DNA from: Hymenobacter taeanensis
GTDB taxonomy: Bacteria > Bacteroidota > Bacteroidia > Cytophagales > Hymenobacteraceae
Direction: 5' to 3'
Length of the DNA stretch: 64,000 nucleotides
Assembly (NCBI RefSeq): GCF_013137895.1
Contig: NZ_CP053538.1
Location: 2,107,501-2,171,500 of the forward strand
Of this stretch, positions 1 to 64,000 are shown in pieces; position 1 is the stretch's first letter, and the number at the start of each line of letters is the position of its first letter. Below the pieces are notes generated by a model, which searched no databases, was not told the DNA's origin, and saw only the letters and a program-made list of their open reading frames with translations. A program made the translations under genes and the position numbers.

Positions 1-201
1 TTGGGTGGCCTGCTGGGTTTCCAGCACCACCACCGTCGCGCTGGCCAGCGACCCCCGACTCTCGTGGTCGGAAATGCGGCCGCTCAGCGACAGGGCACAG
101 GTACCCGACTGGCCTAGGGCTACCGTAGCCGTGCTCCACAGCAGGAGCAACAGCCACACGCACCTAAACCGGTCCGGAGCGCCCGGAACACGGAAAAGCA
201 T
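1..201 (-). CDS. TonB-dependent receptor-like outer-membrane protein, N-terminal fragment (runs off left edge)
   Basis: The minus-strand frame from the ATG at 201 stays open to the window edge (67 codons). It starts with a signal peptide: basic residues, a leucine-rich core (VWLLLLLW) and a likely cleavage site after VALGQ. The mature start SLSGRISD followed by LASATVVVLETQQAT resembles the carboxypeptidase-regulatory-like (CarboxypepD_reg) domain at the N-terminus of many Bacteroidota TonB-dependent receptors. The plug and barrel would lie outside the window. It lies about 150 bp downstream of the small secreted His/Cys protein gene on the same strand, so the two may be co-transcribed. The receptor call is inferred from the N-terminus only; a carboxypeptidase-regulatory-domain protein without a barrel is also possible. 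Confidence 0.6.
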   Translation of the reverse strand, partial: MLFRVPGAPDRFRCVWLLLLLWSTATVALGQSGTCALSLSGRISDHESRGSLASATVVVLETQQATQ

Positions 202-350
202 ACAGAAAGGGGAGACGCCTCAACACTAAACTGGCCAGTGTAGCAGTCCCGACGGGAGGTAAGGGAAAGGCGTAATTCCTCTACAGGGTGCACGCCTACT
301 AAGGCCTCACTTCAGGAGGCAGGCGTGGCTACAAGTGGCCTACTGCAAGT

Positions 351-692
351 TTAGCTTAGGCTAGGCGGGCCGCGTAGGCCAGTAGTTGGGGTGAAAGCGG
401 CCACGCCCGCGGGCAGCGTACTTGCTGCTGCTACTGAAGAGTAGCTGGAAAGCTCAACCGGCAGGACCAGCGGCTCTGGGGTTTGGAAAGCTTCCTTGAA
501 AAACTGATCAACATCACAGTGCTGGTGCTTGGCCGAAAGCAGCGCTTTGCCCTTAGGCCACTTCACCGATTGCGTAGGCTCCTCGGTGGTGTGCTCGTGG
601 GTGTGCAAAGCCAGTACCCACGCATCAGGCAGCAGCACCCGCGCAAAGCACAGGAGCAGCACAAGAGCCAGACGAGACCGAAGGGTACGCAT
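351..692 (-). CDS. small secreted His/Cys-containing protein upstream of a TonB-receptor-like gene
   Basis: About 113 residues if translation starts at the ATG at 692 (MRTLRSRLAL); the ATG at 701 adds three residues. A hydrophobic signal peptide (LALVLLLCFARVLL) is followed by a His-rich segment (ALHTHEHTTEE) and a motif KHQHCDVDQFF. Small periplasmic proteins of this kind, with an HxHC-type motif, often precede TonB-dependent receptors in Bacteroidota and are suspected to handle metal or haem, but no function is established. The gene ends about 150 bp before the receptor-like gene. Longer in-frame extension to 758 lacks signal-peptide character, so I prefer the internal start. Function unknown; metal binding is inferred from the residues only. 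Confidence 0.6.
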   Translation of the reverse strand: MRTLRSRLALVLLLCFARVLLPDAWVLALHTHEHTTEEPTQSVKWPKGKALLSAKHQHCDVDQFFKEAFQTPEPLVLPVELSSYSSVAAASTLPAGVAAFTPTTGLRGPPSLS

Positions 693-861
693 TTGCAACA
701 TTGTATCAGCTGAGCGACAAATGTAGGAGGAAATATTTGTGAACCTACTGTTCAGCATTAAAAAGCATCAGCTGATTCACGAAAGCATAACCCCCTGACA
801 ACCTGCAGACAATATAGCTGTCAGACCTTTGTGCTGTTCCTCGTCAGTAAATAGAGCCACT

Positions 862-963
862 ATGAAAACCATCACAGCTGATTTGTTGCGTCGCTTAGCC
901 GCCATGTTGCGCCCTTCCTCAAAATCATCCGACCCAGATCATGCCGAGGTGCTATTTGTATGA
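862..963 (+). CDS. possible 33-residue small protein
   Basis: A short frame begins MKTITADLLRRLAAML and ends FV before TGA at 961-963. The next small frame starts at 960 in an ATGA overlap, an arrangement seen in translationally coupled genes. It lies in the otherwise empty stretch 702-1292. No family is recognised and no TAnnTTTG box was found just upstream, so it could be chance. Confidence 0.2.
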   Translation: MKTITADLLRRLAAMLRPSSKSSDPDHAEVLFV

Positions 964-1163
964 GTGGCACTACGCGAAAATCGTTCTTATATCGCCCAGC
1001 AAACTTCAGCTACCGCCTGACGAATAGGACTGCAACCAACCCTGCTGTTCACGAAACCCAAGCTGTATCTGTTAAGGGTAGCGTTTCCGCTGTACTACCT
1101 ATTGCAAACAGGCCACTGCGCCCAGTAAAGCAAGCAGCAATCTTGCTTAGGTCTTGGTACTGA
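960..1163 (+). CDS. possible 67-residue small protein overlapping the previous frame by ATGA
   Basis: The frame begins MSGTTRKSFLYRPANFSYR and ends ILLRSWY. It is basic, has no clear membrane segment or domain, and shares an ATGA stop/start overlap with the 33-residue frame before it. The composition could be that of a random frame. The rest of 764-1216 shows nothing else I can support. Confidence 0.2.
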   Translation: MSGTTRKSFLYRPANFSYRLTNRTATNPAVHETQAVSVKGSVSAVLPIANRPLRPVKQAAILLRSWY

Positions 1164-1216
1164 GCGAAGATGTGTGAATATTACATGAGTGTTTGGAAGA
1201 TTGATAGATAATTGAA

Positions 1217-1246
1217 TTGATCTAATAAATCAATATTGTAGTTTTG
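1217..1246 (+). promoter_or_regulatory. Bacteroidota-type promoter TTG-N19-TAnnTTTG
   Basis: TTG at 1217-1219 is followed by exactly 19 bases and TAGTTTTG at 1239-1246, an exact match to the Bacteroidota housekeeping promoter pattern. It lies in an AT-rich stretch 47 bp before the ATG at 1293 and would start transcription near 1253. Confidence 0.6.
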
Positions 1247-1292
1247 TCACTATACTGAGCCGATTAGTCGGTCTACTTAGTGGTCAAATGCT

Positions 1293-1790
1293 ATGATGTG
1301 CGTAGTTAATTCCTTGTTTGTGCAGATTTTTCCACAGTATCGCTTGTTGCGGTGTGAATGGCGAGGTGCACTAAATTTTGCAGATTTTAGCCAAGCATTG
1401 GAACAGCTTCTGGTAATATCTCGAGATAATCAAATTACACATTGGTTGGTTGATAGTAGTACTATGCCTCTACTGGGTCTGGCTGAACAAGCCTGGCTCA
1501 GCGACGTGTGGCTGGAGCAGTTCTTGGTTATGGGCGTAGAGCAGTTGGCGCTCATTCAACCTCTTAGTCTCCACAACCAGCTCGTAATAGAGAATATCCT
1601 GAGTGAAGGGCAACGCTATGCCAAGATCAAGTTTCAGTTTTTTTCTGATTCCTCAGCGGCGCTTGATTGGCTGACCCGCTCTACTACACATCTGGTTGAG
1701 AGTTTAGAATATGAGTGGCAAGCGGCCTTGCCTCCTGCACAGCGCATTTACCGTAATGCTATGCGCGAGCTGTGGGAGGTAGGCCACTAG
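1293..1790 (+). CDS. STAS/SpoIIAA-like hypothetical protein
   Basis: A 165-residue soluble protein with no signal peptide. The pattern is hydrophobic strand (QIFPQYRLLRCEW), helix (FSQALEQLLVIS), strand (THWLVDSSTMPLL), helix (WLSDVWLEQFLVMG) and strand (LALIQPLS). This alternation resembles the STAS/SpoIIAA-like proteins often annotated in Hymenobacter; the phosphorylatable serine of true anti-sigma antagonists cannot be identified with confidence. It has its own consensus promoter at 1217-1246 and stands alone before htpG. An in-frame second ATG at 1296 would remove one residue. The function is not known; the fold assignment is inference from pattern. Confidence 0.55.
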   Translation: MMCVVNSLFVQIFPQYRLLRCEWRGALNFADFSQALEQLLVISRDNQITHWLVDSSTMPLLGLAEQAWLSDVWLEQFLVMGVEQLALIQPLSLHNQLVIENILSEGQRYAKIKFQFFSDSSAALDWLTRSTTHLVESLEYEWQAALPPAQRIYRNAMRELWEVGH

Positions 1791-1969
1791 GCCACGGCCC
1801 TGGCAAACGATGGCGGAAAGAGCACAATACGGAAAGAAAAGCGCTGTCAAACTGGCAGCCGCAGTGGAAATGGAATATGGTTTGAAGCCGGAGCTTTTGC
1901 TTGCTGGTATGTTTACCGGCTGGCATTTCGTCTGCATTCCTGTTTTTAACTCCTCTTTTCCAACGCACT

Positions 1970-3805
1970 ATGCAAGAGAAAGGCAGCATCTCGATTCATA
2001 CCGAGAATATCTTCCCCATCATCAAGAAATTTCTGTATTCTGACCACGAAATCTTCCTGCGGGAATTGGTCAGCAATGCCGTTGACGCCACACAGAAGCT
2101 GAAGAGCCTAGGCCAGCTGGGTGAGTTTAAAGGCGAGCTAGGTGAGCTGAAAGTAAAGGTGAGCGTAGACAAGGAGGCGCGTACCATTACCATCTCCGAC
2201 CGCGGCCTGGGCATGACGGGCGAAGAAATCAAGAAGTACATCAACCAGATTGCTTTCTCCGGGGCTTCTGAGTTTGTAGAGAAGTACAAGGAGCAGGATG
2301 CCGCTACTAAAGACCAGATTATCGGTAAGTTTGGTATGGGCTTCTACTCGGCGTTTATGGTAGCCAGCGAGGTAGAAATCTTCTCCAAGAGCTACCAGGA
2401 GGGTACTGAGGCGGCTCACTGGACTTGTGACGGTAGCACGGAGTTTACGCTCGAAACTGCTGACAAAGCCGACCGCGGTACTGATGTAGTCTTGCACGTA
2501 GCCGAAGACTCGGACGAGTTTCTGGAAGCGGCCCGCTTGCGCACCATCCTTACCAAGTACTGCAAGTTCCTGCCCATCGAAATTGAGTTTGAGGGCGAAG
2601 TAATCAACCAAACGGCGCCCATCTGGACAAAGCAGCCCTCAGAGCTGACCGACGAGGATTACAAGAAGTTCTACCATGAGCTGTATCCAATGTCGATGGA
2701 TGAGCCCCTATTCTGGATTCACCTCAACGTAGACTACCCCTTCAACCTGACGGGTATCCTGTACTTCCCGAAGGTAAAAGATGAGCTGCAGTTCCAGCGC
2801 AACAAAATCCAGCTGTACTCGCGTCAGGTGTTTATCACCGATGAGGTGAAAGACGTAGTGCCCGAGTTCCTGATGCTGCTCCACGGCGTTATTGATTCGC
2901 CTGATATTCCGCTGAACGTGTCGCGCAGCTTCTTGCAGGCTGATGCGGCCGTAAAGAAAATTAACACCTACATCACCAAGAAGGTAGCCGACAAGCTGGC
3001 CGAGTTGTTCCGCAAAGACCGCGCAGGCTTTGAGGAGAAATGGTCCGATATCGGCCTGTTCGTGAAGTATGGCATGCTCTCCGACGAGAAGTTCTACGAG
3101 AAGGCCAAGGATTTTGCGCTGGTACAGAACGTAGCCGGCAAATACTTCACCCTGGCGGAGTATCAGGAGCATGTGCAGGCCAACCAGAAAGACAAGAACG
3201 ACCAGACGGTAGTACTATACACCACCGACGCGGAGGCGCAGCACGCTTTTGTGCAAGCCGCTCAAGACCGGGGCTACGACGTGCTGAAACTGGATGCTGT
3301 GCTTGACTCGCACTTCATTGGCCAATTGGAGCAAAAGCTAGAGAAAACCACCTTTAAGCGCGTTGATGCCGACACCGTTGGCAAGCTCATCGAGAAAGAG
3401 GAGCAGCAGGAAAGTGTACTCAGCGACGACGACAAAACCAAGCTGCAGGAGCTTTACAAAGGCGCCATTAGCAACGAGCACATGCACGTGCAGGTAGAGG
3501 CGCTCTCGCCTCAGGATGCGCCGGTTATTATTACCTTGCCTGAGTTCATGCGCCGCATGAAAGACATGCAGCGCACTGGCGGTGGCGGCGGCATGCAGAT
3601 GTTCGGCAACCTGCCCGATAGCTACACGGTGAGCGTAAACGCCAACCATCCCATTGCCCAGCGCGTGCTGAAAGCTGAAGGAGAAGCCGGCAGCAAGCTG
3701 GCCCGGCAAGCCTACGACCTCGCGCTGCTGGCGCAAGGTATGCTGAAAGGAGAGGCGTTAACCGCCTTTGTGAAGCGTAGCGCTGATTTACTGGCTGCTG
3801 AATAG
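1970..3805 (+). CDS. htpG: molecular chaperone HtpG (Hsp90)
   Basis: A 611-residue cytosolic ATP-dependent chaperone of the Hsp90 family. The ATPase domain shows the family motifs ELVSNAVDATQKL, DRGLGMTGEEI and GKFGMGFYSAFMVA within the first ~140 residues. The middle domain carries GVIDSPDIPLNVSRSFLQ, and the C-terminal dimerisation domain follows. I chose the ATG at 1970 because the protein then begins MQEKGSISIHTENIFPIIKKF, the usual Hsp90 start; the upstream in-frame extension to 1901 has no family similarity. Length is normal for bacterial HtpG. A terminator-like stem-loop follows at 3838. Confidence 0.97.
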   Translation: MQEKGSISIHTENIFPIIKKFLYSDHEIFLRELVSNAVDATQKLKSLGQLGEFKGELGELKVKVSVDKEARTITISDRGLGMTGEEIKKYINQIAFSGASEFVEKYKEQDAATKDQIIGKFGMGFYSAFMVASEVEIFSKSYQEGTEAAHWTCDGSTEFTLETADKADRGTDVVLHVAEDSDEFLEAARLRTILTKYCKFLPIEIEFEGEVINQTAPIWTKQPSELTDEDYKKFYHELYPMSMDEPLFWIHLNVDYPFNLTGILYFPKVKDELQFQRNKIQLYSRQVFITDEVKDVVPEFLMLLHGVIDSPDIPLNVSRSFLQADAAVKKINTYITKKVADKLAELFRKDRAGFEEKWSDIGLFVKYGMLSDEKFYEKAKDFALVQNVAGKYFTLAEYQEHVQANQKDKNDQTVVLYTTDAEAQHAFVQAAQDRGYDVLKLDAVLDSHFIGQLEQKLEKTTFKRVDADTVGKLIEKEEQQESVLSDDDKTKLQELYKGAISNEHMHVQVEALSPQDAPVIITLPEFMRRMKDMQRTGGGGGMQMFGNLPDSYTVSVNANHPIAQRVLKAEGEAGSKLARQAYDLALLAQGMLKGEALTAFVKRSADLLAAE

Positions 3806-3837
3806 TCTAAAAAAGTCTTAATAGTTTAAAACAGTAC

Positions 3838-3868
3838 AAGGGCTCTGGCTACTATAGTCAGGGCCCTT
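3838..3868 (+). terminator. terminator-like stem-loop after htpG
   Basis: Arms of 13 bases (3838-3850 and 3856-3868) pair at 11 positions with the other two able to form G-U pairs; the right arm runs into a short T-stretch. It lies 33 bp past the htpG stop. Confidence 0.55.
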
Positions 3869-3946
3869 TGCGTTGTAAGGCAGCACACGGAAAATAGTAA
3901 CTTGGGCCGCCATCACGTAGAGTGGCATCCTGATTGTTTTTTTCAC

Positions 3947-5386
3947 ATGATTGAGCGCTTATCCTATTCCGCAGGGCTGCGGAAAACTATTACCTGGACT
4001 GGTATAGCCACATATATTGGCCTGGCAGTACTCGCGGTGCTATTCTATAAAGAGCGGGTCGCCTTCGTCGATTTATCATTCCACCTATTCACTATTCTAC
4101 AGGAGAATAACCTCACTATCCAGAACTTTCGCTTTGGGGCTGCCATTACCCAGCTAGTACCGCTGGTGGCCAGCCGTATGGGCCTGGGGCTTCAGAGCGT
4201 AGCTGTTTTATACTCGCTGGCTTTTGTAGGGTGGTATGCGTTTGTGTTTGCGTTCTGTGTGTGGGTTTGCCGGGCAGAGCGCTGGGCTGCGGTAGTACTG
4301 ATGCTGAGCACGCTTATGGTTACGCACACCTTCTACTGGGCTCAGTCGGAGCTACAGCAGGGGCTAGCCTTTATGGTGCTCTTTTTGGCTATTTACCAAC
4401 GCTGGCTCAGTGATAAAATACCGAGCTGGGGCACGCCAGTACTAGTGCTAGGCCTGGTAACAGTGTGCTTTTTCCATCCTATCATTTTTATCCCCTTCAG
4501 CTTTTGCTGTGCCTTCTTTGTGCTCCGTAACAGAGAAGGCCGAATCAGTCATATCTGGCTGCTAGTGGCTTTTTTAGTATTGACGTACATCAAAAACAAG
4601 GTTTTTCATACCGCTTACGATACTGAAAACATGAAGCGGAACGAGCAGCTGTTGGCGTTATTTCCTAACTACTTCAGCACCGTTTCTTTTCGCAGATTTA
4701 TAGGTTGGCTACTGCACGATTATTACGTGCTGGTAGTAGGGCTGCTGGCAGTGATGGGGTATTACAGCTGGGAGCGTAGCTGGCTGAAACTCTTGCTAAC
4801 AGGAGGAGGGTTTTTGGCCTTTGCTGTTTTAGTAACAGCTTCCTACCCCGGCGGACAAGAGGAGCAGTTTTACATGGAAAACCTGCTGTTGCCCTTAACT
4901 GTATTTGTGGCCGTGCCTTTGGCCTTCGACGTGCTCCCGGGTATTCCTGGCCGTTGGGCGGTGGCGGCCGTGGTACTAGTGGTAGCAATGCGCGTAACAA
5001 GCATAGGCCTGGCGCACTCCCCCTACACCAACCGTATTGCGTGGGCACGGCGCGTAATGCAGCGCAGCGAGCATCTGCCTAATCGAAAGCTGATTATACC
5101 TGAGCAGGGCATCCCGATGGATACAGTAATGATGGCCTGGGGTACTCCGTATGAGTTTTGGCTGCTTTCTTCACTGGAAGGCAACCACCAGGCCCGCTCC
5201 ATTTGTGTTAGTCCTAACCCGCAGGAAAAAGAGTGGGCACTGCGCAAACCACAGTCCTTCATTGCCACTTGGGGAGTGTTCGACTATGCCCAGTTACCGC
5301 CGCGCTATTTCCCCTTTCCGGCCCAGGACACTACGAGCTATCAGCAAATCACCTACGCCGAACTAATGAAACCGACCAACCCCTAG
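3947..5386 (+). CDS. multi-span integral membrane protein, function unknown
   Basis: About 479 residues from the ATG at 3947; an in-frame TTG at 3902 is less likely. I count roughly ten hydrophobic segments, for example ATYIGLAVLAVLFY, YSLAFVGWYAFVFAFCVWV and WLLVAFLVLTYI, followed by a soluble tail of about 100 residues. The layout, with an early acidic loop (KERVAFVDLSFHLFTILQ) and many helices, recalls GT-C-type glycosyltransferases or bacterial mannosyltransferase-like proteins, but I cannot identify a catalytic motif with certainty. It lies between htpG and a lipoprotein gene on the same strand. I do not recognise the family. Confidence 0.75.
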   Translation: MIERLSYSAGLRKTITWTGIATYIGLAVLAVLFYKERVAFVDLSFHLFTILQENNLTIQNFRFGAAITQLVPLVASRMGLGLQSVAVLYSLAFVGWYAFVFAFCVWVCRAERWAAVVLMLSTLMVTHTFYWAQSELQQGLAFMVLFLAIYQRWLSDKIPSWGTPVLVLGLVTVCFFHPIIFIPFSFCCAFFVLRNREGRISHIWLLVAFLVLTYIKNKVFHTAYDTENMKRNEQLLALFPNYFSTVSFRRFIGWLLHDYYVLVVGLLAVMGYYSWERSWLKLLLTGGGFLAFAVLVTASYPGGQEEQFYMENLLLPLTVFVAVPLAFDVLPGIPGRWAVAAVVLVVAMRVTSIGLAHSPYTNRIAWARRVMQRSEHLPNRKLIIPEQGIPMDTVMMAWGTPYEFWLLSSLEGNHQARSICVSPNPQEKEWALRKPQSFIATWGVFDYAQLPPRYFPFPAQDTTSYQQITYAELMKPTNP

Positions 5387-5468
5387 CCGGCCGCGGTAGA
5401 ATTGGCATGAAGGGCACCAAATATGGCTATGTTTACGTTCGATGCTGCGAATTCAGTCCGTTAATCTC

Positions 5469-6431
5469 ATGCGTCTGTTCCGTCTGTACTTGCTTTTGCT
5501 GATAGGCCTTGGCCTTTCGGTAGCGGCATGCTCCAAAAAAACAGTTTCCTTCAATAGTAAGTCCAATGCTGGTGGCCTAGCCTTGGGCACAGACTCGCTG
5601 ACCACTACCTCCGACACAACTGCAGCTCCTTCACTGATAGCCAAGCGCACTACGCTTACCAAAGAGCAGGAGCGGGCCGCCAAGGAGAAAGAAAAGGCAG
5701 CGCAGCGCAAACCCAAAAAGAAGAAAAATATCTTTCTGGGTGAGCGGATTAAAAAGGGCTATGTGAAGTCAGGTGGCAAGGGCAAAAACCAACGAATCGA
5801 AACGTTCTATTATCTGCGCAGCTTCCAGCAGCCCAATCCGTATGCGCCGGCCCGCTACGTCTATGACCCCAAGAAGCGTCGGATTATCAAGGCTACCGGA
5901 GAGATTGATGGCAACCAGTATAAGGTGCTGCATGGCCCTTATAAAAAGACGGAGGGAGGCAAAGTAGTGGAAACCGGGTACTACGCCATTGGAACCAGGC
6001 ATCTGCGCTGGGAAACCTTTAACCGGGAGAACATTCTGCTCACCAAAACCCACTACGAGATGGGTTTCCCACGCGACGCCAACGTGACCTATTATGATGG
6101 GGCGCAAAAGCAGGTAAAAGAGGTAATACCGTTTGTGAATGGAAAGCTGGAAGGCGATTATGTGCGCTACAATGAGAACGGCCAGCTGGAGTGGGATGGG
6201 CAGTTTGAGAACGGGAAACGCATTGGTACCTGGAACCGCTACTGGGGCTTCCGGAACGCTCGCAACCGCCTACGCTACGAGTACCAGTACGGCGAAACAG
6301 GCTACGACCCCGAAGTAACGGAGCCTGTGCTGGTAAAAGAATACAACCGCAATGGTGTGCTCATCTACGAGAAAGATAAACTAGATAAGCGCGGCGAAGG
6401 CGATACTGCGCGCCCCGGCATGAAAAAGTAA
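5469..6431 (+). CDS. YwqK/MORN-type repeat lipoprotein
   Basis: About 320 residues from the ATG at 5469. The N-terminus is a lipoprotein signal with lipobox LSVAAC (Cys about residue 21). A Lys-rich linker (EKEKAAQRKPKKKKN) follows. The C-terminal half has MORN-like repeats (VNGKLEGDYVRYNENGQLEW, FENGKRIGTWNRYW) as in the family annotated 'toxin-antitoxin system YwqK family antitoxin'. That name is misleading here: no toxin gene is adjacent and the protein is probably an envelope lipoprotein. An upstream in-frame ATG at 5442 would put nine residues before the signal peptide, so I prefer the internal start. Its TAA stop is the first triplet of the palindrome at 6429-6508. Confidence 0.75.
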   Translation: MRLFRLYLLLLIGLGLSVAACSKKTVSFNSKSNAGGLALGTDSLTTTSDTTAAPSLIAKRTTLTKEQERAAKEKEKAAQRKPKKKKNIFLGERIKKGYVKSGGKGKNQRIETFYYLRSFQQPNPYAPARYVYDPKKRRIIKATGEIDGNQYKVLHGPYKKTEGGKVVETGYYAIGTRHLRWETFNRENILLTKTHYEMGFPRDANVTYYDGAQKQVKEVIPFVNGKLEGDYVRYNENGQLEWDGQFENGKRIGTWNRYWGFRNARNRLRYEYQYGETGYDPEVTEPVLVKEYNRNGVLIYEKDKLDKRGEGDTARPGMKK

Positions 6432-6508
6432 GACGGCACTTTATTCACCCGAAAAAGGCGCACGCCGTACGGTATGCGCCTTTTTCGGGTGAATAAAGTG
6501 CCGTCTTA
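6429..6508. terminator. bidirectional terminator: 34-bp perfect palindrome joining two stop codons
   Basis: Positions 6429-6462 and 6475-6508 are perfect reverse complements with a 12-base loop. Each arm contains AAAAAGGCGCA or its complement, giving a T-stretch in both directions. The outermost triplet of the left arm is the TAA stop of the lipoprotein gene; the outermost triplet of the right arm is the TAA stop of minus-strand yraN. Confidence 0.85.
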
Positions 6509-6865
6509 ATAGAAAGCATCTTCAAAGTGTGCAACCTGTAGGCCACTGCTGCTGGGCGTAATCGCTAGAATATCAAACCGAATGTCGCCGGTCCAAGCGA
6601 GGTGCTCCTGTACCTGCTCGGCTGCGCGCCGGAACAGCTCCTGTTTGCGAGGAGTCACAAATTCCTCAGGGTACCCGTAGCGTACCGTTGTCCTGGTTTT
6701 AACCTCCGCAAACACCAGTAGCTCCTGGCCCAGGCGCACTATCAGGTCCACTTCGGCCCGGCAGTAGCGGTAGTTGCGGTGTACCAGCGCATAACCCTGA
6801 GCCAGCAGGAACTCCAGTGCGGCGTCTTCCCCAGCTTGGCCTAGCATATGGGCAGTAATAGGCAT
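6506..6865 (-). CDS. yraN: YraN family protein (UPF0102), predicted endonuclease-like
   Basis: 119 residues from the ATG at 6865. It carries the YraN-family core: LGQAGEDAALEFLLAQGY near the N-terminus, RNYRYCRAEVDLIV, then VFAEVKTRT, the D/ExK-type residues of a restriction-endonuclease-like fold. A longer in-frame extension to 7027 exists, but the family begins at the chosen methionine (MPITAHMLGQAGED) and is usually about 120 residues long. Members are predicted, not proven, nucleases; a link to recombination or DNA processing is often suggested. It converges on the lipoprotein gene and shares its terminator. Confidence 0.9.
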   Translation of the reverse strand: MPITAHMLGQAGEDAALEFLLAQGYALVHRNYRYCRAEVDLIVRLGQELLVFAEVKTRTTVRYGYPEEFVTPRKQELFRRAAEQVQEHLAWTGDIRFDILAITPSSSGLQVAHFEDAFY

Positions 6866-6960
6866 GCTAAGTTGAATATACGTGTAGAATACTATGGCTC
6901 TGAGCGCTGTAGGCTTGTAGCAAAACAAGTAGGTAGCCCACGCTAAAGGTAACTCCTTCA

Positions 6961-6990
6961 TTGGGGTTGGGGCTAAAAATGGTACCTTTG
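6961..6990 (+). promoter_or_regulatory. Bacteroidota-type promoter TTG-N19-TAnnTTTG
   Basis: TTG at 6961-6963, 19 bases, then TACCTTTG at 6983-6990: an exact match to the phylum consensus. It points rightwards toward lipB, but the lipB ATG is about 265 bp away, which leaves a long leader with a hairpin followed by T residues. Confidence 0.6.
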
Positions 6991-6996
6991 CGCGTT

Positions 6997-7124
6997 TTCT
7001 GAACAGGCGCAAGGTGTCCGTTTTCACTCAGCAAGGTCTATTCCTGCCTATAACTAGGCGCCGGAAATGGGTCCTGCTAAGAGAGTAATGCTGATATTCT
7101 TGAGGCTTTTCAGGAATATTTTTA
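6997..7124 (+). ncRNA. candidate ~130-nt small RNA or attenuated leader upstream of lipB
   Basis: Transcription from the 6961-6990 promoter should begin near 6997. A hairpin with 10-base arms (7094-7103 and 7110-7119, one G-U pair) followed by TTTTT ends near 7124 and looks like an intrinsic terminator. The segment could therefore be a free small RNA or an attenuator for lipB. A 22-residue hydrophobic frame (7088-7156, MLIFLRLFRNIFTWLMQ...) overlaps the hairpin and is an alternative explanation. No known RNA family is recognised. The remaining gap to 7256 shows no other feature. Confidence 0.3.
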
Positions 7125-7256
7125 CTTGGCTGATGCAGCTTAGTTTCTTAGCGTGAAATGGCTAAATTGCTTGATGGTAAAGGCCATGGCTGTTGCTTTT
7201 TATAAGCATTCGGCCGCTTTTGTCATCTGTTTTTCTGTCGCTTACCCAACCTGCCC

Positions 7257-8051
7257 ATGGACTTTCTTTCAGCCTGCGTAACCCCCAGCCCCCCCGGAGC
7301 TGCTTCCTTAGCAGTGGCGCCCGCGCTATCGGGGCAAAATCGGCAGATTCAGGTTCGCCGGTTGGGGTTGGTTGACTACGTACCTACCTGGGAGTTGCAG
7401 GAGCAGCTATTAGCTGATACGCTGGCAATTAAAGCCCGTAACCGCACTGCCCAAGAGCAGGCGCAGCCCTTTGAGCCAACGCCCAATTACCTGTTGCTGT
7501 GTGAACATCCGCATGTATATACTCTGGGCAAAAGCGGCAAGCCGGAGCACCTTCTCCTGAATGAAACTGGCCTGGCCGCCCACGCCGCTACCTTCCACCG
7601 GATCAACCGTGGCGGCGACATCACTTATCACGGACCTGGCCAGCTGGTAGGGTATCCCATCCTCGACCTGGATAACTTCTTCACCGATATCCACCGTTAC
7701 CTGCGGGTGCTGGAGGAGGCCGTTATCATGACCCTAGCCGACTACAATCTCCGCGCCGGGCGCATTGATGGGCTTACTGGCGTATGGCTTGATTTTGAAG
7801 CGGGAGCTGCTAACCCTCGCAAAATCTGTGCTTTAGGAGTAAAATGCAGCCGGTGGGTAACCATGCACGGCTTCGCCTTAAACGTCAACACCGACCTGTC
7901 GTATTTCGGGCATATTGTGCCTTGTGGCATTACCGATAAAGCAGTCACGTCTTTGCAGCAGGAGCTAGGCCAGGTAGTACCTGTAGCGGAGGTGCAGGAG
8001 CGTTTGCTACTACATTTGGCCGGATTATTGGGCGCCGAGCTCCGCTCTTGA
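7257..8051 (+). CDS. lipB: octanoyltransferase LipB
   Basis: 264 residues. LipB moves the octanoyl chain from octanoyl-ACP to the lipoyl domains of 2-oxoacid dehydrogenases, the first step of lipoate synthesis. The family signatures are HPHVYTLGKSGKPEHLL, INRGGDITYHGPGQLVGYPI and VKCSRWVTMHGFALNV. By family knowledge the acyl-carrying cysteine is Cys223 (HIVPCGITDKAVTS) and the partner lysine is Lys196 (ALGVKCSRW). The first ~30 residues are a poorly conserved extension before IQVRRLGLVDY; no better internal ATG is available. It is followed nine bases later by a small unknown gene and then by a WecA-type transferase, probably as one transcript. Confidence 0.95.
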   Translation: MDFLSACVTPSPPGAASLAVAPALSGQNRQIQVRRLGLVDYVPTWELQEQLLADTLAIKARNRTAQEQAQPFEPTPNYLLLCEHPHVYTLGKSGKPEHLLLNETGLAAHAATFHRINRGGDITYHGPGQLVGYPILDLDNFFTDIHRYLRVLEEAVIMTLADYNLRAGRIDGLTGVWLDFEAGAANPRKICALGVKCSRWVTMHGFALNVNTDLSYFGHIVPCGITDKAVTSLQQELGQVVPVAEVQERLLLHLAGLLGAELRS

Positions 8052-8060
8052 GTTTTTAGC

Positions 8061-8480
8061 ATGAAAAAAGATATTTCATTTGATCCGGTAGAGGGTGTCT
8101 CTGTTGCCATTGTGCCAGACGCCGCCGCTGCCACGCAAGAAGGGCAACCAGGTTGGCTGGTGTACCTGCTCAACCACAATGAGTACCCAATCAGCAATGT
8201 CATCGTCAGCTCCAACGGCTACGGCCTAGACCCCGCCGATGGCAGCCCCATCCGTACCTCTACCTTGCGGCACGTGCTGCTTGAAGTGGAGCCGCACACG
8301 GCCGTACCCATTGAGCCCATTGACCCCGCATTGTTTCACTTAAATAATCAGTACTGGGTGAGCTATTACCGCGACAAAAATATCTTCGACAAAAAATTCA
8401 TTTTTGTGCCTGATTCTATCGTGGCCGATAACCTAATTCATATAGCACTGCTCAACCGATCTGGAGTGTTGCATAGCTAG
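8061..8480 (+). CDS. conserved-looking protein of unknown function between lipB and the WecA-type gene
   Basis: 139 residues, soluble, with no signal peptide or membrane segment. The middle looks like a beta-sandwich: GWLVYLLNHNEYPISNVIVSSNGYG then TLRHVLLEVEPHTAVPIEP, followed by NNQYWVSYYRDKNIFDKKFIF. I do not recognise a named domain. The start nine bases after the lipB stop implies co-transcription with lipB. The strand pattern would suit a binding module, but that is inference from secondary structure only. Confidence 0.75.
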   Translation: MKKDISFDPVEGVSVAIVPDAAAATQEGQPGWLVYLLNHNEYPISNVIVSSNGYGLDPADGSPIRTSTLRHVLLEVEPHTAVPIEPIDPALFHLNNQYWVSYYRDKNIFDKKFIFVPDSIVADNLIHIALLNRSGVLHS

Positions 8481-8548
8481 GCCTATATTTTCATTGCTTC
8501 AGTCAGAAAGTTCTGGCTAAGCGTAGTCTCTGTTTGAGTCGAACCACC

Positions 8549-9616
8549 ATGAGTCACCTTGGAATTCAGTTGGGCCTGTCCTCTCTTTGGGCATTTCTGG
8601 TATCGATGTTTGCGGTGCCGTCCATTATTTACATCGCCCACCTGAAAAATATGCTCGATACGCCTAACGTGCGTACCGTCCATGAATCCCTGACTCCTCG
8701 CCTTGGTGGGGTTGCAGTGTTTGCCGGCTTCATGTCGGCTCTTACCATCTTCGCCGATCTATCACACGGGATTCAACAGCTGCTGGCTGGCTGCATTGTG
8801 CTGTTTTTTGTGGGGCTTAAGGATGATCTGGTGACCATTTCCGTCGCGAAGAAATTCGTAGGCCAACTGCTTGCTACCGGCATCGTCATGATTATGGCCG
8901 ATGTGCGCATCACGAGTTTCCAGGGCATTCTCGGAATACAGGAGTTGCCAGTTGGCATCAGCTACGCCTTTACTTTCCTGGTTATCGTGGGGATTACCAA
9001 CGCCATCAATCTCATTGATGGCCTCGATGGTTTGGCGGGTACTATTGTACTTATAATTGTGAGCACCTTCGGGTATTACTTCTATGAGTACGGCGGTCCT
9101 AACTTTCAGAACTACGTATTCGTCTCGGTTTGTGTGATAGGAGGAATGCTCGGCTTTCTGCGGTACAACTTCCACAAGGCCAGTATTTTCATGGGCGACA
9201 CGGGCTCTCTACTGTGTGGCTTCATTGTTTCCATCCTGACCATTCAATTTATCGAGATGGGGCTGAAGGTGGGGCAACCGTTTGCTTCTGCTGCACCCTC
9301 TGTGGCCGTTGGTATTCTGTTCGTGCCTCTTTTTGATACGTTGCGCGTGTTTATCGTACGTATGATGGCGGGCCGCTCGCCTTTTTCTCCTGACAAAAAC
9401 CACGTGCATCATCGCATCCTGGCTATGGGCTTCCAGCAAATCAGCACAGTTATGCTGTTAGGAGCGCTTAACTTGGTGGTGATTCTGTTTGTCATCAATT
9501 TCGCCTACCTCGGCAACACAATGCTTATTGTTGGGCTGGTTGTGTTTTCTGTGTTGCTCAGCTTTCTGCTGGGGGTATACCAGAGCCGCAGTGCCCAGCA
9601 ACGAGTGGCTTCCTAG
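8549..9616 (+). CDS. MraY/WecA/TagO-family undecaprenyl-phosphate sugar-1-phosphate transferase
   Basis: About 355 residues from the ATG at 8549 (an in-frame TTG at 8534 is less likely). This polytopic inner-membrane enzyme family transfers a sugar-1-phosphate, usually GlcNAc-1-P, from UDP-sugar to undecaprenyl phosphate, starting O-antigen or other surface glycan synthesis. Visible signatures are TPRLGGVAVF, GLKDDL, NAINLIDGLDGLAG, FMGDTGSLLCG and the C-terminal HVHHRIL loop; the aspartates in KDD and DGLDG are the expected catalytic and Mg-binding residues. About ten membrane helices alternate with these loops. The HHR-type loop fits the WecA/TagO branch rather than MraY; the exact sugar cannot be read from sequence. 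Confidence 0.9.
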   Translation: MSHLGIQLGLSSLWAFLVSMFAVPSIIYIAHLKNMLDTPNVRTVHESLTPRLGGVAVFAGFMSALTIFADLSHGIQQLLAGCIVLFFVGLKDDLVTISVAKKFVGQLLATGIVMIMADVRITSFQGILGIQELPVGISYAFTFLVIVGITNAINLIDGLDGLAGTIVLIIVSTFGYYFYEYGGPNFQNYVFVSVCVIGGMLGFLRYNFHKASIFMGDTGSLLCGFIVSILTIQFIEMGLKVGQPFASAAPSVAVGILFVPLFDTLRVFIVRMMAGRSPFSPDKNHVHHRILAMGFQQISTVMLLGALNLVVILFVINFAYLGNTMLIVGLVVFSVLLSFLLGVYQSRSAQQRVAS

Positions 9617-9633
9617 GCCACTTTTACCGTATT

Positions 9634-10818
9634 ATGGTTGTGCGTTCCACCGGTGTATATGCTCTGCTGCTACTGCTTGGGTTGCTTTTAGGCACCGTCC
9701 GGCTGACTTCAGCGGCAGAATATCGGGCGCTACCAGTGGCTCCGCGCGCAGGCCTCACCTCCGACTGGCTTATTCATGATGCGGAAGGGAACCGGCTGGT
9801 TTTGTACCTCCCCGATTACCATTCCCCAGCCCATGCTTATTACCAATGGCTTACTATCAGGCCTGGCAAGCCATTCCCTATTAGCTTCACTGCTCGTCAG
9901 GGCCTAAGCCTGTTTATCGATAATCGGCTGGTGTTTACCGCGCGCACACCTGCCTCTTATACCGTCGATCTAACCCAGCTACTTCCGGCAGGCTCCACGG
10001 CCGGTTCTCACTTGCTATGCGTTTGGCAGGAAGATGCCGTTCCCAATCTCGCTTCGTTTGCTAACGTAGCCGCCACTCCCGTTGCTCCCAAGGGTAAGAC
10101 TTCGGGAGCTGCTCTTGTAGCTCAGCCCCGGCCCCGTGGTCACCAGGGCCAAACGGTATTCCTGTGCTTCCTCTTGGTAATCGGACTGGCCTACGGTAGC
10201 ATTCGGGCCACATATCAACCGGGTTTCGCGCGTATTTATCAGGTAGAAGGGCTCTGGGGAAAAGCATCCGTTGAGCAGGACTTCTTAACCAAGCCCACTA
10301 TAACCTGGCTTAATCTGGGTCTGGTGCTACTCTTTTCCTTATCCTTTGCCCTGCTTCTGGTAGCCATTCATACCAATATTCAGAGCATCGTTATTCTACG
10401 ACGGTTATTTGACGTGCCCGAATCGGCAATTGTGTTGAGGGTGCTGCTGTATACTGCTCTAGTGGCGGGGTTTGTGATAGGCAAATACCTATTTCTGGAG
10501 CTTATGGGGTATATTTTTGACGTGACAGACCTGGTAATGGTACAATACCGAGAGTTTGTACGCACTATTTTGTTTATGGGGCTGTTTCTACCCTTAGTGA
10601 TGTTCCTGTATCTCGGGCTCAACCAGCGGCTACCAGAAACGGTCTTGTGGGTTTCCAACGGGGTGGTTTCCTTGCTGTTGGTAGGCACCGTACTACGGGT
10701 TGCCCGTACTCTGCATAGGAAGGCGTCGCTGCTAAATCTTCATTTGTTTTCGTACCTTTGCGCCACAGAAGTGATACCCTTGGTCATTCTGTTAAAGCTG
10801 ATTGTTTTTACCTACTGA
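9634..10818 (+). CDS. DUF4271 domain membrane protein
   Basis: 394 residues. An N-terminal signal peptide (YALLLLLGLLLGTVRL) is followed by a periplasmic region of about 170 residues rich in beta strands, then six or so membrane helices from residue ~170 (VFLCFLLVIGLAYGSI, WLNLGLVLLFSLSFALLL, through to VIPLVILLKLIVF). The helical part, with IGKYLFLELMGYIF and the position immediately before hemD, matches the DUF4271 family of Bacteroidota. No activity is known. It starts 17 bp after the WecA-type gene and precedes hemD, so the block is probably transcribed together. Confidence 0.8.
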   Translation: MVVRSTGVYALLLLLGLLLGTVRLTSAAEYRALPVAPRAGLTSDWLIHDAEGNRLVLYLPDYHSPAHAYYQWLTIRPGKPFPISFTARQGLSLFIDNRLVFTARTPASYTVDLTQLLPAGSTAGSHLLCVWQEDAVPNLASFANVAATPVAPKGKTSGAALVAQPRPRGHQGQTVFLCFLLVIGLAYGSIRATYQPGFARIYQVEGLWGKASVEQDFLTKPTITWLNLGLVLLFSLSFALLLVAIHTNIQSIVILRRLFDVPESAIVLRVLLYTALVAGFVIGKYLFLELMGYIFDVTDLVMVQYREFVRTILFMGLFLPLVMFLYLGLNQRLPETVLWVSNGVVSLLLVGTVLRVARTLHRKASLLNLHLFSYLCATEVIPLVILLKLIVFTY

Positions 10819-10896
10819 ACAACACATTACTGTCGGCTGTGCCGCATAGTAATGGCCGCAAAGCCGACTTATCGCCCTAGACTTACTTTTTTACTT

Positions 10897-11727
10897 ATGG
10901 CCGAAAGCAACGACAAACCGGGGACGGGCCGTCATGCCAAGCGTATCTCCAGCATTCTTGTCACCCAGCCCAAGCCCACGAACGACGTTTCTCCCTACTT
11001 TGCTATTGCCGATAAGTATGGCATCAAGGTAGATTTTCGTGAGTTTATTGAGGTGCAGCCGGTCTCCTACAAGGACTTCCGCAAAGAAAAGGTCAACATT
11101 CTTGAGCATACGGCTATCATTTTCACGAGCCGTAATGCCGTAGACCATTTCTTCCGCACTTGCCAGGAAGCCAAGATTGAGATGCCAGCGGAGATGAAGT
11201 ATTTCTGCATCTCTGAGCAAACGGCTAATTACTTGCAGAAGTATATTGTGCTACGCAAGCGCAAGCTATTTGTAGGCCAGCGGACGGCCGCTGATCTGTT
11301 CGAGGTCATCAAGAAGCATAAGAACGAGAAGTTCCTGTATCCCTGCTCCGACATTCGCAAGGATGATATCCCGGAGTTTATGCGGGCAAATGGCTTCAAG
11401 TTTACGGAGGCTGTTATTTATCGTACCGTTGCCAGCGACCTGTCTGACTTGTCAGATGTGAAGTACGACTGCATTGCTTTCTTCAGTCCCTCAGGTATTA
11501 GCTCGCTCTTCATCAATTTCCCTGATTTCGAGCAAAATGGTACCCGTATTGCCGCATTCGGCCCTACTACGGCTAAAGCAGTCATTGACGCAGGGTTAGA
11601 GCTTGATATTGAGGCTCCCCAACCCAATGCACCCTCCATGACCGGCGCTATTGAGGCCTACATACGGCTGCATCATGGGGCCGATAGTAACAAGGAAAAA
11701 AGCAAGAACGGCAAGCAAAGCGCCTGA
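10897..11727 (+). CDS. hemD: uroporphyrinogen-III synthase
   Basis: About 276 residues from the ATG at 10897 (MAESNDKPGTGRHAKRISSI); the in-frame ATG at 10852 adds a non-conserved leader. The Bacteroidota HemD form is recognised by ISSILVTQPKP, EHTAIIFTSRNAVDHFF, KFLYPCSDIRKDDIPEFM and YDCIAFFSPSGISSLF, with AAFGPTTAKAVIDAGL near the end. The enzyme cyclises hydroxymethylbilane with inversion of ring D in haem synthesis. Sequence conservation in this family is low, but the order of motifs and the location after a DUF4271 gene both fit. The Lys-rich tail (KEKSKNGK) is not conserved. Confidence 0.88.
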   Translation: MAESNDKPGTGRHAKRISSILVTQPKPTNDVSPYFAIADKYGIKVDFREFIEVQPVSYKDFRKEKVNILEHTAIIFTSRNAVDHFFRTCQEAKIEMPAEMKYFCISEQTANYLQKYIVLRKRKLFVGQRTAADLFEVIKKHKNEKFLYPCSDIRKDDIPEFMRANGFKFTEAVIYRTVASDLSDLSDVKYDCIAFFSPSGISSLFINFPDFEQNGTRIAAFGPTTAKAVIDAGLELDIEAPQPNAPSMTGAIEAYIRLHHGADSNKEKSKNGKQSA

Positions 11728-11782
11728 TTCTGAGAGCGGGAGAACTACCTTGGTGGTTTTCCCGTTTCATCTTTATCCAGGA

Positions 11783-11812
11783 TTGGTTACAGAGGTTTTT
11801 TGTATACATTTG
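11783..11812 (+). promoter_or_regulatory. Bacteroidota-type promoter for the porP/sprF-type gene
   Basis: TTG at 11783-11785, exactly 19 bases, then TACATTTG at 11805-11812. The predicted transcription start is near 11819, about 47 bp before the ATG at 11866. Confidence 0.65.
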
Positions 11813-11865
11813 GAAGCTCCCGACTTCCTGATTCCTGTGTAACTTACGCGAAGTCAGCCGCTTCT

Positions 11866-12858
11866 ATGAAGAAGATTTTACTTCCTGCTTTCTTATTATT
11901 ATCTGCAGCAAGCACTGCAGTTGCCCAACAACAGCCCCAGTTCAGCCATTATGGCTTTAACGGTATGTATCTTAATCCGGCGTATGCCGGAATAAAAGGG
12001 CAGGGAGAAATCACAGCTATTGGTCGGTCACAATATTATGGCTACGATGCCACCTTCGATAGTGGCGGTACTCTCCAGACTGCTTCACTAACTGCTTCGT
12101 TGCCTGTCGCTGCTATTGGGGGCGGCTTAGGCATTGGTATCTACCGCGACAAAGTAGCTCAGCTGTCCACTACCAATGCGCAGCTCTCATACTCCAAACA
12201 CATAAAAGTTGGAGAAGGCCGGTTGGGAATAGGTGTGCAGGCTATATTTAATAATATATACCAAGGCACTTACAGGTTTATAGACGAGGGAGACGTTAAA
12301 ATCCCGCGTGAAGGCTCTGATCAGAAGTTTGATGCTGGTGTGGGAGCCTGGTATGAATCAGATAAGCTGTATGCAGGTTTGAGCTTTAATAATCTCTTCC
12401 GCTCCGGCTATAAGTTCAACAGTGAAGTAGTGGGAGGCAAGACGGCAGAGTACATCAATGAAAATCATGCGTATCTTACTGCTGGTTACAATATTGAAGC
12501 CTCGTCTTCCGTTGTTGTAACACCCACTTTGTTGGTGAAAATGGTGCTGCCAGGTAAGTTTGGGGACAACAGCAAGTTCGCGTTTAAGAACAACTCGTAT
12601 GAGGTTGGCGCTCGTGCCACTTTTAATGAGCGTTTCTGGGGTGGGATAGGGTATCGGTACGATGAATCGTTCACCGGGATGGCTGGCCTAAGTTTTGCTA
12701 AGGATAATGCAATGCGTGTGGGACTGGCCTACGACTTAGTTGCATTTAACTCAGATGCGCGTGCTCTGAGCTCCTTTGAGATTTTGCTGTCTTACCGCTT
12801 GCCCAAACCAGGGCTGTTGGTTCGCCCGGCAATTCGTACCCCACGCTACAGCTTTTAA
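11866..12858 (+). CDS. PorP/SprF family type IX secretion outer-membrane protein
   Basis: About 330 residues from the ATG at 11866, beginning with a signal peptide (MKKILLPAFLLLSAASTAVAQ). The mature start QFSHYGFNGMYLNPAYAG is diagnostic of the PorP/SprF family, whose members are outer-membrane barrels that help secrete or anchor type IX substrates. Alternating strands continue to the end (for example GIGYRYDESFTGMAGLSF and FEILLSYRLP, closing with an aromatic residue F). It has its own promoter and precedes gldK by 239 bp on the same strand, a linkage common in gliding Bacteroidota. I cannot tell which secreted partner it serves. Confidence 0.9.
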   Translation: MKKILLPAFLLLSAASTAVAQQQPQFSHYGFNGMYLNPAYAGIKGQGEITAIGRSQYYGYDATFDSGGTLQTASLTASLPVAAIGGGLGIGIYRDKVAQLSTTNAQLSYSKHIKVGEGRLGIGVQAIFNNIYQGTYRFIDEGDVKIPREGSDQKFDAGVGAWYESDKLYAGLSFNNLFRSGYKFNSEVVGGKTAEYINENHAYLTAGYNIEASSSVVVTPTLLVKMVLPGKFGDNSKFAFKNNSYEVGARATFNERFWGGIGYRYDESFTGMAGLSFAKDNAMRVGLAYDLVAFNSDARALSSFEILLSYRLPKPGLLVRPAIRTPRYSF

Positions 12859-13031
12859 TTTAAAAGGCTAAAACAGGGCTACGGGGCGCCCTGAGTATGT
12901 GTTATCTATGAATTTTGGCTTCTCTGTACTAACTCCTTGCCTTCCATCGTTTAATCGCCGCTTGCTTCGGTTTTAAAACATTCGGAATGCATTGAGCAAA
13001 AGGCTTGCGTACGAACGTACAAATAGCTAGA

Positions 13032-13060
13032 TTTGCCGGCTCACAAAATTGTAATCTTTG
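13032..13060 (+). promoter_or_regulatory. possible promoter for gldKLMN
   Basis: TTTG at 13032-13035 and TAATCTTTG at 13052-13060 resemble the two Bacteroidota promoter elements, with one extra base inside the second box and a spacing slightly short of 19. The gldK ATG lies 38 bp downstream. Confidence 0.4.
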
Positions 13061-13097
13061 GGTATCGCCGCCTGAAAAGTCTTTTTCTCTTCCTCAC

Positions 13098-14117
13098 ATG
13101 AACAAGTTTCTCATTTTGCCTCTCGTTGCGTTCTCGACGCTCTTGCTGGGAGGCTGTGGTTTTGGCAAAGGACCGCAAGGCGACCTAGTCGGAGCTGAGG
13201 ACCGCCCGGAGTTCAATCCACAGGAGGTTCCTTACGGTATGGTTCCATGCCCAGGCGGCACGTTCCACATGGGACAGACCGACCAGGACATTTCGGCCTC
13301 CATGGTCAACATGAATAAGCAGGTAACGATTGCCGGCTTTTACATGGACGAGACCGAAATCACTAACAATGAATATCGTCAGTTTATGAACGCTATTCGC
13401 CAGGACTCGATTGATGTGCTGGGTGAAGAGTACGTGATGACTGAACTCTATCCAGATACCACTGTATGGGTGCGCGACTTCACCTATCACATGGGTGACC
13501 CGCTGATGGAGTACTACTACACTCACCCTGCCTTCGATGACTACCCAGTAGTAGGTGTTGATTGGTTTGCTGCCAAGTACTTCTGCAACTGGCGCACCAA
13601 GCACAAAAACGCCGCCAACGAAGAAGCTGGCCTAGCGCCCACGCCTAACTTCCGTCTACCCTCTGAGGCTGAATGGGAGTACGCTGCCCGTGGTGGCCGT
13701 GACCTCGCTACTTACCCATGGGGTGGTCCTTACCTGCGCAACTCGAAGGGTTGCATGCTGGCTAACTTCAAGCCAGGCCGTGGCGACTATGCTTCCGATG
13801 GTTATGCTTACACCTCTCCAGTAGGAGCCTTCTTCCCCAATGACTTCGGCCTGTACGACATGTCGGGCAACGTGGCCGAGTGGTGCGATGATGCTTACAT
13901 GGAGGCCTCAGTACCCGTGGTATGGGATATGAACCCCACTAACCCTGACGATAACGAGCCTCGCAAAGTGGTCCGTGGTGGTTCGTGGAAAGACATTGCT
14001 TACTTCTTGGAGACGGGTACCCGCAACTTCGAATACCAGGATTCGGCCCGTTCCTACATCGGTTTCCGCACTGCCATGATTCAGATTGGCATGGGCTCCA
14101 ATGGCAGCTTGAACTAG
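13098..14117 (+). CDS. gldK: gliding motility/T9SS lipoprotein GldK
   Basis: About 339 residues from the ATG at 13098 (MNKFLILPLVAF). A lipoprotein signal ends at lipobox LLGGC (Cys ~20). The body is a formylglycine-generating-enzyme-like sulfatase-modifying domain: PCPGGTFHMGQTDQD, FYMDETEITNNEYRQF, YPVVGVDWFAAKYFCNW, FRLPSEAEWEYAARGG, GLYDMSGNVAEWCDDAY and KVVRGGSWKD. In the T9SS, GldK (PorK) forms the large periplasmic ring with GldN under the outer membrane; it is structural, not an FGE enzyme. An upstream in-frame start at 13005 would bury the signal peptide, so the internal start is preferred. First gene of gldK-gldL-gldM-gldN. Confidence 0.95.
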   Translation: MNKFLILPLVAFSTLLLGGCGFGKGPQGDLVGAEDRPEFNPQEVPYGMVPCPGGTFHMGQTDQDISASMVNMNKQVTIAGFYMDETEITNNEYRQFMNAIRQDSIDVLGEEYVMTELYPDTTVWVRDFTYHMGDPLMEYYYTHPAFDDYPVVGVDWFAAKYFCNWRTKHKNAANEEAGLAPTPNFRLPSEAEWEYAARGGRDLATYPWGGPYLRNSKGCMLANFKPGRGDYASDGYAYTSPVGAFFPNDFGLYDMSGNVAEWCDDAYMEASVPVVWDMNPTNPDDNEPRKVVRGGSWKDIAYFLETGTRNFEYQDSARSYIGFRTAMIQIGMGSNGSLN

Positions 14118-14245
14118 GCGCCACGAGTTAGCCCTAAGCGTTAAAACTGCATTACGCATTCCTCTGAACTCCCTACGTACACCTTCTGCATCTTTCTTCT
14201 TAGCTCATCAACTCACCAACTTCTCTTTTTTAATTTCTTACTAAC

Positions 14246-15052
14246 ATGGCAGCAAAAGGCGGTAACTTCATGTATGACGTGGTTATGCCCAAGGTGTATG
14301 GCATCGGGGCCGCAGTCGTAATCATCGGAGCATTGTTTAAAATTCTGCACTGGAAAGGTGCTGACGTTATGCTGATGGTGGGACTGGGTACTGAAGCCCT
14401 GATCTTCTTCCTAAGCGCATTCCAGCCAAATGCCAAAGAAGTTGATTGGTCACTGGTATATCCCGAACTGAGCGAAGGTTACGACCCTTCTACTAACAGC
14501 AACAAGTTCGTTGAGCAAGGCACTGGCACGGGCCTGACCCGTAAGCTGGATGATATGCTGAAAGATGCTAACGTAACTCCTGAGGCTATCAACTCGCTGG
14601 GCCAAGGCTTGAACCGCCTGAGCACTACCACTCAGCAGCTGTCGCAGCTTGGTGATGCCACCAGCGCTACTGACGAGTACACGACGAAGGTTCGCTCAGC
14701 GGCTCAGTCGTTGGAGCGTATTAATGAAGCTTACGGCAAAACAGCTCAGGCAATGACTGCCATGGCTGACGCTACCAGCTATGCTAAAGAGTACCACCTG
14801 CAGGTGCAGAACGTAACCAAGAATCTGGGCGCTCTGAATGCAGTGTACGAAATGGAGCTACAGGATGCTAACACGCACCTCAAGTCCATGAACAAGTTCT
14901 ACGGCACTTTGTCGCAGGCTATGGAAAACCTGACTGAAGCCGGTAAAGAAACTGAGCAGTTCAAGCAGGAAGTTACTAGCCTGACTACTAACCTCAGCTC
15001 GCTCAACCGTGTGTACGGTAACATGCTGAACGCCATGCGCGCTACCAGCTAA
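14246..15052 (+). CDS. gldL: T9SS inner-membrane motor protein GldL
   Basis: 268 residues. Two N-terminal membrane helices carry VYGIGAAVVIIGALFKILHW and ADVMLMVGLGTEALIFFLSA. The buried charged residues in them (Lys32 and Glu50 here) are of the kind thought to conduct protons in the GldLM motor that powers T9SS and gliding. The cytoplasmic rest is a long helical region with repeated Gln/Ser/Leu patterns (LNRLSTTTQQLSQLGDATSA, AQSLERINEAYGKTAQAM). It follows gldK by 128 bp and precedes gldM by 59 bp. Length and layout are usual for GldL. Confidence 0.95.
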   Translation: MAAKGGNFMYDVVMPKVYGIGAAVVIIGALFKILHWKGADVMLMVGLGTEALIFFLSAFQPNAKEVDWSLVYPELSEGYDPSTNSNKFVEQGTGTGLTRKLDDMLKDANVTPEAINSLGQGLNRLSTTTQQLSQLGDATSATDEYTTKVRSAAQSLERINEAYGKTAQAMTAMADATSYAKEYHLQVQNVTKNLGALNAVYEMELQDANTHLKSMNKFYGTLSQAMENLTEAGKETEQFKQEVTSLTTNLSSLNRVYGNMLNAMRATS

Positions 15053-15111
15053 GACTAGTCTTCCTTAGCAACTTCAGGTTTAGTTCACCCCATATAGATA
15101 GGTAAGACACG

Positions 15112-16692
15112 ATGGCGGGAGGTAAAGAGACTCCACGGCAGAAGATGATCGGGATGATGTACTTGGTACTCACCGCTCTTCTGGCCCTTCAAGTAAACTC
15201 AGCGATTCTGCTGAAGTTCAAGTTCCTTGACGAAAGCCTTGGTTCTATTAACAATAAAGTTTCGAATGCGAATGAGGGGGCGGTAAAGGGCATTCAGGCT
15301 CAGGTTGAAAAAAACCGCAATCAGCCTCGCGACCTCGCTGTTTTGAAACAGAGCCAGGAAATCCGGGATCGTACGAAACAAATGGTTTCGTATCTGGATG
15401 AGGTACGTAGCAAACTACTAACCGCTACGGAGAACAAGGGTAAAAACGAATTCAAGAATATGAGCGCCGAGGACAAGGTAGCCATCACCATGCTTGGTGG
15501 CACCCGTAACGGCGAAGCATATAAGATGAAAGAAGAGCTAAACAAATACTCTTCTTACATCAAGCAATTTGTTCCTAACGCTGGCCCACTGGCACTCGAT
15601 GCTCGTGAGGATGCAATGGTGACTGATCCTGAGCAGAAGAGCAAAAACTTTGCTGAGCTGAACTTCGAGAATACCCCCGTAGTAGCAGCACTAGCTGTTC
15701 TTTCTCAGAAAGAAGCTGAGGTACTGAAGTACGAGTCGGATGCTCTGGCTGCACAGGCTGCAAAAGTAGGTGGCAGTGTAATCGTATTCGATAAGATTGG
15801 TGCTTTCGCCAGCGCTGAATCAAACACCGTTGCTGCTGGTACGAAATACAAAGCAGAATTGTTTCTGACGGCTTCTGCTTCGGGCCTCAACCCAAGCATG
15901 ACTTTGAATGGTTCTCCTCTGCGTGTTGATCAAAACGGCCATGGTATTGTAGAATTCACTGCTCGCCCTGGTTCGTTCGATGCTAGCGGCAACGCCAAAG
16001 CCTCTTGGACGGGTACTATCCGCTTCAAGCAGAACGGACGCGATACCGTCTTCACCAAGAAAGTAGACTATACGGTTACTAAGCCAGTAATGCAGATTCA
16101 GTCGGCATCTGTGCAGGCTCTGTATTTCAAGTGCGGTAACAAGCTAAGCGTACAAGTACCTGCTCTCGGCGCTCAGTACGATCCTAGCTTCTCTGCTTCG
16201 GGTGCTAGCACCATCAAAGGTTCAGCTAAAGGCGAGGTTACATTGGTGCCTAACGCCAAACAGGTAACGTTAAACGTTAGCAGCGGTGGTAACCCCATCG
16301 GTTCGCAGACGTTCGAAGTTCGTCCTATTCCTAAGCCTGAGATTAAGTGCATCGTAGGTGGCCGTGAGGCCAACGAGAAGCAAGGTACTCCTATCACCGC
16401 AGTGCGCAACATGCAGCTGCGCGCAGTTGCTGATGCCGGCTTCTCTACCTTCTTGCCAGATGATGCTCGTTTCCGCGTTACGCGTTACGAAGTGACACTG
16501 GTGCGTGGTCGTCGCCCTGCACTTCCAACTATCCCTGTTAACGGTCCTAACGTTGACCTGAGCAGTGTAGTAAACTCGGCCCGCGAAGGTGACCGTCTGT
16601 ACATCGAGGTAAAAGAGGTACAGCGCATGAACTTCCAAGGCAATACGGAGCAAGTAAACGTTTCTAAGCAGTTCAATATTCCGCTGCTCTAA
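15112..16692 (+). CDS. gldM: T9SS motor/periplasmic rod protein GldM
   Basis: 526 residues. A single N-terminal helix (MIGMMYLVLTALLALQVNSA) passes through the inner membrane inside the GldL pentamer. The long periplasmic part starts with a helical domain (D1, to about residue 220) and continues with three beta-rich domains, ending QVNVSKQFNIPLL. The family start MAGGKETPRQKMIGMMYLVL is clear. GldM spans the periplasm and transmits proton-driven rotation to the GldKN ring. Normal length for the family. Confidence 0.96.
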   Translation: MAGGKETPRQKMIGMMYLVLTALLALQVNSAILLKFKFLDESLGSINNKVSNANEGAVKGIQAQVEKNRNQPRDLAVLKQSQEIRDRTKQMVSYLDEVRSKLLTATENKGKNEFKNMSAEDKVAITMLGGTRNGEAYKMKEELNKYSSYIKQFVPNAGPLALDAREDAMVTDPEQKSKNFAELNFENTPVVAALAVLSQKEAEVLKYESDALAAQAAKVGGSVIVFDKIGAFASAESNTVAAGTKYKAELFLTASASGLNPSMTLNGSPLRVDQNGHGIVEFTARPGSFDASGNAKASWTGTIRFKQNGRDTVFTKKVDYTVTKPVMQIQSASVQALYFKCGNKLSVQVPALGAQYDPSFSASGASTIKGSAKGEVTLVPNAKQVTLNVSSGGNPIGSQTFEVRPIPKPEIKCIVGGREANEKQGTPITAVRNMQLRAVADAGFSTFLPDDARFRVTRYEVTLVRGRRPALPTIPVNGPNVDLSSVVNSAREGDRLYIEVKEVQRMNFQGNTEQVNVSKQFNIPLL

Positions 16693-16738
16693 GCGTTATT
16701 GATCTGAACTAACCGCTACGTTTTTTGATTACCCTGGT

Positions 16739-17683
16739 ATGAATAAATTCCTCTCCTTCGCCGCTCTGACGGCTAGCCTGGCGCTGTCGGTGGCAGCTTC
16801 GGCTCAGGAACAAGCTACCACCGCGAGCAGCAATGGCTCGTATCGTCCAATTCCGAATTCGGATATCATGTTCCGGAAAACGATTTGGCGTGCAATTGAC
16901 CTGCGTGAGAAGCAGAACAAACCGATGTTCTCTGAAGGCCGGGAAATTAGCAAGGTAATCCTAGACGCAGTAAAGCGAGGTGAGCTGCAGGCTTATCGTA
17001 ATGATTCACTGACGTCGACCTTCTCCTCTAAAGAAGTTACCTCTAACGTATCGTATGCAGAAGCCAACGCTGGCCTCAGCGACGAGGAAAGGGCTGCTGG
17101 TTTCACAGAGGATACTGGAGCCGACGATTGGGGTGCTAAGCCTGCCGCCACCAAGCGCCCGAAGCTTGGTGCTAATGGCAAGCCGTTAAAGGATAGCAAA
17201 GGCCGGATCATTTATGAAACTGTGGCCGCTGCTCCAGCTAAACCTGCTGCTGCCCCTAGCTACGAGTATCGCCCCAAGGACATCTATCAGATGGAATTGA
17301 AGGAGGATATGATTTTCGACAAGAAACGGTCGAGGATGTATCATGATATCAAGTGCATCACGCTGCTGGTTCCATCGACTTTGAGCTCTAACGTATCGGG
17401 CATTGAGAAGCCTATCGGTACGTTCAAGTACAGCGACTTGGTAAGGGTGTTCCGCAACAATCCGGATAAAGCCATTTGGTTTAATCCACAGAACGATGCT
17501 CAGCACAAGAACTTGGCAGATGCTTTCGAGCTGTGGTTGTTCAACTCTTACATTGTGAAGGTTTCTAACCCCAATGATGCCCGTCTGTCGGATATCTACG
17601 GTGGGGAACGGGAAGGCATCCTGGCGTCGCAGCAAGCTGCCGCAGACCTAATTGAGTACGAGTACAACCTCTGGAGCTTCTAA
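16739..17683 (+). CDS. gldN: T9SS ring protein GldN
   Basis: 314 residues with a signal peptide (FAALTASLALSVAASAQ). It pairs with GldK in the periplasmic ring. Family features are MFRKTIWRAIDLREKQNKPM near the mature N-terminus, ELKEDMIFDKKRSRMYHDIK in the middle and RLSDIYGGEREGILASQQAA near the end. A low-complexity Ala/Pro/Lys linker (about residues 138-178) separates the halves. It starts 46 bp after gldM and closes the operon; a strong bidirectional terminator follows, then the IS element. Confidence 0.95.
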   Translation: MNKFLSFAALTASLALSVAASAQEQATTASSNGSYRPIPNSDIMFRKTIWRAIDLREKQNKPMFSEGREISKVILDAVKRGELQAYRNDSLTSTFSSKEVTSNVSYAEANAGLSDEERAAGFTEDTGADDWGAKPAATKRPKLGANGKPLKDSKGRIIYETVAAAPAKPAAAPSYEYRPKDIYQMELKEDMIFDKKRSRMYHDIKCITLLVPSTLSSNVSGIEKPIGTFKYSDLVRVFRNNPDKAIWFNPQNDAQHKNLADAFELWLFNSYIVKVSNPNDARLSDIYGGEREGILASQQAAADLIEYEYNLWSF

Positions 17684-17698
17684 GCTTAAGGAGATACT

Positions 17699-17735
17699 AA
17701 AAAGGCCCTCGCGGATTATCCGCGAGGGCCTTTTT
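17699..17735. terminator. bidirectional terminator after gldN
   Basis: Perfect 17-base arms (17699-17715 and 17719-17735) with a 3-base loop and A/T tracts on both sides. Before the IS insertion it would have lain about 20 bp beyond the uvrC stop as well, so it probably served both convergent operons. Confidence 0.9.
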
Positions 17736-17743
17736 GTTTTCCA

Positions 17744-17768
17744 TGTCCCGTCCGGGTATGTGTTGACA
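17744..17768 (+). repeat. left terminal inverted repeat of the IS3-family element
   Basis: 25 bp beginning TGTCCCGTCCGG and ending TGTTGACA. It matches the reverse complement of 19086-19110 at 22 of 25 positions; the three differences are at positions 13, 16 and 17. Confidence 0.92.
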
Positions 17769-17785
17769 CTTTCCCCAGAAATGTC

Positions 17786-18226
17786 ATGCAAAACCCGAAA
17801 GAGCCGCATGTGCGGCGTAGTCAGCGCGACTACAGTTTGCCCTTTAAGTTGGCCGTGGTGGGCGAAGTCGGCCGCGGCGAACTGAGCTACAAGCAGGCAC
17901 AGCGGCGCTATGGTATCCAGGGCCGCAGCACCGTGTTGAGCTGGTGCCGGCGCTATGCCAGCCATTTCGTAACTTCTCAGCAGGCTGACGCTACCTTCCT
18001 CAGCCTTGCCCGCCCCGTGGAACTGAGTCCCGAACAGCGCATCAAACAGCTGGAAACGCAGCTGCGCGAGCAGAAAAAACAGTTTGACAAGCAGTTGAAG
18101 GACAGCACAGACCTGAATCTGCTGTTGCGCACCATGCTGCAAGTGGTGGAGGAGGACCATGGCATCGCCCTGCCAAAAAAGTCTTTCCAGCGGCCGTTTC
18201 CCGCCTGGGGGCCGAAAAAAAGCTAA
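17786..18226 (+). CDS. IS3-family transposase OrfA (helix-turn-helix subunit)
   Basis: 146 residues. The N-terminal half has the IS3 OrfA pattern RDYSLPFKLAVVGEVGRGEL then SYKQAQRRYGIQGRSTVLSW, a helix-turn-helix that binds the terminal repeats. The C-terminal half (SPEQRIKQLETQLREQKK onward) is a leucine-zipper-like coiled coil for dimerisation. The frame ends at TAA 18224-18226 just after a run of seven A residues, where a -1 slip would fuse it to OrfB. Alone it normally acts as a regulator. Confidence 0.9.
   Translation: MQNPKEPHVRRSQRDYSLPFKLAVVGEVGRGELSYKQAQRRYGIQGRSTVLSWCRRYASHFVTSQQADATFLSLARPVELSPEQRIKQLETQLREQKKQFDKQLKDSTDLNLLLRTMLQVVEEDHGIALPKKSFQRPFPAWGPKKS
18215..18221 (+). other. 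A7 slippery site for -1 frameshifting between OrfA and OrfB
   Basis: Zero-frame codons are AAA AAA AGC TAA. A -1 slip gives GAA AAA AAG CTA AGC, which continues into OrfB (EKKLSVQRSC...). This is the usual way IS3 elements make the OrfAB transposase of about 437 residues. Confidence 0.8.
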
Positions 18227-18228
18227 GC

Positions 18229-19098
18229 GTGCAGCGCAGCTGCCAGTGCTATGGCGTGAGCCGGCAGGGCCTCTATCAGCGCCGCCAGCGCCAAGCGCGG
18301 CAAGCTCAGCGAGCCAACGCCGTGCTGGCGCAGGTGCGGGCCGTACGCACCCGCCTGCCGCGGTTGGGCACGCGCAAGCTCTACCATAAAATTGCTCCGC
18401 TACTGCGCGTGCAGGGCGTGAGCTACGGGCGCGATGCGCTCTTCACCCTGCTCGGCCAGCATCAACTGCTGGTGCCCCAAAAACGCAGCTTTACCAAGAC
18501 CACCGACTCGCATCACCGCTTCCGCTGCCACCCCAACCTGGTCCACGACGCCCCCCCGCCTACGGCGCCCAACCAGCGCTACGTGAGTGACATCACTTAC
18601 CTGCCCACCCGGCAGGGCACCGTGTACTTGAGCCTGGTCACCGATGCCTTCTCGCGGCGTATCGTGGGCCACCACGTGCACGCCAGCCTGCACACGGCGG
18701 GCTGTCTGGCCGCCCTGGCCCAGGCCGTGCGCGCCGCCGGGCCGGCGGCCAGCGGCGGTCTGCATCACTCCGACCGGGGCAGCCAGTACTGCTCCGACGC
18801 CTACCAGAATGCCCTGCGCGCCGCCGGGCTGCGCTGCTCGATGACCGACGGCTACGACTGTTACCAGAACGCGCTGGCCGAACGCGTCAACGGCATCCTC
18901 AAGGACGAATTCCTCTTCGTGCTGCCCGACGACCTGGCCCAGGCCCGCCTGCTGGTCGGGCAGGCCGTGCACCTGTACAATGAGGAAAGACCCCACCTGG
19001 CTCTGAACTACTTAACCCCTAATCAAGTCCATCAGCAAGCGAAAAGCCCCGCCGGAAAAGCCGAGCGGGGCCCTTGCCTTATTCCTGTCAACAGTTAG
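18229..19098 (+). CDS. IS3-family transposase OrfB (rve/DDE integrase)
   Basis: 289 residues if counted from GTG at 18229; in practice most product is probably the OrfAB fusion through the A7 site. Order of parts: an N-terminal HTH_21-type region (GVSRQGLYQRRQRQARQAQ), then the rve catalytic core. The acidic triad is visible as Asp in YVSDITYLPT, Asp in HHSDRGSQYC and Glu in NALAERVNGILKDEF, followed by the usual YNEERPHLALNYLTPNQVH. The TAG stop lies inside the right terminal repeat, typical for the family. No truncation seen. Confidence 0.93.
   Translation: MQRSCQCYGVSRQGLYQRRQRQARQAQRANAVLAQVRAVRTRLPRLGTRKLYHKIAPLLRVQGVSYGRDALFTLLGQHQLLVPQKRSFTKTTDSHHRFRCHPNLVHDAPPPTAPNQRYVSDITYLPTRQGTVYLSLVTDAFSRRIVGHHVHASLHTAGCLAALAQAVRAAGPAASGGLHHSDRGSQYCSDAYQNALRAAGLRCSMTDGYDCYQNALAERVNGILKDEFLFVLPDDLAQARLLVGQAVHLYNEERPHLALNYLTPNQVHQQAKSPAGKAERGPCLIPVNS
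19046..19071 (-). terminator. inward-facing terminator at the right end of the IS
   Basis: On the minus strand GCCCCGC pairs with GCGGGGC around an inner CGG/CCG stem, followed by TTTT (19045-19042). It would stop transcription entering from uvrC, protecting the transposase from antisense reading and giving uvrC a substitute terminator. Confidence 0.55.
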
Positions 19099-19110
19099 CC
19101 GGACGGGACA
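19086..19110 (-). repeat. right terminal inverted repeat of the IS3-family element
   Basis: Read on the minus strand it begins TGTCCCGTCCGG and ends TGTTGACA, matching the left repeat at 22 of 25 positions. It contains the OrfB stop codon. Confidence 0.92.
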
Positions 19111-19134
19111 CCATAGTAACCTATGCTTCAAAAT

Positions 19135-20937
19135 CTACGCACTCTGGCTGAAGTAATCCAGTAAGATGCGAGCCTTGGCTTTACCCACCTCTGCTACCAA
19201 TTCCGACTCAGTAAGCTCTCTAATCTTCTTCACAGACTTAAACTTAGTTAGCAACTTATCAGCGGTAATGGGGCCTAGGCCTTTTACATCGGTAAGTTCA
19301 GTTTTAAGGGTAGCTGCATCACGACGGCTGCGGTGAAAAGTGATACCAAAGCGGTGCACCTCATCACGCATGCGCTGAAACAAGCGGAGCGATTCGCTCT
19401 TTTTGTCAATGTAGAGCGGTAATGGATCATTGGGCACGTAGATTTCTTCCAGACGCTTAGCTATCCCAATCACGGCAATCTGCCCCCACAGGTTTAAGTC
19501 TTTCAACGCCTTTACGGCCATACTTAACTGGCCTTTGCCACCATCTACAATAACCAGCTGGGGAAGGCTTGCGCCCTCATCCGTTAAGCGCCGATAGCGC
19601 CGGCTAACGACTTCATACATAGAGTCGAAGTCGTTGGGGCCAATAACCGTTTTAATATGGTAGTGGCGGTAGTCCTTCTTGCTAGGCCTGGCATTGCGGA
19701 AACACACCATAGCGGCCACCGGATTGTCGCCCTGGAAGTTCGAGTTGTCAAAGCACTCTATATGCTTAGGCAGCTCCGTAAGACGCAAATCCTTTTTGAT
19801 GGTTTCCATAATGCGAACTTCATTCAGGTCTTTGCTTCGGTCGTTCATGCTTTCCTTCTCCTTGCGCAGGTAAAGCACGTTTTTAAGGCTAAGCTCCATG
19901 AGCTTGCGCTTGTCGCCGATTTGAGGCTGTGCCACGGTGACGGAGGGCAATGGCAGCGTTGGAACAGCCACGTTGGTCAAAATCTCCTTCGACTGGCTCT
20001 CAAACTCCTCCCGCATCTGCATGATCATGGAGGTCAGAATCTCTTCATCCGGTTCGTCCAGCTTTTTTTGTACCTCCACCGATTGGGTAAGGACAATGCT
20101 GCCGTTCATTACCTTGAGGTAATTGATAAAAGCAGACTTCTCATTTGAAGCGATACTGAACACATCAATGTTAGAGAGCGAGGCATTAACGATGGTGCTT
20201 TTGGCCTGAAACTCGTCAAGCTTATCAAGCTTTTGCTTGAACTGGTGAGCCTGCTCATACTGCTGCTCCTGTGCCGCCTGCATCATCTTCTCTTTGAAGT
20301 ATTGCTTGGGCAGGCGCAGGTCGCCGTTGAGGATCTGCCGAATCTGCTGAATGTACTGGTTATAGGTTTCCTCGTCTTGCAGCCCTTCACATGGGCCCTT
20401 ACAATTGCCCAGATGATACTCTAGGCATACCTTAAACTTACCCGCCTCCACATTCTGCGGTGACAGGTTATACGTACACGTGCGCAACGGATAAAGAGCC
20501 CTGATAAGCTCCAGCAGGAGATTCATGCCCGTAACGTTGGCGTAAGGACCGTAATAGTGACCGTCGCCGGGCTTTTTGTTTCGGGTGGGGATGAGGCGAG
20601 GAAAACGCTCGTTTGTCAGCAGCAGATAGGGATAGGTTTTACCGTCCTTCAGCAGAATGTTGTACTTCGGCTGATGCTGCTTGATTAGATTGTTCTCCAG
20701 TAAAAAAGCATCAGACTCAGAGCCAACAATGGTGAACTCAATCCGGTGAATGTTTTTGACCAGCTGTTGGGTCTTCTTGTTGTGATCTTGCTTCGTGAAA
20801 TAGCTACTCACCCGTTTGCGCAGGTCAATGGCTTTACCTACGTAAATGATGGTATCGGTGACATCGAAGTATTTGTACACGCCGGGCCGGTGGGGGAGCT
20901 GGCGGATTTGATCCTGTAGATGGTCTTTGGCAGCCAT
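19135..20937 (-). CDS. uvrC: excinuclease ABC subunit C
   Basis: 600 residues. UvrC makes both incisions in nucleotide excision repair. The N-terminal GIY-YIG nuclease is seen as PGVYKYFD and IIYVGKAIDLRKRVSSYF (residues ~18-45). A Cys-containing stretch (CLEYHLGNCKGPCEG) and a UVR-type helical pair (AAQEQQYEQAHQFKQKLDKL) follow. The C-terminal RNase-H-like nuclease has IECFDNSNFQGDNPVAAMV, LVIVDGGKGQLSMA and FGITFHRSRR, then helix-hairpin-helix motifs (TDVKGLGPITADKLLTKF). It lies downstream of pbp1A on the minus strand, but a terminator separates them at 21038. The IS now separates its 3' end from the old shared terminator. Confidence 0.97.
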   Translation of the reverse strand: MAAKDHLQDQIRQLPHRPGVYKYFDVTDTIIYVGKAIDLRKRVSSYFTKQDHNKKTQQLVKNIHRIEFTIVGSESDAFLLENNLIKQHQPKYNILLKDGKTYPYLLLTNERFPRLIPTRNKKPGDGHYYGPYANVTGMNLLLELIRALYPLRTCTYNLSPQNVEAGKFKVCLEYHLGNCKGPCEGLQDEETYNQYIQQIRQILNGDLRLPKQYFKEKMMQAAQEQQYEQAHQFKQKLDKLDEFQAKSTIVNASLSNIDVFSIASNEKSAFINYLKVMNGSIVLTQSVEVQKKLDEPDEEILTSMIMQMREEFESQSKEILTNVAVPTLPLPSVTVAQPQIGDKRKLMELSLKNVLYLRKEKESMNDRSKDLNEVRIMETIKKDLRLTELPKHIECFDNSNFQGDNPVAAMVCFRNARPSKKDYRHYHIKTVIGPNDFDSMYEVVSRRYRRLTDEGASLPQLVIVDGGKGQLSMAVKALKDLNLWGQIAVIGIAKRLEEIYVPNDPLPLYIDKKSESLRLFQRMRDEVHRFGITFHRSRRDAATLKTELTDVKGLGPITADKLLTKFKSVKKIRELTESELVAEVGKAKARILLDYFSQSA

Positions 20938-21037
20938 TATGCTTGAATCGGGAGGGTTGTTTCTGAGTACTCAGTTGCGGGCCTTTTGTTCGGCTAGGCC
21001 AGTAAGGCAAGCAAAAATGAGAGATAATAATAAAAAA

Positions 21038-21064
21038 GGTGGCAGGTGAAAAACACCTGCCACC
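21038..21064 (-). terminator. intrinsic terminator of the PBP1A gene
   Basis: Perfect 11-base arms (21038-21048, 21054-21064) with a 5-base loop; on the minus strand the stem is followed by TTTTTT. It lies 25 bp past the penicillin-binding protein stop. Confidence 0.85.
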
Positions 21065-21088
21065 TCCAAATAGCGCCCAAAAAACAGA

Positions 21089-23431
21089 TTAAATATCTTG
21101 GTCCTGCAGATCGTTTAAATCTACTTGGTTCAGCTTCTGGTCGTACGGAATAGTGTCGCGCTGAGCGCCGCCGTAGTAGCGAGAGCAGTCAATCTCTATG
21201 CTTAGGGGCTTTTCGGGTTTAGGAAACGGACCAGTGTTAATGCCAATGCTTTTATCGGCGTATACCTTCCGCATAAATAAGCCGTAGATGGGCAGTGCTA
21301 GGCGTGAGCCTTGGCCGTAGGCCCCGGTGCGGAAATGGACACTACGGTCTTCACCACCAACCCACATGCCACACACTAGGTCAGGAGTCAGGCCCATAAA
21401 CCAGCCGTCGGAGTAGTTACTGGTGGTGCCGGTTTTAGCTCCTATTTCATACGGGAATTTGAAGCCATTCTTCAGAATGATGGAAGTACCCCCCTGCTCC
21501 TCGGTAGCCCCCCGCAACATATACGTCATCAGGTAGGCAGTTTCTTCACTAAGGGCTTCCCGTGTTTGCGGCGTGAAGTCGCGCAACACGTTACCATTCT
21601 TGTCCTCAATGCGGGTGACCATTATGGGGGAGGTCCAAACGCCTTTGTTTACGAAGGTGCTATAAGCTCCCGCTAACTCGTAGATGCTCACATCGGAAGA
21701 GCCAAAGCCTACCGCTGGTACAGCTTCAATCGGAGAGGTAATACCTAGGCGCTTGGCATAGCTCACAATAGTTTCAGGCTCCAACTTCTTGACCAGCCAC
21801 GCCGTGATAGAGTTCATAGAGCGGGCCAAGGCCTGACGCAGGGTAAAGGAACGACCGGAATAGCTGCCCTCGAAATTTTTAGGAGTGTAAGCCGGGCGCC
21901 CTCGCTCCGCGGGAAAAGTAGTGGCTACGTCGGGGCGTTGGTAGCAGGGAGAGTAGCCCTGGTCGATAGCGGCCACGTACACGAAAGGCTTGAACGTAGA
22001 GCCCGGCTGGCGCTTGCCCTGCTTTACGTGGTCGTACTTGATGTACTTAAAGTTGATACCGCCCACCCAGGCTTTTACCTGTCCGTTTAGTGGGTTCATG
22101 GCCATGAAGCCAGAGTGTAGAATCCGCTTGTAGTAGGCCAGTGAGTCCATCGGCGACATAAGCACTTCCTTCTCGCCACCCTGCCACGTGAATACCTTCA
22201 TTTTGTACTTCTTGTTCAGGTAGTACTTGATGGAGTCTTTGTTGCCCTCGAAGCGGTTAGTCAAGGACTTATACCGCTCGGTGCGCTGAATGCTGGTATT
22301 GAGGAAGTTTGGGATGACTTTACCGTTTTCATCTCGCCACGGCTGCTGGCCTTTCCATTGTTGATCAAACCACTTCTGCTGAAGCTTCATGTGTTCGGCC
22401 ACAGCTCCTTCGGCATACTTCTGCATGCGGGAGTCGATGGTGGTGTAAATTTTCAGGCCGTCGGCATACAGATCGTGGTCGGTTTCCTTGGCCCAAGCTT
22501 TCAGCACTTTGCTAACCTCCACCCGAAAATAGGGGGCAATACCTTCGTTCTGGTTTTCTACCTTATAGTCTAGCGCAATAGGCCTAGCAACGGCCTTTTG
22601 GTAAGTAGGCTCATCAATGTAGTGGTACTTGTTCATCTGGCTCAGCACCCAGTCGCGCCGGCGCTTGGAGCGCTCGGGGTTACGCACAGGGTTGAACCAG
22701 GAGGGTCCGTTTACCACGCCCACCAGCAACGCAGCTTCTTCCAGCTTTAAGTTGGCAGGTTTCTTATTAAAGAAGGTTTTAGCGGCTACTGTGATACCAA
22801 AGGCGTTGGAGCCGTACTCAGCGGTATTGAGGTACATCCGCAGAATCTCGCGCTTGGTGTAGTTGCGTTCCAGCCGCACAGCCATGATCCATTCCTTCGT
22901 TTTGATGATGATCATGCGTAGGCCAGGCACATCATTCAAGGCGCCGTCGTTCAGGTCTTCCCGCGTGCGGAAGAGCATTTTGGCAACCTGCTGCGTGAGA
23001 GTAGATGCCCCACCGCTTTTACGGAACGTGGCAATACCCACGGCAGCGCGGCCTAGTCCTTTCAAATCAATACCGGAGTGTTCCTCAAAGCGGGCATCTT
23101 CAGTGGCTATGAGGGCATCAATGAGGTGCTGGGGGAGCTCCTCGTATTCGGCGGGAGTACGATTTTCGTGGAAGTACTTACCCATCAGTATCCCATCGGC
23201 CGAGTATATTTCAGACGCCAGTTCGCTCTTGGGGTTTTCCAGCGTCTTGAGGTTGGGCATGCGCCCAAACAAATTCAGGAAGTTGACGCTAACGGCCAGT
23301 ACATACAGAATTGCTCCTACAATGCCGGCGCCAAATAACACCCAGAAGGTGCGGGTAATACCCGTGAAGCGGCCGCTAGAATTAGGCTTGCGTGCAGTTA
23401 GTTTAGCTTTCTTAGTGGCGGGGTAAGCCAT
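21089..23431 (-). CDS. class A penicillin-binding protein (PBP1A type), transglycosylase/transpeptidase
   Basis: 780 residues. A cytoplasmic Lys-rich head is followed by one membrane helix (FWVLFGAGIVGAILYVLAV). The GT51 glycosyltransferase domain has EDARFEEHSGIDLKGLGRA, STLTQQVAKMLF and KEWIMAVRLERNYTKREILR. The transpeptidase domain has the SxxK motif in RQPGSTFKPFVY, a Ser-x-Asn motif in ARSMNSITAW and the KTG motif in GAKTGTTSNYSDGWF. It polymerises and cross-links peptidoglycan at the inner membrane. It lies about 100 bp downstream of porW/sprE on the same strand; the pairing could reflect the need to fit the secretion machine through peptidoglycan, but that is speculation. Confidence 0.96.
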   Translation of the reverse strand: MAYPATKKAKLTARKPNSSGRFTGITRTFWVLFGAGIVGAILYVLAVSVNFLNLFGRMPNLKTLENPKSELASEIYSADGILMGKYFHENRTPAEYEELPQHLIDALIATEDARFEEHSGIDLKGLGRAAVGIATFRKSGGASTLTQQVAKMLFRTREDLNDGALNDVPGLRMIIIKTKEWIMAVRLERNYTKREILRMYLNTAEYGSNAFGITVAAKTFFNKKPANLKLEEAALLVGVVNGPSWFNPVRNPERSKRRRDWVLSQMNKYHYIDEPTYQKAVARPIALDYKVENQNEGIAPYFRVEVSKVLKAWAKETDHDLYADGLKIYTTIDSRMQKYAEGAVAEHMKLQQKWFDQQWKGQQPWRDENGKVIPNFLNTSIQRTERYKSLTNRFEGNKDSIKYYLNKKYKMKVFTWQGGEKEVLMSPMDSLAYYKRILHSGFMAMNPLNGQVKAWVGGINFKYIKYDHVKQGKRQPGSTFKPFVYVAAIDQGYSPCYQRPDVATTFPAERGRPAYTPKNFEGSYSGRSFTLRQALARSMNSITAWLVKKLEPETIVSYAKRLGITSPIEAVPAVGFGSSDVSIYELAGAYSTFVNKGVWTSPIMVTRIEDKNGNVLRDFTPQTREALSEETAYLMTYMLRGATEEQGGTSIILKNGFKFPYEIGAKTGTTSNYSDGWFMGLTPDLVCGMWVGGEDRSVHFRTGAYGQGSRLALPIYGLFMRKVYADKSIGINTGPFPKPEKPLSIEIDCSRYYGGAQRDTIPYDQKLNQVDLNDLQDQDI

Positions 23432-23535
23432 TGGTGCAGTAAGTGGTGAAGAATGCGTGGCCCAGACCCGGAGTGCTAGCCGCCTGTCGGGCTCTAGGCC
23501 ACTATAGCACAGGCAGGTACCGCCTCAAATCAGGG

Positions 23536-26500
23536 CTAACGGTAATTCTGTTGGTAAAAACGCTGGTACTCCTCCAGGTCCTTGGTTTGGAGGAGGAGCG
23601 GCAAGTTATCAATACTGATTACAAGGGTTTGGTAACCCGCGCCGCGCAATTTGCTCAAGGGCGACTGGGGGCCTCTGAGCTTAGTAGCATAACTCTGAGC
23701 AACTTTCGCACCAGGCAGGCTTTGTACTAGCACAACTTCCTGAGCATCGCCCAAGGGCTGTTGCGCTACCTGCAGGTTATTGGCCTTGAAGTATCGGGTA
23801 TTGTAAGCTCCCAGCTGAGTAGGTAATTCTTGCAGCGGAGCCGCTCCTTTCGGGAAAATTAACGCAACTACGTGCGCCGCCGCCACATCTGCTTTGTAAG
23901 GCGTGGCGGGCTTGACTGGGGTAGCGGCAGGAGCCGGCACCGGGGTAGCAGAGGAGGGCGCAGTAACCGGTGAGGTGGTAGGAGGAGAGGTGGCACCCGA
24001 ATCAGTGGCAACTGGAGCCGGAAGCGGAGGAGTAGAACCAGAAGCGTACGGGGTTTTAGCTGGGGCGGGCGTTTTTTTACCACGTGCCCGAGCTTGGGCT
24101 GCCGCCATGCGCGCCGCTTTAACCGGGTCAACTGGCGGAGCGGCTGGGGTAACGGGAGCTTCTACGGGCGGCATTATGGGTTCCGGAGTAGGAGGTACGG
24201 AAGCCGCTGGAACTTCCGGAGCGGCTTTGCCGGGTGTGGTGGCACCAGGGCGTGAAGGGCTGCTAGCTGGTGTACTACCAGGCGTGGCTAATGGAGTAGA
24301 TACCGCGGGAGAAGGAGTAGCCGCCGAGTTGGGCACCATGGGCAGCGCCGGCGACTCGTTTTCGGCGTAGTAAATCCGCATGCGATTTTCTACTTCGCCA
24401 GGCTTGAAAGCTGAAACCACAGGTTTATCCATTGAGGCCAGCGCCCCTGTAATTTTCCCTGCTTCGTAATCTTTATAAACTGTGATGAGTGTAGCAGCTT
24501 GGGGCGCCAAGGAGCTTTCCGGATAGTCCTTGGCAAATTGCTCCACGGCGGCCTTGGCGGTGGCCGGCGGCTGCGTCCGGATGGCGAGCAAGGTATTGAG
24601 GAAAGCTACCCGATCGTTCAGGTCATTCTCAGGGTATTGCTTTTTGGCACGCACCAGTACCGCTGAAGCCTTCTTAAACTCTTGCTTCTTATAAAAGGTG
24701 AAAGCAGAGTCTACTAGAACGGCCACCTGCGCATTGGCAATAGAAGTGCGGCGCAGATATTCCGGATCTGCCACCAAGCGGGCGTAAGATGAGTTAGGGT
24801 AGTTCTGGCGAAGACGCTCGGCATATCCTTCAGCTTTAGCCGTCTGGTTCTGATCTTTATGAATCAGGTACAGAATGTACAGCGTTTCGGCCGTGTGAGC
24901 CCCTTGCGGGAAACGGGTTAACAGCTTCTCATATGTCTCTACGGCTGGTACGGGCTCTCTTAACTGCTGATTATAGATACCGCCCAACTGATAAAGCGCC
25001 TCCTGCACTTGCGCCTGAGAAGCCTGCATCTGAACTTCGGTGAGCGGGATGTTTTGCCGGTAGCCCGCTAACAAAGCTGTTAGCTGGTCCGGCGCCTCAG
25101 TAGAAGTAGTTTGCGGGTCTACACCAGGGGCATTAACAGTGGTATTGCCTAACCCAGCAATAGATACTGGTACGCTGCCTCCTCGCTGCGTAACGGGTGA
25201 GTTGCTGGCTTGCGATACAAAACGCCAGTTATCCTGCAACGGACGGTCGCCCCACTTCCGGATAAACTCGCCACGGGCAGTACTCAGAGACGTGGGGTTG
25301 TCGAAGTACCACTTGGCTCCCGTACTCATGTCAGCAAAGGCCATGGGGTCAATGTTGGGCTGACCATCGCGGGCAGTGCTGACGCCGGTGGATGTCTGCA
25401 GGTCGCGCTGGGCTTCGCGGGCCTGCCGTGCCGCCAGCGCTTCCTCGGCCTTGCGGCGCGTGTCAATCTCCGCCTGGGCGTAGGCCACTAACCGGGTACG
25501 CAGCGTGGCCGTGTCAAGCCGAGCTAAAGCTTGTAAGCTATCCTGGGCTTCAACAATGCTGATTTGCTGCGCAAAGCCCTTGAGTGTAGCGGCTCGCTCT
25601 GAGATGGCCGCGTACTCCGGCGCCTCTTTCGGCAAGGCTTGTACTGTGCTGTCATAATACGCAGCTGCCAAGCGGTAGCGCTGTAGATTCTCGTAGTAGA
25701 TGCGGCCCGCCAGCAAATAGGTGTAGGGCTTCTGCGTACGGCTAGGGGTAGGAGTGCGGGCCGATTTTTCCAGTAGAGCCAGAGCCTCCGGGTAGCGCTG
25801 CTGCCGGTAGTTCAGCCGCGCCATCTCGTAATAGATCTTGTCCTGGTACTCTTTGTTCTTGGTGTCCTTGAGCAGCTTGGCGAAATACTTATCTAGCCGG
25901 GCTTTGTCGTTCTGGTTCAGGTCAGATACCTGGCCTAGCATGAGCTTACTGAAAAAGTCCAGCTCATACGGTGGGTTTTTCTTCAGAATCTGGTTTAGCT
26001 CAGCATACGCCTTTTTGTCGTCACCCTGGGCTTGGTAAAGCTGCGCCAGAATATAGCGCGTGCGCGACTGCTCGTTCTTGGGGGTAATAAGCGGAATGGC
26101 TTGCTCCAGTTGAGCAATAGCCTTGGGCTGGTCTCCTGTAAGCAGGTAATACTCGGCTCGTGTCAGAAAAAGCTCCCGCGCATTGAGAGGAGTACCTTGT
26201 TCCTTATCCAGAATATCGGATACGGCCGATGCACTCTCTAGCTCTTTGGTGGCCAGGAAAGTGCGCATCAGCCATATCAGGGCCTCATGCCGGGCATTAG
26301 GGTCGTTGCTGGTACTGTTTACGTACTTAAACGTCTTGGCCGCGTCTTCATACTCGGCTTTATAGAAGCGCGCTTTGCCTACTAATATATAGCTGTCATC
26401 GGTCCAGTCGGAGCCCGGCCGGTGCTGGATGGGCAACGACGACTTCTTGATGATATCTTCCATATCTGCCGCAATACGGCCCACGGTAGCCTCATCGAGG

Positions 26501-26745
26501 GTAGGGAAAAGCGGCAGCACTCGGTTATAGTCATTAACCCGAGCCTTATATAAGGCCTCCTCAGAGGCACGCATTTTTTCGCGTGCCAGAAAATAGGCGT
26601 TGTCGCGAGCTACTACATTATCATAGGCGTGGCCTACCAAGGAGCGGCGCTCCGAGGAACAGCTCACCACGCCCGCCAGCAGCAGTAGGGCCGCAGTCGG
26701 AGCCGAGAGAAGACGGATAAGCGAAAAAGTCGTCGGGTTAGTCAC
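23536..26745 (-). CDS. porW: T9SS-associated tetratricopeptide lipoprotein PorW/SprE
   Basis: 1069 residues. A lipoprotein signal ends at lipobox GVVSC (Cys29), followed by SSERRSLVGHAYDNVVARDNAYFLAREKM, cited here as two adjoining parts: SSERRSLVGHAYDN and VVARDNAYFLAREKM. Multiple TPR-like helical pairs cover about residues 100-420 and 600-780. A Pro/Ala/Thr-rich low-complexity linker occupies roughly 800-970. A C-terminal globular part ends PLLLQTKDLEEYQRFYQQNYR-like (SIDNLPLLLQTKDLEEYQRF). PorW/SprE is a periplasmic lipoprotein needed for type IX secretion and gliding, thought to link the GldKN ring to the outer-membrane translocon. Linkers of this type vary widely between species. The family call rests on architecture and the characteristic N-terminus. 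Confidence 0.82.
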   Translation of the reverse strand: MTNPTTFSLIRLLSAPTAALLLLAGVVSCSSERRSLVGHAYDNVVARDNAYFLAREKMRASEEALYKARVNDYNRVLPLFPTLDEATVGRIAADMEDIIKKSSLPIQHRPGSDWTDDSYILVGKARFYKAEYEDAAKTFKYVNSTSNDPNARHEALIWLMRTFLATKELESASAVSDILDKEQGTPLNARELFLTRAEYYLLTGDQPKAIAQLEQAIPLITPKNEQSRTRYILAQLYQAQGDDKKAYAELNQILKKNPPYELDFFSKLMLGQVSDLNQNDKARLDKYFAKLLKDTKNKEYQDKIYYEMARLNYRQQRYPEALALLEKSARTPTPSRTQKPYTYLLAGRIYYENLQRYRLAAAYYDSTVQALPKEAPEYAAISERAATLKGFAQQISIVEAQDSLQALARLDTATLRTRLVAYAQAEIDTRRKAEEALAARQAREAQRDLQTSTGVSTARDGQPNIDPMAFADMSTGAKWYFDNPTSLSTARGEFIRKWGDRPLQDNWRFVSQASNSPVTQRGGSVPVSIAGLGNTTVNAPGVDPQTTSTEAPDQLTALLAGYRQNIPLTEVQMQASQAQVQEALYQLGGIYNQQLREPVPAVETYEKLLTRFPQGAHTAETLYILYLIHKDQNQTAKAEGYAERLRQNYPNSSYARLVADPEYLRRTSIANAQVAVLVDSAFTFYKKQEFKKASAVLVRAKKQYPENDLNDRVAFLNTLLAIRTQPPATAKAAVEQFAKDYPESSLAPQAATLITVYKDYEAGKITGALASMDKPVVSAFKPGEVENRMRIYYAENESPALPMVPNSAATPSPAVSTPLATPGSTPASSPSRPGATTPGKAAPEVPAASVPPTPEPIMPPVEAPVTPAAPPVDPVKAARMAAAQARARGKKTPAPAKTPYASGSTPPLPAPVATDSGATSPPTTSPVTAPSSATPVPAPAATPVKPATPYKADVAAAHVVALIFPKGAAPLQELPTQLGAYNTRYFKANNLQVAQQPLGDAQEVVLVQSLPGAKVAQSYATKLRGPQSPLSKLRGAGYQTLVISIDNLPLLLQTKDLEEYQRFYQQNYR

Positions 26746-26955
26746 AAGGCAGCTTAAAGGCTCGGGAGGGAGAGCAGACAGAAAACGCGCTGGCTGCGCC
26801 GAATCGTTCGGGACAGAAGCACTCTTTACTGTAACGCGGCACTACGGGTAAAATTACGGCATTAATTCTTGACCGTTGCCAGCGGCAGATTTACCGCTTT
26901 TTCTGGTTCTGGAGGTGGCTTATAAAGGATGGGCAACTACCTACGCGCATCCTCG

Positions 26956-26963
26956 TACTTTTG
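26956..26963 (+). promoter_or_regulatory. -7 box for the atp operon (TACTTTTG)
   Basis: Exact TAnnTTTG match 25 bp before the atpZ ATG, in the 242-bp divergent gap between porW and atpZ. No TTG lies 19 bases upstream, so the -33 element is weak or absent. Confidence 0.45.
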
Positions 26964-26987
26964 CATCCCATTTGGTAGCTCCCCACC

Positions 26988-27239
26988 ATGCCAACACCTC
27001 CTCCCAATTCCCGCAAAACCACTGAGGCAGATTCCTCTTCTGACCGGCTTCGCAGTTTTGCCCGGTATTCTGGCATTGGTATTCAAATGCTGGCCACTAT
27101 TGGCCTGAGCACCTGGGCAGGCTACTGGCTTGATGGGCACTTCCAAACCAAGACACCCTGGTTTACGGTAGGCTTGATGCTGTTAGGCCTGTTTGCCGCC
27201 TTGTATAATGTGATACGCTCAGTCACGAAAGATCAATAG
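26988..27239 (+). CDS. atpZ: AtpZ/AtpI-family protein
   Basis: 83 residues, two membrane helices (IGIQMLATIGLSTWAGYWLD and PWFTVGLMLLGLFAALYNVI) joined by a short loop with the family motif GYWLDGHF. AtpZ and AtpI are small accessory proteins at the front of ATP synthase operons; roles in c-ring assembly or Mg transport have been proposed. First gene of the atp operon here, followed eight bases later by the next membrane protein. Confidence 0.85.
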   Translation: MPTPPPNSRKTTEADSSSDRLRSFARYSGIGIQMLATIGLSTWAGYWLDGHFQTKTPWFTVGLMLLGLFAALYNVIRSVTKDQ

Positions 27240-27247
27240 CCTCGCCC

Positions 27248-27655
27248 GTGAAAGCATTCTTCCGCTCTTACCTGATTTTTTGTCTGCTGATAGGTTTCGT
27301 GCTGTATGCTCTGCACAGCCAGTTTGGCCCGCGTATCATCCATCCGTTTACGCCCTACACGTTTGCCTTCTTTGCTATACTCACCCTCTTAACGTACCGA
27401 GTGACGGCAAAGCTCGTGCAGGCTAACCCCGATAATTTCTTAGTAGCCTACTTCGGCACGATGGTCGTGCGACTACTTTTATCGCTGGTATTGGTATTAG
27501 TGTACCTTTTTAAAGGAGGTGGAAAGGAGGGCGACGCCCGTTGGGCATTCTTAGGGAGCTTCTTCGTCTTGTATTTTCTCTTTGCCGGGTTTGAAGTCTG
27601 GAGCGTTCTGAGTAACTTGCGCCCGTTTTCAAAACCGGGTGAAACCACAAAATGA
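27248..27655 (+). CDS. small AtpI-like membrane protein in the ATP synthase operon
   Basis: 135 residues starting at GTG 27248, eight bases after the atpZ stop. Four hydrophobic helices are visible (YLIFCLLIGFVLYAL, FAFFAILTLLTYRV, YFGTMVVRLLLSLVLVLVYL, FLGSFFVLYFLFAGFEV). The size, four-helix layout and place between atpZ and atpB fit the AtpI/UncI position of the operon. Sequence similarity to classical AtpI is not obvious by eye, so the name is positional. Confidence 0.75.
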   Translation: MKAFFRSYLIFCLLIGFVLYALHSQFGPRIIHPFTPYTFAFFAILTLLTYRVTAKLVQANPDNFLVAYFGTMVVRLLLSLVLVLVYLFKGGGKEGDARWAFLGSFFVLYFLFAGFEVWSVLSNLRPFSKPGETTK

Positions 27656-27688
27656 GTTTTTTGTGAAGATAACCCTAAATCCCACTGA

Positions 27689-29058
<1,370 letters not shown>

Positions 29059-29077
29059 GCATTGAGATAGTACAGGA

Positions 29078-29121
29078 GCAGCCCGCTGCGCGTCGCTTCA
29101 GCGCACGGCGCAGCGGGCTGC
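29078..29121. promoter_or_regulatory. GC-rich stem-loop in the atpE-atpF gap
   Basis: Perfect 14-base arms (29078-29091, 29108-29121) with a 16-base loop. No T-tract follows, so it is more likely a stabiliser or processing site at the atpE 3' end, or a partial terminator, than a full stop to transcription. Confidence 0.6.
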
Positions 29122-29211
29122 CTTGGCTTTCTGGTACTGAGTAGTATAGGCCTAGGCCATAGTATTCAGCCACCACTTTGAGTAATAGTTCTCACTACTC
29201 ACATCTATCTC

Positions 29212-29709
29212 ATGCCTCCTATAGTAAATCCCGAATTAGGCCTGATTTTCTGGCAGGTGGTGATTTTCGGCATCGTGCTGCTCTTGCTGCGCTCGTTTGC
29301 CTGGAAACCCATCTTAGCTTCTTTGAAAGAGCGTGAAAGCTCCATCGAAGGCGCCCTGCGCATGGCTGACCAAGCCAAGCTGGAAATGCAGGAACTGAAA
29401 GCTGGCAACGAGAAGTTGTTAGCCGAAGCTCGCTTGGAGCGCGACCGGATTCTGAAAGAAGCCACCGCCGTTTCCACTCAGCTCATCGAGCAAGCCAAAA
29501 CCAAGGCTACCGAAGAAGGTGCCCGCATGATTGAGCAAGCTCGTGAAGCCATTCAGAACGAGAAAAACGCAGCGCTGGCTGAGGTGAAAGGCACCGCCGC
29601 CAAGCTCTCCATTGATATTGCTGAGCGCATCCTGCGCCGCGAACTGGCCGACCAGCCAGCTCAGCAGCAGCTCGTGGACTCGTATCTGCAGGAAGTAAAA
29701 CTGAACTAA
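29212..29709 (+). CDS. atpF: F0F1 ATP synthase subunit b
   Basis: 165 residues. One N-terminal membrane helix (IFWQVVIFGIVLLLLRSFAW, preceded by NPELGL) is followed by a long charged helix (LKERESSIEGALRMADQAKL and on) that forms the peripheral stalk and binds delta. The start MPPIVNPELGLIFWQ is typical for Bacteroidota. Followed by an 86-bp gap with foldback repeats before atpH. Confidence 0.95.
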   Translation: MPPIVNPELGLIFWQVVIFGIVLLLLRSFAWKPILASLKERESSIEGALRMADQAKLEMQELKAGNEKLLAEARLERDRILKEATAVSTQLIEQAKTKATEEGARMIEQAREAIQNEKNAALAEVKGTAAKLSIDIAERILRRELADQPAQQQLVDSYLQEVKLN

Positions 29710-29712
29710 GAA

Positions 29713-29790
29713 GTCGGGAGCTAGAAGCTAGTAGAGGTAAGCCCAACGCGGTTTTTCTTCTGGCTCCTAACTCCTAGCTCCTAACTCCTA
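29713..29790. repeat. foldback element with CTCCTAR tandem units between atpF and atpH
   Basis: The right part consists of four 7-bp units CTCCTAA/CTCCTAG (29764-29790). The left part (29717-29734) contains GGGAGCTAGAAGCTAGTAG, which can fold back on it imperfectly. The element ends six bases before the atpH start. Confidence 0.6.
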
Positions 29791-29795
29791 CAAGA

Positions 29796-30356
29796 ATGTC
29801 TGAACTACGAGTTGCCTCCCGCTATGCCAAATCGTTGCTTGATTTGGCCGAGGAGCAGGGTACGCTGGAGCAAGTAAAGCAGGACATGGATCTGTTCAAC
29901 CAGGTGTTGAGCGAGAACCGTGACCTTCGCTTGCTGTTGCGTAACCCCATCGTCAAGCACGACAAGAAACTGGCTATTCTGCGCGCCGTGTTCGGCGGTA
30001 AGGTGTCGGACCTCACGGAGAAGTTCTTCACCATTATTACGCAGAAAAACCGCGAAAGCGCCCTGGAATATATCGGCGCTGAGTTTCTGACCCAATATAA
30101 TCTGCTGCGTGGCGTGCAGTTGGCCGAGGTTACTACCGCTACGCCGCTCAACGCTACTACCCGCTTGCAGGTGTCTGACCTGGTTCGCCAGCAGACTGGC
30201 CTACAGCAAGTCACGCTAACTGAGAAGATTGATCCAGCGCTTATCGGCGGCTTCGTGCTGCGCGTGGGCGACCGGCTCATTGATGACTCGGTTAGTTACC
30301 GGTTGCGCAAGCTGCGCACCGAATTCTCGAAGAACCCCTACCAATCTCAACTATAA
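29796..30356 (+). CDS. atpH: F0F1 ATP synthase subunit delta
   Basis: 186 residues, start [20 protein letters not shown] typical of AtpH, with the N-terminal six-helix domain ([20 protein letters not shown]) and a C-terminal part containing [20 protein letters not shown] and [17 protein letters not shown]. It joins the F1 head to the b stalk. The next gene, atpA, starts five bases after the stop, so the two are tightly coupled. Confidence 0.95.
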
Positions 30357-30361
30357 GCGTC

Positions 30362-31945
30362 ATGGCAGAAGTACGTCCGGATGAAGTATCCGCCATTCTG
30401 CGGGAGCAGCTGTCTAACTTCAAAACCGAAGCCGAACTCGAAGAGGTTGGTACGGTTCTGCAGGTAGGTGACGGTGTAGCCCGCATCTACGGTCTGGGCA
30501 AAGCCCAGTCGGGGGAATTGCTCGAATTTGAAAATGGTCTGCAGGCCCTCGTGCTTAACCTGGAAGAAGATAACGTAGGTGCCGTAATGCTCGGCGACTA
30601 CTCTGAAATCCGGGAAGGCGCAACGGTACGCCGTACCAATAAAATTGCTTCCATTAAAGTTGGTGAAGGCATTGTGGGCCGCGTGGTAAACACACTTGGC
30701 CAGCCCATCGATGGTCGTGGCCCAATCCAGGGTGAGCTGTACGATATGCCCTTGGAGCGTAAAGCCCCAGGTGTAATCTACCGCCAGCCCGTAAACGAGC
30801 CCATGCAGACGGGTATCAAGGCTATCGACGCCATGATTCCAATCGGTCGTGGCCAGCGCGAACTGATCATCGGCGACCGTCAGACGGGTAAGTCAACGGT
30901 AGCTATCGACACCATCCTGAACCAGCGCGAGTTCTTCGACCGCGGTGAGCCGGTTTTCTGCATCTACGTAGCTGTAGGTCAGAAAGCTTCTACCGTTGCT
31001 CAGGTAGTAAACGCCCTGACTAAAGGCGGTGCTATGGACTACACAGTAGTAGTGTCGGCTTCGGCTTCTGACCCTGCGCCGATGCAGTTCTTTGCTCCCT
31101 TCACGGGTGCCGCCATTGGTGAGTTCTTCCGCGATACCGGTCGTCCGGCCCTCGTAGTGTACGATGACTTGTCGAAGCAGGCAGTGGCCTACCGTGAGGT
31201 GTCACTGTTGCTGCGTCGTCCTCCCGGACGTGAGGCGTACCCCGGCGACGTATTCTACCTGCACAGCCGCCTGTTGGAGCGTGCCGCGAAGATCAATGCT
31301 TCCGACACCATCGCTCGCGACATGAACGACCTGCCCGAGAGCATCAAGCACTTGGTGAAAGGTGGTGGCTCGCTGACGGCTCTGCCGCTCATCGAGACCC
31401 AGGCGGGTGACGTTTCGGCATACATCCCTACGAACGTAATTTCGATTACGGACGGCCAGATCTTCCTCGAGACCAACCTCTTCAACTCGGGTATCCGCCC
31501 CGCCATCAACGTAGGTATCTCGGTATCGCGCGTAGGTGGTAACGCGCAAATCAAGTCAATGAAGAAGGTATCGGGTACGCTGAAGCTTGACCAGGCACAG
31601 TTCCGTGAGCTGGAAGCCTTCGCCAAGTTCGGCTCTGACCTTGACGCTTCGACCAAGCTCACCATTGAGCGCGGCCGTCGTAACCTCGAAATCCTGAAGC
31701 AGCCCCAGTTCTCGCCCCAGAAGGTAGAGGATCAGGTAGCCGTAATCTACGCTGCTACCAACGGTCTGCTCGACCAGGTTCCTGTAAATAAGGTGCGTGA
31801 GTTCGAGAAGGAGTTCGTGCAGGTAATGAATACTCGTCACCCGGAGGTGCTGCAGGCACTGAAGGCTGGCAAGCTGGACGACACCGTTACCGGTGCCATC
31901 CGTCAGGTTGCCAAAGACCTGTCGGCAGTATACGCTTCTAAGTAA
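30362..31945 (+). CDS. atpA: F0F1 ATP synthase subunit alpha
   Basis: 527 residues. The Walker A motif is GDRQTGKST in [20 protein letters not shown]; the family signatures [17 protein letters not shown] and [12 protein letters not shown] are present. The N-terminal beta barrel ([18 protein letters not shown]) and C-terminal helical domain are complete. It forms the alpha3beta3 head with subunit beta, whose gene is not in this operon. Followed by a 96-bp gap with a foldback repeat before atpG. Confidence 0.98.
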
Positions 31946-31948
31946 CTG

Positions 31949-32032
31949 GTTGATTGTTGGTTGTTGATTGTTGGATGTTTAGCTTTTCGAAGAGCTCGTC
32001 CAGCAATCAACAATCAGCAACTGACAATCAAC
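31949..32032. repeat. long imperfect foldback element between atpA and atpG
   Basis: Arms 31949-31973 and 32008-32032 match as reverse complements at about 22 of 25 positions and are built from repeats of TTGATTGTTG and its complement. The element ends nine bases before the atpG ATG. Confidence 0.7.
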
Positions 32033-32041
32033 ACTTGATAA

Positions 32042-32932
32042 ATGGCAAGCTTAAAAGAAGTCCGGAGCCGCATCACGTCGGTGCAAAGCACGCAGCAAAT
32101 CACGAAAGCCATGAAAATGGTGGCCGCGGCCAAGCTGCGTCGGGCTCAGGATAACATCCTGCGCCTGCGCCCCTACGCGCAACGGCTCAACAATATTCTG
32201 GGCAACCTGACGGCTCTGGCTGGCGATGACGTGGTAAGTGAATACGGCGTAGCCCGCGACGTAAACCGCGTTCTAATCATTGCCATTACCTCAGACCGTG
32301 GCCTAGCCGGTGCGTTCAACAGCAACATCTTCAAAGGCGTTAATGCTACCATTCAGGAGCGTTATGCTACGCAGGCTGCGGCTGGAAACGTTACGGTGCT
32401 GGCTATTGGCCGCAAGGCACATGAGTACTATGGTAAGCGTTTGCCGCTGCTAGGCAACTACACGCACGTATTCGGCAAGCTGTCGTTTGATACGGTGCGT
32501 GAAGCTGCCGAGCAGGCCATGGAAGGCTTCCGCACAGGCCAGTACGATGAAGTGGTAATGGTCTACAATGAGTTCCGGAACGTGGCTACGCAGATCGTAC
32601 GCGCCGAGCAGCTGCTGCCGCTGGTGCCCAATGAGCTGCCCGTCAACGCACCGGCTGCTTCAAACGTGGACTACATCTTCGAGCCCTCGAAAGAGGAAAT
32701 CGTGCAAACCCTGATTCCGCAGTCGATTAAGGTGCAGCTGTACAAGGCTGTGCTGGAAAGCAACGCTTCGGAGCACGGCGCCCGCATGACGGCCATGGAG
32801 AAAGCCACGGAAAACGCTGGTGAGCTGCTGAAGCAACTCAAGCTGACGTACAACCGTACCCGTCAGGCTGCCATCACCACCGAGATCCTCGAAATTGTGG
32901 GTGGCGCAGAAGCACTGGCTGCCAGCCGCTAA
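32042..32932 (+). CDS. atpG: F0F1 ATP synthase subunit gamma
   Basis: 296 residues. The family start MASLKEVRSRITSVQSTQQI and the conserved ITKAMKMVAAAKLRRAQ open the N-terminal rotor helix; ITSDRGLAGAFNSNIFK is in the Rossmann-like middle; the C-terminal helix has MTAMEKATENAGELL and YNRTRQAAITTEILEIVGGA. This central stalk turns inside the alpha3beta3 head. Last gene of the operon; a perfect 22-bp terminator follows. Confidence 0.97.
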   Translation: MASLKEVRSRITSVQSTQQITKAMKMVAAAKLRRAQDNILRLRPYAQRLNNILGNLTALAGDDVVSEYGVARDVNRVLIIAITSDRGLAGAFNSNIFKGVNATIQERYATQAAAGNVTVLAIGRKAHEYYGKRLPLLGNYTHVFGKLSFDTVREAAEQAMEGFRTGQYDEVVMVYNEFRNVATQIVRAEQLLPLVPNELPVNAPAASNVDYIFEPSKEEIVQTLIPQSIKVQLYKAVLESNASEHGARMTAMEKATENAGELLKQLKLTYNRTRQAAITTEILEIVGGAEALAASR

Positions 32933-32941
32933 GAATATCCT

Positions 32942-32989
32942 GAAAACAGAAAGGCCCGATTCCGTCTGGAATCGGGCCTTTCTGTTTTC
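32942..32989. terminator. bidirectional terminator after atpG
   Basis: Perfect 22-base arms (32942-32963, 32968-32989) with a 4-base loop; the right arm ends TTTCTGTTTTC. It closes the atp operon and can also serve the convergent HAD phosphatase gene. Confidence 0.9.
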
Positions 32990-33113
32990 TGATAGATGGC
33001 CTAGGTCATTTTGTGGGCGCCTCACCCCCGGCCCCCTACGCCGCTTGATGCGCGGAATGAAAAAGGAGATGAGAGTCCGGAGTACACTGGTTGTGAAGCA
33101 GCTTTAGCTAGAG

Positions 33114-33839
33114 TTACATCTTCATGTACTCGCGCTTCGCTAGTTGTTTGCTGGGTTTCGGAATGGGTAGGTTTTGCTCTAGCAGGTTTAGGACCTGCGC
33201 TGGAGTAATTTGCGTGAAGTCTTTGATAACCTTCAGAGGCGCCTGGAATTTGGCAGGCTTGATGGAGGTGCTGAGAGCAATGCAGCGCATACCGGCTTTG
33301 TAGGCCGCTTGCTCACCCATTAGAGCATCTTCAAAGACGATGCAGCGCTCGGCCGGAATGCCTAGCTCACGAGCCGTGACAGTGTAAGTATCAGCGTGCG
33401 GTTTGCCGTGGTCTACGTCATCCTTGGTTATCACTACATCAAAGTAACGGCGCAGGTCAAGGTGGTCGATAATGTAGCCGATGGTGTCGTTGCCGGAACC
33501 GGTGCCTAGGCCTGTTTTGAAGCCAGCGGCTCGGGCATCGTGCAGGAACTGCGTGAGACCGGGCATTGCCCGGCGCTTCTCCCAGTAGAGAGTGCGGTAC
33601 AGAAATTCACGCTGGTTGGCGTAGGTTTCCAATTGTTTCTTTGGAACGGGATTGGTAAATACTGTTTCCAGAATTTTGGTGGCGGGCATGCCGTTGAGAC
33701 GCTTCAGCAGTTGCAGCGCATTGGTAGTGAGGCCTAGGTCACGGAACAAGAGTTGAAAGGCGCGGGCCTGTACGGACGTGTTATTTATCAGGACGCCGTC
33801 CATGTCGAAAATGAGGGCGTAGGGAGTAGATTCTGCCAT
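33114..33839 (-). CDS. HAD-superfamily phosphatase (beta-phosphoglucomutase-like subfamily)
   Basis: 241 residues. Motif I is DMDGVLINNT (nucleophile Asp and acid-base Asp two residues later), motif II is in GLGTGSGNDT, and motif III/IV is RCIVFEDALMGEQAAYKAGM preceded by ITKDDVDHGKPHADTY. A helical cap of about 70 residues follows motif I. The layout is that of subfamily IA hydrolases such as beta-phosphoglucomutase, phosphoglycolate phosphatase and small sugar-phosphate phosphatases; the substrate cannot be read from sequence. The C-terminal extension (LPIPKPSKQLAKREYMKM) is basic. Convergent with the atp operon. Confidence 0.88.
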   Translation of the reverse strand: MAESTPYALIFDMDGVLINNTSVQARAFQLLFRDLGLTTNALQLLKRLNGMPATKILETVFTNPVPKKQLETYANQREFLYRTLYWEKRRAMPGLTQFLHDARAAGFKTGLGTGSGNDTIGYIIDHLDLRRYFDVVITKDDVDHGKPHADTYTVTARELGIPAERCIVFEDALMGEQAAYKAGMRCIALSTSIKPAKFQAPLKVIKDFTQITPAQVLNLLEQNLPIPKPSKQLAKREYMKM

Positions 33840-33956
33840 AGCAGGGTAGAGGCGAAGTATAAAGTTTGGGAAGCCAGAAGTGGCCTAGCAACATGGCTAC
33901 TGTACGTGGCAGGGTTGAATACGGCTGTAGACGAGGTTAGTCCGGCTGATGGGGCC

Positions 33957-33964
33957 TATCTTTG
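33957..33964 (+). promoter_or_regulatory. -7 box upstream of the alkaline phosphatase gene (TATCTTTG)
   Basis: Exact TAnnTTTG match 54 bp before the TTG start at 34019. No matching TTG lies 19 bases upstream. It lies in the divergent gap between this gene and the HAD phosphatase. Confidence 0.4.
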
Positions 33965-34018
33965 CGGCCACTTGTTCTAACCCGGCAGTTTGCTTCCGGA
34001 GATTAACTCTTCCTTCCT

Positions 34019-35734
34019 TTGAAAAAACGCCTGAGCCTGTTGCTGGCAGCCACGTTGGCTCTGCCCGCTTTCGCCCAGAAAGCCTCAAAAGCACTCGACC
34101 GCCCCAAATTGGTAGTAGGGATTGTAGTAGACCAAATGCGCTACGATTATCTCTACCGTTACTGGAGTAAGTATGGCAATGGAGGCTTCCGTCGCCTGCT
34201 TGGTGAGGGCTTTAGCTATGAAAATGCCCATTATAACTACGTGCCCACCTATACCGGGCCCGGGCACGCCAGCATTTACACGGGTACAACACCCTCGGTG
34301 CATGGCATTGTAGGTAACAACTGGCTCGTGCGCGAAGAAGGCAAGGGTACCTACGTTACTGAAGACAACACCGTGCAGTCGGTGGGAGGGACGGCCGCGG
34401 CTGGGCAACAGTCGCCGCGCCACATGCTCACCAGCACTATTACCGATGAGCTGCGCTTGGCCACCAATTTCCAGAGCAAGGTAATAGGCGTGTGCATAAA
34501 GGACCGTGGCTCCATTCTGCCCGCCGGCCACGCGGCCAATGCCGCCTACTGGTACGATGGCTCAAACGGTGCTTTCATCTCCAGTACCTTCTACCAGGCC
34601 ACGCTGCCCGAGTGGGTGCAGCAGTTCAACCAGAAACAGCTGGCGGCGCAGTACCTGAGCAAGCCCTGGGAAACGCTGCTGCCCATAGGCCAGTACACCG
34701 AAAGCTCACCCGATGATGTAGCATGGGAAGGCGCATTCAGGGGCGAAGCCAAGCCGGTATTTCCGCATGATTTGCCAACCCTGAGTGCCACGCCCATTAC
34801 GGCTGTAAAGCAGAACATGCAGGCAGAAGGGGAGAAGGCACCCGCCACTACACCGCGCAACCTCGATCTGATTCGCTCAACCCCCTTTGGGAACACGCTT
34901 ACGCTGGAGTTTGCGCTGGAAGCCTTGCGGGCAGAACAGCTAGGCCAGCGCGGTCAGACTGATTTCCTGGCCCTGAGCTTTTCCAGCACCGACTACGTAG
35001 GCCACCAGTTCGGCCCCAATGCCATTGAAACCGAAGATACCTACCTGCGCCTTGATCGGGACCTGGAGCGCCTGTTTCAGTACCTGGATAAGACAGTAGG
35101 CCGCAAACAGGTGCTGGTGTTCCTGAGTGCCGACCACGGCGCGGCCCATTCCCCTGATTTCCTGCGCGACAAGCGGATTCCGGCAGGCTCCGTGGGCCCT
35201 GGTATCATGCGCGACTCACTGCAGCGGAAGCTGGTGCAGCTGCACGGCGCCGGCAAGTGGGTACTCAGCTATGAGAACCAGCAGGTGTATTTGAACCGAC
35301 CCCTGATTGAGGAGAAAAAGCTTGACCTCTACCAGATGCAGCGGGAAGTAGCCAAACTAATGACTGGCTTTGCCGGCGTAACCCGGGCTATTACGGCCGA
35401 AGACCTGCAGAAATCGCACTGGGAGAGCGGGATGCTGATGTATCTGGAAAATGGCTACTTCCCCAAGCGCTCCGGCGACGTGATGGTGGTGCTGGCGCCC
35501 GGCTGGCTAGAGTCATACCAATACCCCATCAACAAAGGCACCACGCACGGCTCCTCGGGCAACTATGACACGCACATTCCCATGGTATTCTGGGGCTGGC
35601 ATGTAAAGCACGGCGAGTCATCAGCTCCGGCTAAAATCACCGATATTGCGGCCACATTGGCTCGCTGGCTGCACATTCAGGAGCCCGATGGCTGCACGGG
35701 GCAGCCTCTGCAGGAGGTATTGTCGCAGAGGTAG
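34019..35734 (+). CDS. pafA: PafA-type alkaline phosphatase family protein
   Basis: 571 residues starting at TTG 34019; this is the only start that gives a proper signal peptide (KKRLSLLLAATLALPAFAQ). The family is the Ca/Zn-dependent periplasmic phosphatase PafA and related type I phosphodiesterases. Visible motifs are VVGIVVDQMRYDYLYRYW (first metal Asp), TGPGHASIYTGTTPSVHGIV (nucleophile Thr or Ser region), SFSSTDYVGHQFGPNAIE, VFLSADHGAAHSPD and GTTHGSSGNYDTHIPMVFWG (metal Asp/His). It probably releases phosphate from organic esters outside the cytoplasm. No T9SS C-terminal sorting domain is seen. A phosphodiesterase preference is possible. Confidence 0.85.
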   Translation: MKKRLSLLLAATLALPAFAQKASKALDRPKLVVGIVVDQMRYDYLYRYWSKYGNGGFRRLLGEGFSYENAHYNYVPTYTGPGHASIYTGTTPSVHGIVGNNWLVREEGKGTYVTEDNTVQSVGGTAAAGQQSPRHMLTSTITDELRLATNFQSKVIGVCIKDRGSILPAGHAANAAYWYDGSNGAFISSTFYQATLPEWVQQFNQKQLAAQYLSKPWETLLPIGQYTESSPDDVAWEGAFRGEAKPVFPHDLPTLSATPITAVKQNMQAEGEKAPATTPRNLDLIRSTPFGNTLTLEFALEALRAEQLGQRGQTDFLALSFSSTDYVGHQFGPNAIETEDTYLRLDRDLERLFQYLDKTVGRKQVLVFLSADHGAAHSPDFLRDKRIPAGSVGPGIMRDSLQRKLVQLHGAGKWVLSYENQQVYLNRPLIEEKKLDLYQMQREVAKLMTGFAGVTRAITAEDLQKSHWESGMLMYLENGYFPKRSGDVMVVLAPGWLESYQYPINKGTTHGSSGNYDTHIPMVFWGWHVKHGESSAPAKITDIAATLARWLHIQEPDGCTGQPLQEVLSQR

Positions 35735-35872
35735 CCCTGGCAACGTAAAAAGCAGAACAACGTAGGCCTCTTGCCGATTTGCACCATCAAACGCACCAGC
35801 TGCGTATACACACTTCTTTAACTACCACTACTTACTGCGCGGCACACGGCCGCGCGCCTACTTTCCTCTCAC

Positions 35873-36454
35873 ATGGCTCATTTTAACCCCTGGCACGACG
35901 TTGAGCGTGGCGAAAACGCTCCTGCTGTTGTCAACGGCATTATTGAAATTCCTAAAGGCTCTAAGGGCAAATATGAGCTGGACAAAGACAGTGGCCTCCT
36001 GAAGCTGGACCGCGTGCTGTTTTCGGCAGTGCACTATCCCGCCGCGTACGGCTTTATTCCTAAGACCTATTGCGACGACAAAGACCCACTGGATATTCTG
36101 GTGCTGTGCTCAGTTGACATTGTACCCATGTGCCTGGTAGAAGCTAAGGTGATTGGTGTGATGCAGATGATTGACCAGGACGAAGAGGACGACAAAATCA
36201 TTGCTGTAGCCGCCAACGACGTGTCGGTTAACCACTATAATGATATCTCTGATCTGCCCCCACACACTTTGTTGGAGATGCAGCGTTTCTTTGAAGATTA
36301 CAAAGCGCTGGAGCACAAACATGTGAGCGTAGAGCGCTTCATGGGCCGCGAAGACGCCTACCGCATCATTGAGGAGAGCATCAAGCTCTACAATGAAACG
36401 TTTCCCAATGGTAATGAGCAGGATGCTGCCAGCCTTAAGGAAGTAATCAGCTAA
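35873..36454 (+). CDS. ppa: inorganic pyrophosphatase
   Basis: 193 residues, soluble family I pyrophosphatase. Core motifs are [40 protein letters not shown] (the DxDPxD metal-binding signature) and [13 protein letters not shown], all in order. It hydrolyses pyrophosphate from biosynthetic reactions in the cytoplasm. The N-terminus ([20 protein letters not shown]) and length fit the bacterial form. Stand-alone gene with its own terminator; no consensus promoter was found in the 138-bp gap before it. Confidence 0.96.
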
Positions 36455-36489
36455 GTGGCCTAGCGGCCCAGTCGCAGCGAATTTAAGAG

Positions 36490-36532
36490 GCAGCCTCTCT
36501 TGACCTATAATGGGCTTGAGAGGCTGCTTTTT
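36490..36532 (+). terminator. intrinsic terminator after ppa
   Basis: Arms of 10 bases (36490-36499 and 36518-36527) followed by TTTTT; it lies 36 bp past the ppa stop. Confidence 0.8.
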
Positions 36533-36741
36533 GGGTGGAACAGGTACAGGTATGGGTCAGTGTGGCGGCTGCTACTGCTGAGCCGTCCTTAAGCCACTCC
36601 ACCAAAGGACTCTGGTCTTCGCTTGTATATTATCAGTTGAGTAAGAATAGCCCACTGCTAGTGGTGTAGCGCTGCTGCCTAGTAAGGAGCTTAGACAAGT
36701 GCTCCTGCATGGTGGGGCTGCCACCTTGAGTTAGAATTACT

Positions 36742-36822
36742 ATGCTTGCGGCCATTACTGTTGGGTTGGTATCTGTGGTCGGAGCGTTTTCTGAAAGTTA
36801 CTTTTTAGAGCTGGCAGAATAG
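36742..36822 (+). CDS. possible 26-residue hydrophobic peptide in the ppa-UbiA gap
   Basis: The frame reads MLAAITVGLVSVVGAFSESY then FLELAE and stops at TAG. It could be a small membrane peptide or chance. Apart from the terminator at 36490-36532, the 528-bp gap 36455-36982 shows nothing else I can support. Confidence 0.15.
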   Translation: MLAAITVGLVSVVGAFSESYFLELAE

Positions 36823-36982
36823 AGTTTTCTCCATTGTAGGCTTCTATACCTTTCTGTGCCAGCACGGGTTATCGGATTCAAAACCAGTGGGTGCCTCGCA
36901 TGGCGAAACCGGCAAATAGCCCTGCGGCCTTCTATCTTCGTGCTGGCACATCGGGCATAGGTGTTTGCCACGTACTAGTCTC

Positions 36983-37891
36983 ATGTCCTCCGCGCGCTCA
37001 TCGGCTCCTGTACCAATTCCTCAGCTCAGCCATTCTTGGGTACGGAGCGCGCTGGATGCCGTGCTGTACAGTAGCACCTGGCTGGCGCTGGCGGCGCTAA
37101 GCCTCACCTGGGCCACGTTTCTGTTCTGGCAGGTGCATATTCCATGGCGGCTGGGTACCATGATTTTTACCGCCACGCTGTTCCTGTATAATCTCGATAG
37201 CGTGCTGCCTTATAAGCATAAGCAGCCGGTGGCCCTGTCGGGCCGCAAAAGCTGGATGCGGGCCCACCGCCAAAGCCTGTTCGCCCTGGCCATGGTAGCG
37301 CTGGCGGTAGCCGGTGGCTTGTTTTTGTGGGATGGCTGGCAGCAGCTGGTGGGCTTTATCGGGCACCTGGCCGTTATCTCCCTGCTCTACTCCCTGCCCG
37401 TAGTGAAAGTAAAAGATCGGTGGTGGGCGCTACGCGATTTTCCGCTGCTGAAGGTGTTTCTGATAGCGTATGTGTGGGCCGCCGTTACGGTCTGGATTCC
37501 GGCACTCTATCTGCATTTCTCTTTGCCAGAACCAGTGGTGCTGATATTGTTTGCGCGCCGCTTTCTGTTCATCCTGGCGCTGGCTTTCGTGTTTGATATT
37601 CGCGACTACAGCAAAGACCGCCTAATTGGTACCCACACGTTTCCGGGAGTATTTGGGGTGCGCGCTACTAAGCTAGTAGCCTTAGCGGCGCTGGTAGCTG
37701 CCGCCCTGCTAGTACCTATTGGCATGCCTGTACACAACCAGGTAGTGTATCTGCTCCCATTGCTGCTAGCGGCCGGGGTAATTTGGTGGGCTGATGAGTC
37801 GCGGTCGGATTATTTTTTTGCGTTACTGGCCGATGGAGTAATGATAGTACAGTTCTTGGTAGTATGGGCAGCTAATACGTTTTTGCATTAA
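36983..37891 (+). CDS. UbiA-superfamily-like membrane protein with a degenerate first motif
   Basis: About 302 residues from the ATG at 36983 (an in-frame TTG lies at 36965). Some eight membrane helices alternate with two cytoplasmic loops where UbiA prenyltransferases bind Mg-diphosphate. The second loop keeps an Asp-rich motif (DIRDYSKDRLIGTHTFPGVF), but the first has YNLDSVLPYKHKQ in place of NDxxDxxxD. Members make quinones, haem O or membrane lipids; the reduced first motif suggests altered or lost activity. It shares its strand with the GH92 gene, 44 bp away. Family assignment is by fold pattern; the substrate is unknown. Confidence 0.65.
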   Translation: MSSARSSAPVPIPQLSHSWVRSALDAVLYSSTWLALAALSLTWATFLFWQVHIPWRLGTMIFTATLFLYNLDSVLPYKHKQPVALSGRKSWMRAHRQSLFALAMVALAVAGGLFLWDGWQQLVGFIGHLAVISLLYSLPVVKVKDRWWALRDFPLLKVFLIAYVWAAVTVWIPALYLHFSLPEPVVLILFARRFLFILALAFVFDIRDYSKDRLIGTHTFPGVFGVRATKLVALAALVAAALLVPIGMPVHNQVVYLLPLLLAAGVIWWADESRSDYFFALLADGVMIVQFLVVWAANTFLH

Positions 37892-37935
37892 GGTAGGAAG
37901 GTGTAGTTTGCAGCCGAGTCACATCCGCTGCCGCT

Positions 37936-40221
37936 ATGCCCAGATTACTCTCGTTCCTCATTTTTCTCGGAATTCTTGTTGCTGCCCAGCCTGTACTAGG
38001 CCAGTCAACTGACTTGGTGCACTGGGTAAACCCCCTGATGGGTACCGACTCTAAACCGGAGCTTTCCAATGGCAACACGTACCCAGCCATTGCCTTGCCC
38101 TGGGGCATGAACTTCTGGATGCCGCAAACCGGCAAAATGGGCAGCGGCTGGGCTTACCAGTACAGCGCCGATAAGATCAGAGGGTTCAAGCAAACCCATC
38201 AGCCCTCACCCTGGATGAATGACTACGGGCAATTCGCTCTTATGCCCATTACCGGCAAGCTGCGCTTTGAGGAAGATGCCCGCGCCAGCTGGTTCTCACA
38301 TAAGGCCGAAACCGCCACGCCCTATTACTACAGCGTGTACCTGGCCGACCACGACGTAACAACGGAAATAACGCCCACGGAGCGTGCGGCTCGTTTCCGT
38401 TTCACCTTCCCCAAGACCGATAGCGCCTACGTGGTGCTCGATGCACTGGATAAGGGCTCGTACGTGAAGCTGCTGCCCCAGCAGAACAAAATCATTGGCT
38501 ACACCACCCGCAACAGCAAGGGCGTACCGCAAAACTTTAAGAACTACTTCGTGCTGGAGTTTGATCATCCTTTCACCAGCACTACCATCTACCAGGATAA
38601 AAAGCTCGATGCTACTGCTCTAGAGGCCCAGGCTAACCATACCGGTGCGGTAGTGGGTTTTCGGACGCGTAAGGGCGAGCAGGTAAACGTGCGAGTGGCC
38701 TCCTCCTTCATCAGCCCTGAGCAGGCCGAAATCAACTTGCGGGAAATTGGGCAGGATGATTTTGAGGCTGTAAAGCAAAAGGCCCGGCAAGTCTGGAATG
38801 AGCAGCTTGGCCGCATTCAGGTAGAAGGGGGTTCCGATGATCAACTGCGCACCTTCTACTCGTGCCTGTACCGCTCCCTACTGTTTCCGCGCAAATTTTA
38901 TGAGCTGGATGCGGCCGGCAAGCCCGTGCACTACAGCCCCTACAACGGGCAGGTGCTGCCCGGTTACCTCTACACCGATACCGGCTTCTGGGACACGTTC
39001 CGGGCGCTTTTTCCCTTCCTGAACCTGATGTACCCGAGCGTAAACGCCCAAATTCAGGAGGGGCTGGTGCATGCGTATGAGGAAGGCGGCTGGTTGCCGG
39101 AGTGGGGCAGCCCCGGCTACCGCAACATCATGATCGGGAACAACTCGGCCTCGGTGGTGGCCGATGCCTACCTGAAAGGCGTGCGCGGCTACGACATCAA
39201 CAAGCTCTACGAGGCGCTGCTGCACGGGGCCAACAACGCCGGCCCCATGGAGGCCGTGGGCCGGGCCGGAGTGGCCTACTACAACAAGCTCGGCTACGTG
39301 CCCTACGATGTGAAAATCAACGAAAACGCGGCTCGCACGCTGGAATACGCCTACGACGACTTCACGATTTACCAACTAGGCAAGGCACTGGGCCGCCCTC
39401 AGAAGGAAATCAACGTGTATGCCAAGCGCAGCCAGAACTACCGTAATCTCTTCGACAAGCAAACCGGCCTGATGCGGGGCAAAAATCAGAACGGCAAGTT
39501 CCAAACACCTTTCAACCCCTTTAAGTGGGGCGATGCCTTCACGGAGGGCAACAGCTGGCACTACACCTGGTCGGTGTTTCATGATGTGCAGGGTTTGATG
39601 GACCTAATGGGCGGCCGCAAGCCCTTCGTGGCTACCCTGGATACCGTATTTACGCTGGCGCCGGTGTTTGATGATTCCTACTACGGGGGCGTGATTCACG
39701 AAATCAGGGAGATGCAGATTGCCAACATGGGCAACTACGCCCATGGCAACCAGCCCATTCAGCACATGGTGTACCTTTATAACTACGCCGGCCAGCCCTG
39801 GAAAACGCAGTACTGGGCCCGCGAAGTGCTCAACCGCCTCTACCAGCCCACCCCCGACGGCTACTGCGGCGACGAAGACAACGGCCAAACATCGGCGTGG
39901 TATGTTTTCTCGGCCCTGGGCTTCTACCCGGTTTGCCCCGGCACCGACCAGTACGTACTGGGCGCGCCCCTCTTCAAAAAAATCACGCTGAATTTAGAAA
40001 ACGGCAAGCAGGTAGTGCTCAACGCACCCAGCAATAGCGCCGAGAACCGGTATATCCAGAACCTCACCCTCAACGGACAGGCCTACAACGAGAACTGGCT
40101 GAGCTACCAGACCCTCATGCAGGGCGCCACGCTCAATTTTGACATGGCCCCCACGCCCAACACTGGCCGGGGCACCACTCAGGAAGCTGCGCCTTACTCC
40201 TTCTCAAAGCCGCGCCGGTAG
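37936..40221 (+). CDS. GH92 family glycosidase (putative alpha-mannosidase)
   Basis: 761 residues with a signal peptide (LLSFLIFLGILVAAQPVLGQ). The GH92 start is VHWVNPLMGTDSKPELSNGN, followed by NTYPAIALPWGMNFW, FYSCLYRSLLFPRKFYELDA, DTGFWDTFRALFPFLNLMYP, then WLPEWGSPGYRNIMIGNNSA and, late in the chain, GYCGDEDNGQTSAWYVFSAL with the catalytic-loop acids. These enzymes cut alpha-mannosides with inversion and need Ca. Exported to periplasm or surface; no T9SS sorting domain is visible. The last 18 bases overlap the end of the convergent NAD(P)HX repair gene. Confidence 0.93.
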   Translation: MPRLLSFLIFLGILVAAQPVLGQSTDLVHWVNPLMGTDSKPELSNGNTYPAIALPWGMNFWMPQTGKMGSGWAYQYSADKIRGFKQTHQPSPWMNDYGQFALMPITGKLRFEEDARASWFSHKAETATPYYYSVYLADHDVTTEITPTERAARFRFTFPKTDSAYVVLDALDKGSYVKLLPQQNKIIGYTTRNSKGVPQNFKNYFVLEFDHPFTSTTIYQDKKLDATALEAQANHTGAVVGFRTRKGEQVNVRVASSFISPEQAEINLREIGQDDFEAVKQKARQVWNEQLGRIQVEGGSDDQLRTFYSCLYRSLLFPRKFYELDAAGKPVHYSPYNGQVLPGYLYTDTGFWDTFRALFPFLNLMYPSVNAQIQEGLVHAYEEGGWLPEWGSPGYRNIMIGNNSASVVADAYLKGVRGYDINKLYEALLHGANNAGPMEAVGRAGVAYYNKLGYVPYDVKINENAARTLEYAYDDFTIYQLGKALGRPQKEINVYAKRSQNYRNLFDKQTGLMRGKNQNGKFQTPFNPFKWGDAFTEGNSWHYTWSVFHDVQGLMDLMGGRKPFVATLDTVFTLAPVFDDSYYGGVIHEIREMQIANMGNYAHGNQPIQHMVYLYNYAGQPWKTQYWAREVLNRLYQPTPDGYCGDEDNGQTSAWYVFSALGFYPVCPGTDQYVLGAPLFKKITLNLENGKQVVLNAPSNSAENRYIQNLTLNGQAYNENWLSYQTLMQGATLNFDMAPTPNTGRGTTQEAAPYSFSKPRR

Positions 40222-41724
40222 CGTGGTAAGCTTCTGTAGCGCCGGCCCAATGTAGCGCACAATATCACCGGCTACGAGGCCCGCCTGGCCGGTTTCTTCG
40301 GCGGCTAGGTCGCCGGCACGGCCGTGGGCGTAGAGGCCTAGTAAGGCCGCATCGAGCGGGGAGAGGCGCTGGTCGGTGCGTAGGGCCAGCAGCAGGCCCG
40401 TTAGCACATCGCCACTGCCGCCGGTGGCCATACCGGGGTTTCCAGTGCTGTTGAAGTAGAGAGTACCGTCGGGTGTGGCTAGAGCGGTATAGGCCCCCTT
40501 AAGCACGCAGTAGCAGCGGCGCTGGCGGGCAAAGTTGCGGAGCAGCTCCAGGCGGTGGTAGTCGTCGCGGGCCGGCTCGGTGAGGCGCTCAAACTCCTTG
40601 GGGTGGGGCGTTAGCAGTGTATCGGGCGGCAGCAGGTCCAGCAGTTCCCGGTTGGCTCCGAGCAGGTTGAGGGCGTCGGCATCAAGTACCAGCGGCACGT
40701 CGGCTTCGCGGAGCAGCTGCTCCAGCACATCTCGGGTGGCAGCCTCCTGGCCTATCCCCGGCCCAATCCCGATGGCTGCGTATGGCTTCAGGTCGGGCAG
40801 CTCAGTCACGAAGTCGGTAGCCGGATCGGTGAGGGCCATGGCTTCAGGAGCCGAAATCTGCAAGATGTCGTAGCCTGCGGCTGGTACCCGCACGGTGAGC
40901 AGCCCCACGCCCCCATGCAGGCAGGCGCGGGAGGCCAACACGGCGGCTCCTAATTTTCCGCGGCTGCCTGCCAAAAGCAGCGCGTGGCCAAATGTGCCCT
41001 TGTGGCTGAACTGGGGGCGCTGGGGCAAACGACCGGCCAGCAACACGGCATCGACATAGTAAGTATCCACCAAGCTAGTGTGGATAAACTCCTCGTTCAA
41101 CCCAATGGGCAGCACATGCCACTGGCCTACGAAGGGCGCGTTTTGGGGAAGCAGAAAAGCCAGCTTCGGCAGCTCAAAGCTGATAGTGTAGCGTGCCTGT
41201 ACCACTACGCTGTCGGCGGGTTGAGGAGCGTCGGTATATAGCCCTGATGGTACATCTACGGCTATAACGCGTGCCTGGGCCTTGTTGAGGTGCTGTACCA
41301 CGCTGGCCGCCACATCTGTTAGCGGGCGGCGTAGGCCAGTCCCGAACAGGGCATCGAGCACGATAGTGTGCGGGAGCAGGCGCGGCAGCTTCTGCGGGTT
41401 CAGTTCAGCGCAGGGTAGCTCTTCAGGCAGGCGTTGGCGGTTGAGGGTAAAATCGGGGGAGTGTTTGGGGGCCGGCAGCAGCCACACGCGCACGGCATAG
41501 CCCGCTTCATGCAGCTGGCGGGCCACTACCAGCCCGTCGCCGCCATTGTTGCCGGGGCCACAGAAGATATGAATTTCGCCGGGCTCATCGGGCTCTACGC
41601 GTTCCATAAGCCAGCTGCTGAGGGCAGTGGCGGCGCGCTCCATCAGCTCCTCGGAGCGGATGCCTTCGGCTTGAATGGTAGCTTGGTCGGCTTGGCGGGT
41701 CTGATCGGCGGACAGGATTTTCAT
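40204..41724 (-). CDS. nnr: bifunctional NAD(P)HX epimerase / ADP-dependent dehydratase
   Basis: 506 residues. The N-terminal YjeF_N epimerase domain (to about residue 220) shows FCGPGNNGGDGLVVARQLHE, VLDALFGTGLRRPL and VIAVDVPSGLYTD. The C-terminal ribokinase-like carbohydrate-kinase domain shows GTFGHALLLAGSRGKLGAAV, GIGPGIGQEAAT, TLLTPHPKEFERL and NPGMATGGSGDVLTGLLLAL. Together they repair hydrated NADH and NADPH: the epimerase interconverts R and S forms and the dehydratase restores the cofactor using ADP or ATP. Normal two-domain length. It overlaps the GH92 stop region by 18 bp in a tail-to-tail arrangement. Confidence 0.95.
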   Translation of the reverse strand: MKILSADQTRQADQATIQAEGIRSEELMERAATALSSWLMERVEPDEPGEIHIFCGPGNNGGDGLVVARQLHEAGYAVRVWLLPAPKHSPDFTLNRQRLPEELPCAELNPQKLPRLLPHTIVLDALFGTGLRRPLTDVAASVVQHLNKAQARVIAVDVPSGLYTDAPQPADSVVVQARYTISFELPKLAFLLPQNAPFVGQWHVLPIGLNEEFIHTSLVDTYYVDAVLLAGRLPQRPQFSHKGTFGHALLLAGSRGKLGAAVLASRACLHGGVGLLTVRVPAAGYDILQISAPEAMALTDPATDFVTELPDLKPYAAIGIGPGIGQEAATRDVLEQLLREADVPLVLDADALNLLGANRELLDLLPPDTLLTPHPKEFERLTEPARDDYHRLELLRNFARQRRCYCVLKGAYTALATPDGTLYFNSTGNPGMATGGSGDVLTGLLLALRTDQRLSPLDAALLGLYAHGRAGDLAAEETGQAGLVAGDIVRYIGPALQKLTTLPARL

Positions 41725-41889
41725 AGGAAAGCGAGCGGGAGAAGAGAGCAGAGCACTTGCTGCATACGAGACCCACTGGCGGAATGATAGGTGCAGAGCA
41801 GCTGCACTAAACTCAACGGGTGAAAACTTCCCGACAGCTCAGCGCGTTTGCACTACCATCTGATTCTTCTGAACTAAGCTTCACAACCC

Positions 41890-42351
41890 ATGCAAACCTG
41901 GAATGATGTTATCCGGCTGGCCAACCACGGCAGCCCGGCCCCCGATAAGCGGGTAGAAAAAACGGATGCCGAATGGCGCGCTCAGCTCACGCCTCAGCAA
42001 TACCACGTTACGCGGGAGCACGGCACCGAGCGGGCCTTTAGCGGGGAGTACTGCGAAGCCCACGAAGCCGGCCTGTACGCCTGCGTGTGTTGCGGAACAC
42101 CGCTCTACGACTCGCGCACCAAGTTCGAGTCGGGTACGGGGTGGCCTAGCTTCACGCAGCCAGTGAAAGACAACGCCCTCAAATACAAGAAAGATACTAG
42201 CTATGGCATGACCCGCGTAGAAGTGCTCTGCAACACCTGCGACGCCCACCAGGGCCACGTTTTCCCTGACGGGCCACCACCAAGTGGCCTACGCCTGTGC
42301 ATTAACTCGGCTTCGGTGAAGCTAGTGAGTGAGCCCGAAAAAGTGGCCTAG
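41890..42351 (+). CDS. msrB: peptide-methionine (R)-S-oxide reductase MsrB
   Basis: 153 residues, no signal peptide, cytosolic. MsrB reduces the R epimer of methionine sulfoxide. The two zinc-binding Cys pairs are Cys65/Cys68 ([10 protein letters not shown]) and Cys114/Cys117 ([13 protein letters not shown]). The signature [10 protein letters not shown] and the catalytic Cys137 in [13 protein letters not shown] are present. The resolving cysteine seen in some two-Cys forms is not obvious. Stand-alone gene with its own terminator. Confidence 0.95.
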
Positions 42352-42376
42352 CGCTTACCTAGTTAGGGTAGTAAAT

Positions 42377-42409
42377 AACAGCCTCCTTGCCACTGGTAAG
42401 GAGGCTGTT
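42377..42409 (+). terminator. intrinsic terminator after msrB
   Basis: Perfect 12-base arms (42377-42388, 42398-42409) with a 9-base loop, followed by a T-rich stretch (CTTCTTTT). Confidence 0.85.
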
Positions 42410-42538
42410 CTTCTTTTAGCATGAGCCAGCGTAAATAGGGTGCCGCACCGGAAAAAATGACGATTTTCGCACCCCCTTTTGCTAACACTTGTTACTGGCA
42501 ATACCACCCGTTTCTCCCACCATTCGCCCACCCCACCC

Positions 42539-43444
42539 ATGTCATTGCTCTTCAATAATTTCGCTAGCTGGCAGACCCATTGCGCCGCCACTCAGGAGCC
42601 CCTTTATCAGCCCGTATTGGCTTACGAGATTGAACAAAAGGGCCGCACCGAGGAGCAAATATGGAATGGCCTGCAGCGGGCATATGATGTAATGCGCGAC
42701 GCCGTGCACACTGGCCTGACCCAGGACATGACCTCGCGCTCGGGTATGGTGAACAATGGGGCCAAAAAGATTGCCGCCTCCCCCGTAACCGTGCTTTCGC
42801 CGGAGTTCAAGCAGCTGGTTACCCGCGCTTTGGGCGCCAAAGAAGTAAACTCCTGCATGGGCCGTGTAGTGGCCGCCCCCACGGCGGGCGCCTCCGGTAT
42901 TTTGCCCGGGGTGCTGGTCACGCTCCAGGATCTGCATAAGCTCGACGACCGCAAGATTCTGGAAGGCCTGCTGGTAGCCGCCGGTATTGCTCTCATTATT
43001 GAGCAGAATGCCTCGTTGGCCGGCGCCGTAGGTGGTTGCCAGGCCGAAACCGGCTCGGCGGCTGCTATGGGCTCGGGCGCTATTGTGTATTGCCTGGGGG
43101 GCTCCGTTGAGGAAGTATTTGCTGCCGTGGCCATCACCATCCAGTGTATGCTGGGCCTCATCTGCGACCCCGTGGCGGGGCTGGTGGAGGTGCCTTGCGT
43201 GGTACGTAATGCCTCAGCAGCAGCTATTGCCTTCAGCTCCGCCCAAATTGCCATTGCCGGCGTCGATCCGGTGATTCCTGTTGATCAGTGCGTAGCTGCC
43301 CTCGGCGAGGTAGGTCAGAGCATGGAAACCCGTTACAAGGAAACCGCTCTGGGGGGCCTGGCTAACACTACCCGCGGCCGCGAAATCGAGAAGATGGTGC
43401 TGGTGCAGGATGTGCAGATACTGCCTGATGAGGACGACCAGTAG
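42539..43444 (+). CDS. sdaAA: L-serine ammonia-lyase (iron-sulfur), alpha chain
   Basis: About 301 residues from the ATG at 42539 (MSLLFNNFASWQTHC); an upstream in-frame start at 42479 adds a non-conserved leader. The enzyme turns L-serine into pyruvate and ammonia with a [4Fe-4S] cluster. The family motifs are NSCMGRVVAAPTAGASGILP, GGCQAETGSAAAMGSGA and LICDPVAGLVEVPCVVRNAS; the Cys residues in these loops include the cluster ligands. Only the alpha (catalytic) domain is here; the beta domain found N-terminally in single-chain enzymes is missing, so a separate sdaAB is expected elsewhere. Confidence 0.9.
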   Translation: MSLLFNNFASWQTHCAATQEPLYQPVLAYEIEQKGRTEEQIWNGLQRAYDVMRDAVHTGLTQDMTSRSGMVNNGAKKIAASPVTVLSPEFKQLVTRALGAKEVNSCMGRVVAAPTAGASGILPGVLVTLQDLHKLDDRKILEGLLVAAGIALIIEQNASLAGAVGGCQAETGSAAAMGSGAIVYCLGGSVEEVFAAVAITIQCMLGLICDPVAGLVEVPCVVRNASAAAIAFSSAQIAIAGVDPVIPVDQCVAALGEVGQSMETRYKETALGGLANTTRGREIEKMVLVQDVQILPDEDDQ

Positions 43445-43508
43445 CTGCCTTGCTACTGAGTTAAGGTGCCCACAAGCCTGCTAGGCCACTGCCAACCCAA
43501 CACCGAGG

Positions 43509-44558
43509 TTAGATGGGCTTAATTTCCGGCGCCATAGTGAGCTTGGCCAGATATAGTACGGCGGGGCTGTAGTGAGCCCGAAGCTCCTGGTATTTCTTCC
43601 AGGCGGCCTCCTCATCTGCTTGAATTGGGATTCCGGCCTTTGCCAGCTGCTGGCGGGCATCCCGGAAAGCGGAATGGTGCGGGTTAATATCCGGCTGGTA
43701 CTCACCAATGGCATCAGAGGCCTGAGTTTTGGCCGACATCTCAAAAAAACGCGATACGCGGTTGATGGCTACGCTGCCTGCCTTCAGGCACATTACCAGA
43801 TGCGCGTCGCGGGGGACATCTACGGTGCTGATCATTAAAGAGGCAGCATCCAGGATAAGGTCAGCCGCCGTAATCCAGGAGCGCCCCGGCTGTGGGGAGC
43901 GGAAAAACGACAGAATGGGCAGGGAGGTATGGGTTTCTTCAATCTCAATGAACCACTGCTCCCAGTTCTGCCACTGGGGGCCATGATGGAGCAGTTCGGC
44001 CTCGTGCAGCCAAATCAGTAGCTCAACGGCTGAGGCTCTGGGCCCAGCCCGCAGCTCTAGCCGCGCCACCGTCTGCTCCCGTCGCGAAAAAGCCTGGTAA
44101 ATGGTGGGTAGGTAGGAAATCAGCAGCGTGAGCAGCAGCAAGCCCAGCGTAGCCTCTGAGTACGACATCACGTTGGCCATGCCGTATTTGCTGGGTTCTT
44201 CTGAGCCTAGGGTGAGCAATGAACTGTTGCTGATGCGGTAGCAACGCTCCAGGTCGCCTTCGCCTAAGGCCCAGTAAATAATCATGTATCCGCAGCTTAC
44301 CACTCCTAGCCAGGCAATGGGCAGTGCCACTAGGCCTACGGGAGCATACAGCGCCATTACCTTATCGCGCTGCTCATAGGTTTTGCCCAAGGAGGCCAGA
44401 AGCTCAAATATCTTCCGGATGCCTTGAAACACCCAGTTGTTGAGCAGCACCGACTCGTTGCGGGGCAACACGAAAGACCGAATAGCCGACAAAACGGTGA
44501 TGCCCACCATAAAGGAGCCAACCGTGAAGGCTAGTGCATTGATCCCAGTTTCAAGCAT
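43509..44558 (-). CDS. channel-like membrane protein with an altered filter motif
   Basis: 349 residues. An N-terminal helix (ALAFTVGSFMVGITVLSAI), a second helix (LVALPIAWLGVVSCGYMIIY), a re-entrant-loop-like segment RISNSSLLTLGSEEPSK and a following helix (ATLGLLLLTLLISYLPTIYQ) give the helix-loop-helix plan of two-TM ion channels. The loop has TLGSEE where potassium channels have TxGYGD or TxGFGD. The rest (from about residue 160) is a soluble helical domain rich in Glu and Trp (WQNWEQWFIEIEETH). I do not recognise a named family; ion selectivity is unknown, and the channel idea is inference from layout. Confidence 0.55.
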   Translation of the reverse strand: MLETGINALAFTVGSFMVGITVLSAIRSFVLPRNESVLLNNWVFQGIRKIFELLASLGKTYEQRDKVMALYAPVGLVALPIAWLGVVSCGYMIIYWALGEGDLERCYRISNSSLLTLGSEEPSKYGMANVMSYSEATLGLLLLTLLISYLPTIYQAFSRREQTVARLELRAGPRASAVELLIWLHEAELLHHGPQWQNWEQWFIEIEETHTSLPILSFFRSPQPGRSWITAADLILDAASLMISTVDVPRDAHLVMCLKAGSVAINRVSRFFEMSAKTQASDAIGEYQPDINPHHSAFRDARQQLAKAGIPIQADEEAAWKKYQELRAHYSPAVLYLAKLTMAPEIKPI

Positions 44559-44645
44559 GTATACGTAGCAACCGGCGGCTGAACTGCCGCGCTTGCCTTG
44601 TACTTGGTTAAGGAACTGGGGGTTGGGCCAGAAGTAGAGTAATGC

Positions 44646-46040
44646 TTACTTCCGCGCTTTCCAGAGCTGCTTAAACGACTTGGGGGCAATCTGCACGGCT
44701 TCCCGGCGCTTGCTCCAGCCGGTTTGGCCCAGCAAGCGGCTCAACACCCAGTTCTTCGCCGACGCAGGAGCTAAATCCCACACCCAGCGCCGTTTCATGC
44801 CGTGCAGCCACAGGGTAATAGCGCGCTGCTCTTCCTTGTCGGAGTGGCCTTCCTGCACACTTTGCTGCCGGTTTTTGAGCAACAGGTTATGAATATTAAT
44901 CTTCACGGGGCACACCGATGAGCAGGCCCCGCACAGGCTGCTGGCAAAGCTCAAGTGCTTGTTTTCGGCCATGCCGCTCAGGTGAGGCGTTATCACTGAG
45001 CCAATGGGCCCCGAGTACGTAGCCTCGTACGTGTGGCCCCCAATGTTCTTGTACACCGGGCACACATTCAGGCAGGCGCCACACCGGATGCAGTGCAGGG
45101 CCTCGCGCTTATCGGGTTGGGCCAGTAGGTTGGTGCGGCCATTATCCAGCAGCACCACAAACATCTCCTCCGGGCCGTCTTTTTCCAGGGGTTGGCGCGG
45201 GCCAGTATAGATGGTGTTGTATACCGTTACCTGCTGGCCGGTACCGCTGGTGCTGAGCAGAGGCCAGAACAGATCGAGGTCTTGCAACCGCGGAATCATC
45301 TTCTCGATGCCCACAATAGCAATGTGGGTTTTGGGGAAAGCCGCCGATAAACGGGCATTGCCTTCATTTTCTGTCACGGCAATAGCGCCGGAATCAGCAA
45401 TCAGAAAGTTGCCACCCGTGATGCCTACTTCTGCTGCCGTGTACTTATCGCGCAACAGGTGGCGGGCCGTGAGTACCAGCTTCTGGGCATCGTCGGTGTA
45501 CTCAATGCCGAGGTGCTTCACGAAGATATCGGCAATATCGAGCTTGCTCAGGTGCATGGCTGGCGTCACGATGTGGTAGGGCCGCTCCCCGTTCAGCTGC
45601 ACAATAAACTCACCCAAATCCGTCTCCACCGACTCAATCCCGTTCTTCTCCAGGTACTTGTTGAGGTGGATTTCCTCAGTGGTCATGCTTTTGGCCTTCA
45701 CTACAGTTCGGGCCTGGCGCCGGGTCATAATCTTCCCGATTTCAAACAGGGCCTCCTCTGCGTTCTGCGCCCAGATGACCTTGCCACCCCGGGCCGTGAA
45801 GTTTTCCTCCCACTGCAGCAGGTACTGATCAAGGTTATTGATAACCTGTGCTTTCAGGTAAGAAGCCCGCGCCCGCGCCAACTCGTGGTTCTCGTAGAAG
45901 CCCAGGCCAGTCTGCACCGCCGCATTGTACTTGCCAATATTGAACCTGATTTTGCGCCGGTGCTCCAGGTCAAATGCCTTGGCATCGGCATCGGCCAGAA
46001 ACTGCTTTGACTTAGTCGGCGAGGGTGAGGTCGGGTTCAT
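44646..46040 (-). CDS. lutB: iron-sulfur lactate utilisation protein LutB
   Basis: About 464 residues from the ATG at 46040. The N-terminal LUD domain (KAKSMTTEEIHLNKYLEKNG, GITGGNFLIADSGAIAVTEN) is followed by two [4Fe-4S] ferredoxin-like clusters, CIRCGACLNVCPVYKNIGG and SSLCGACSSVCPVKINIHN. LutB works with LutA and LutC to oxidise L-lactate to pyruvate. Neither partner is beside it, so they are either elsewhere or this copy acts in another pathway. A TATCTTTG box and a 7-bp inverted repeat lie just upstream. The in-frame start at 46154 adds an unlikely leader. Confidence 0.9.
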   Translation of the reverse strand: MNPTSPSPTKSKQFLADADAKAFDLEHRRKIRFNIGKYNAAVQTGLGFYENHELARARASYLKAQVINNLDQYLLQWEENFTARGGKVIWAQNAEEALFEIGKIMTRRQARTVVKAKSMTTEEIHLNKYLEKNGIESVETDLGEFIVQLNGERPYHIVTPAMHLSKLDIADIFVKHLGIEYTDDAQKLVLTARHLLRDKYTAAEVGITGGNFLIADSGAIAVTENEGNARLSAAFPKTHIAIVGIEKMIPRLQDLDLFWPLLSTSGTGQQVTVYNTIYTGPRQPLEKDGPEEMFVVLLDNGRTNLLAQPDKREALHCIRCGACLNVCPVYKNIGGHTYEATYSGPIGSVITPHLSGMAENKHLSFASSLCGACSSVCPVKINIHNLLLKNRQQSVQEGHSDKEEQRAITLWLHGMKRRWVWDLAPASAKNWVLSRLLGQTGWSKRREAVQIAPKSFKQLWKARK

Positions 46041-46060
46041 GGCAAGGAAAGTGTAGCGCT

Positions 46061-46087
46061 GGCAGGTCAACAAAGATAAAACCTGCC
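46061..46087 (-). promoter_or_regulatory. candidate operator around the lutB -7 box
   Basis: The inverted repeat GGCAGGT (46061-46067) / ACCTGCC (46081-46087) flanks TATCTTTG on the minus strand (46078-46071), 31 bp before the lutB ATG. A repressor bound there would cover the promoter. No regulator gene is adjacent. Confidence 0.35.
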
Positions 46088-46171
46088 GTTGGCAAATAGT
46101 TTCTAGGCCACTTATAGGGGCAACAATGGCCCAGGGCGTAGTTGGGTAGTACACAAGGCCGCCTAAAATTT

Positions 46172-46218
46172 AAAAAAATGTCCTGCTTCGGCTGCGCGGA
46201 CGCCAGATCAAGCAGGAC
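46172..46218 (-). terminator. intrinsic terminator after the first M28 peptidase gene
   Basis: On the minus strand a stem of 9 bp (46218-46210 with 46188-46180) is followed by A then TTTTTTT. It lies 100 bp past the stop of the peptidase gene ending at 46319 and before the lutB start. Confidence 0.65.
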
Positions 46219-46318
46219 GAGCTGTTTCCTGCCAGCCACAAACAAGACCGCTCATCCCTCTACAGCAAGGAATAAGCGGCCATTTTTGTGGCTGGTAGTA
46301 ACCTCGGCTACCACAGCT

Positions 46319-47944
46319 TTACTTCACCATCACGGCTGGCCGCCGGGGGCGGTTGGCCAGGTCCCAGGCGGTGTAAAAAACCAGGCGGGCCCGCTGTTCC
46401 AGCTTATCAAATTCAATTTGCTCCACATCGTCGGTGGCTTTGTGGTAGTCCTGGTGTAGGCCACTGGTATAAAAGATGACGGGGATGCGGTGCTTGGCGA
46501 AGTTGTAATGGTCGGAGCGGGTATAGAGTTGCTCAGGGTCGTTGGGCTCGTTGTATTTGTAGTCGAGCTTTAGGTGCGTGTAGCGCTTGTTGGCGGCCTC
46601 ATTCAGGGCATGCAGCTCCGGGCTGAGCCGATCGGAGCCGATGACGTACACATACTCACTCTTGCTGTTATGGCGCGGGTCGGTGCGGCCCACCATATCA
46701 ATGTTCAGGTCGGCAATGGTGCTTTGCAGCGGTACTACGGGGTGGCTGGTGTAGTACTCCGAGCCGAGGAGGCCCTTTTCTTCGCCCGTGTTCAGCAGAA
46801 ACAGAAGGCTACGTTGAGGGCCTTGCCCCGCAGCTTTGGCCTGGGCAAACGCCTGCGCCAGGGCCAGCACGGCACTGGTGCCTGAGCCATCATCGTCGGC
46901 GCCGTTATAAATGGTGTCGTGCTGAGTACCCAGGTGGTCATAGTGAGCGGAAATCACCACGAGCTCGTCTTTTTTGGTGGTACCCTCCAGCAAGCCCAGT
47001 ACATTCTCCGAGGTTATTGCCTCCTGCTTTTGCGGAATAGAAAACGTAAATGGCACCGGTTGCAGCGGCTTAGGCGGCTTGCCCGTGCTGTAGCTGCTGA
47101 GCACGTAGTTCTGCAGAGCCTCAACCTTGGCGCCCAACATCGCGAGGCCTAAATCAAAAGACGTAATGTACAGGCTGATTCCTTCCGGGGGTGTTTCCGC
47201 CAGCGTGCGCTCATCCTGCGGCACTGGTGCGGCCAGCGCAAAGGCAGGTTCTGCCAGCTCTTCGGTTATCGGCGCGCCCATGGCTTCAAATTGGGTGGTG
47301 CCGGCAAACGTGATAACCACCACGCTACGGGCGCCTTTGTCGCGGGCCAGGGCTGCCTTACGGTAGCCAGAGCCCCAGGAGCTTTCCTGCGAAGAGCCTG
47401 AAAGTAGGTAATGACCACGGCCATCGGTGGGCTCACCCTGCAATACCAGCACATCCTTGCCGCGCACATCAGGCTGAGAAGCGTAGTCGTTGTAACGGGC
47501 CGTTTCAATGCCAAAACCCAAAAACACCGGGTCGGCGGCGGTAGGCGTAGTGAAAGGAGAAATGCCAAACCCGATAAAGTCGCGCATCAGGTCAAAGTAG
47601 CGCCCATTGATGCTGATGGATGCGTACCCGTTCGGAGTGGTTTTCACCAGCCCAAACGACTGCAGGTAGGGGTTGCTGGCGTCGGTTACTGGGCCGCGTA
47701 GGCCTAAACTGGCAAACTGCTGGGCAATGTATTCAGCTGCTTTTTTCTGACCAGGTTGCCCCGTTTCGCGGCCCTGGTAGGCATCAGAGGCCAGTTCCGT
47801 GAGGTGGCGCCGCAGAGTGGAGGCAGTGATGGTGGTGGCAAAGCGTACGGCCGGATCAGTGGCAGCCGCAGCGGGTGCGCCCTGGGCCCACGCCCCAGGT
47901 GCAGCGTAAATAATACTTATAACGAGTAGTAAAAATCTGTTCAC
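46319..47944 (-). CDS. secreted M28 family metallopeptidase (paralogue A)
   Basis: About 541 residues starting at GTG 47944, which gives a clean signal peptide (NRFLLLVISIIYAAPGAWAQ). The in-frame ATG at 48052 would add 36 Cys-rich, implausible residues. A protease-associated-like domain occupies the middle. The M28 dizinc site is visible in ISAHYDHLG, NGADDDGSGTSAV, NTGEEKGLLGSEYY, IADLNIDMVGR and SDHYNFAKHRIPVIFY. Such enzymes are aminopeptidases or carboxypeptidases of the periplasm or surface. It is closely related to the gene upstream (48094-49779), with matching motifs and ending FYTAWDLANR, so the pair is a tandem duplication. Confidence 0.88.
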   Translation of the reverse strand: MNRFLLLVISIIYAAPGAWAQGAPAAAATDPAVRFATTITASTLRRHLTELASDAYQGRETGQPGQKKAAEYIAQQFASLGLRGPVTDASNPYLQSFGLVKTTPNGYASISINGRYFDLMRDFIGFGISPFTTPTAADPVFLGFGIETARYNDYASQPDVRGKDVLVLQGEPTDGRGHYLLSGSSQESSWGSGYRKAALARDKGARSVVVITFAGTTQFEAMGAPITEELAEPAFALAAPVPQDERTLAETPPEGISLYITSFDLGLAMLGAKVEALQNYVLSSYSTGKPPKPLQPVPFTFSIPQKQEAITSENVLGLLEGTTKKDELVVISAHYDHLGTQHDTIYNGADDDGSGTSAVLALAQAFAQAKAAGQGPQRSLLFLLNTGEEKGLLGSEYYTSHPVVPLQSTIADLNIDMVGRTDPRHNSKSEYVYVIGSDRLSPELHALNEAANKRYTHLKLDYKYNEPNDPEQLYTRSDHYNFAKHRIPVIFYTSGLHQDYHKATDDVEQIEFDKLEQRARLVFYTAWDLANRPRRPAVMVK

Positions 47945-48093
47945 GGCGCAGGGTAGCAGTAAAGAAAAGGGCACAAAAAAGCTGCCATTCGGGGCCTGCG
48001 ATAAAGCTTTGTTGCAACGCGTTGTGCAGCACAACCTCGTTCTGGCAAACACTAGCCTCGCAGCACCCCAAATGACAGCTTTCTACAGATTAC

Positions 48094-49779
48094 TTACTTT
48101 TTGTTTGAGTCAACGATGATACGCTTGTCGCGGTTGGCGAGGTCCCAAGCGGTAAAGAACACCAGGCGGGCGCGCTTCTCCATCTTCGGAAACTCAATTT
48201 TCTCTACTTCATCTCCGGGGCCGTGGTAGTCATCGTGCACGCCATTGAAGAAGAAAGCCACCGGAATCTTGTGCTTAGCAAAGTTGTAGTGGTCGGAGCG
48301 GTAGTAGAAGCGGTTCGGGTCTTCCGGGTCGTTGTAGCGGAAGTCGAGGTCCATTTGGGTGTACTTCTGGTTGGCGCCCTGCAGAATGGTGTGCAGCTCC
48401 GAGGAGAGCTTATCAGAGCCAATCACGTACACATAGTCCCCTTTGCCTTCGTGGTCTTTGTCGGTACGGCCCACCATGTCGGTGTTCAGGTCAGCAATAG
48501 TGCTTTCCAGCGGAATAACGGGGTGGTCGGTGTAGTACTCTGAGCCCAGCAGGCCTTTTTCCTCACCCGTTACCGTCAGGAACAGGATGCTACGGCGTGG
48601 GCCATGGCCTTCTGCCTTTGCTTTGGTAAAGGCCTGCGCCATTTCCAGCACCGTAACCGTGCCCGAGCCATCGTCGTCGGCACCGTTGTTTACCTCGCCG
48701 TTGATAATGCCAATGTGGTCATAGTGCGCTGAGAGCACCAATACCTCATTTTTCAGGTCAGAGCCTTCCAGGAAACCCAGCACATTTTCGGTGGTGAAGT
48801 CTTCGTGCTTCTTGGGCGCTTTCAGCAGCACGTTAGCCGGCTTGAAGCTGCTGGCCGCGGGCTTGCCGGTCTTACCGGCAGCAGCCGTGTACTTAGTTAC
48901 GCTGGCAGCGGTGGTGCCCAGCATTTTGTAGCCCACCGCCGGCGACACGAAGAAAGCTGTAGTGCGGGGTGCCTGCTGTGCATCTTTGAAGGTGATACTG
49001 GGCCGGCTGATGTACGGCGTCATGCGGGCCGCCAGCTTCTCGAAGTTGCTGTTGGGGTTGAAGTCCACAAAGAACACCGAGCGGGCGCCTTTCTGAGAAG
49101 CCAGTGCAGCTTTGGCCCGGTAGTCGGTGCCCCATTTGCTGGGCTGCCCGTCTTTGCCAAGCACCGCCGTGCCTTTGTCATTCATAGGCTCACCCAGCAG
49201 AATGATCAGGTCCTTGCCCTTCACATCGCCTAGGCCACTATAGTCGGAGTAGCCGTCTTGCTCAATGCCGTAGCCCGCAAATACCGGCTGAATGGCAGCT
49301 TCGTTCTGGAAGGGGGAGTTGCCGGCACCATAGAAATCGGTCAGCCACTTGTAGGTTTGACCGCCTACTTTCAGAGTAGCGCCATCCGCCCAGGTGCTGC
49401 GCTCCATGGTGAAATGCTGCAGGTACGGGTTGTCGGAACCCTGCACGGGGCCAGTGAGACCTAGCGCCTTAAACTGCTGGCTGATGTAGTCAGCCGCCAT
49501 CTTCTGGCCCTTTTCGCCAGTTTCGCGGCCTTCGTAAGCATCCGAGGCGAGAATGGAAAGATGCTGGCGCAGGTCGGCCTGGGTAATAGTTTGGCCGTAG
49601 TTCAGAGCCCAGTCGGCATCTACCGGAGCCTGCTTAGTGGGCTCAGGAGTGGCTACTGGTGCCTCCGTCTTGTGTTTGCGCTTCGTCTTAATTTTAATCT
49701 TCTCGGGGGCCTCTTGGGCCACCGCCGAAGTCATGCAGCTAGCCGCGAGCAGCAGAGCTAGGAGGGAGGGTTTGTACAT
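48094..49779 (-). CDS. secreted M28 family metallopeptidase (paralogue B)
   Basis: 561 residues with a signal peptide (LLALLLAASCMTSAVAQ). A Lys/Thr-rich linker (KIKIKTKRKHKTEAPV) precedes the start of the conserved part (ILASDAYEGRETGEKGQKMA). M28 motifs are LSAHYDHIG, NNGADDDGSGTVTV, TGEEKGLLGSEYYTDHPV, IADLNTDMVGR and SDHYNFAKHKIPVAFFF. It differs from paralogue A mainly in the N-terminal linker and central domain. It lies 149 bp upstream of paralogue A on the same strand. The substrate is not known. Confidence 0.9.
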   Translation of the reverse strand: MYKPSLLALLLAASCMTSAVAQEAPEKIKIKTKRKHKTEAPVATPEPTKQAPVDADWALNYGQTITQADLRQHLSILASDAYEGRETGEKGQKMAADYISQQFKALGLTGPVQGSDNPYLQHFTMERSTWADGATLKVGGQTYKWLTDFYGAGNSPFQNEAAIQPVFAGYGIEQDGYSDYSGLGDVKGKDLIILLGEPMNDKGTAVLGKDGQPSKWGTDYRAKAALASQKGARSVFFVDFNPNSNFEKLAARMTPYISRPSITFKDAQQAPRTTAFFVSPAVGYKMLGTTAASVTKYTAAAGKTGKPAASSFKPANVLLKAPKKHEDFTTENVLGFLEGSDLKNEVLVLSAHYDHIGIINGEVNNGADDDGSGTVTVLEMAQAFTKAKAEGHGPRRSILFLTVTGEEKGLLGSEYYTDHPVIPLESTIADLNTDMVGRTDKDHEGKGDYVYVIGSDKLSSELHTILQGANQKYTQMDLDFRYNDPEDPNRFYYRSDHYNFAKHKIPVAFFFNGVHDDYHGPGDEVEKIEFPKMEKRARLVFFTAWDLANRDKRIIVDSNKK

Positions 49780-49930
49780 ACGTTGGGCTATTGGGGCTTG
49801 GGAACTTAGGCGGTTGAGTAGTGAGTGGCCTAGGAAATAGGTGTATTAAGGTCGCGGGGCTCAGAGCTTGGTTGCTATCCTGGAAAATAAAACGTCAGAA
49901 AATTAACCAAGTCCCTACACCATCAGGTTC

Positions 49931-50410
49931 CTAAGACCCCATGATCAGCACCGAGGCATAGGCTGCTACGCCCTCGCGGCGCCCCACAAAGCCAAGCTTC
50001 TCGGTAGTGGTGGCCTTAATGCTGATGTCGTTTTCTGCAATGCCCATTACCTCAGCCAGCACGCGTTGCATCTGCGGAATGTGGGGGTTCACCTTGGGTG
50101 CCTCCAGGCAAATCGTAGAGTCGATGTTGGAGATGCTGTAGCCGCGCTCCGTGAGCAGGCGCACCACCTCGGCCAGCAGGCGCTTGCTGTCAATGCCTTT
50201 GTATTGCGGGTCGGTGTCGGGGAAGTGGAAACCGATGTCGCGCAGGTTAGCGGCGCCCAGCAGCGCGTCGCAGATAACGTGAATGAGCACGTCGGCATCG
50301 GAGTGGCCTAGCGCGCCGTGGGTGTGCGGAACCTGAATGCCGCCGAGCCAGAACGGCAAACCTTCCTTGAGTTGGTGAACGTCGTAGCCGAAGCCGGTAC
50401 GGATTTTCAT
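49931..50410 (-). CDS. ispF: 2-C-methyl-D-erythritol 2,4-cyclodiphosphate synthase
   Basis: 159 residues, normal length. IspF closes the cyclodiphosphate ring in the MEP pathway to isoprenoids. Zinc-binding residues are in GYDVHQL (Asp10 and His12) and HSDADVLIHVICDALLGAAN; DIGFHFPDTDPQYKG and ATTTEKLGFVGRREGVAAYA complete the signature. A trimer with active sites between subunits is the known form. Stands alone on the minus strand, divergent from tetR. Confidence 0.96.
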   Translation of the reverse strand: MKIRTGFGYDVHQLKEGLPFWLGGIQVPHTHGALGHSDADVLIHVICDALLGAANLRDIGFHFPDTDPQYKGIDSKRLLAEVVRLLTERGYSISNIDSTICLEAPKVNPHIPQMQRVLAEVMGIAENDISIKATTTEKLGFVGRREGVAAYASVLIMGS

Positions 50411-50579
50411 AGAGGCAAAAGTTTGGAGAACAGAGCAGCAAGGTACGCCAACGCCGCGGACCAGCCCATACCAGCCGGCAAGGCAAAAAAAGTTGACGTT
50501 GGCTAAAGTATTAGGTGCGGCTAATCGTCAGGAAGAAGGGGGAACTATCTGTAGCCAATATTTGATAGCAAAATACTAA

Positions 50580-50609
50580 TGGAAACTTAGGAATCATTTA
50601 AAGTTTCCA
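50580..50609. promoter_or_regulatory. candidate TetR operator
   Basis: A perfect 9-bp inverted repeat TGGAAACTT (50580-50588) / AAGTTTCCA (50601-50609) with a 12-bp spacer lies 3 bp before the TACCTTTG box. Its position suits autoregulation by the TetR protein and control of the pump genes. Confidence 0.55.
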
Positions 50610-50612
50610 TAG

Positions 50613-50620
50613 TACCTTTG
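50613..50620 (+). promoter_or_regulatory. -7 box of the tetR/efflux operon (TACCTTTG)
   Basis: Exact TAnnTTTG match 10 bp before the tetR ATG at 50631, just after the candidate operator. No TTG at the ideal 19-bp distance. Confidence 0.5.
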
Positions 50621-50630
50621 CCTCGAAGTC

Positions 50631-51245
50631 ATGGAAGTGAAAGATAGAATCCTGCAAGCCGCCCTGGGCCTTTTTACCCGCAACGGCATCAAGAGCGTGT
50701 CAATGGATGACATTGCCACGCATTTAGGCATCTCCAAGAAAACCCTCTACAAGTGGTTTGAGAACAAAGACCAGATTGTATCGGCGGTTATTGCCAGCCA
50801 CCTGAATGGGGTACAAGGGGAGTGCGAAGGCATCATTGGCAAAACCCAGAACGCGGTAGATGAGATGGTGCAGATGATGGACTGGGCCGAACGCCAGTTC
50901 GCGGAGGTTAACCCCAATGCCATTCACGATCTGCGCAAATACTACCCCGAGGCCTGGAGCCTGTTCCACGCCCACAAGAACAATTACATCCTGACCCAAA
51001 TCCAGGATAACCTGCGCCGCGGAGTAGCCGAAGGGCTCTACCGCGCCGACCTGGACATTGAAGTGCTCTCGCGCCTGCGCCTGGCCCAAATAGATATCCT
51101 CTTCGATTATACCCTGTTTCCGCCCACCCAGTTCAAGCACGGGCGCGTGCAAACGGCTTGCAGCGAGCATTTTCTGTTGGGAATGGTCACGCTGAAAGGC
51201 CACAAGCTAATTAATGAATACCGTCATGTGACGGAAGAAGAATAA
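50631..51245 (+). CDS. TetR/AcrR family transcriptional regulator
   Basis: 204 residues. The N-terminal helix-turn-helix is typical: ILQAALGLFTRNGIKSVSMD, DIATHLGISKKTLYKWFENK. The C-terminal ligand/dimer region is not conserved with any known sensor I recognise. The TolC-like gene starts 29 bp after the stop, so it very probably controls and is co-transcribed with the tripartite RND pump. A 9-bp inverted repeat before its start is a likely binding site. Likely ligand: an exported compound, unidentified. Confidence 0.92.
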   Translation: MEVKDRILQAALGLFTRNGIKSVSMDDIATHLGISKKTLYKWFENKDQIVSAVIASHLNGVQGECEGIIGKTQNAVDEMVQMMDWAERQFAEVNPNAIHDLRKYYPEAWSLFHAHKNNYILTQIQDNLRRGVAEGLYRADLDIEVLSRLRLAQIDILFDYTLFPPTQFKHGRVQTACSEHFLLGMVTLKGHKLINEYRHVTEEE

Positions 51246-51274
51246 CCGCTCCCGACACCAGAGTTTGTTTCCAT

Positions 51275-52969
51275 ATGAAAAAGAACCTCCGCGTTTTGCT
51301 ACTGGCCGCCGGGCCGGGCCTGCTGGCCCCCGCCGGTGCTACCCTGGCGCAAACGCCCACGGCCGCCCGGCCGGCATTGAGCAACCAGTCGGCTGTAGTC
51401 GACAATATGCCCTTGTCGCTGCAGCAAGCCATTGAGTACGCAATTAAGAACAAGTCGTCGTTGCTGGCTACGCGCCTGGCTGAGCAGACAGCCAAGGCCC
51501 GCGTTGGGGAAATTAAATCGGCTGGTTTGCCACAGGTGAACGTAGCGGCCAACCTAGCCGACAACTTCAAGCTGCAAAAAAGCTTGGTTGACTTTGGTTC
51601 GTTGGGAGGTGGAAGCTCAGCTACTACCCTTACGCAAGCGGATATTGCAGCAGCCCAGAACGGGCAGACTGTAAATCTGGGCACGGTTACTTTGCCCTCA
51701 GAGCCCGTGCCCCCACAGGCCTTTGCCTTTGGCTTGCAGTACGCCGGCAATACCAGTGCCTCGGTATCGCAGCTGCTGTTTGATGGCTCTTACCTGATTG
51801 GCCTGAAGGCCGCGAAGGTGTACGAGCAGCTAGCCCAGAAGCAAACCCAACAAGCCGAAATTGATGTGGTAGAGCAGGTAAGCAAAGCCTACTACAGCAC
51901 GCTGGTAGCGCGCGAGCGGCTGCAGCTGCTGAGCCGCAATGTGCAGCGCCTCGACACCATTCTGTTTCAAACCAACCAAACCTTCAAGGCTGGTTTTGCT
52001 GAGAAGCTGGATGTGCAACGCCTGCAGGTGCAGCGCAATAACCTGGTAGTAGAGCAGCAGAAAGCCCAGCGCCTCACGGAGCTGAGCGTGGCTCTACTCA
52101 AATTTCAGATGGGCTTGCAACAGGAGCAAACCGTGCAGCTCACTGACTCGCTCAGTGCAGCAGTGATTGATGCCGGGGCGCTCCGCCAGCGCTTAGGCGT
52201 GGCCAGCCCCACAACGGGTGGTGGGGTAAGTGGCCTAGCAGGTGTGCCTACTGCCCCCGCTCCCACTTCGGGCAACGGAGCCGAGCAGGCGCGCCAAGAC
52301 CAGCAAACCGCGCTTAGCGGGGCCCGGGTTGGGCAGCTGGCCGCTGCCTTCAACTATAATAACCGCATTGAGTTTAGCACCCTGGAAACTCAGCAGGCGT
52401 TAGCTGGCCTAGACCTGGCTAACCGTCGGGCCGGGGCTTACCCCCGGCTGGTGGCTACGGCCGCCTACGGTTTCTCGGGGTCGGCTAAAACGGCCGGTAA
52501 CCTGTTTGCCTTCCGGGGCCCCGACTCGCGCGCTTCTAATGGCTTCCCCAACCAAAACTGGTTTGGTTTCGGCAACGTGGGCCTAAGCCTGCAGATTCCG
52601 GTATTCGACGGGTTCCGTCGTAAGTACCAGGTGCAGCAGGCGCGCATTGCGCAGCAAACCATTGAGAAAGGCTTTGAAACCCTGCGCCAGAGCATCGACT
52701 TACAAGAAGCGCAGAGCCGCACTACCCTTGTTAATGCCCTGGATGTGCTGGATAACCAAAAGGCCAACCTGGAGCTGGCCGATGAAGTGGCCCGCGTATC
52801 GCGCATCAAGTTCAAGGAAGGCGTAGGCTCTAACATTGAAGTGGTTACGGCCGAAACTTCCCTCCGCGAAGCCCAGACCAACTACTACGCTGCCCTTTAT
52901 GATGTGCTGGTGGCTAAAGTAGACCGCGACAAGGCTACGGGTGAACTGTATAACCAAGCCAAAAAGTAA
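51275..52969 (+). CDS. TolC-family outer-membrane efflux protein
   Basis: 564 residues with a signal region ([20 protein letters not shown]). The TolC fold is seen as two repeated long helical hairpins and barrel strands: [20 protein letters not shown] opens the first half and [20 protein letters not shown] the second, ending [18 protein letters not shown] Gly/Pro/Thr-rich insert of about 60 residues (around residues 300-350) interrupts the two halves and is unusual in length. Forms the outer-membrane exit of the pump encoded by the next two genes. Confidence 0.93.
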
Positions 52970-53063
52970 GGCAGCATGCAGAAGCCGGATGTTGGAAGCT
53001 GGCCCCTGCAGTACAAGCACTGTTTCTCTTCCAGCGCAAAACTCTTTGCTACTCATTTCACTC

Positions 53064-54182
53064 ATGAAATACGTTACTTCTGCCTTGTTACTGACTTTGG
53101 GCCTGATGACCGCTTGCGGCGACAAAGACCCCAAGGCTGAGCTGGCCAAGCTGAAACAGGAACAAGCCGCTAACCAAGCTAAAATTGCCGCGCTGGAAGC
53201 CAAAACCGGCGCCAACGACTCGTCGGCGGTAATAACCACGCCCGTATCTGTAATTAAAGTAGCCCCCGAAAGCTTCACGAGCTACCTGGAGCTGCAGGGC
53301 CGCGTAGATTTTGACCAGAACGCTACCGTGGGCGCCCGGGCTGCCGGCACACTCACCAGCCTGCGCGTGCAGCGCGGCGACAACGTGCGCAAAGGCCAGG
53401 TGCTGGCTACGGTAGATGCCTCCATCCTCGACGCCAATATTGCGGAGCTTCGCACTCGCATGGATCTGGCTCGGGTGGTATTTGAAAAGCAAGAGCGCCT
53501 CTGGAAACAGGAAATTGGCACCGAGATTCAGTATCTGCAAGCCAAGAACAACTACCAGGCCCTGCAGCGCAACATGGCTACACTTAACCAGCAGCGTGCC
53601 CTTTATAATGTAGTAGCACCCTTCAGCGGTACCGTTGATGATGTGCTGCCCAAGCTGGGCGAAACTGTTGCTCCGGGTGCTCCGGTAGTAAAGCTGCTTA
53701 GCAGCGGCAGCACCGGCAAAATTGTGGTTGATGTGTCAGAGGCCTACGCTTCCCGCATCAAGGTTGGAGACAAGGCTCTGGTTACCATTCCTGACCTAGG
53801 CCAGGAAGAGATACCCGCCACGGTTCGTGTGGTGACCAGCACTATTAATCCCACCAGCCGCACGTTCACTACGGAGCTGCGCCTGAACAGCAACAAGGCG
53901 GGCCAACTGCGCCCCAACATGGTGGCCAATGTGCGCATTCAAAACTATAACCAGCAGAGCGCTACCGTACTGCCGGTTGACTTGGTGCAGAAGGATGAGC
54001 AGAACAGCTACGTGCTGGTAGTAGGTGACAAAGGCGGCCGCAAAGTGGCGGCTAAGCGCGTCATCAAAACCGGCAACACCTACAATGGCAAAGTAGAAGT
54101 AACCAGTGGCCTACAGGCCGGCGACCAGGTTATTTCTGCCGGTTACCAGAATTTGAATGAAGGCCAGGCGGTTAGCCTATAG
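53064..54182 (+). CDS. RND efflux periplasmic adaptor (HlyD/MFP family) lipoprotein
   Basis: About 372 residues from the ATG at 53064. A lipoprotein signal ends at lipobox LMTAC. A short coiled coil ([20 protein letters not shown]) follows, then the adaptor start [20 protein letters not shown] and the lipoyl-type motif [20 protein letters not shown]. The beta-barrel region includes [20 protein letters not shown]. This part bridges the inner-membrane permease and the TolC-like protein. The in-frame start at 52941 would hide the lipobox. Confidence 0.94.
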
Positions 54183-54245
54183 GTTGGTTGCCGGCTTCCC
54201 TAGAGTAGGCAGGCGCCCCGCACCAGAACGTCAAAACCAGAACTC

Positions 54246-57200
54246 ATGCAGGATCTAGAGAAAGAGTTCAAGCCGACCAGTTGGTCGATTGACAATAAGA
54301 CCAGTATTTATATTATCACGCTGCTGCTGTGCGTAGCGGGTATCTTCTCCTACATCAAGCTGGGTAAGGAGAAGTTTCCGGATATCGTGATTCCGCGTAT
54401 TATCGTGGCCACTATTTACCCCGGTACTTCTCCCACCGATATTGAGAACCTGGTAACGCGCCAGTTGGAGAAGGAGATAAAGAGCGTAAACGGAGTGAAG
54501 AAAATTTCTTCGACCTCCAACCAGGACTATTGCATCGTGGACGTGGAGTTTAACTCCGGCGTAGATGTGCAGTATGCCAAGCAGCTCATCAAGGACGCCG
54601 TAGATAAGGCCCAGAACGAACTGCCGAACGACTTGCCCTCGCCGCCCACCGTGCAGGAAGTGAACCTGTCGGAGCTCCCCATCATGAACATCAACCTGGC
54701 CGGCAACCTGCCCGTGAACCAGTTGAAGAAATACGCTGATGACTTCCAGGACAAGATTGAGGCCCTGCCCGAAATCACGCGGGTAGACATCATCGGAGCC
54801 CTCGACCAGCAGGTAAACGTAGACGTGGACCTGAACCGCCTGCGCGCTTCCCGCCTGAGCTTTGGCGACATCAGTGCGGCCATTGCTCGCGAGAACATTA
54901 CCATTTCGGGTGGCTCCGTGAACGTAGGTGACCAGAAGCGCGCCGTGCGCGTGGCTGGCCAGTACGTACGGGCCGCTGATATTGCCAACATTCAGGTGAA
55001 GAACCTGAATGGCGCCGCCGTACGCCTGGGTGATATTGCTACCGTTACCGATGCCTTTAAGGATCGGGAATCTTACGCTCGTCTCGATGGCAAAACGGCC
55101 ATTACCCTGAACGTAATCAAGCGCCAGGGTGAAAACCTGATTGATGCCTCTGACAAGATCAAGGAGATTATCGCCGACTCGAAGAAAAGCCTGCCCAACG
55201 AGCTGACCATCACCGTAACCGGCGACACGTCTAATGACACCCGCGTTACGCTGCATGACCTGATCAACACCATCATCATCGGCTTTATTCTGGTAACGCT
55301 GATTCTGATGTTCTTCATGGGTACTACCAACGCACTGTTCGTAGGCCTGTCGGTTCCCATTTCCATGTTCCTGGCTTTCGTGCTGCTGCCTGGCTTCGGG
55401 TTTGCCCTGAACATGATCGTGCTCTTCGCTTTCCTGCTGGCCTTGGGCATTGTGGTAGATGATGCCATTGTGGTTATCGAAAACACCCACCGCTTGCTGC
55501 ACGAGCACCCGAACCTCACTACCGCCCAAGCCGCCAAGTACGCGGCCGGCGAGGTGTTCATTCCGGTACTAGCGGGTACGCTAACCACGGTGGCTCCCTT
55601 CGTGCCGCTCATGTTCTGGCCGGGTATTGTAGGCTCCTTCATGTTCTACTTGCCCGTAACCCTGATCCTGACCCTGATGTCGTCGCTGATTGTGGCCTTC
55701 ATCATGAACCCGGTATTCGCCGTGTCGTTCATGGAGCGCGAAGACCACCATGCCGAAGACAACAAGCCCAAGCTGACCAGAAACTTTCTGATTGCCATGG
55801 GCGTGCTGGTGCTGATTGCGTTGATTGGGTACGTGGCAGGCTCAACGTTCGTGGGTAACCTAACACTCACAGTAATTGTGCTTTGCTTCCTGGATAAGTT
55901 CGTGTTCATTCACATGATTGCGGGCTTCCAGACCAAGGTGTTGCCCCGCTTCCAGAATGGCTACGCCCGCCTGGTAAGCTGGGCCCTCAACTGGCCCTGG
56001 ATGGTGCTGGCTAGCATGGTAGTGCTGTTTGTAGTAGCCGTATTTGCCGTAGGGGCCCGCAAGCCCAAGGTAGACTTCTTCCCGAGCGGTGACCCTAAAT
56101 TCGTGTACACCTACCTCAAGATGCCAGTAGGCACGCGGGTTGAGGTAACTGACTCCGTGGCCCGCATACTGGAGAAGCGCATATATGGGGTGATTGGCCA
56201 GGATAACCCCGACGTAGAATCGGTGATTACCAACGTAGCCATTGGTGCCAGCGACCCTGGTGAGGCCTCAGCGTCGGGTACTTCGCAATCTAACCTGGCT
56301 AAAGTAGCCGTGGCGTTCAAAGAAATGAGCGAGCGGAAGGGCCCAGCTACCAGCACCTACATGGACAAAATTCGGGAGGCGGTGAAAGGCATTCCGGGTA
56401 CTGAAATTTCAGTAGACAAGGAAGCCAGCGGTCCGCCTACGGGTAAGCCAATTGCCATTGAGGTAGCCGGCGACGACTATCCTACGCTCATTGCCCTGTC
56501 AAAGGAAGTAACCCGCTTCATCGAGTCGAAGAAGATTGGTGGCATTGAGCAGCTGCGCTCTAACCTGGAAGACCGCAACCCCGAAATTGCGGTGGACATT
56601 GACCGGGTTCGGGCCAACCGCGAAGGTATCAGCACGGCCCAGATTGGCTCCGAAGTACGGACGGCCATCTACGGTACCGAAGCCAGCAAATTCAAAACCC
56701 CTGATGATGAATATCCGATTCAGGTGCGCTACGCTGAGCCCTACCGCTCCGATGTGGATGCTATTCTGAACTCGCCGCTCACCTTCCGTGACGCTACCGG
56801 CGCTATTCGGCAGGTGCCCATTGCCTCGGTGGCTGATGTGCGCTACGGCACCACGTATGGTGGTATCAAGCGCAAAGACGTGAAGCGGGTAATTACCATC
56901 TCCTCAAACGTGCTCAACGGCTTTACCGGCCCCGATGTGGTAGCCCAGATTGAAACCGCGCTTAAGTCGTTTAAAACGCCTCCCGGCTACTCCGTAAAAA
57001 TGGGTGGTGCGCAGGAAGACCAGCAGGAAACGGCCAACTTCCTTGGCGTGGCAGCTTTCGGAGCGTTTGCACTCATCTTCCTGGTTCTCGTGATGCAGTT
57101 CAACTCCGTTAGCAAGCCCTTGCTCATTCTCACGGAGATTCTGTTCTCAGTGATTGGGGTAATGCTGGGCTTGGCCATTACGGGTATGAACATCAGCATT

Positions 57201-57659
57201 GTAATGACGGGCGTAGGTATCATCGCCCTGGCAGGTATCGTGGTGAAAAACGGCATTCTGCTAGTGGAATTCACTGATATTCTGCGTGCGCAAGGCATGC
57301 CGCTCCGCGAAGCTATTGTGCTGGCTGGCCGTACTCGCCTGAACCCAGTAATTCTGACGGCCACGGCTGCCACGCTGGGTCTGATTCCGCTGGCCATTGG
57401 TCTGAACATTGACTTCTACGAGCTGTTTAACTCGGGCCACGCCAACTTCTTCATCGGTGGTGAGTCGGTAACGTTCTGGGGCCCGCTGGCCTGGACCATC
57501 ATCTTCGGATTGGTGTTTGCCACCGGCATTACGCTGGTAGTAGTACCCGTGATGTATCTGCTGACGGAAAGCCTGAAGCTGCGTGTGTTCAAGAAAGACG
57601 AAACGCTGGAAGCCACAGAAGTAGAAGCTGCTCGTCCGCCGGTATTGGCTGAATACTAA
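54246..57659 (+). CDS. RND-family efflux permease (AcrB/MexF-like)
   Basis: 1137 residues, about a hundred longer than typical AcrB. N-terminal helix (IYIITLLLCVAGIFSYIKLG), first porter domain, then helices 2-6 with the proton-relay aspartates in GIVVDDAIVVIENTHRLLHE. A second helix after a large loop (MGVLVLIALIGYVAGSTFVG) is extra; the second porter domain and the last helices (ITLVVVPVMYLLTESLKLRV) follow. It pumps compounds out using proton entry; substrates unknown (drugs, solvents, bile-like or metabolic products are possible). Operon with TetR, TolC-like and adaptor genes. A strong stem-loop follows the stop. Confidence 0.95.
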   Translation: MQDLEKEFKPTSWSIDNKTSIYIITLLLCVAGIFSYIKLGKEKFPDIVIPRIIVATIYPGTSPTDIENLVTRQLEKEIKSVNGVKKISSTSNQDYCIVDVEFNSGVDVQYAKQLIKDAVDKAQNELPNDLPSPPTVQEVNLSELPIMNINLAGNLPVNQLKKYADDFQDKIEALPEITRVDIIGALDQQVNVDVDLNRLRASRLSFGDISAAIARENITISGGSVNVGDQKRAVRVAGQYVRAADIANIQVKNLNGAAVRLGDIATVTDAFKDRESYARLDGKTAITLNVIKRQGENLIDASDKIKEIIADSKKSLPNELTITVTGDTSNDTRVTLHDLINTIIIGFILVTLILMFFMGTTNALFVGLSVPISMFLAFVLLPGFGFALNMIVLFAFLLALGIVVDDAIVVIENTHRLLHEHPNLTTAQAAKYAAGEVFIPVLAGTLTTVAPFVPLMFWPGIVGSFMFYLPVTLILTLMSSLIVAFIMNPVFAVSFMEREDHHAEDNKPKLTRNFLIAMGVLVLIALIGYVAGSTFVGNLTLTVIVLCFLDKFVFIHMIAGFQTKVLPRFQNGYARLVSWALNWPWMVLASMVVLFVVAVFAVGARKPKVDFFPSGDPKFVYTYLKMPVGTRVEVTDSVARILEKRIYGVIGQDNPDVESVITNVAIGASDPGEASASGTSQSNLAKVAVAFKEMSERKGPATSTYMDKIREAVKGIPGTEISVDKEASGPPTGKPIAIEVAGDDYPTLIALSKEVTRFIESKKIGGIEQLRSNLEDRNPEIAVDIDRVRANREGISTAQIGSEVRTAIYGTEASKFKTPDDEYPIQVRYAEPYRSDVDAILNSPLTFRDATGAIRQVPIASVADVRYGTTYGGIKRKDVKRVITISSNVLNGFTGPDVVAQIETALKSFKTPPGYSVKMGGAQEDQQETANFLGVAAFGAFALIFLVLVMQFNSVSKPLLILTEILFSVIGVMLGLAITGMNISIVMTGVGIIALAGIVVKNGILLVEFTDILRAQGMPLREAIVLAGRTRLNPVILTATAATLGLIPLAIGLNIDFYELFNSGHANFFIGGESVTFWGPLAWTIIFGLVFATGITLVVVPVMYLLTESLKLRVFKKDETLEATEVEAARPPVLAEY

Positions 57660-57699
57660 GTAAATTTTTAGGTGGGGCTTGCAACCCTTTTGCAGGCTC

Positions 57700-57734
57700 T
57701 GACACTCCTTCGCCCGAAGGGCGGGGGAGTGTCA
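57700..57734. terminator. stem-loop after the RND permease gene
   Basis: TGACACTCC (57700-57708) pairs with GGAGTGTCA (57726-57734), with an inner CGCCC/GGGCG stem around a GAA loop. No T-tract follows, so termination strength is uncertain. Confidence 0.55.
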
Positions 57735-57782
57735 AAACCACCGTCGTTACCTATCTAGCACCCCGTTCTTTGTCGTTTCCCT

Positions 57783-58043
57783 ATGAACATCTCGACGACT
57801 TCCCCATCCAAAACCATTAAGCAGCAAGTGCTGCGGATCATCAGCAAGCGTAAGGCTATCAAAGCCCGCCGCCTGCGTATCGGGAGCAACCTTAGCAATG
57901 AGCTGGGCTTCGACACGGTTGATGTAGTTGATATTATTCTGGAGCTGGAGCGTAATTTTCACATCGTCATTCCCGATGAAGTTCCCCTCGCTACCGTGGG
58001 CGACTTTGTGAAATACGTAGCCTCACATGCCAAGGCGGCCTAG
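57783..58043 (+). CDS. acyl carrier protein-like protein lacking the phosphopantetheine serine
   Basis: 86 residues. The four-helix acyl carrier pattern is clear: helix I (TIKQQVLRIISKRKA), then LSNELGFDTVDVVDIILELE at the helix II position and VGDFVKYVASHAK at the end. In true ACP the sequence is DSL at the start of helix II; here it is Asp44-Thr45-Val46, so the modifiable Ser is replaced by Thr. The protein is also very basic near residues 22-33 (KRKAIKARRLR), unlike the acidic fatty-acid ACP. No acyl-synthesis gene is nearby. Either a non-carrier relative or one whose attachment uses Thr, which would be unusual. Confidence 0.75.
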   Translation: MNISTTSPSKTIKQQVLRIISKRKAIKARRLRIGSNLSNELGFDTVDVVDIILELERNFHIVIPDEVPLATVGDFVKYVASHAKAA

Positions 58044-58060
58044 AGCCACACCCTCCAATA

Positions 58061-58110
58061 ACCCCACAAAAAAGGCCCGGAACACATATTCCGGGCCTTT
58101 TTTGTGGGGT
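58061..58110. terminator. bidirectional terminator between the carrier-like gene and YkvA
   Basis: Perfect 22-base arms (58061-58082, 58089-58110) with a 6-base loop; each arm carries a six-base A or T tract. It lies between two convergent genes. Confidence 0.9.
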
Positions 58111-58120
58111 TAAGATAGGC

Positions 58121-58780
58121 CTAGCGAACGTTACCGCCAGGGTTACCGCCACTCGGGCGCGATTCAGTGGTTGTATTGGGCTCGCGGCTGCTGTCAGTGG
58201 TGTTAGCGGCCGTATCAGCATGCAACTTGGCTTCAGCGGCTTCGCGGTCGGCGTTAGCGGGAGTAGGGTGGGCTGCATCGGGCGTTTCTACGGGCGTAAT
58301 GCTAGCGGTAGAAGCCGTGGCAGCAGAAGAGGTTACGGGTTTTTCATCTTCTACCACAGTAGGGCGGGTTTTTTCCCACTCAGCAAATTTATCCAACTCC
58401 TCCTTGATGGTGGTGCTGAACCAGGCTACTAAGGCTACGTCATCCAATAACCCCAGAACCGGAATAAAGTCCGGAATTAGGTCAATAGGGCTTAAGAAGT
58501 AGATGGTTACGGCTACGGCCGCTACCACTGTGCTAGTGGGTAGGCCAGTATACTCGCCCGAAACAGAGGTGCGGATAAGCCGGAACAGGGTTTGGAGAGT
58601 TTCCCAGGCCTCATGCGCCAGCGAGCCAACATCGTTCTTTTCGCTGGCCTTCTGGTACGCGTCATTTAGCAGTTGCTTCATGCGCGTGGGCTTCTTAATG
58701 TATTCTTCGGCTTTGCCTACGAATTTCTTGAAAATAGGGGACGAGGCAATGTTTTCGCCTTTAGGGGTTTCGTTAGCCAT
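58121..58780 (-). CDS. YkvA/DUF1232 family protein
   Basis: About 219 residues from the ATG at 58780 (MANETPKGENIASSPIFKKF). The family core is a pair of helices around TVVAAVAVTIYFLSPIDLIP followed by DFIPVLGLLDDVALVAWFST. The tail is low-complexity (Ala, Thr, Asn, Ser) and ends in GGNPGGNVR. YkvA proteins are small membrane proteins of unknown function. The tail is unusually long for the family. The in-frame ATG at 58819 adds an unrelated leader. Confidence 0.85.
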   Translation of the reverse strand: MANETPKGENIASSPIFKKFVGKAEEYIKKPTRMKQLLNDAYQKASEKNDVGSLAHEAWETLQTLFRLIRTSVSGEYTGLPTSTVVAAVAVTIYFLSPIDLIPDFIPVLGLLDDVALVAWFSTTIKEELDKFAEWEKTRPTVVEDEKPVTSSAATASTASITPVETPDAAHPTPANADREAAEAKLHADTAANTTDSSREPNTTTESRPSGGNPGGNVR

Positions 58781-58893
58781 ATGGGTAAGCAGTAGGGAGG
58801 AGTAGAAAAGGAAGGGCATCAGCGGATGACCAGCGCTCTGCTATACTGTTTCAGGCCGAAATAGTTTTCGGGTACTGCCGAGCAAAACTCCAT

Positions 58894-58922
58894 AAAAAAA
58901 GCCTCATTCCGGAGAACGAGGC
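58894..58922 (-). terminator. intrinsic terminator after the NlpC/P60 gene
   Basis: On the minus strand a 9-bp stem with one mismatch (58922-58914 with 58909-58901) is followed by seven T residues. It lies 33 bp past the NlpC/P60 stop. Confidence 0.7.
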
Positions 58923-58954
58923 TTCTATTCTGTGTGCCCTGATGCGTAGGGGGC

Positions 58955-59566
58955 TTAGTTGTTTTCTACGCGGCCAGCGGCGTAAAAATTACGGCTGTAA
59001 TAAGCTTGGTGCAAGGAGCTAACCATTACGCCACCACCACAAGCCGAATGAGCAAATTTGCCGTCTTTCAGGTAAATGCCAACGTGGTAGATGGGTTGGC
59101 CGGGGCCGCGACGGAAAAACACCAGGTCGCCGGTTTGCATTTCGGCTTTCTGCACGTGCTTCACCTTCTCAAACATGGAGCGGGAGCTGCGCTGCAGGGT
59201 AATGCCGTACACCTCTTTGAATACGCGAGTCACGAAGCCCGAGCAGTCGGTGCCGCTTTTGCTGTTGCTGCCGTAGCGGTAAGGAGTGCCTAACCACGAT
59301 ACCACAGTGGCCAGCAGATCTTTATTATCATCGAAGCTGGGCTCAATACCCAGGCGCTGCGCGTATTTGCTGTATTCTGTTGAATCAGAAGAAGTACGCA
59401 GCACATTGGAAGGCAGATCATCAGGGGCCAGCAAACCGCTGAGGAAGGAGGCTTCCTGGGGAGCTAGAGCAGCCGATGAGGGCTGAGATGTGGTGGGAGT
59501 TCTTTCGAAGTAAAAAGAGAGGACCATCGAGGCCGCGGCGAGGCAATACAGGATGCTGTTTTTCAT
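58955..59566 (-). CDS. NlpC/P60 family peptidoglycan hydrolase (C40)
   Basis: 203 residues. The N-terminal hydrophobic start (KNSILYCLAAASMVLSFYF) is a signal peptide or anchor. The NlpC/P60 fold follows: WLGTPYRYGSNSKSGTDCSG with catalytic Cys107, GDLVFFRRGPGQPIYHVGIY with His160 and a third polar residue His172 (KFAHSACGGG). Such enzymes cut D-glutamyl-meso-diaminopimelate bonds in the cell wall. Length and motif order are usual; no targeting LysM or SH3 domain is seen. Confidence 0.92.
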   Translation of the reverse strand: MKNSILYCLAAASMVLSFYFERTPTTSQPSSAALAPQEASFLSGLLAPDDLPSNVLRTSSDSTEYSKYAQRLGIEPSFDDNKDLLATVVSWLGTPYRYGSNSKSGTDCSGFVTRVFKEVYGITLQRSSRSMFEKVKHVQKAEMQTGDLVFFRRGPGQPIYHVGIYLKDGKFAHSACGGGVMVSSLHQAYYSRNFYAAGRVENN

Positions 59567-59816
59567 TGTCCGTCGGGAGGTGGCAAAATAGGTAACCGGG
59601 GCAACCGGCTAACCTGGCGTGTGCTTACTTTTTCGATAGGCGTGAAACCTGAAAAACGAAAAAATGAGAGGATGAAAAGAGCTGTTATTATCAGAGGCTC
59701 AAGCTGAACAGTTTGTGCTTCCAATTCTTAAAGCTAGTCCCAAAACTCTGGGATGACCAAGCTTTAGCCCCCAAATAGGTAAAAGTTCTTCTTAAAGCCC
59801 AATTATATCAGAGAAA

Positions 59817-59846
59817 AATCAAGCATCAAAACCAAACTGCTTGATT
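59817..59846. promoter_or_regulatory. 9-bp inverted repeat before the HExxH gene
   Basis: AATCAAGCA (59817-59825) and TGCTTGATT (59838-59846) with a 12-base spacer. It may be an operator or a hairpin of the downstream gene. It is the only structure I could see in the 318-bp gap 59567-59884. Confidence 0.35.
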
Positions 59847-59884
59847 AAAAGGTGCGTATAATCCGGCCAATTTTACTGAACTGT

Positions 59885-60253
59885 ATGGAGCTGCCCCGCA
59901 TTGTTGAAAATTCTCCTTTTGCCCGGGTGGCTCGCACCAAGTTAAAGGCTAAAAGTGTAGCCATGGTATTGGGTAATACCATCCATCTGAGTGGAGCTAC
60001 CCGGGAGCAATTCCTGCGTGATCCGCACTGGGTGGCCCACGAGATGGAACACATTCGGCAGTTTAAGCAATATGGGCGTTGGGGGTTTCTGTGGCGTTAT
60101 CTGCTGGGCTGGATTCGGCACGGCTACTATAATATTCCATTTGAGGTAGCAGCCCGTGAGGCGGGAGAGCGGGATGCCGTGCTTTACGCACAAGGAATGC
60201 CATTGCCATTGCCTGAGCAGCGGCACCCATCTCCAAAGGGGAGCCGAAAGTAA
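59885..60253 (+). CDS. small DUF4157-like protein with an HExxH motif
   Basis: About 122 residues from the ATG at 59885 (MELPRIVENSPFARVARTKL); an in-frame GTG at 59852 adds 11 residues and cannot be excluded. The motif VAHEMEHIRQFKQYGRWGFL contains HExxH (His-Glu-Met-Glu-His), the zinc-peptidase signature. The body resembles the DUF4157 type of small proteins seen in Bacteroidota. A downstream conserved third ligand Glu or Asp (FEVAAREAGERDA) is plausible. No signal peptide is clear. Catalysis is possible but not shown. Confidence 0.65.
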   Translation: MELPRIVENSPFARVARTKLKAKSVAMVLGNTIHLSGATREQFLRDPHWVAHEMEHIRQFKQYGRWGFLWRYLLGWIRHGYYNIPFEVAAREAGERDAVLYAQGMPLPLPEQRHPSPKGSRK

Positions 60254-60561
60254 CACGGCTGCCGAAAAGGCGGGACAACAAACAGAGGTGCTCTGACTAA
60301 ATGGAGCAAGCGAGCTATACAAGCCCATTATAAAATTTCAGAGTGCTGAGAGAAGCTCTTTAGTCGGTGTACTCTAAATAAGGGGGTGTTTTCATCTTTA
60401 TGGGGCAGCAACTGCAGTTGAGGTAGGGGGGTATATGAAGTCTGTGTAGTGCATTTATTTGGCCTTGATATAACTATTTAGCTGGTTTTAACGAATAAAG
60501 AGTAGGCGAACCTTATGGCTCAGCCTTTTATATTTCTTTATCACGCAAATCCCTCCCTGTC
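60254..60561. other. intergenic region with no clear feature
   Basis: 308 bp between two plus-strand genes, more AT-rich than its surroundings. I find no exact promoter box, hairpin or reading frame that I can support. Confidence 0.5.
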
Positions 60562-61293
60562 ATGGAAAACAAGCAAAACCAGTCCAATAACGGCTCAAAC
60601 CAGAACTCAACTTCCTCTTCTAACAAGAACATTACCGCTGCCCCCATGTCGGCAGGGGCTGCTGGCACGCCAGCACCCGGTAATTCAGCTTCGGCATTAG
60701 CCTCTGAAACCAACAGCCAGCAAGGCTCCGGTAAAACTTCAGACTCTGGCAACGGTGGTGCCTCGGCATCAAGCCAAAGCTCGCAAGGCACTAGCGCAAG
60801 CAGCGCTTCAGCCTCGTCAGATAAGAACTCAACATCGTCGTCGCGGAATAGCGGCACTGGTAATAGCAGCAATAGCAATACCTCGGCTTCGGCTCAAGGC
60901 ACAAGCCGGAAGAACGACCAGGGTGAGCAAAACCAGGGTAGCCAGCAGAAATCGTGGCTTGATCAGCAGCAGTGGCTTAAGAATATTAATGTGAATGAGC
61001 TGCCTCAGCAGATTAAGGACCTTAGCAGCAAGGCTGCTGACCAGGTAAACAAGCTGACGCCCACGCAGAAAGTAGTAGGTGGTGCGTTGCTGGTGAGTGG
61101 CTTGAGCTGGCTGGCACTACGCTCAAAAAGCAGCTCATCCAAAGGTGAAACCTACCGCTCACAGCGCGGCTCCTCTGACAGCAACTTCAGCTATAAGTGG
61201 AACAATAAAGACTCTAAGTGGGATAGCAGCAGCGACTCAGTGTATCGGGGCGCTACCCGCAGCTACGATGAGGATTACGCCAGCGACCTGTAA
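60562..61293 (+). CDS. low-complexity Ser/Asn/Gln-rich protein with one membrane segment
   Basis: 243 residues. The first ~125 are almost only Ser, Asn, Gln, Ala, Gly and Thr (for example SNNGSNQNSTSSSNKN), with no signal peptide. A coiled region (WLDQQQWLKNINVNELPQQI) and a membrane helix (KVVGGALLVSGLSWLALRS) follow, then a Ser- and Tyr-rich tail ending DEDYASDL. The composition suggests a disordered region; no family recognised. A role at the cell envelope is a guess from the helix. Confidence 0.7.
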   Translation: MENKQNQSNNGSNQNSTSSSNKNITAAPMSAGAAGTPAPGNSASALASETNSQQGSGKTSDSGNGGASASSQSSQGTSASSASASSDKNSTSSSRNSGTGNSSNSNTSASAQGTSRKNDQGEQNQGSQQKSWLDQQQWLKNINVNELPQQIKDLSSKAADQVNKLTPTQKVVGGALLVSGLSWLALRSKSSSSKGETYRSQRGSSDSNFSYKWNNKDSKWDSSSDSVYRGATRSYDEDYASDL

Positions 61294-61307
61294 GGGTAGC
61301 TAACTTC

Positions 61308-61354
61308 AAAAGGAAAGGCCCCGTGTATGTATCATACACGGGGCCTTTCCTTTT
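61308..61354. terminator. bidirectional terminator between the low-complexity gene and tRNA-Thr
   Basis: Perfect 22-base arms (61308-61329, 61333-61354) with a 3-base loop. The right arm reaches the encoded CCA end of the tRNA. Confidence 0.9.
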
Positions 61355-61429
61355 GGAGCCTCTTATTGGACTCGAACCAACGACCTGCTCATTACGAATG
61401 AGCTGCTCTACCAACTGAGCTAAAGAGGC
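61354..61429 (-). tRNA. tRNA-Thr (anticodon CGU)
   Basis: Read on the minus strand: acceptor GCCTCTT pairing with AAGAGGC, D-arm TAGCTCAGTTGGTAGAGC, anticodon stem GCTCA/TGAGC around the loop TTCGTAA, T-arm TTGGTTCGAGTCCAA. The anticodon CGT reads ACG codons (Thr). The discriminator T is followed by an encoded CCA (61356-61354). Cloverleaf pairings are complete. Confidence 0.95.
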
Positions 61430-61589
61430 ATTTCCCAAGCCGGCGTATCCGGTGGGGCAGCAAAGATAGGCAGTGCAGGAATCAATACGCAAGCAGTGGC
61501 CGCACTTTTTTGCAAGATTCCGCCGAGGCTATAACCGTAGCCCGTATACAGAAGCAGTCATCACTAAGAGTATTCTTCTGACCAACACT

Positions 61590-62045
61590 ATGAAACAAAC
61601 GTCATCCCTTTTACAGGCATTAGGCAGTGGCCTAGCCGGCGCTTTGGTCCTTAACATCCTGCACGAAACGGTGCGCCACATCAGGCCGGATGATGCCCCA
61701 CGGATGGATGTGCTGGGCAAGCGGGGCCTACGTAAATTACTGCGCAAGGCCGATGCTCCGCAGCCCGATGAAGATACCGCCTACGGCTTAACTATGCTCG
61801 GTGACTTAGTCAGTAATGGCTTGTATTACAGCTTTGTAAGCACTGGGCGCGGAGTGTGGCTGCGTGGGGTGGCACTAGGCCTGGCTGCTGGTGTGGGCGG
61901 TGTGGTGCTGCCCGGGCCTATGGGCTTGGGAGAAGCTCCCAGCAACCGCACCCCTCAAACAAAAGCCATGACGGTGGCCTGGTACCTAATAGGTGGCCTA
62001 GCAACCGCTGGGGTATCGTGGGCCTGGAGTAAAGCGCAGGAGTGA
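61590..62045 (+). CDS. small membrane protein, function unknown
   Basis: About 151 residues from the ATG at 61590 (MKQTSSLLQALGSGLAGALV). Three hydrophobic segments are visible: LGSGLAGALVLNILHETV, WLRGVALGLAAGVGGVVLPG and TVAWYLIGGLATAGVSWAWS. Charged loop PDDAPRMDVLGKRGLRKLLR lies between the first two. I do not recognise the family. The in-frame start at 61473 would place 39 non-membrane residues first and overlaps nothing recognisable. Confidence 0.75.
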   Translation: MKQTSSLLQALGSGLAGALVLNILHETVRHIRPDDAPRMDVLGKRGLRKLLRKADAPQPDEDTAYGLTMLGDLVSNGLYYSFVSTGRGVWLRGVALGLAAGVGGVVLPGPMGLGEAPSNRTPQTKAMTVAWYLIGGLATAGVSWAWSKAQE

Positions 62046-62164
62046 GGGCATCAGTGGATGCTGATTCAGCCAGCATCCATTGATGCACCGCCTCTACAGC
62101 TTACGAGCTAGATGGATGCTAAGCCCTTCCTAACGCGGCCGGACCTGCTACCTTTACGCTCGTT

Positions 62165-62941
62165 ATGATGAAGCAATTCCGTAAGCTGTTAGTTCGCACG
62201 CTTGGTTTCGAGTCGTATATCCGCTTGGTGAGCCGCGTGTACCTGCGGCTGGTGGGTATGGGCTGGGGCCGCCAGAAGTATCCGGAGTTATTCTTCCTGG
62301 AGAAGCTGGTAAGGCCAGGGTATGTGTGCGTGGATATTGGCGCTAACCTGGGCTACTATTCCGTGGCATTGTCGCGGTTGGTGGGGGCACAGGGCAGAGT
62401 ACTAGCCGTTGAGCCCATCCCCGATTTTCAGGCTATCTGGAAAGACAATGTACGTTTAAGCCATTGCCAGAACCTAACGCTACTACCCTACGCTCTCGGC
62501 GGGGAGAATACCACCGTGCAAATGGGCACACCGGAGCGCGACGGCCTGTTACACCACGGCATGACTAAAGTGGCGGCCAGTAATACGCAGGAGCATTATG
62601 CCCGCACGTATGACGTGCCCATGCGGGTACCCGATGAGCTGTTTAGCCAGCTAGAGCGCCTAGACTTTGTAAAGTGCGATGTAGAAGGCTTCGAGTATGA
62701 GGTGTTCCGGCACATGCAGGCTACTTTGCGGCGCTTTCAACCGCTCATCCAAACGGAGCTAAACGGCCTGGGAAACCGCCAGGGAGTGGTAAAATTGCTG
62801 GCTGCGCTAGGCTACAAACCATTTATGCTTTCTGAGCGTTCTGAATTGGTACCGTGTTCTGAGGCGCAGCTAACCAGCGCCGTTACGGCCGACTTTTACT
62901 TTCAACCCATTTCCCCTGCTCTCCCGGAGGCTACCCGTTAA
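62165..62941 (+). CDS. FkbM family methyltransferase
   Basis: 258 residues. The Rossmann SAM-binding signature is VCVDIGANLGYYSVALSRLV then VLAVEPIPDFQAIWKDNV. Late motif RLDFVKCDVEGFEYEVF is the FkbM family hallmark. The substrate is usually a hydroxyl on a glycan or polyketide; no companion glycosyltransferase is adjacent here. The start may be either ATG of the tandem ATGATG at 62165. A TACCTTTA sequence 10 bp upstream resembles a -7 box. The stop overlaps the next gene start (TAATG). Confidence 0.85.
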   Translation: MMKQFRKLLVRTLGFESYIRLVSRVYLRLVGMGWGRQKYPELFFLEKLVRPGYVCVDIGANLGYYSVALSRLVGAQGRVLAVEPIPDFQAIWKDNVRLSHCQNLTLLPYALGGENTTVQMGTPERDGLLHHGMTKVAASNTQEHYARTYDVPMRVPDELFSQLERLDFVKCDVEGFEYEVFRHMQATLRRFQPLIQTELNGLGNRQGVVKLLAALGYKPFMLSERSELVPCSEAQLTSAVTADFYFQPISPALPEATR

Positions 62942-63231
62942 TGGCTACATTCCTGTTCACCCTTCTCGTTGTATTTTTCATTGCCCGCTTCGTGTTGCCC
63001 GTGGTGTTGCGTATAGTAGTTGGCAACTTCATTAAGAAGCAGGCCCGCCGCTATGGGCAAGCAGCTGGAGGTAGCCCTTTTGGTTCTCCCTTCGAGCCAG
63101 CTCAGCCGCGCAGTAATGGCAATGCCTCAACGGGTGAAGTGCACGTTGATTATGTGCCGCCTCGCCAAAAGCCGCAGCCACCTAAAGACTTCAAGGGTGG
63201 CGACTACGTTGACTTTGAAGAAGTAAAGTAG
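62941..63231 (+). CDS. DUF4834 family protein
   Basis: 96 residues. One N-terminal membrane helix (FLFTLLVVFFIARFVLPVVL) is followed by a short amphipathic stretch KKQARRYGQAAGG and a charged tail with VHVDYVPPRQKPQPPKDFKG, ending GGDYVDFEEVK, the family's usual end. Function unknown. It overlaps the FkbM gene stop by one base (TAATG), so translation is coupled. Confidence 0.82.
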   Translation: MATFLFTLLVVFFIARFVLPVVLRIVVGNFIKKQARRYGQAAGGSPFGSPFEPAQPRSNGNASTGEVHVDYVPPRQKPQPPKDFKGGDYVDFEEVK

Positions 63232-63324
63232 TCTAGGCCACTTGCTGAAGGGAATAGGCCAACCAAGCTCCTGTCAGATAGCGTAGCTAGTTCTTGCTTG
63301 GCGGTTTATAATCACTGACTGATT

Positions 63325-63363
63325 AAAAAGCCCTTACTTCAATAGTAGAAGTAAGGGCTTTTT
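63325..63363 (+). terminator. intrinsic terminator after the DUF4834 gene
   Basis: Perfect 16-base arms (63325-63340, 63348-63363) with a 7-base loop and a run of T residues at the right end. It can serve both the plus-strand operon and the DUF5686 gene on the minus strand. Confidence 0.85.
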
Positions 63364-63469
63364 CCTGCTCAAATGCTTCACTCATTGGTCAGGAAGGCCT
63401 GCTATACTATCCGGCGGAGGCGCCGTTGAGTCTCCCCGTAAAAGCACTTTACTTTATCATCGCTTGATC

Positions 63470-64000
63470 TTAGAACCCAATGCCCACCCGTAGGCCAGTA
63501 CCTACGCGCTGGCCCGACTGTAGGCCAGTGTAAAAGTCGACGCGAATGATCTTGAATACGTGCTCAACTCCCACCCCCAACTCCAGGTAATGGTTGGCCG
63601 CTGGCGTGGTGAGGTAGTTCAAAGACGCCACCTCTTGCCACTTTAAGCGGCGCAGCACCGGTATTTTGTTTAGCAGGAACCCATTAAAATGGTGGTTGTA
63701 GTGCGCTTCCAGGAAGCGGTCTTGCGTGCTGAAGCGGTAATAATCAAGAAGCTGAAACTGGCTGAAGTCGCTGGCCAGGTAAGTGCGGTTGCCGCTGAAA
63801 TGGCGGAAGTCCATGAAGTCGAGGCGCGGAGAGCCGGGGAAGAAGCCAGCCGCTACGCGGTAGTTGCTGGTGCCCAACAGGCCCAGGTTTACGGAGTGAC
63901 GCAAACCGGCCTCCAGTAAGGTGTAATGCACATCGGAGCCCAGCACGCTGCCTACCCCTTGCCGCCACCGAAACTGGAAAGTAGGGTACTTGGAGCCTAG
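63470..64000 (-). CDS. DUF5686-type outer-membrane protein, C-terminal fragment (runs off right edge)
   Basis: The minus-strand frame is open from the right edge to the stop at 63470 (about 176 residues). It contains YPTFQFRWRQGVGSVLGSDV then LGTSNYRVAAGFFPGSPRLD, FMDFRHFSGNRTYL, LDYYRFSTQDRFLEAHYNHH and VFKIIRVDFYTGLQSGQRVG, ending RVGIGF. This pattern of strands and the FRHFSGNRT stretch are those of the C-terminal barrel of DUF5686/carboxypeptidase-like outer-membrane proteins. The N-terminal regulatory domain lies outside the window. A different barrel family cannot be excluded, but is less likely. Confidence 0.82.
   Translation of the reverse strand, partial: LGSKYPTFQFRWRQGVGSVLGSDVHYTLLEAGLRHSVNLGLLGTSNYRVAAGFFPGSPRLDFMDFRHFSGNRTYLASDFSQFQLLDYYRFSTQDRFLEAHYNHHFNGFLLNKIPVLRRLKWQEVASLNYLTTPAANHYLELGVGVEHVFKIIRVDFYTGLQSGQRVGTGLRVGIGF

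Follow-up and report, generated by a model that had tools for sequence, protein, structure and literature searches.

A densely iterated TGGCCTA word in the chromosome of Hymenobacter taeanensis, a candidate mark of self DNA

The word in a 64-kb window

The window, a stretch of 64,000 nucleotides of the H. taeanensis chromosome (contig NZ_CP053538.1, positions 2,107,501 to 2,171,500), contains 61 copies of the heptamer TGGCCTA, 31 as TAGGCCA and 30 as TGGCCTA, where an order-2 Markov model predicts 12.8. The heptamer has the highest z among all 7-mers of the window. A first-pass annotation had estimated about 60 copies; the twelve positions that it gave each lie 0 to 3 bases from a true copy, and the extension by C or G that it described is found in 55 of the 61. 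Copies occur in both orientations, in genes and in gaps, as it had also claimed: with a home-made gene caller, 47 are genic, 12 are intergenic and 2 span the end of a gene. All features are listed below with coordinates and strand; "both" designates H. fodinae and H. wooponensis, two other genomes rich in the word.

Copies of TGGCCTA
110..116, +, copy
336..342, +, intergenic copy
375..381, −, copy
554..560, −, copy
1780..1786, −, copy
1788..1794, −, copy giving the TAG stop of the ORF ending at 1790
2109..2115, −, copy
5573..5579, +, copy
6539..6545, −, copy
6837..6843, +, copy
7966..7972, −, copy, kept in both
8859..8865, −, copy, kept in both
9614..9620, −, copy giving the TAG stop of the ORF ending at 9616, kept in both
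10187..10193, +, copy, kept in both
11273..11279, −, copy, kept in H. wooponensis
12684..12690, +, copy, kept in H. fodinae
12725..12731, +, copy, kept in H. fodinae, also in one non-carrier (L053)
13628..13634, +, copy, kept in H. fodinae
20995..21001, −, intergenic copy, kept in both
22134..22140, −, copy, absent in both, present in non-carriers L052 and L053
22919..22925, −, copy, kept in both
23495..23501, −, intergenic copy, kept in both
25481..25487, −, copy, kept in both
25931..25937, +, copy, kept in both
26630..26636, +, copy, kept in H. wooponensis
27958..27964, +, copy, among aligned genomes in H. taeanensis only
29153..29159, −, intergenic copy overlapping the TAGGCCTA palindrome at 29147, kept in both
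30197..30203, +, copy, kept in both
31185..31191, +, copy
32299..32305, +, copy
32997..33003, +, intergenic copy
33881..33887, +, intergenic copy
34686..34692, −, copy
34941..34947, −, copy
34998..35004, −, copy
36456..36462, +, intergenic copy
37997..38003, −, copy
39272..39278, +, copy
40748..40754, +, copy
41123..41129, +, copy
41332..41338, −, copy
42142..42148, +, copy
42285..42291, +, copy
42344..42350, +, copy; TAG at 42349-42351 is the stop of ORF 41890-42351
43482..43488, −, intergenic copy
46104..46110, −, copy
46457..46463, −, copy
49231..49237, −, copy
49826..49832, +, intergenic copy
50304..50310, +, copy
52231..52237, +, copy
52405..52411, +, copy
53797..53803, −, copy
54107..54113, +, copy
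58541..58547, −, copy
61628..61634, +, intergenic copy
61994..62000, +, copy
63234..63240, −, intergenic copy
63255..63261, −, intergenic copy
63491..63497, −, copy
63521..63527, −, copy

Motif-free element
17738..19143, +, insertion sequence with HTH orfA and rve integrase-core orfB

Three places had been described as devoid of the word. The zero counts are real, but each alone is weak, the chance of finding no copy being 0.03 for 14118-17743, 0.26 for the insertion sequence and 0.04 for the RND permease gene. H. fodinae and H. wooponensis lack this insertion sequence at the corresponding position.

Extent and distribution of the excess

The whole genome (4.88 Mb) holds 4,871 copies of TGGCCTA/TAGGCCA, against 418 for the reversed control word. 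In an 864-kb sample of it, 828 copies were counted for 168 expected under an order-3 Markov model. Markov correction, the check that the annotation had proposed, thus leaves the count far above expectation in the window and in the sample, and the excess extends genome-wide; neither a count near expectation nor confinement to the window was found. We conclude that the over-represented word is real. The complete unit spans about 10 bases, A[C/G]TGGCCTA[G>C]; its main form ASTGGCCTAG is present 253 times in 864 kb for 3.45 expected (73-fold). It is asymmetric, and the only palindromic part is the GGCC core.

Copies are shared equally between the strands (2454/2417) and are Poisson-spread over the chromosome at about one per kb, with a mean of 19.2 and a variance of 20.8 per 20 kb (40 samples), without evening-out. 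No replichore bias was detected, the best two-breakpoint split being no better than chance (p = 0.29, 300 permutations); the share of forward copies follows gene direction (r 0.38) and GC skew (r −0.26) only loosely. Inverted pairs are few: a partner lies no more than 40 bases away for 29 of 828 copies. The word is denser between genes than within them (1.45 versus 0.81 per kb). In-gene copies number 413, versus 97 after synonymous-codon shuffling, and the excess is present in all five possible frames, which means that it arises at the nucleotide level and is not codon-driven; in the rare frame AGG CCA, 17 copies were found for 0.5 expected. An artefact of composition, codon or amino-acid usage would fit several other high-z k-mers of the window that look codon-driven (for instance GTGCTG and TGCTGG). 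For the word itself we reject it as having next to no probability, given the four-fold excess over synonymous shuffles, the rare-frame excess, the intergenic density and the background counts seen in 116 of the 120 Hymenobacter genomes compared.

Conservation, related words and foreign DNA

Among these 120 genomes, ASTGGCCTA is raised in only 4, with 2,462 to 4,185 copies, and H. fodinae and H. wooponensis are among the carriers; the other 116 have 21 to 148 copies. It was raised in none of 84 further genomes of the family. Between carriers, 65-79% of the sites are intact at orthologous places (43 of 55, 42 of 53 and 33 of 51), compared to 24-34% for control heptamers, and the eight motif bases show 3-8% substitution, versus 10-26% (mean about 18%) at the flanks. 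In H. latericoloratus, 1 of 44 sites is intact. No dip of divergence was seen around shared sites, hence no signature of local recombination.

Other lineages of the Hymenobacteraceae iterate other words. With ASTGGCCTAG as word A, these are CCCTACCCC, ACCTAGGG and GCTAGCCC, which complete words A-D and have the core CTA in common with it, and word E, GGGGCCCC, without CTA. Palindromes (CCTAGG, GGCTAGCC and GGGGCCCC) occur within words C-E or make up the whole word. Exactly one of the five words is prominent in 19 of 25 genome samples, by 2.9- to 10.5-fold. Identical words turn up in separate branches, and in the nine genomes measured the words are found in genes and are denser between genes.

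A region whose emptiness is far better supported is found beyond the window, at genome positions 3,046,500-3,100,232. This 54-kb island has 5 copies for about 52 expected (P = 1e-16 at the genome rate, for a region chosen for its emptiness), close to its own Markov background of 7.9. It bears defence genes, and its right edge has a tyrosine integrase and a tRNA-Leu. The island looks foreign, and is the one island in which newly arrived DNA was found to be nearly without the word.

Possible roles of the word

The word is conserved, missing from foreign DNA and replaced by other words in relatives, and therefore resembles a mark of own DNA. A self-DNA recognition mark, working like the DNA uptake sequences (DUS) of Neisseriaceae and with dialects, is the role we tentatively propose, at somewhat less than an even chance. 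Point substitutions would have introduced A[C/G]TGGCCTA[G>C] into the chromosome of a small group of Hymenobacter species, at about one copy per kb, and the copies would then be retained. A sequence-specific protein would recognise the word as a mark of own DNA, most likely during uptake or processing of transforming DNA; fragments with the word would enter or recombine better, new copies would spread by biased transfer, and new elements would arrive without it. Dialects would be expected if the recognising protein shifts its specificity.

As in DUS and in the USS of Pasteurellaceae, the word is short and asymmetric, with thousands of copies on both strands and lineage-specific dialects. DUS dialects have a short core in common, CTG, to which the CTA of words A-D may correspond. 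The CTG core is reported for eight DUS dialects (PMC3630211). The differences are the phylum, Bacteroidota, the core CTA itself, GGGGCCCC being without the core, the few inverted pairs, and the lack of a detected type IV pilus ATPase. Intergenic density is likewise higher for DUS, and newly arrived DNA does not carry them. The type IV pilus/type II secretion ATPase family PF00437 was over cut-off in none of 38 Hymenobacter-type genomes (2 matches below cut-off), which suggests that these bacteria are without the uptake machine and the pilin receptor on which known uptake-sequence species rely. The inner-membrane DNA channel ComEC is present in 38 of 38, but does not track the trait, because genomes without any word have it equally. 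No gene tracking the words was found among those compared. Our literature search found no report of competence in Hymenobacter; within Bacteroidota, a preference for own DNA during transformation is reported for Riemerella columbina (PMC7965970).

The annotation had likened the word to HIP1 of cyanobacteria (GCGATCGC). The likeness stands for density, both strands, genes and gaps, and a lineage-specific, genome-wide spread; a density of about one per kb and sporadic alternate HIPs are reported, and the cause of HIP1 is presented as still a matter of models (PMC4390886). It fails for the palindrome, the word being asymmetric in these carriers, and for the methyltransferase. PF00145, PF01555 and PF02384 have no match in the H. 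taeanensis genome, therefore none is common to all four carriers, and the methylase mark that the annotation had listed as an option is disfavoured. A by-product of methylation, in which copies accumulate without being selected for, through an orphan methyltransferase with methyl-directed mismatch repair (Elhai's HIP1 model) or through Vsr-type repair, would account for the HIP1-like density and sporadic alternative words, and for the palindromes of words C-E. We regard it as unlikely: besides the lack of a match to these three methyltransferase families, Vsr (PF03852) matches in only 1 of 4 carriers, copies per 20 kb are Poisson and the unit is not palindromic. Nor are one-off neighbours depleted as a sum, with an observed/expected of 0.94 in H. 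taeanensis and 1.01 in non-word genomes for 20 of 21 neighbours, AGGCCTA, itself enriched 3.1-fold, being left out. Single neighbours scatter; TGTCCTA is at 0.30 in H. taeanensis versus 0.88 in genomes without the word.

Chi, the RecBCD/AddAB site, is also an over-represented asymmetric short word. A helicase-nuclease that pauses at the word, and spares or recombines the DNA carrying it, would favour dense copies, in keeping with a conserved, asymmetric unit of about 8-10 bases that is absent from the island. This has little probability in our opinion, since the word shows no co-orientation with replication, correlates weakly with gene direction and GC skew, and is confined to 4 of 120 genomes although the nucleases of recombination belong to the core genome; close relatives, moreover, have quite different words. 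A site for a chromosome-architecture or segregation protein (nucleoid-associated, KOPS- or matS-like) with a specificity drifting between lineages would agree with the even spread and the short, conserved, binding-site-like profile. It is quite improbable, given the absence of polarity and of domain restriction, and a full change of word from one close relative to another would require thousands of sites to co-evolve without transfer driving them. A Chi or KOPS role is thus disfavoured. Phosphorothioation or BREX-type systems mark self DNA, and the word could be their modification site, protecting the chromosome: SspB, SspC, SspD, SspA/DndA-type and BrxL homologues are encoded in the genome, and the TAGGCCA strand ends in CCA, which we take to be the reported Ssp site. 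We consider this very unlikely, as these genes lie within the word-poor 54-kb island and so look recently acquired, whereas the word is common to four genomes, and the other words have no CCA.

Coming back to self-DNA recognition, several observations speak against it, among them that the recurrence of the same words in separate branches is not plainly predicted by one inherited receptor, that the genomes screened have no detectable type IV pilus ATPase, and that word E has no CTA core. That the Hymenobacteraceae possess self-recognition words in at least five mutually exclusive dialects, serving pilus-independent uptake or DNA sorting through a reader protein, is possible but somewhat doubtful. 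We are similarly hesitant in suggesting that this would be, by our literature search, the first system of uptake-sequence type in the Bacteroidota.

Few groups are known to have words repeated thousands of times. Here the trait arises inside one genus, and near relatives have other words, so that a comparison of a few named species could reveal its cause. Should the word serve uptake, sequence-specific gene exchange would take place across a large phylum in the absence of type IV pili, dialects would set species barriers, and motif-free islands would flag recently acquired DNA. If not, these genomes offer a clean test case of how one word comes to be written thousands of times into a chromosome that has no evident methyltransferase.

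Two stretches of low GC in H. taeanensis (0.44 and 0.40) nevertheless contain the word, at 12 and 13 per 20 kb; therefore, not all odd-looking DNA is without it.

Abundance and placement of word A

The heptamer TAGGCCA/TGGCCTA (word A), which the first-pass annotation had described as strongly over-represented, was indeed present in the window in 61 copies against 12.8 expected under an order-2 Markov model, the highest z score among the 7-mers of the window. The excess reaches beyond it: the whole genome (one contig of 4,879,662 bases) contains 4,871 copies (2,454 + 2,417), and 418 copies of the reversed control word. An 864-kb sample, made of the window and 40 evenly spaced 20-kb stretches of the same genome, held 828 copies, for 168 expected (order-3 Markov). 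Analysis of the flanks extended the heptamer to a longer asymmetric unit, A[C/G]TGGCCTA[G>C], and the 10-mer ASTGGCCTAG (S being C or G) was found 253 times in the sample, compared to 3.45 expected. T to A at the third base of this unit is the sole well-tolerated core change (31-fold), the remaining changes within the seven core bases going down to 0.3- to 4.3-fold.

Copies per 20 kb follow a Poisson distribution (mean 19.2, variance 20.8, n = 40 stretches), with a mean spacing of 978 bases (CV 1.09). No replichore bias was detected (p 0.29), and this absence of polarity speaks against a role as Chi or KOPS. Between gene direction and the forward share of word A, the correlation is weak (r 0.38). 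Using the better gene caller, which marked 83.5% of the sequence as coding, densities were 1.45 per kb between genes vs 0.81 per kb inside. A codon origin was ruled out by synonymous-codon shuffling: 413 copies were counted in genes, where 97 remained after shuffling, with an excess in all 5 permitted frames (a less complete gene caller, marking only 63% as coding, was used here). A terminator or inverted-pair arrangement was also rejected, as just 29 of the 828 copies lie within 40 bases of a copy in inverted orientation. TAG is a common stop codon in this genome (293 of the 694 scored in the 864-kb sample), in part because word A itself provides it, as TAG|GCCA, in 38 of these 293 cases.

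Motif-poor DNA was looked at separately. Starting from the sample stretch with the lowest count (4 copies), an island was delimited:
3,046,500-3,100,232 of the chromosome, 54 kb, GC 0.587: motif-poor island
3,101,500-3,103,075, immediately beyond its right motif boundary: tyrosine integrase and tRNA-Leu(CAA)
The island contains 5 copies of word A; the genome rate would give about 52 (P = 1e-16, for a region chosen for being empty) and its own Markov background 7.9; therefore, its poverty is not an effect of base composition. Its genes include homologues of SspB, SspC, SspD and BrxL and one of SspA/DndA type, together with an Hsp70-like gene and genes for a Y-family polymerase and for a NACHT-like protein, the last with a match slightly below the Pfam cut-off. 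A simple foreign-DNA rule is however countered by two low-GC stretches (L002 and L030), which still hold 12 and 13 copies. Within the window, one insertion was placed as follows:
17738-19143: insertion sequence (HTH and rve), between the GldM gene (15112-16692) and uvrC
Neither H. fodinae nor H. wooponensis carries it there.

Carriers and conservation

Whole-genome counts of ASTGGCCTA were 2,462 in H. taeanensis, 3,650 in H. fodinae, 3,481 in H. wooponensis and 4,185 in a fourth genome, G026; the remaining 116 of the 120 genus genomes have 21-148 copies, and in 84 genomes from elsewhere in the family the count of word A was never raised. The two named relatives were recognised by identical match coordinates. 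A UvrC tree with 81 rows unites the three carriers placed in it, H. taeanensis, H. fodinae and H. wooponensis, with 100/100 support.

Across the 64 kb of synteny, the copies of H. taeanensis were intact at 43 of 55 alignable sites in H. wooponensis, 42 of 53 in H. fodinae and 33 of 51 in G026; control heptamers, taken in three sets, reached 24-34%. All four carriers have 22 of 47 sites in common. In H. latericoloratus, which lacks word A, 1 of 44 sites was intact and the other 43 were one to four base changes away. Substitution affects the eight motif bases at 3-8% and the positions on either side at 10-26% (about 18% on average), with a sharp edge. Alignments indicate that copies originate by substitution, some in intergenic gaps. 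No dip in divergence, as a footprint of local recombination, was seen around shared sites. We conclude that word A is specific to this lineage and kept there, probably as a mark of self DNA, and that relatives have dialects of their own; the open-licence PMC literature yielded no earlier description of a word of this kind for Hymenobacter or the Bacteroidota.

Candidate mechanisms

The first-pass annotation had likened the heptamer to HIP1, the highly iterated palindrome of cyanobacteria. The likeness holds for density, about 1 per kb, and for the presence of copies in genes and gaps, but membership is rejected for these carriers: the unit is asymmetric, and the methyltransferase families PF00145, PF01555 and PF02384 have no match in the H. 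taeanensis genome. Vsr repair was discarded, with a match in just 1 of the 4 carriers, and so was conversion of one-off neighbours into word A, as these neighbours are not depleted in sum. By analogy, word A would behave most like a DNA uptake sequence (DUS). We stop short of calling it a DUS, since a search for the pilus machinery came up empty: no type IV pilus or type II secretion ATPase (PF00437) passed the cut-off among 38 genomes. ComEC, present in 38/38, was rejected as a switch for words, being universal. R. columbina, also of the Bacteroidota, was reported to favour its own DNA in transformation, with no established word (PMC7965970).

Dialects in relatives

Relatives were scanned for words without preconception, in 79 loci (80 fetched, one of 5.5 kb dropped), most of about 21.8 kb. 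Eighteen were over score and 12 were accepted; L056, L103, L111 and L117 were set aside as weak, and L079 and L089 (TGGGGGGCA) as repeats of unclear nature. Resampling was then applied to ten genomes in which no word had been accepted; G230 gave 1.6 kb and was excluded, and the other nine (about 62 kb in all) yielded a word in four and none in five. Several pooled clades had none either, in a scan of orthologous loci where words conserved by descent can inflate the weaker rows.

Words of Hymenobacteraceae lineages other than the carriers of word A
Word B, CTACCCC/CCCTACCCC: H. ginkgonis, UV11, H. latericoloratus, H. profundi + citatus (pooled)
Word C, ACCTAGGG: H. setariae, BT559, H. cavernae, H. 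crusticola, Solirubrum, two genomes of a further genus
Word C variant, CCTAGGGC: H. polaris
Word D, GCTAGCCC: two genomes
Word E, GGGGCCCC: H. nivis, H. caeli

When 25 samples were scored for all five words, exactly one word was prominent in 19 (2.9- to 10.5-fold); five samples had at most a few copies of any word, and H. polaris had the variant only. CTA is common to words A-D and absent from word E. Relatives' words reach about 0.4-1.7 per kb, a figure that varies with the word chosen for counting, and in the nine genomes measured they are present in genes and denser between them. CCTAGG counts over whole genomes were highest, at 5,585-8,806, in 6 of the 120 genus genomes; the four word A carriers have 1,209-2,331 copies and the 110 others 63-888. 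On the UvrC tree, where labels come only from the 20-kb scan, word C is unclustered and needs four label changes, and therefore recurs. Among seven genomes of other genera of the family, ACCTAGGG was found in two, of one genus, and not in five, three of which had AT-rich repeats; ACCTAGGG is not iterated in an order-wide draw of 118 genomes (9 of the own genus), with a maximum of 167 copies.

Other repeats were observed. In G134, from another genus of the family, 40 kb of sequence contain AACTATA 106 times, for 8.4 expected; predicted genes account for 61 of these copies. It is a possible further word built on a CTA core. A AAAAGCCCCCCAGC-type repeat is strongly enriched, and denser between genes, in four loci of H. 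roseosalivarius and BT188; in the latter, an inverted copy lies no more than 40 bases away from 10 of the 52 copies of GCCCCCC. Genome G120 has 18 copies of AAAACGCTAT in 60 kb (0.2 expected), and 16 of its 25 AAACGCTA copies are not wholly within predicted genes. Finally, the control hexamer GGATCC, counted by eye from the table of 120 genus genomes, has 0-51 copies in 46 and 62-325 in 74, a split which suggests avoidance in many lineages.
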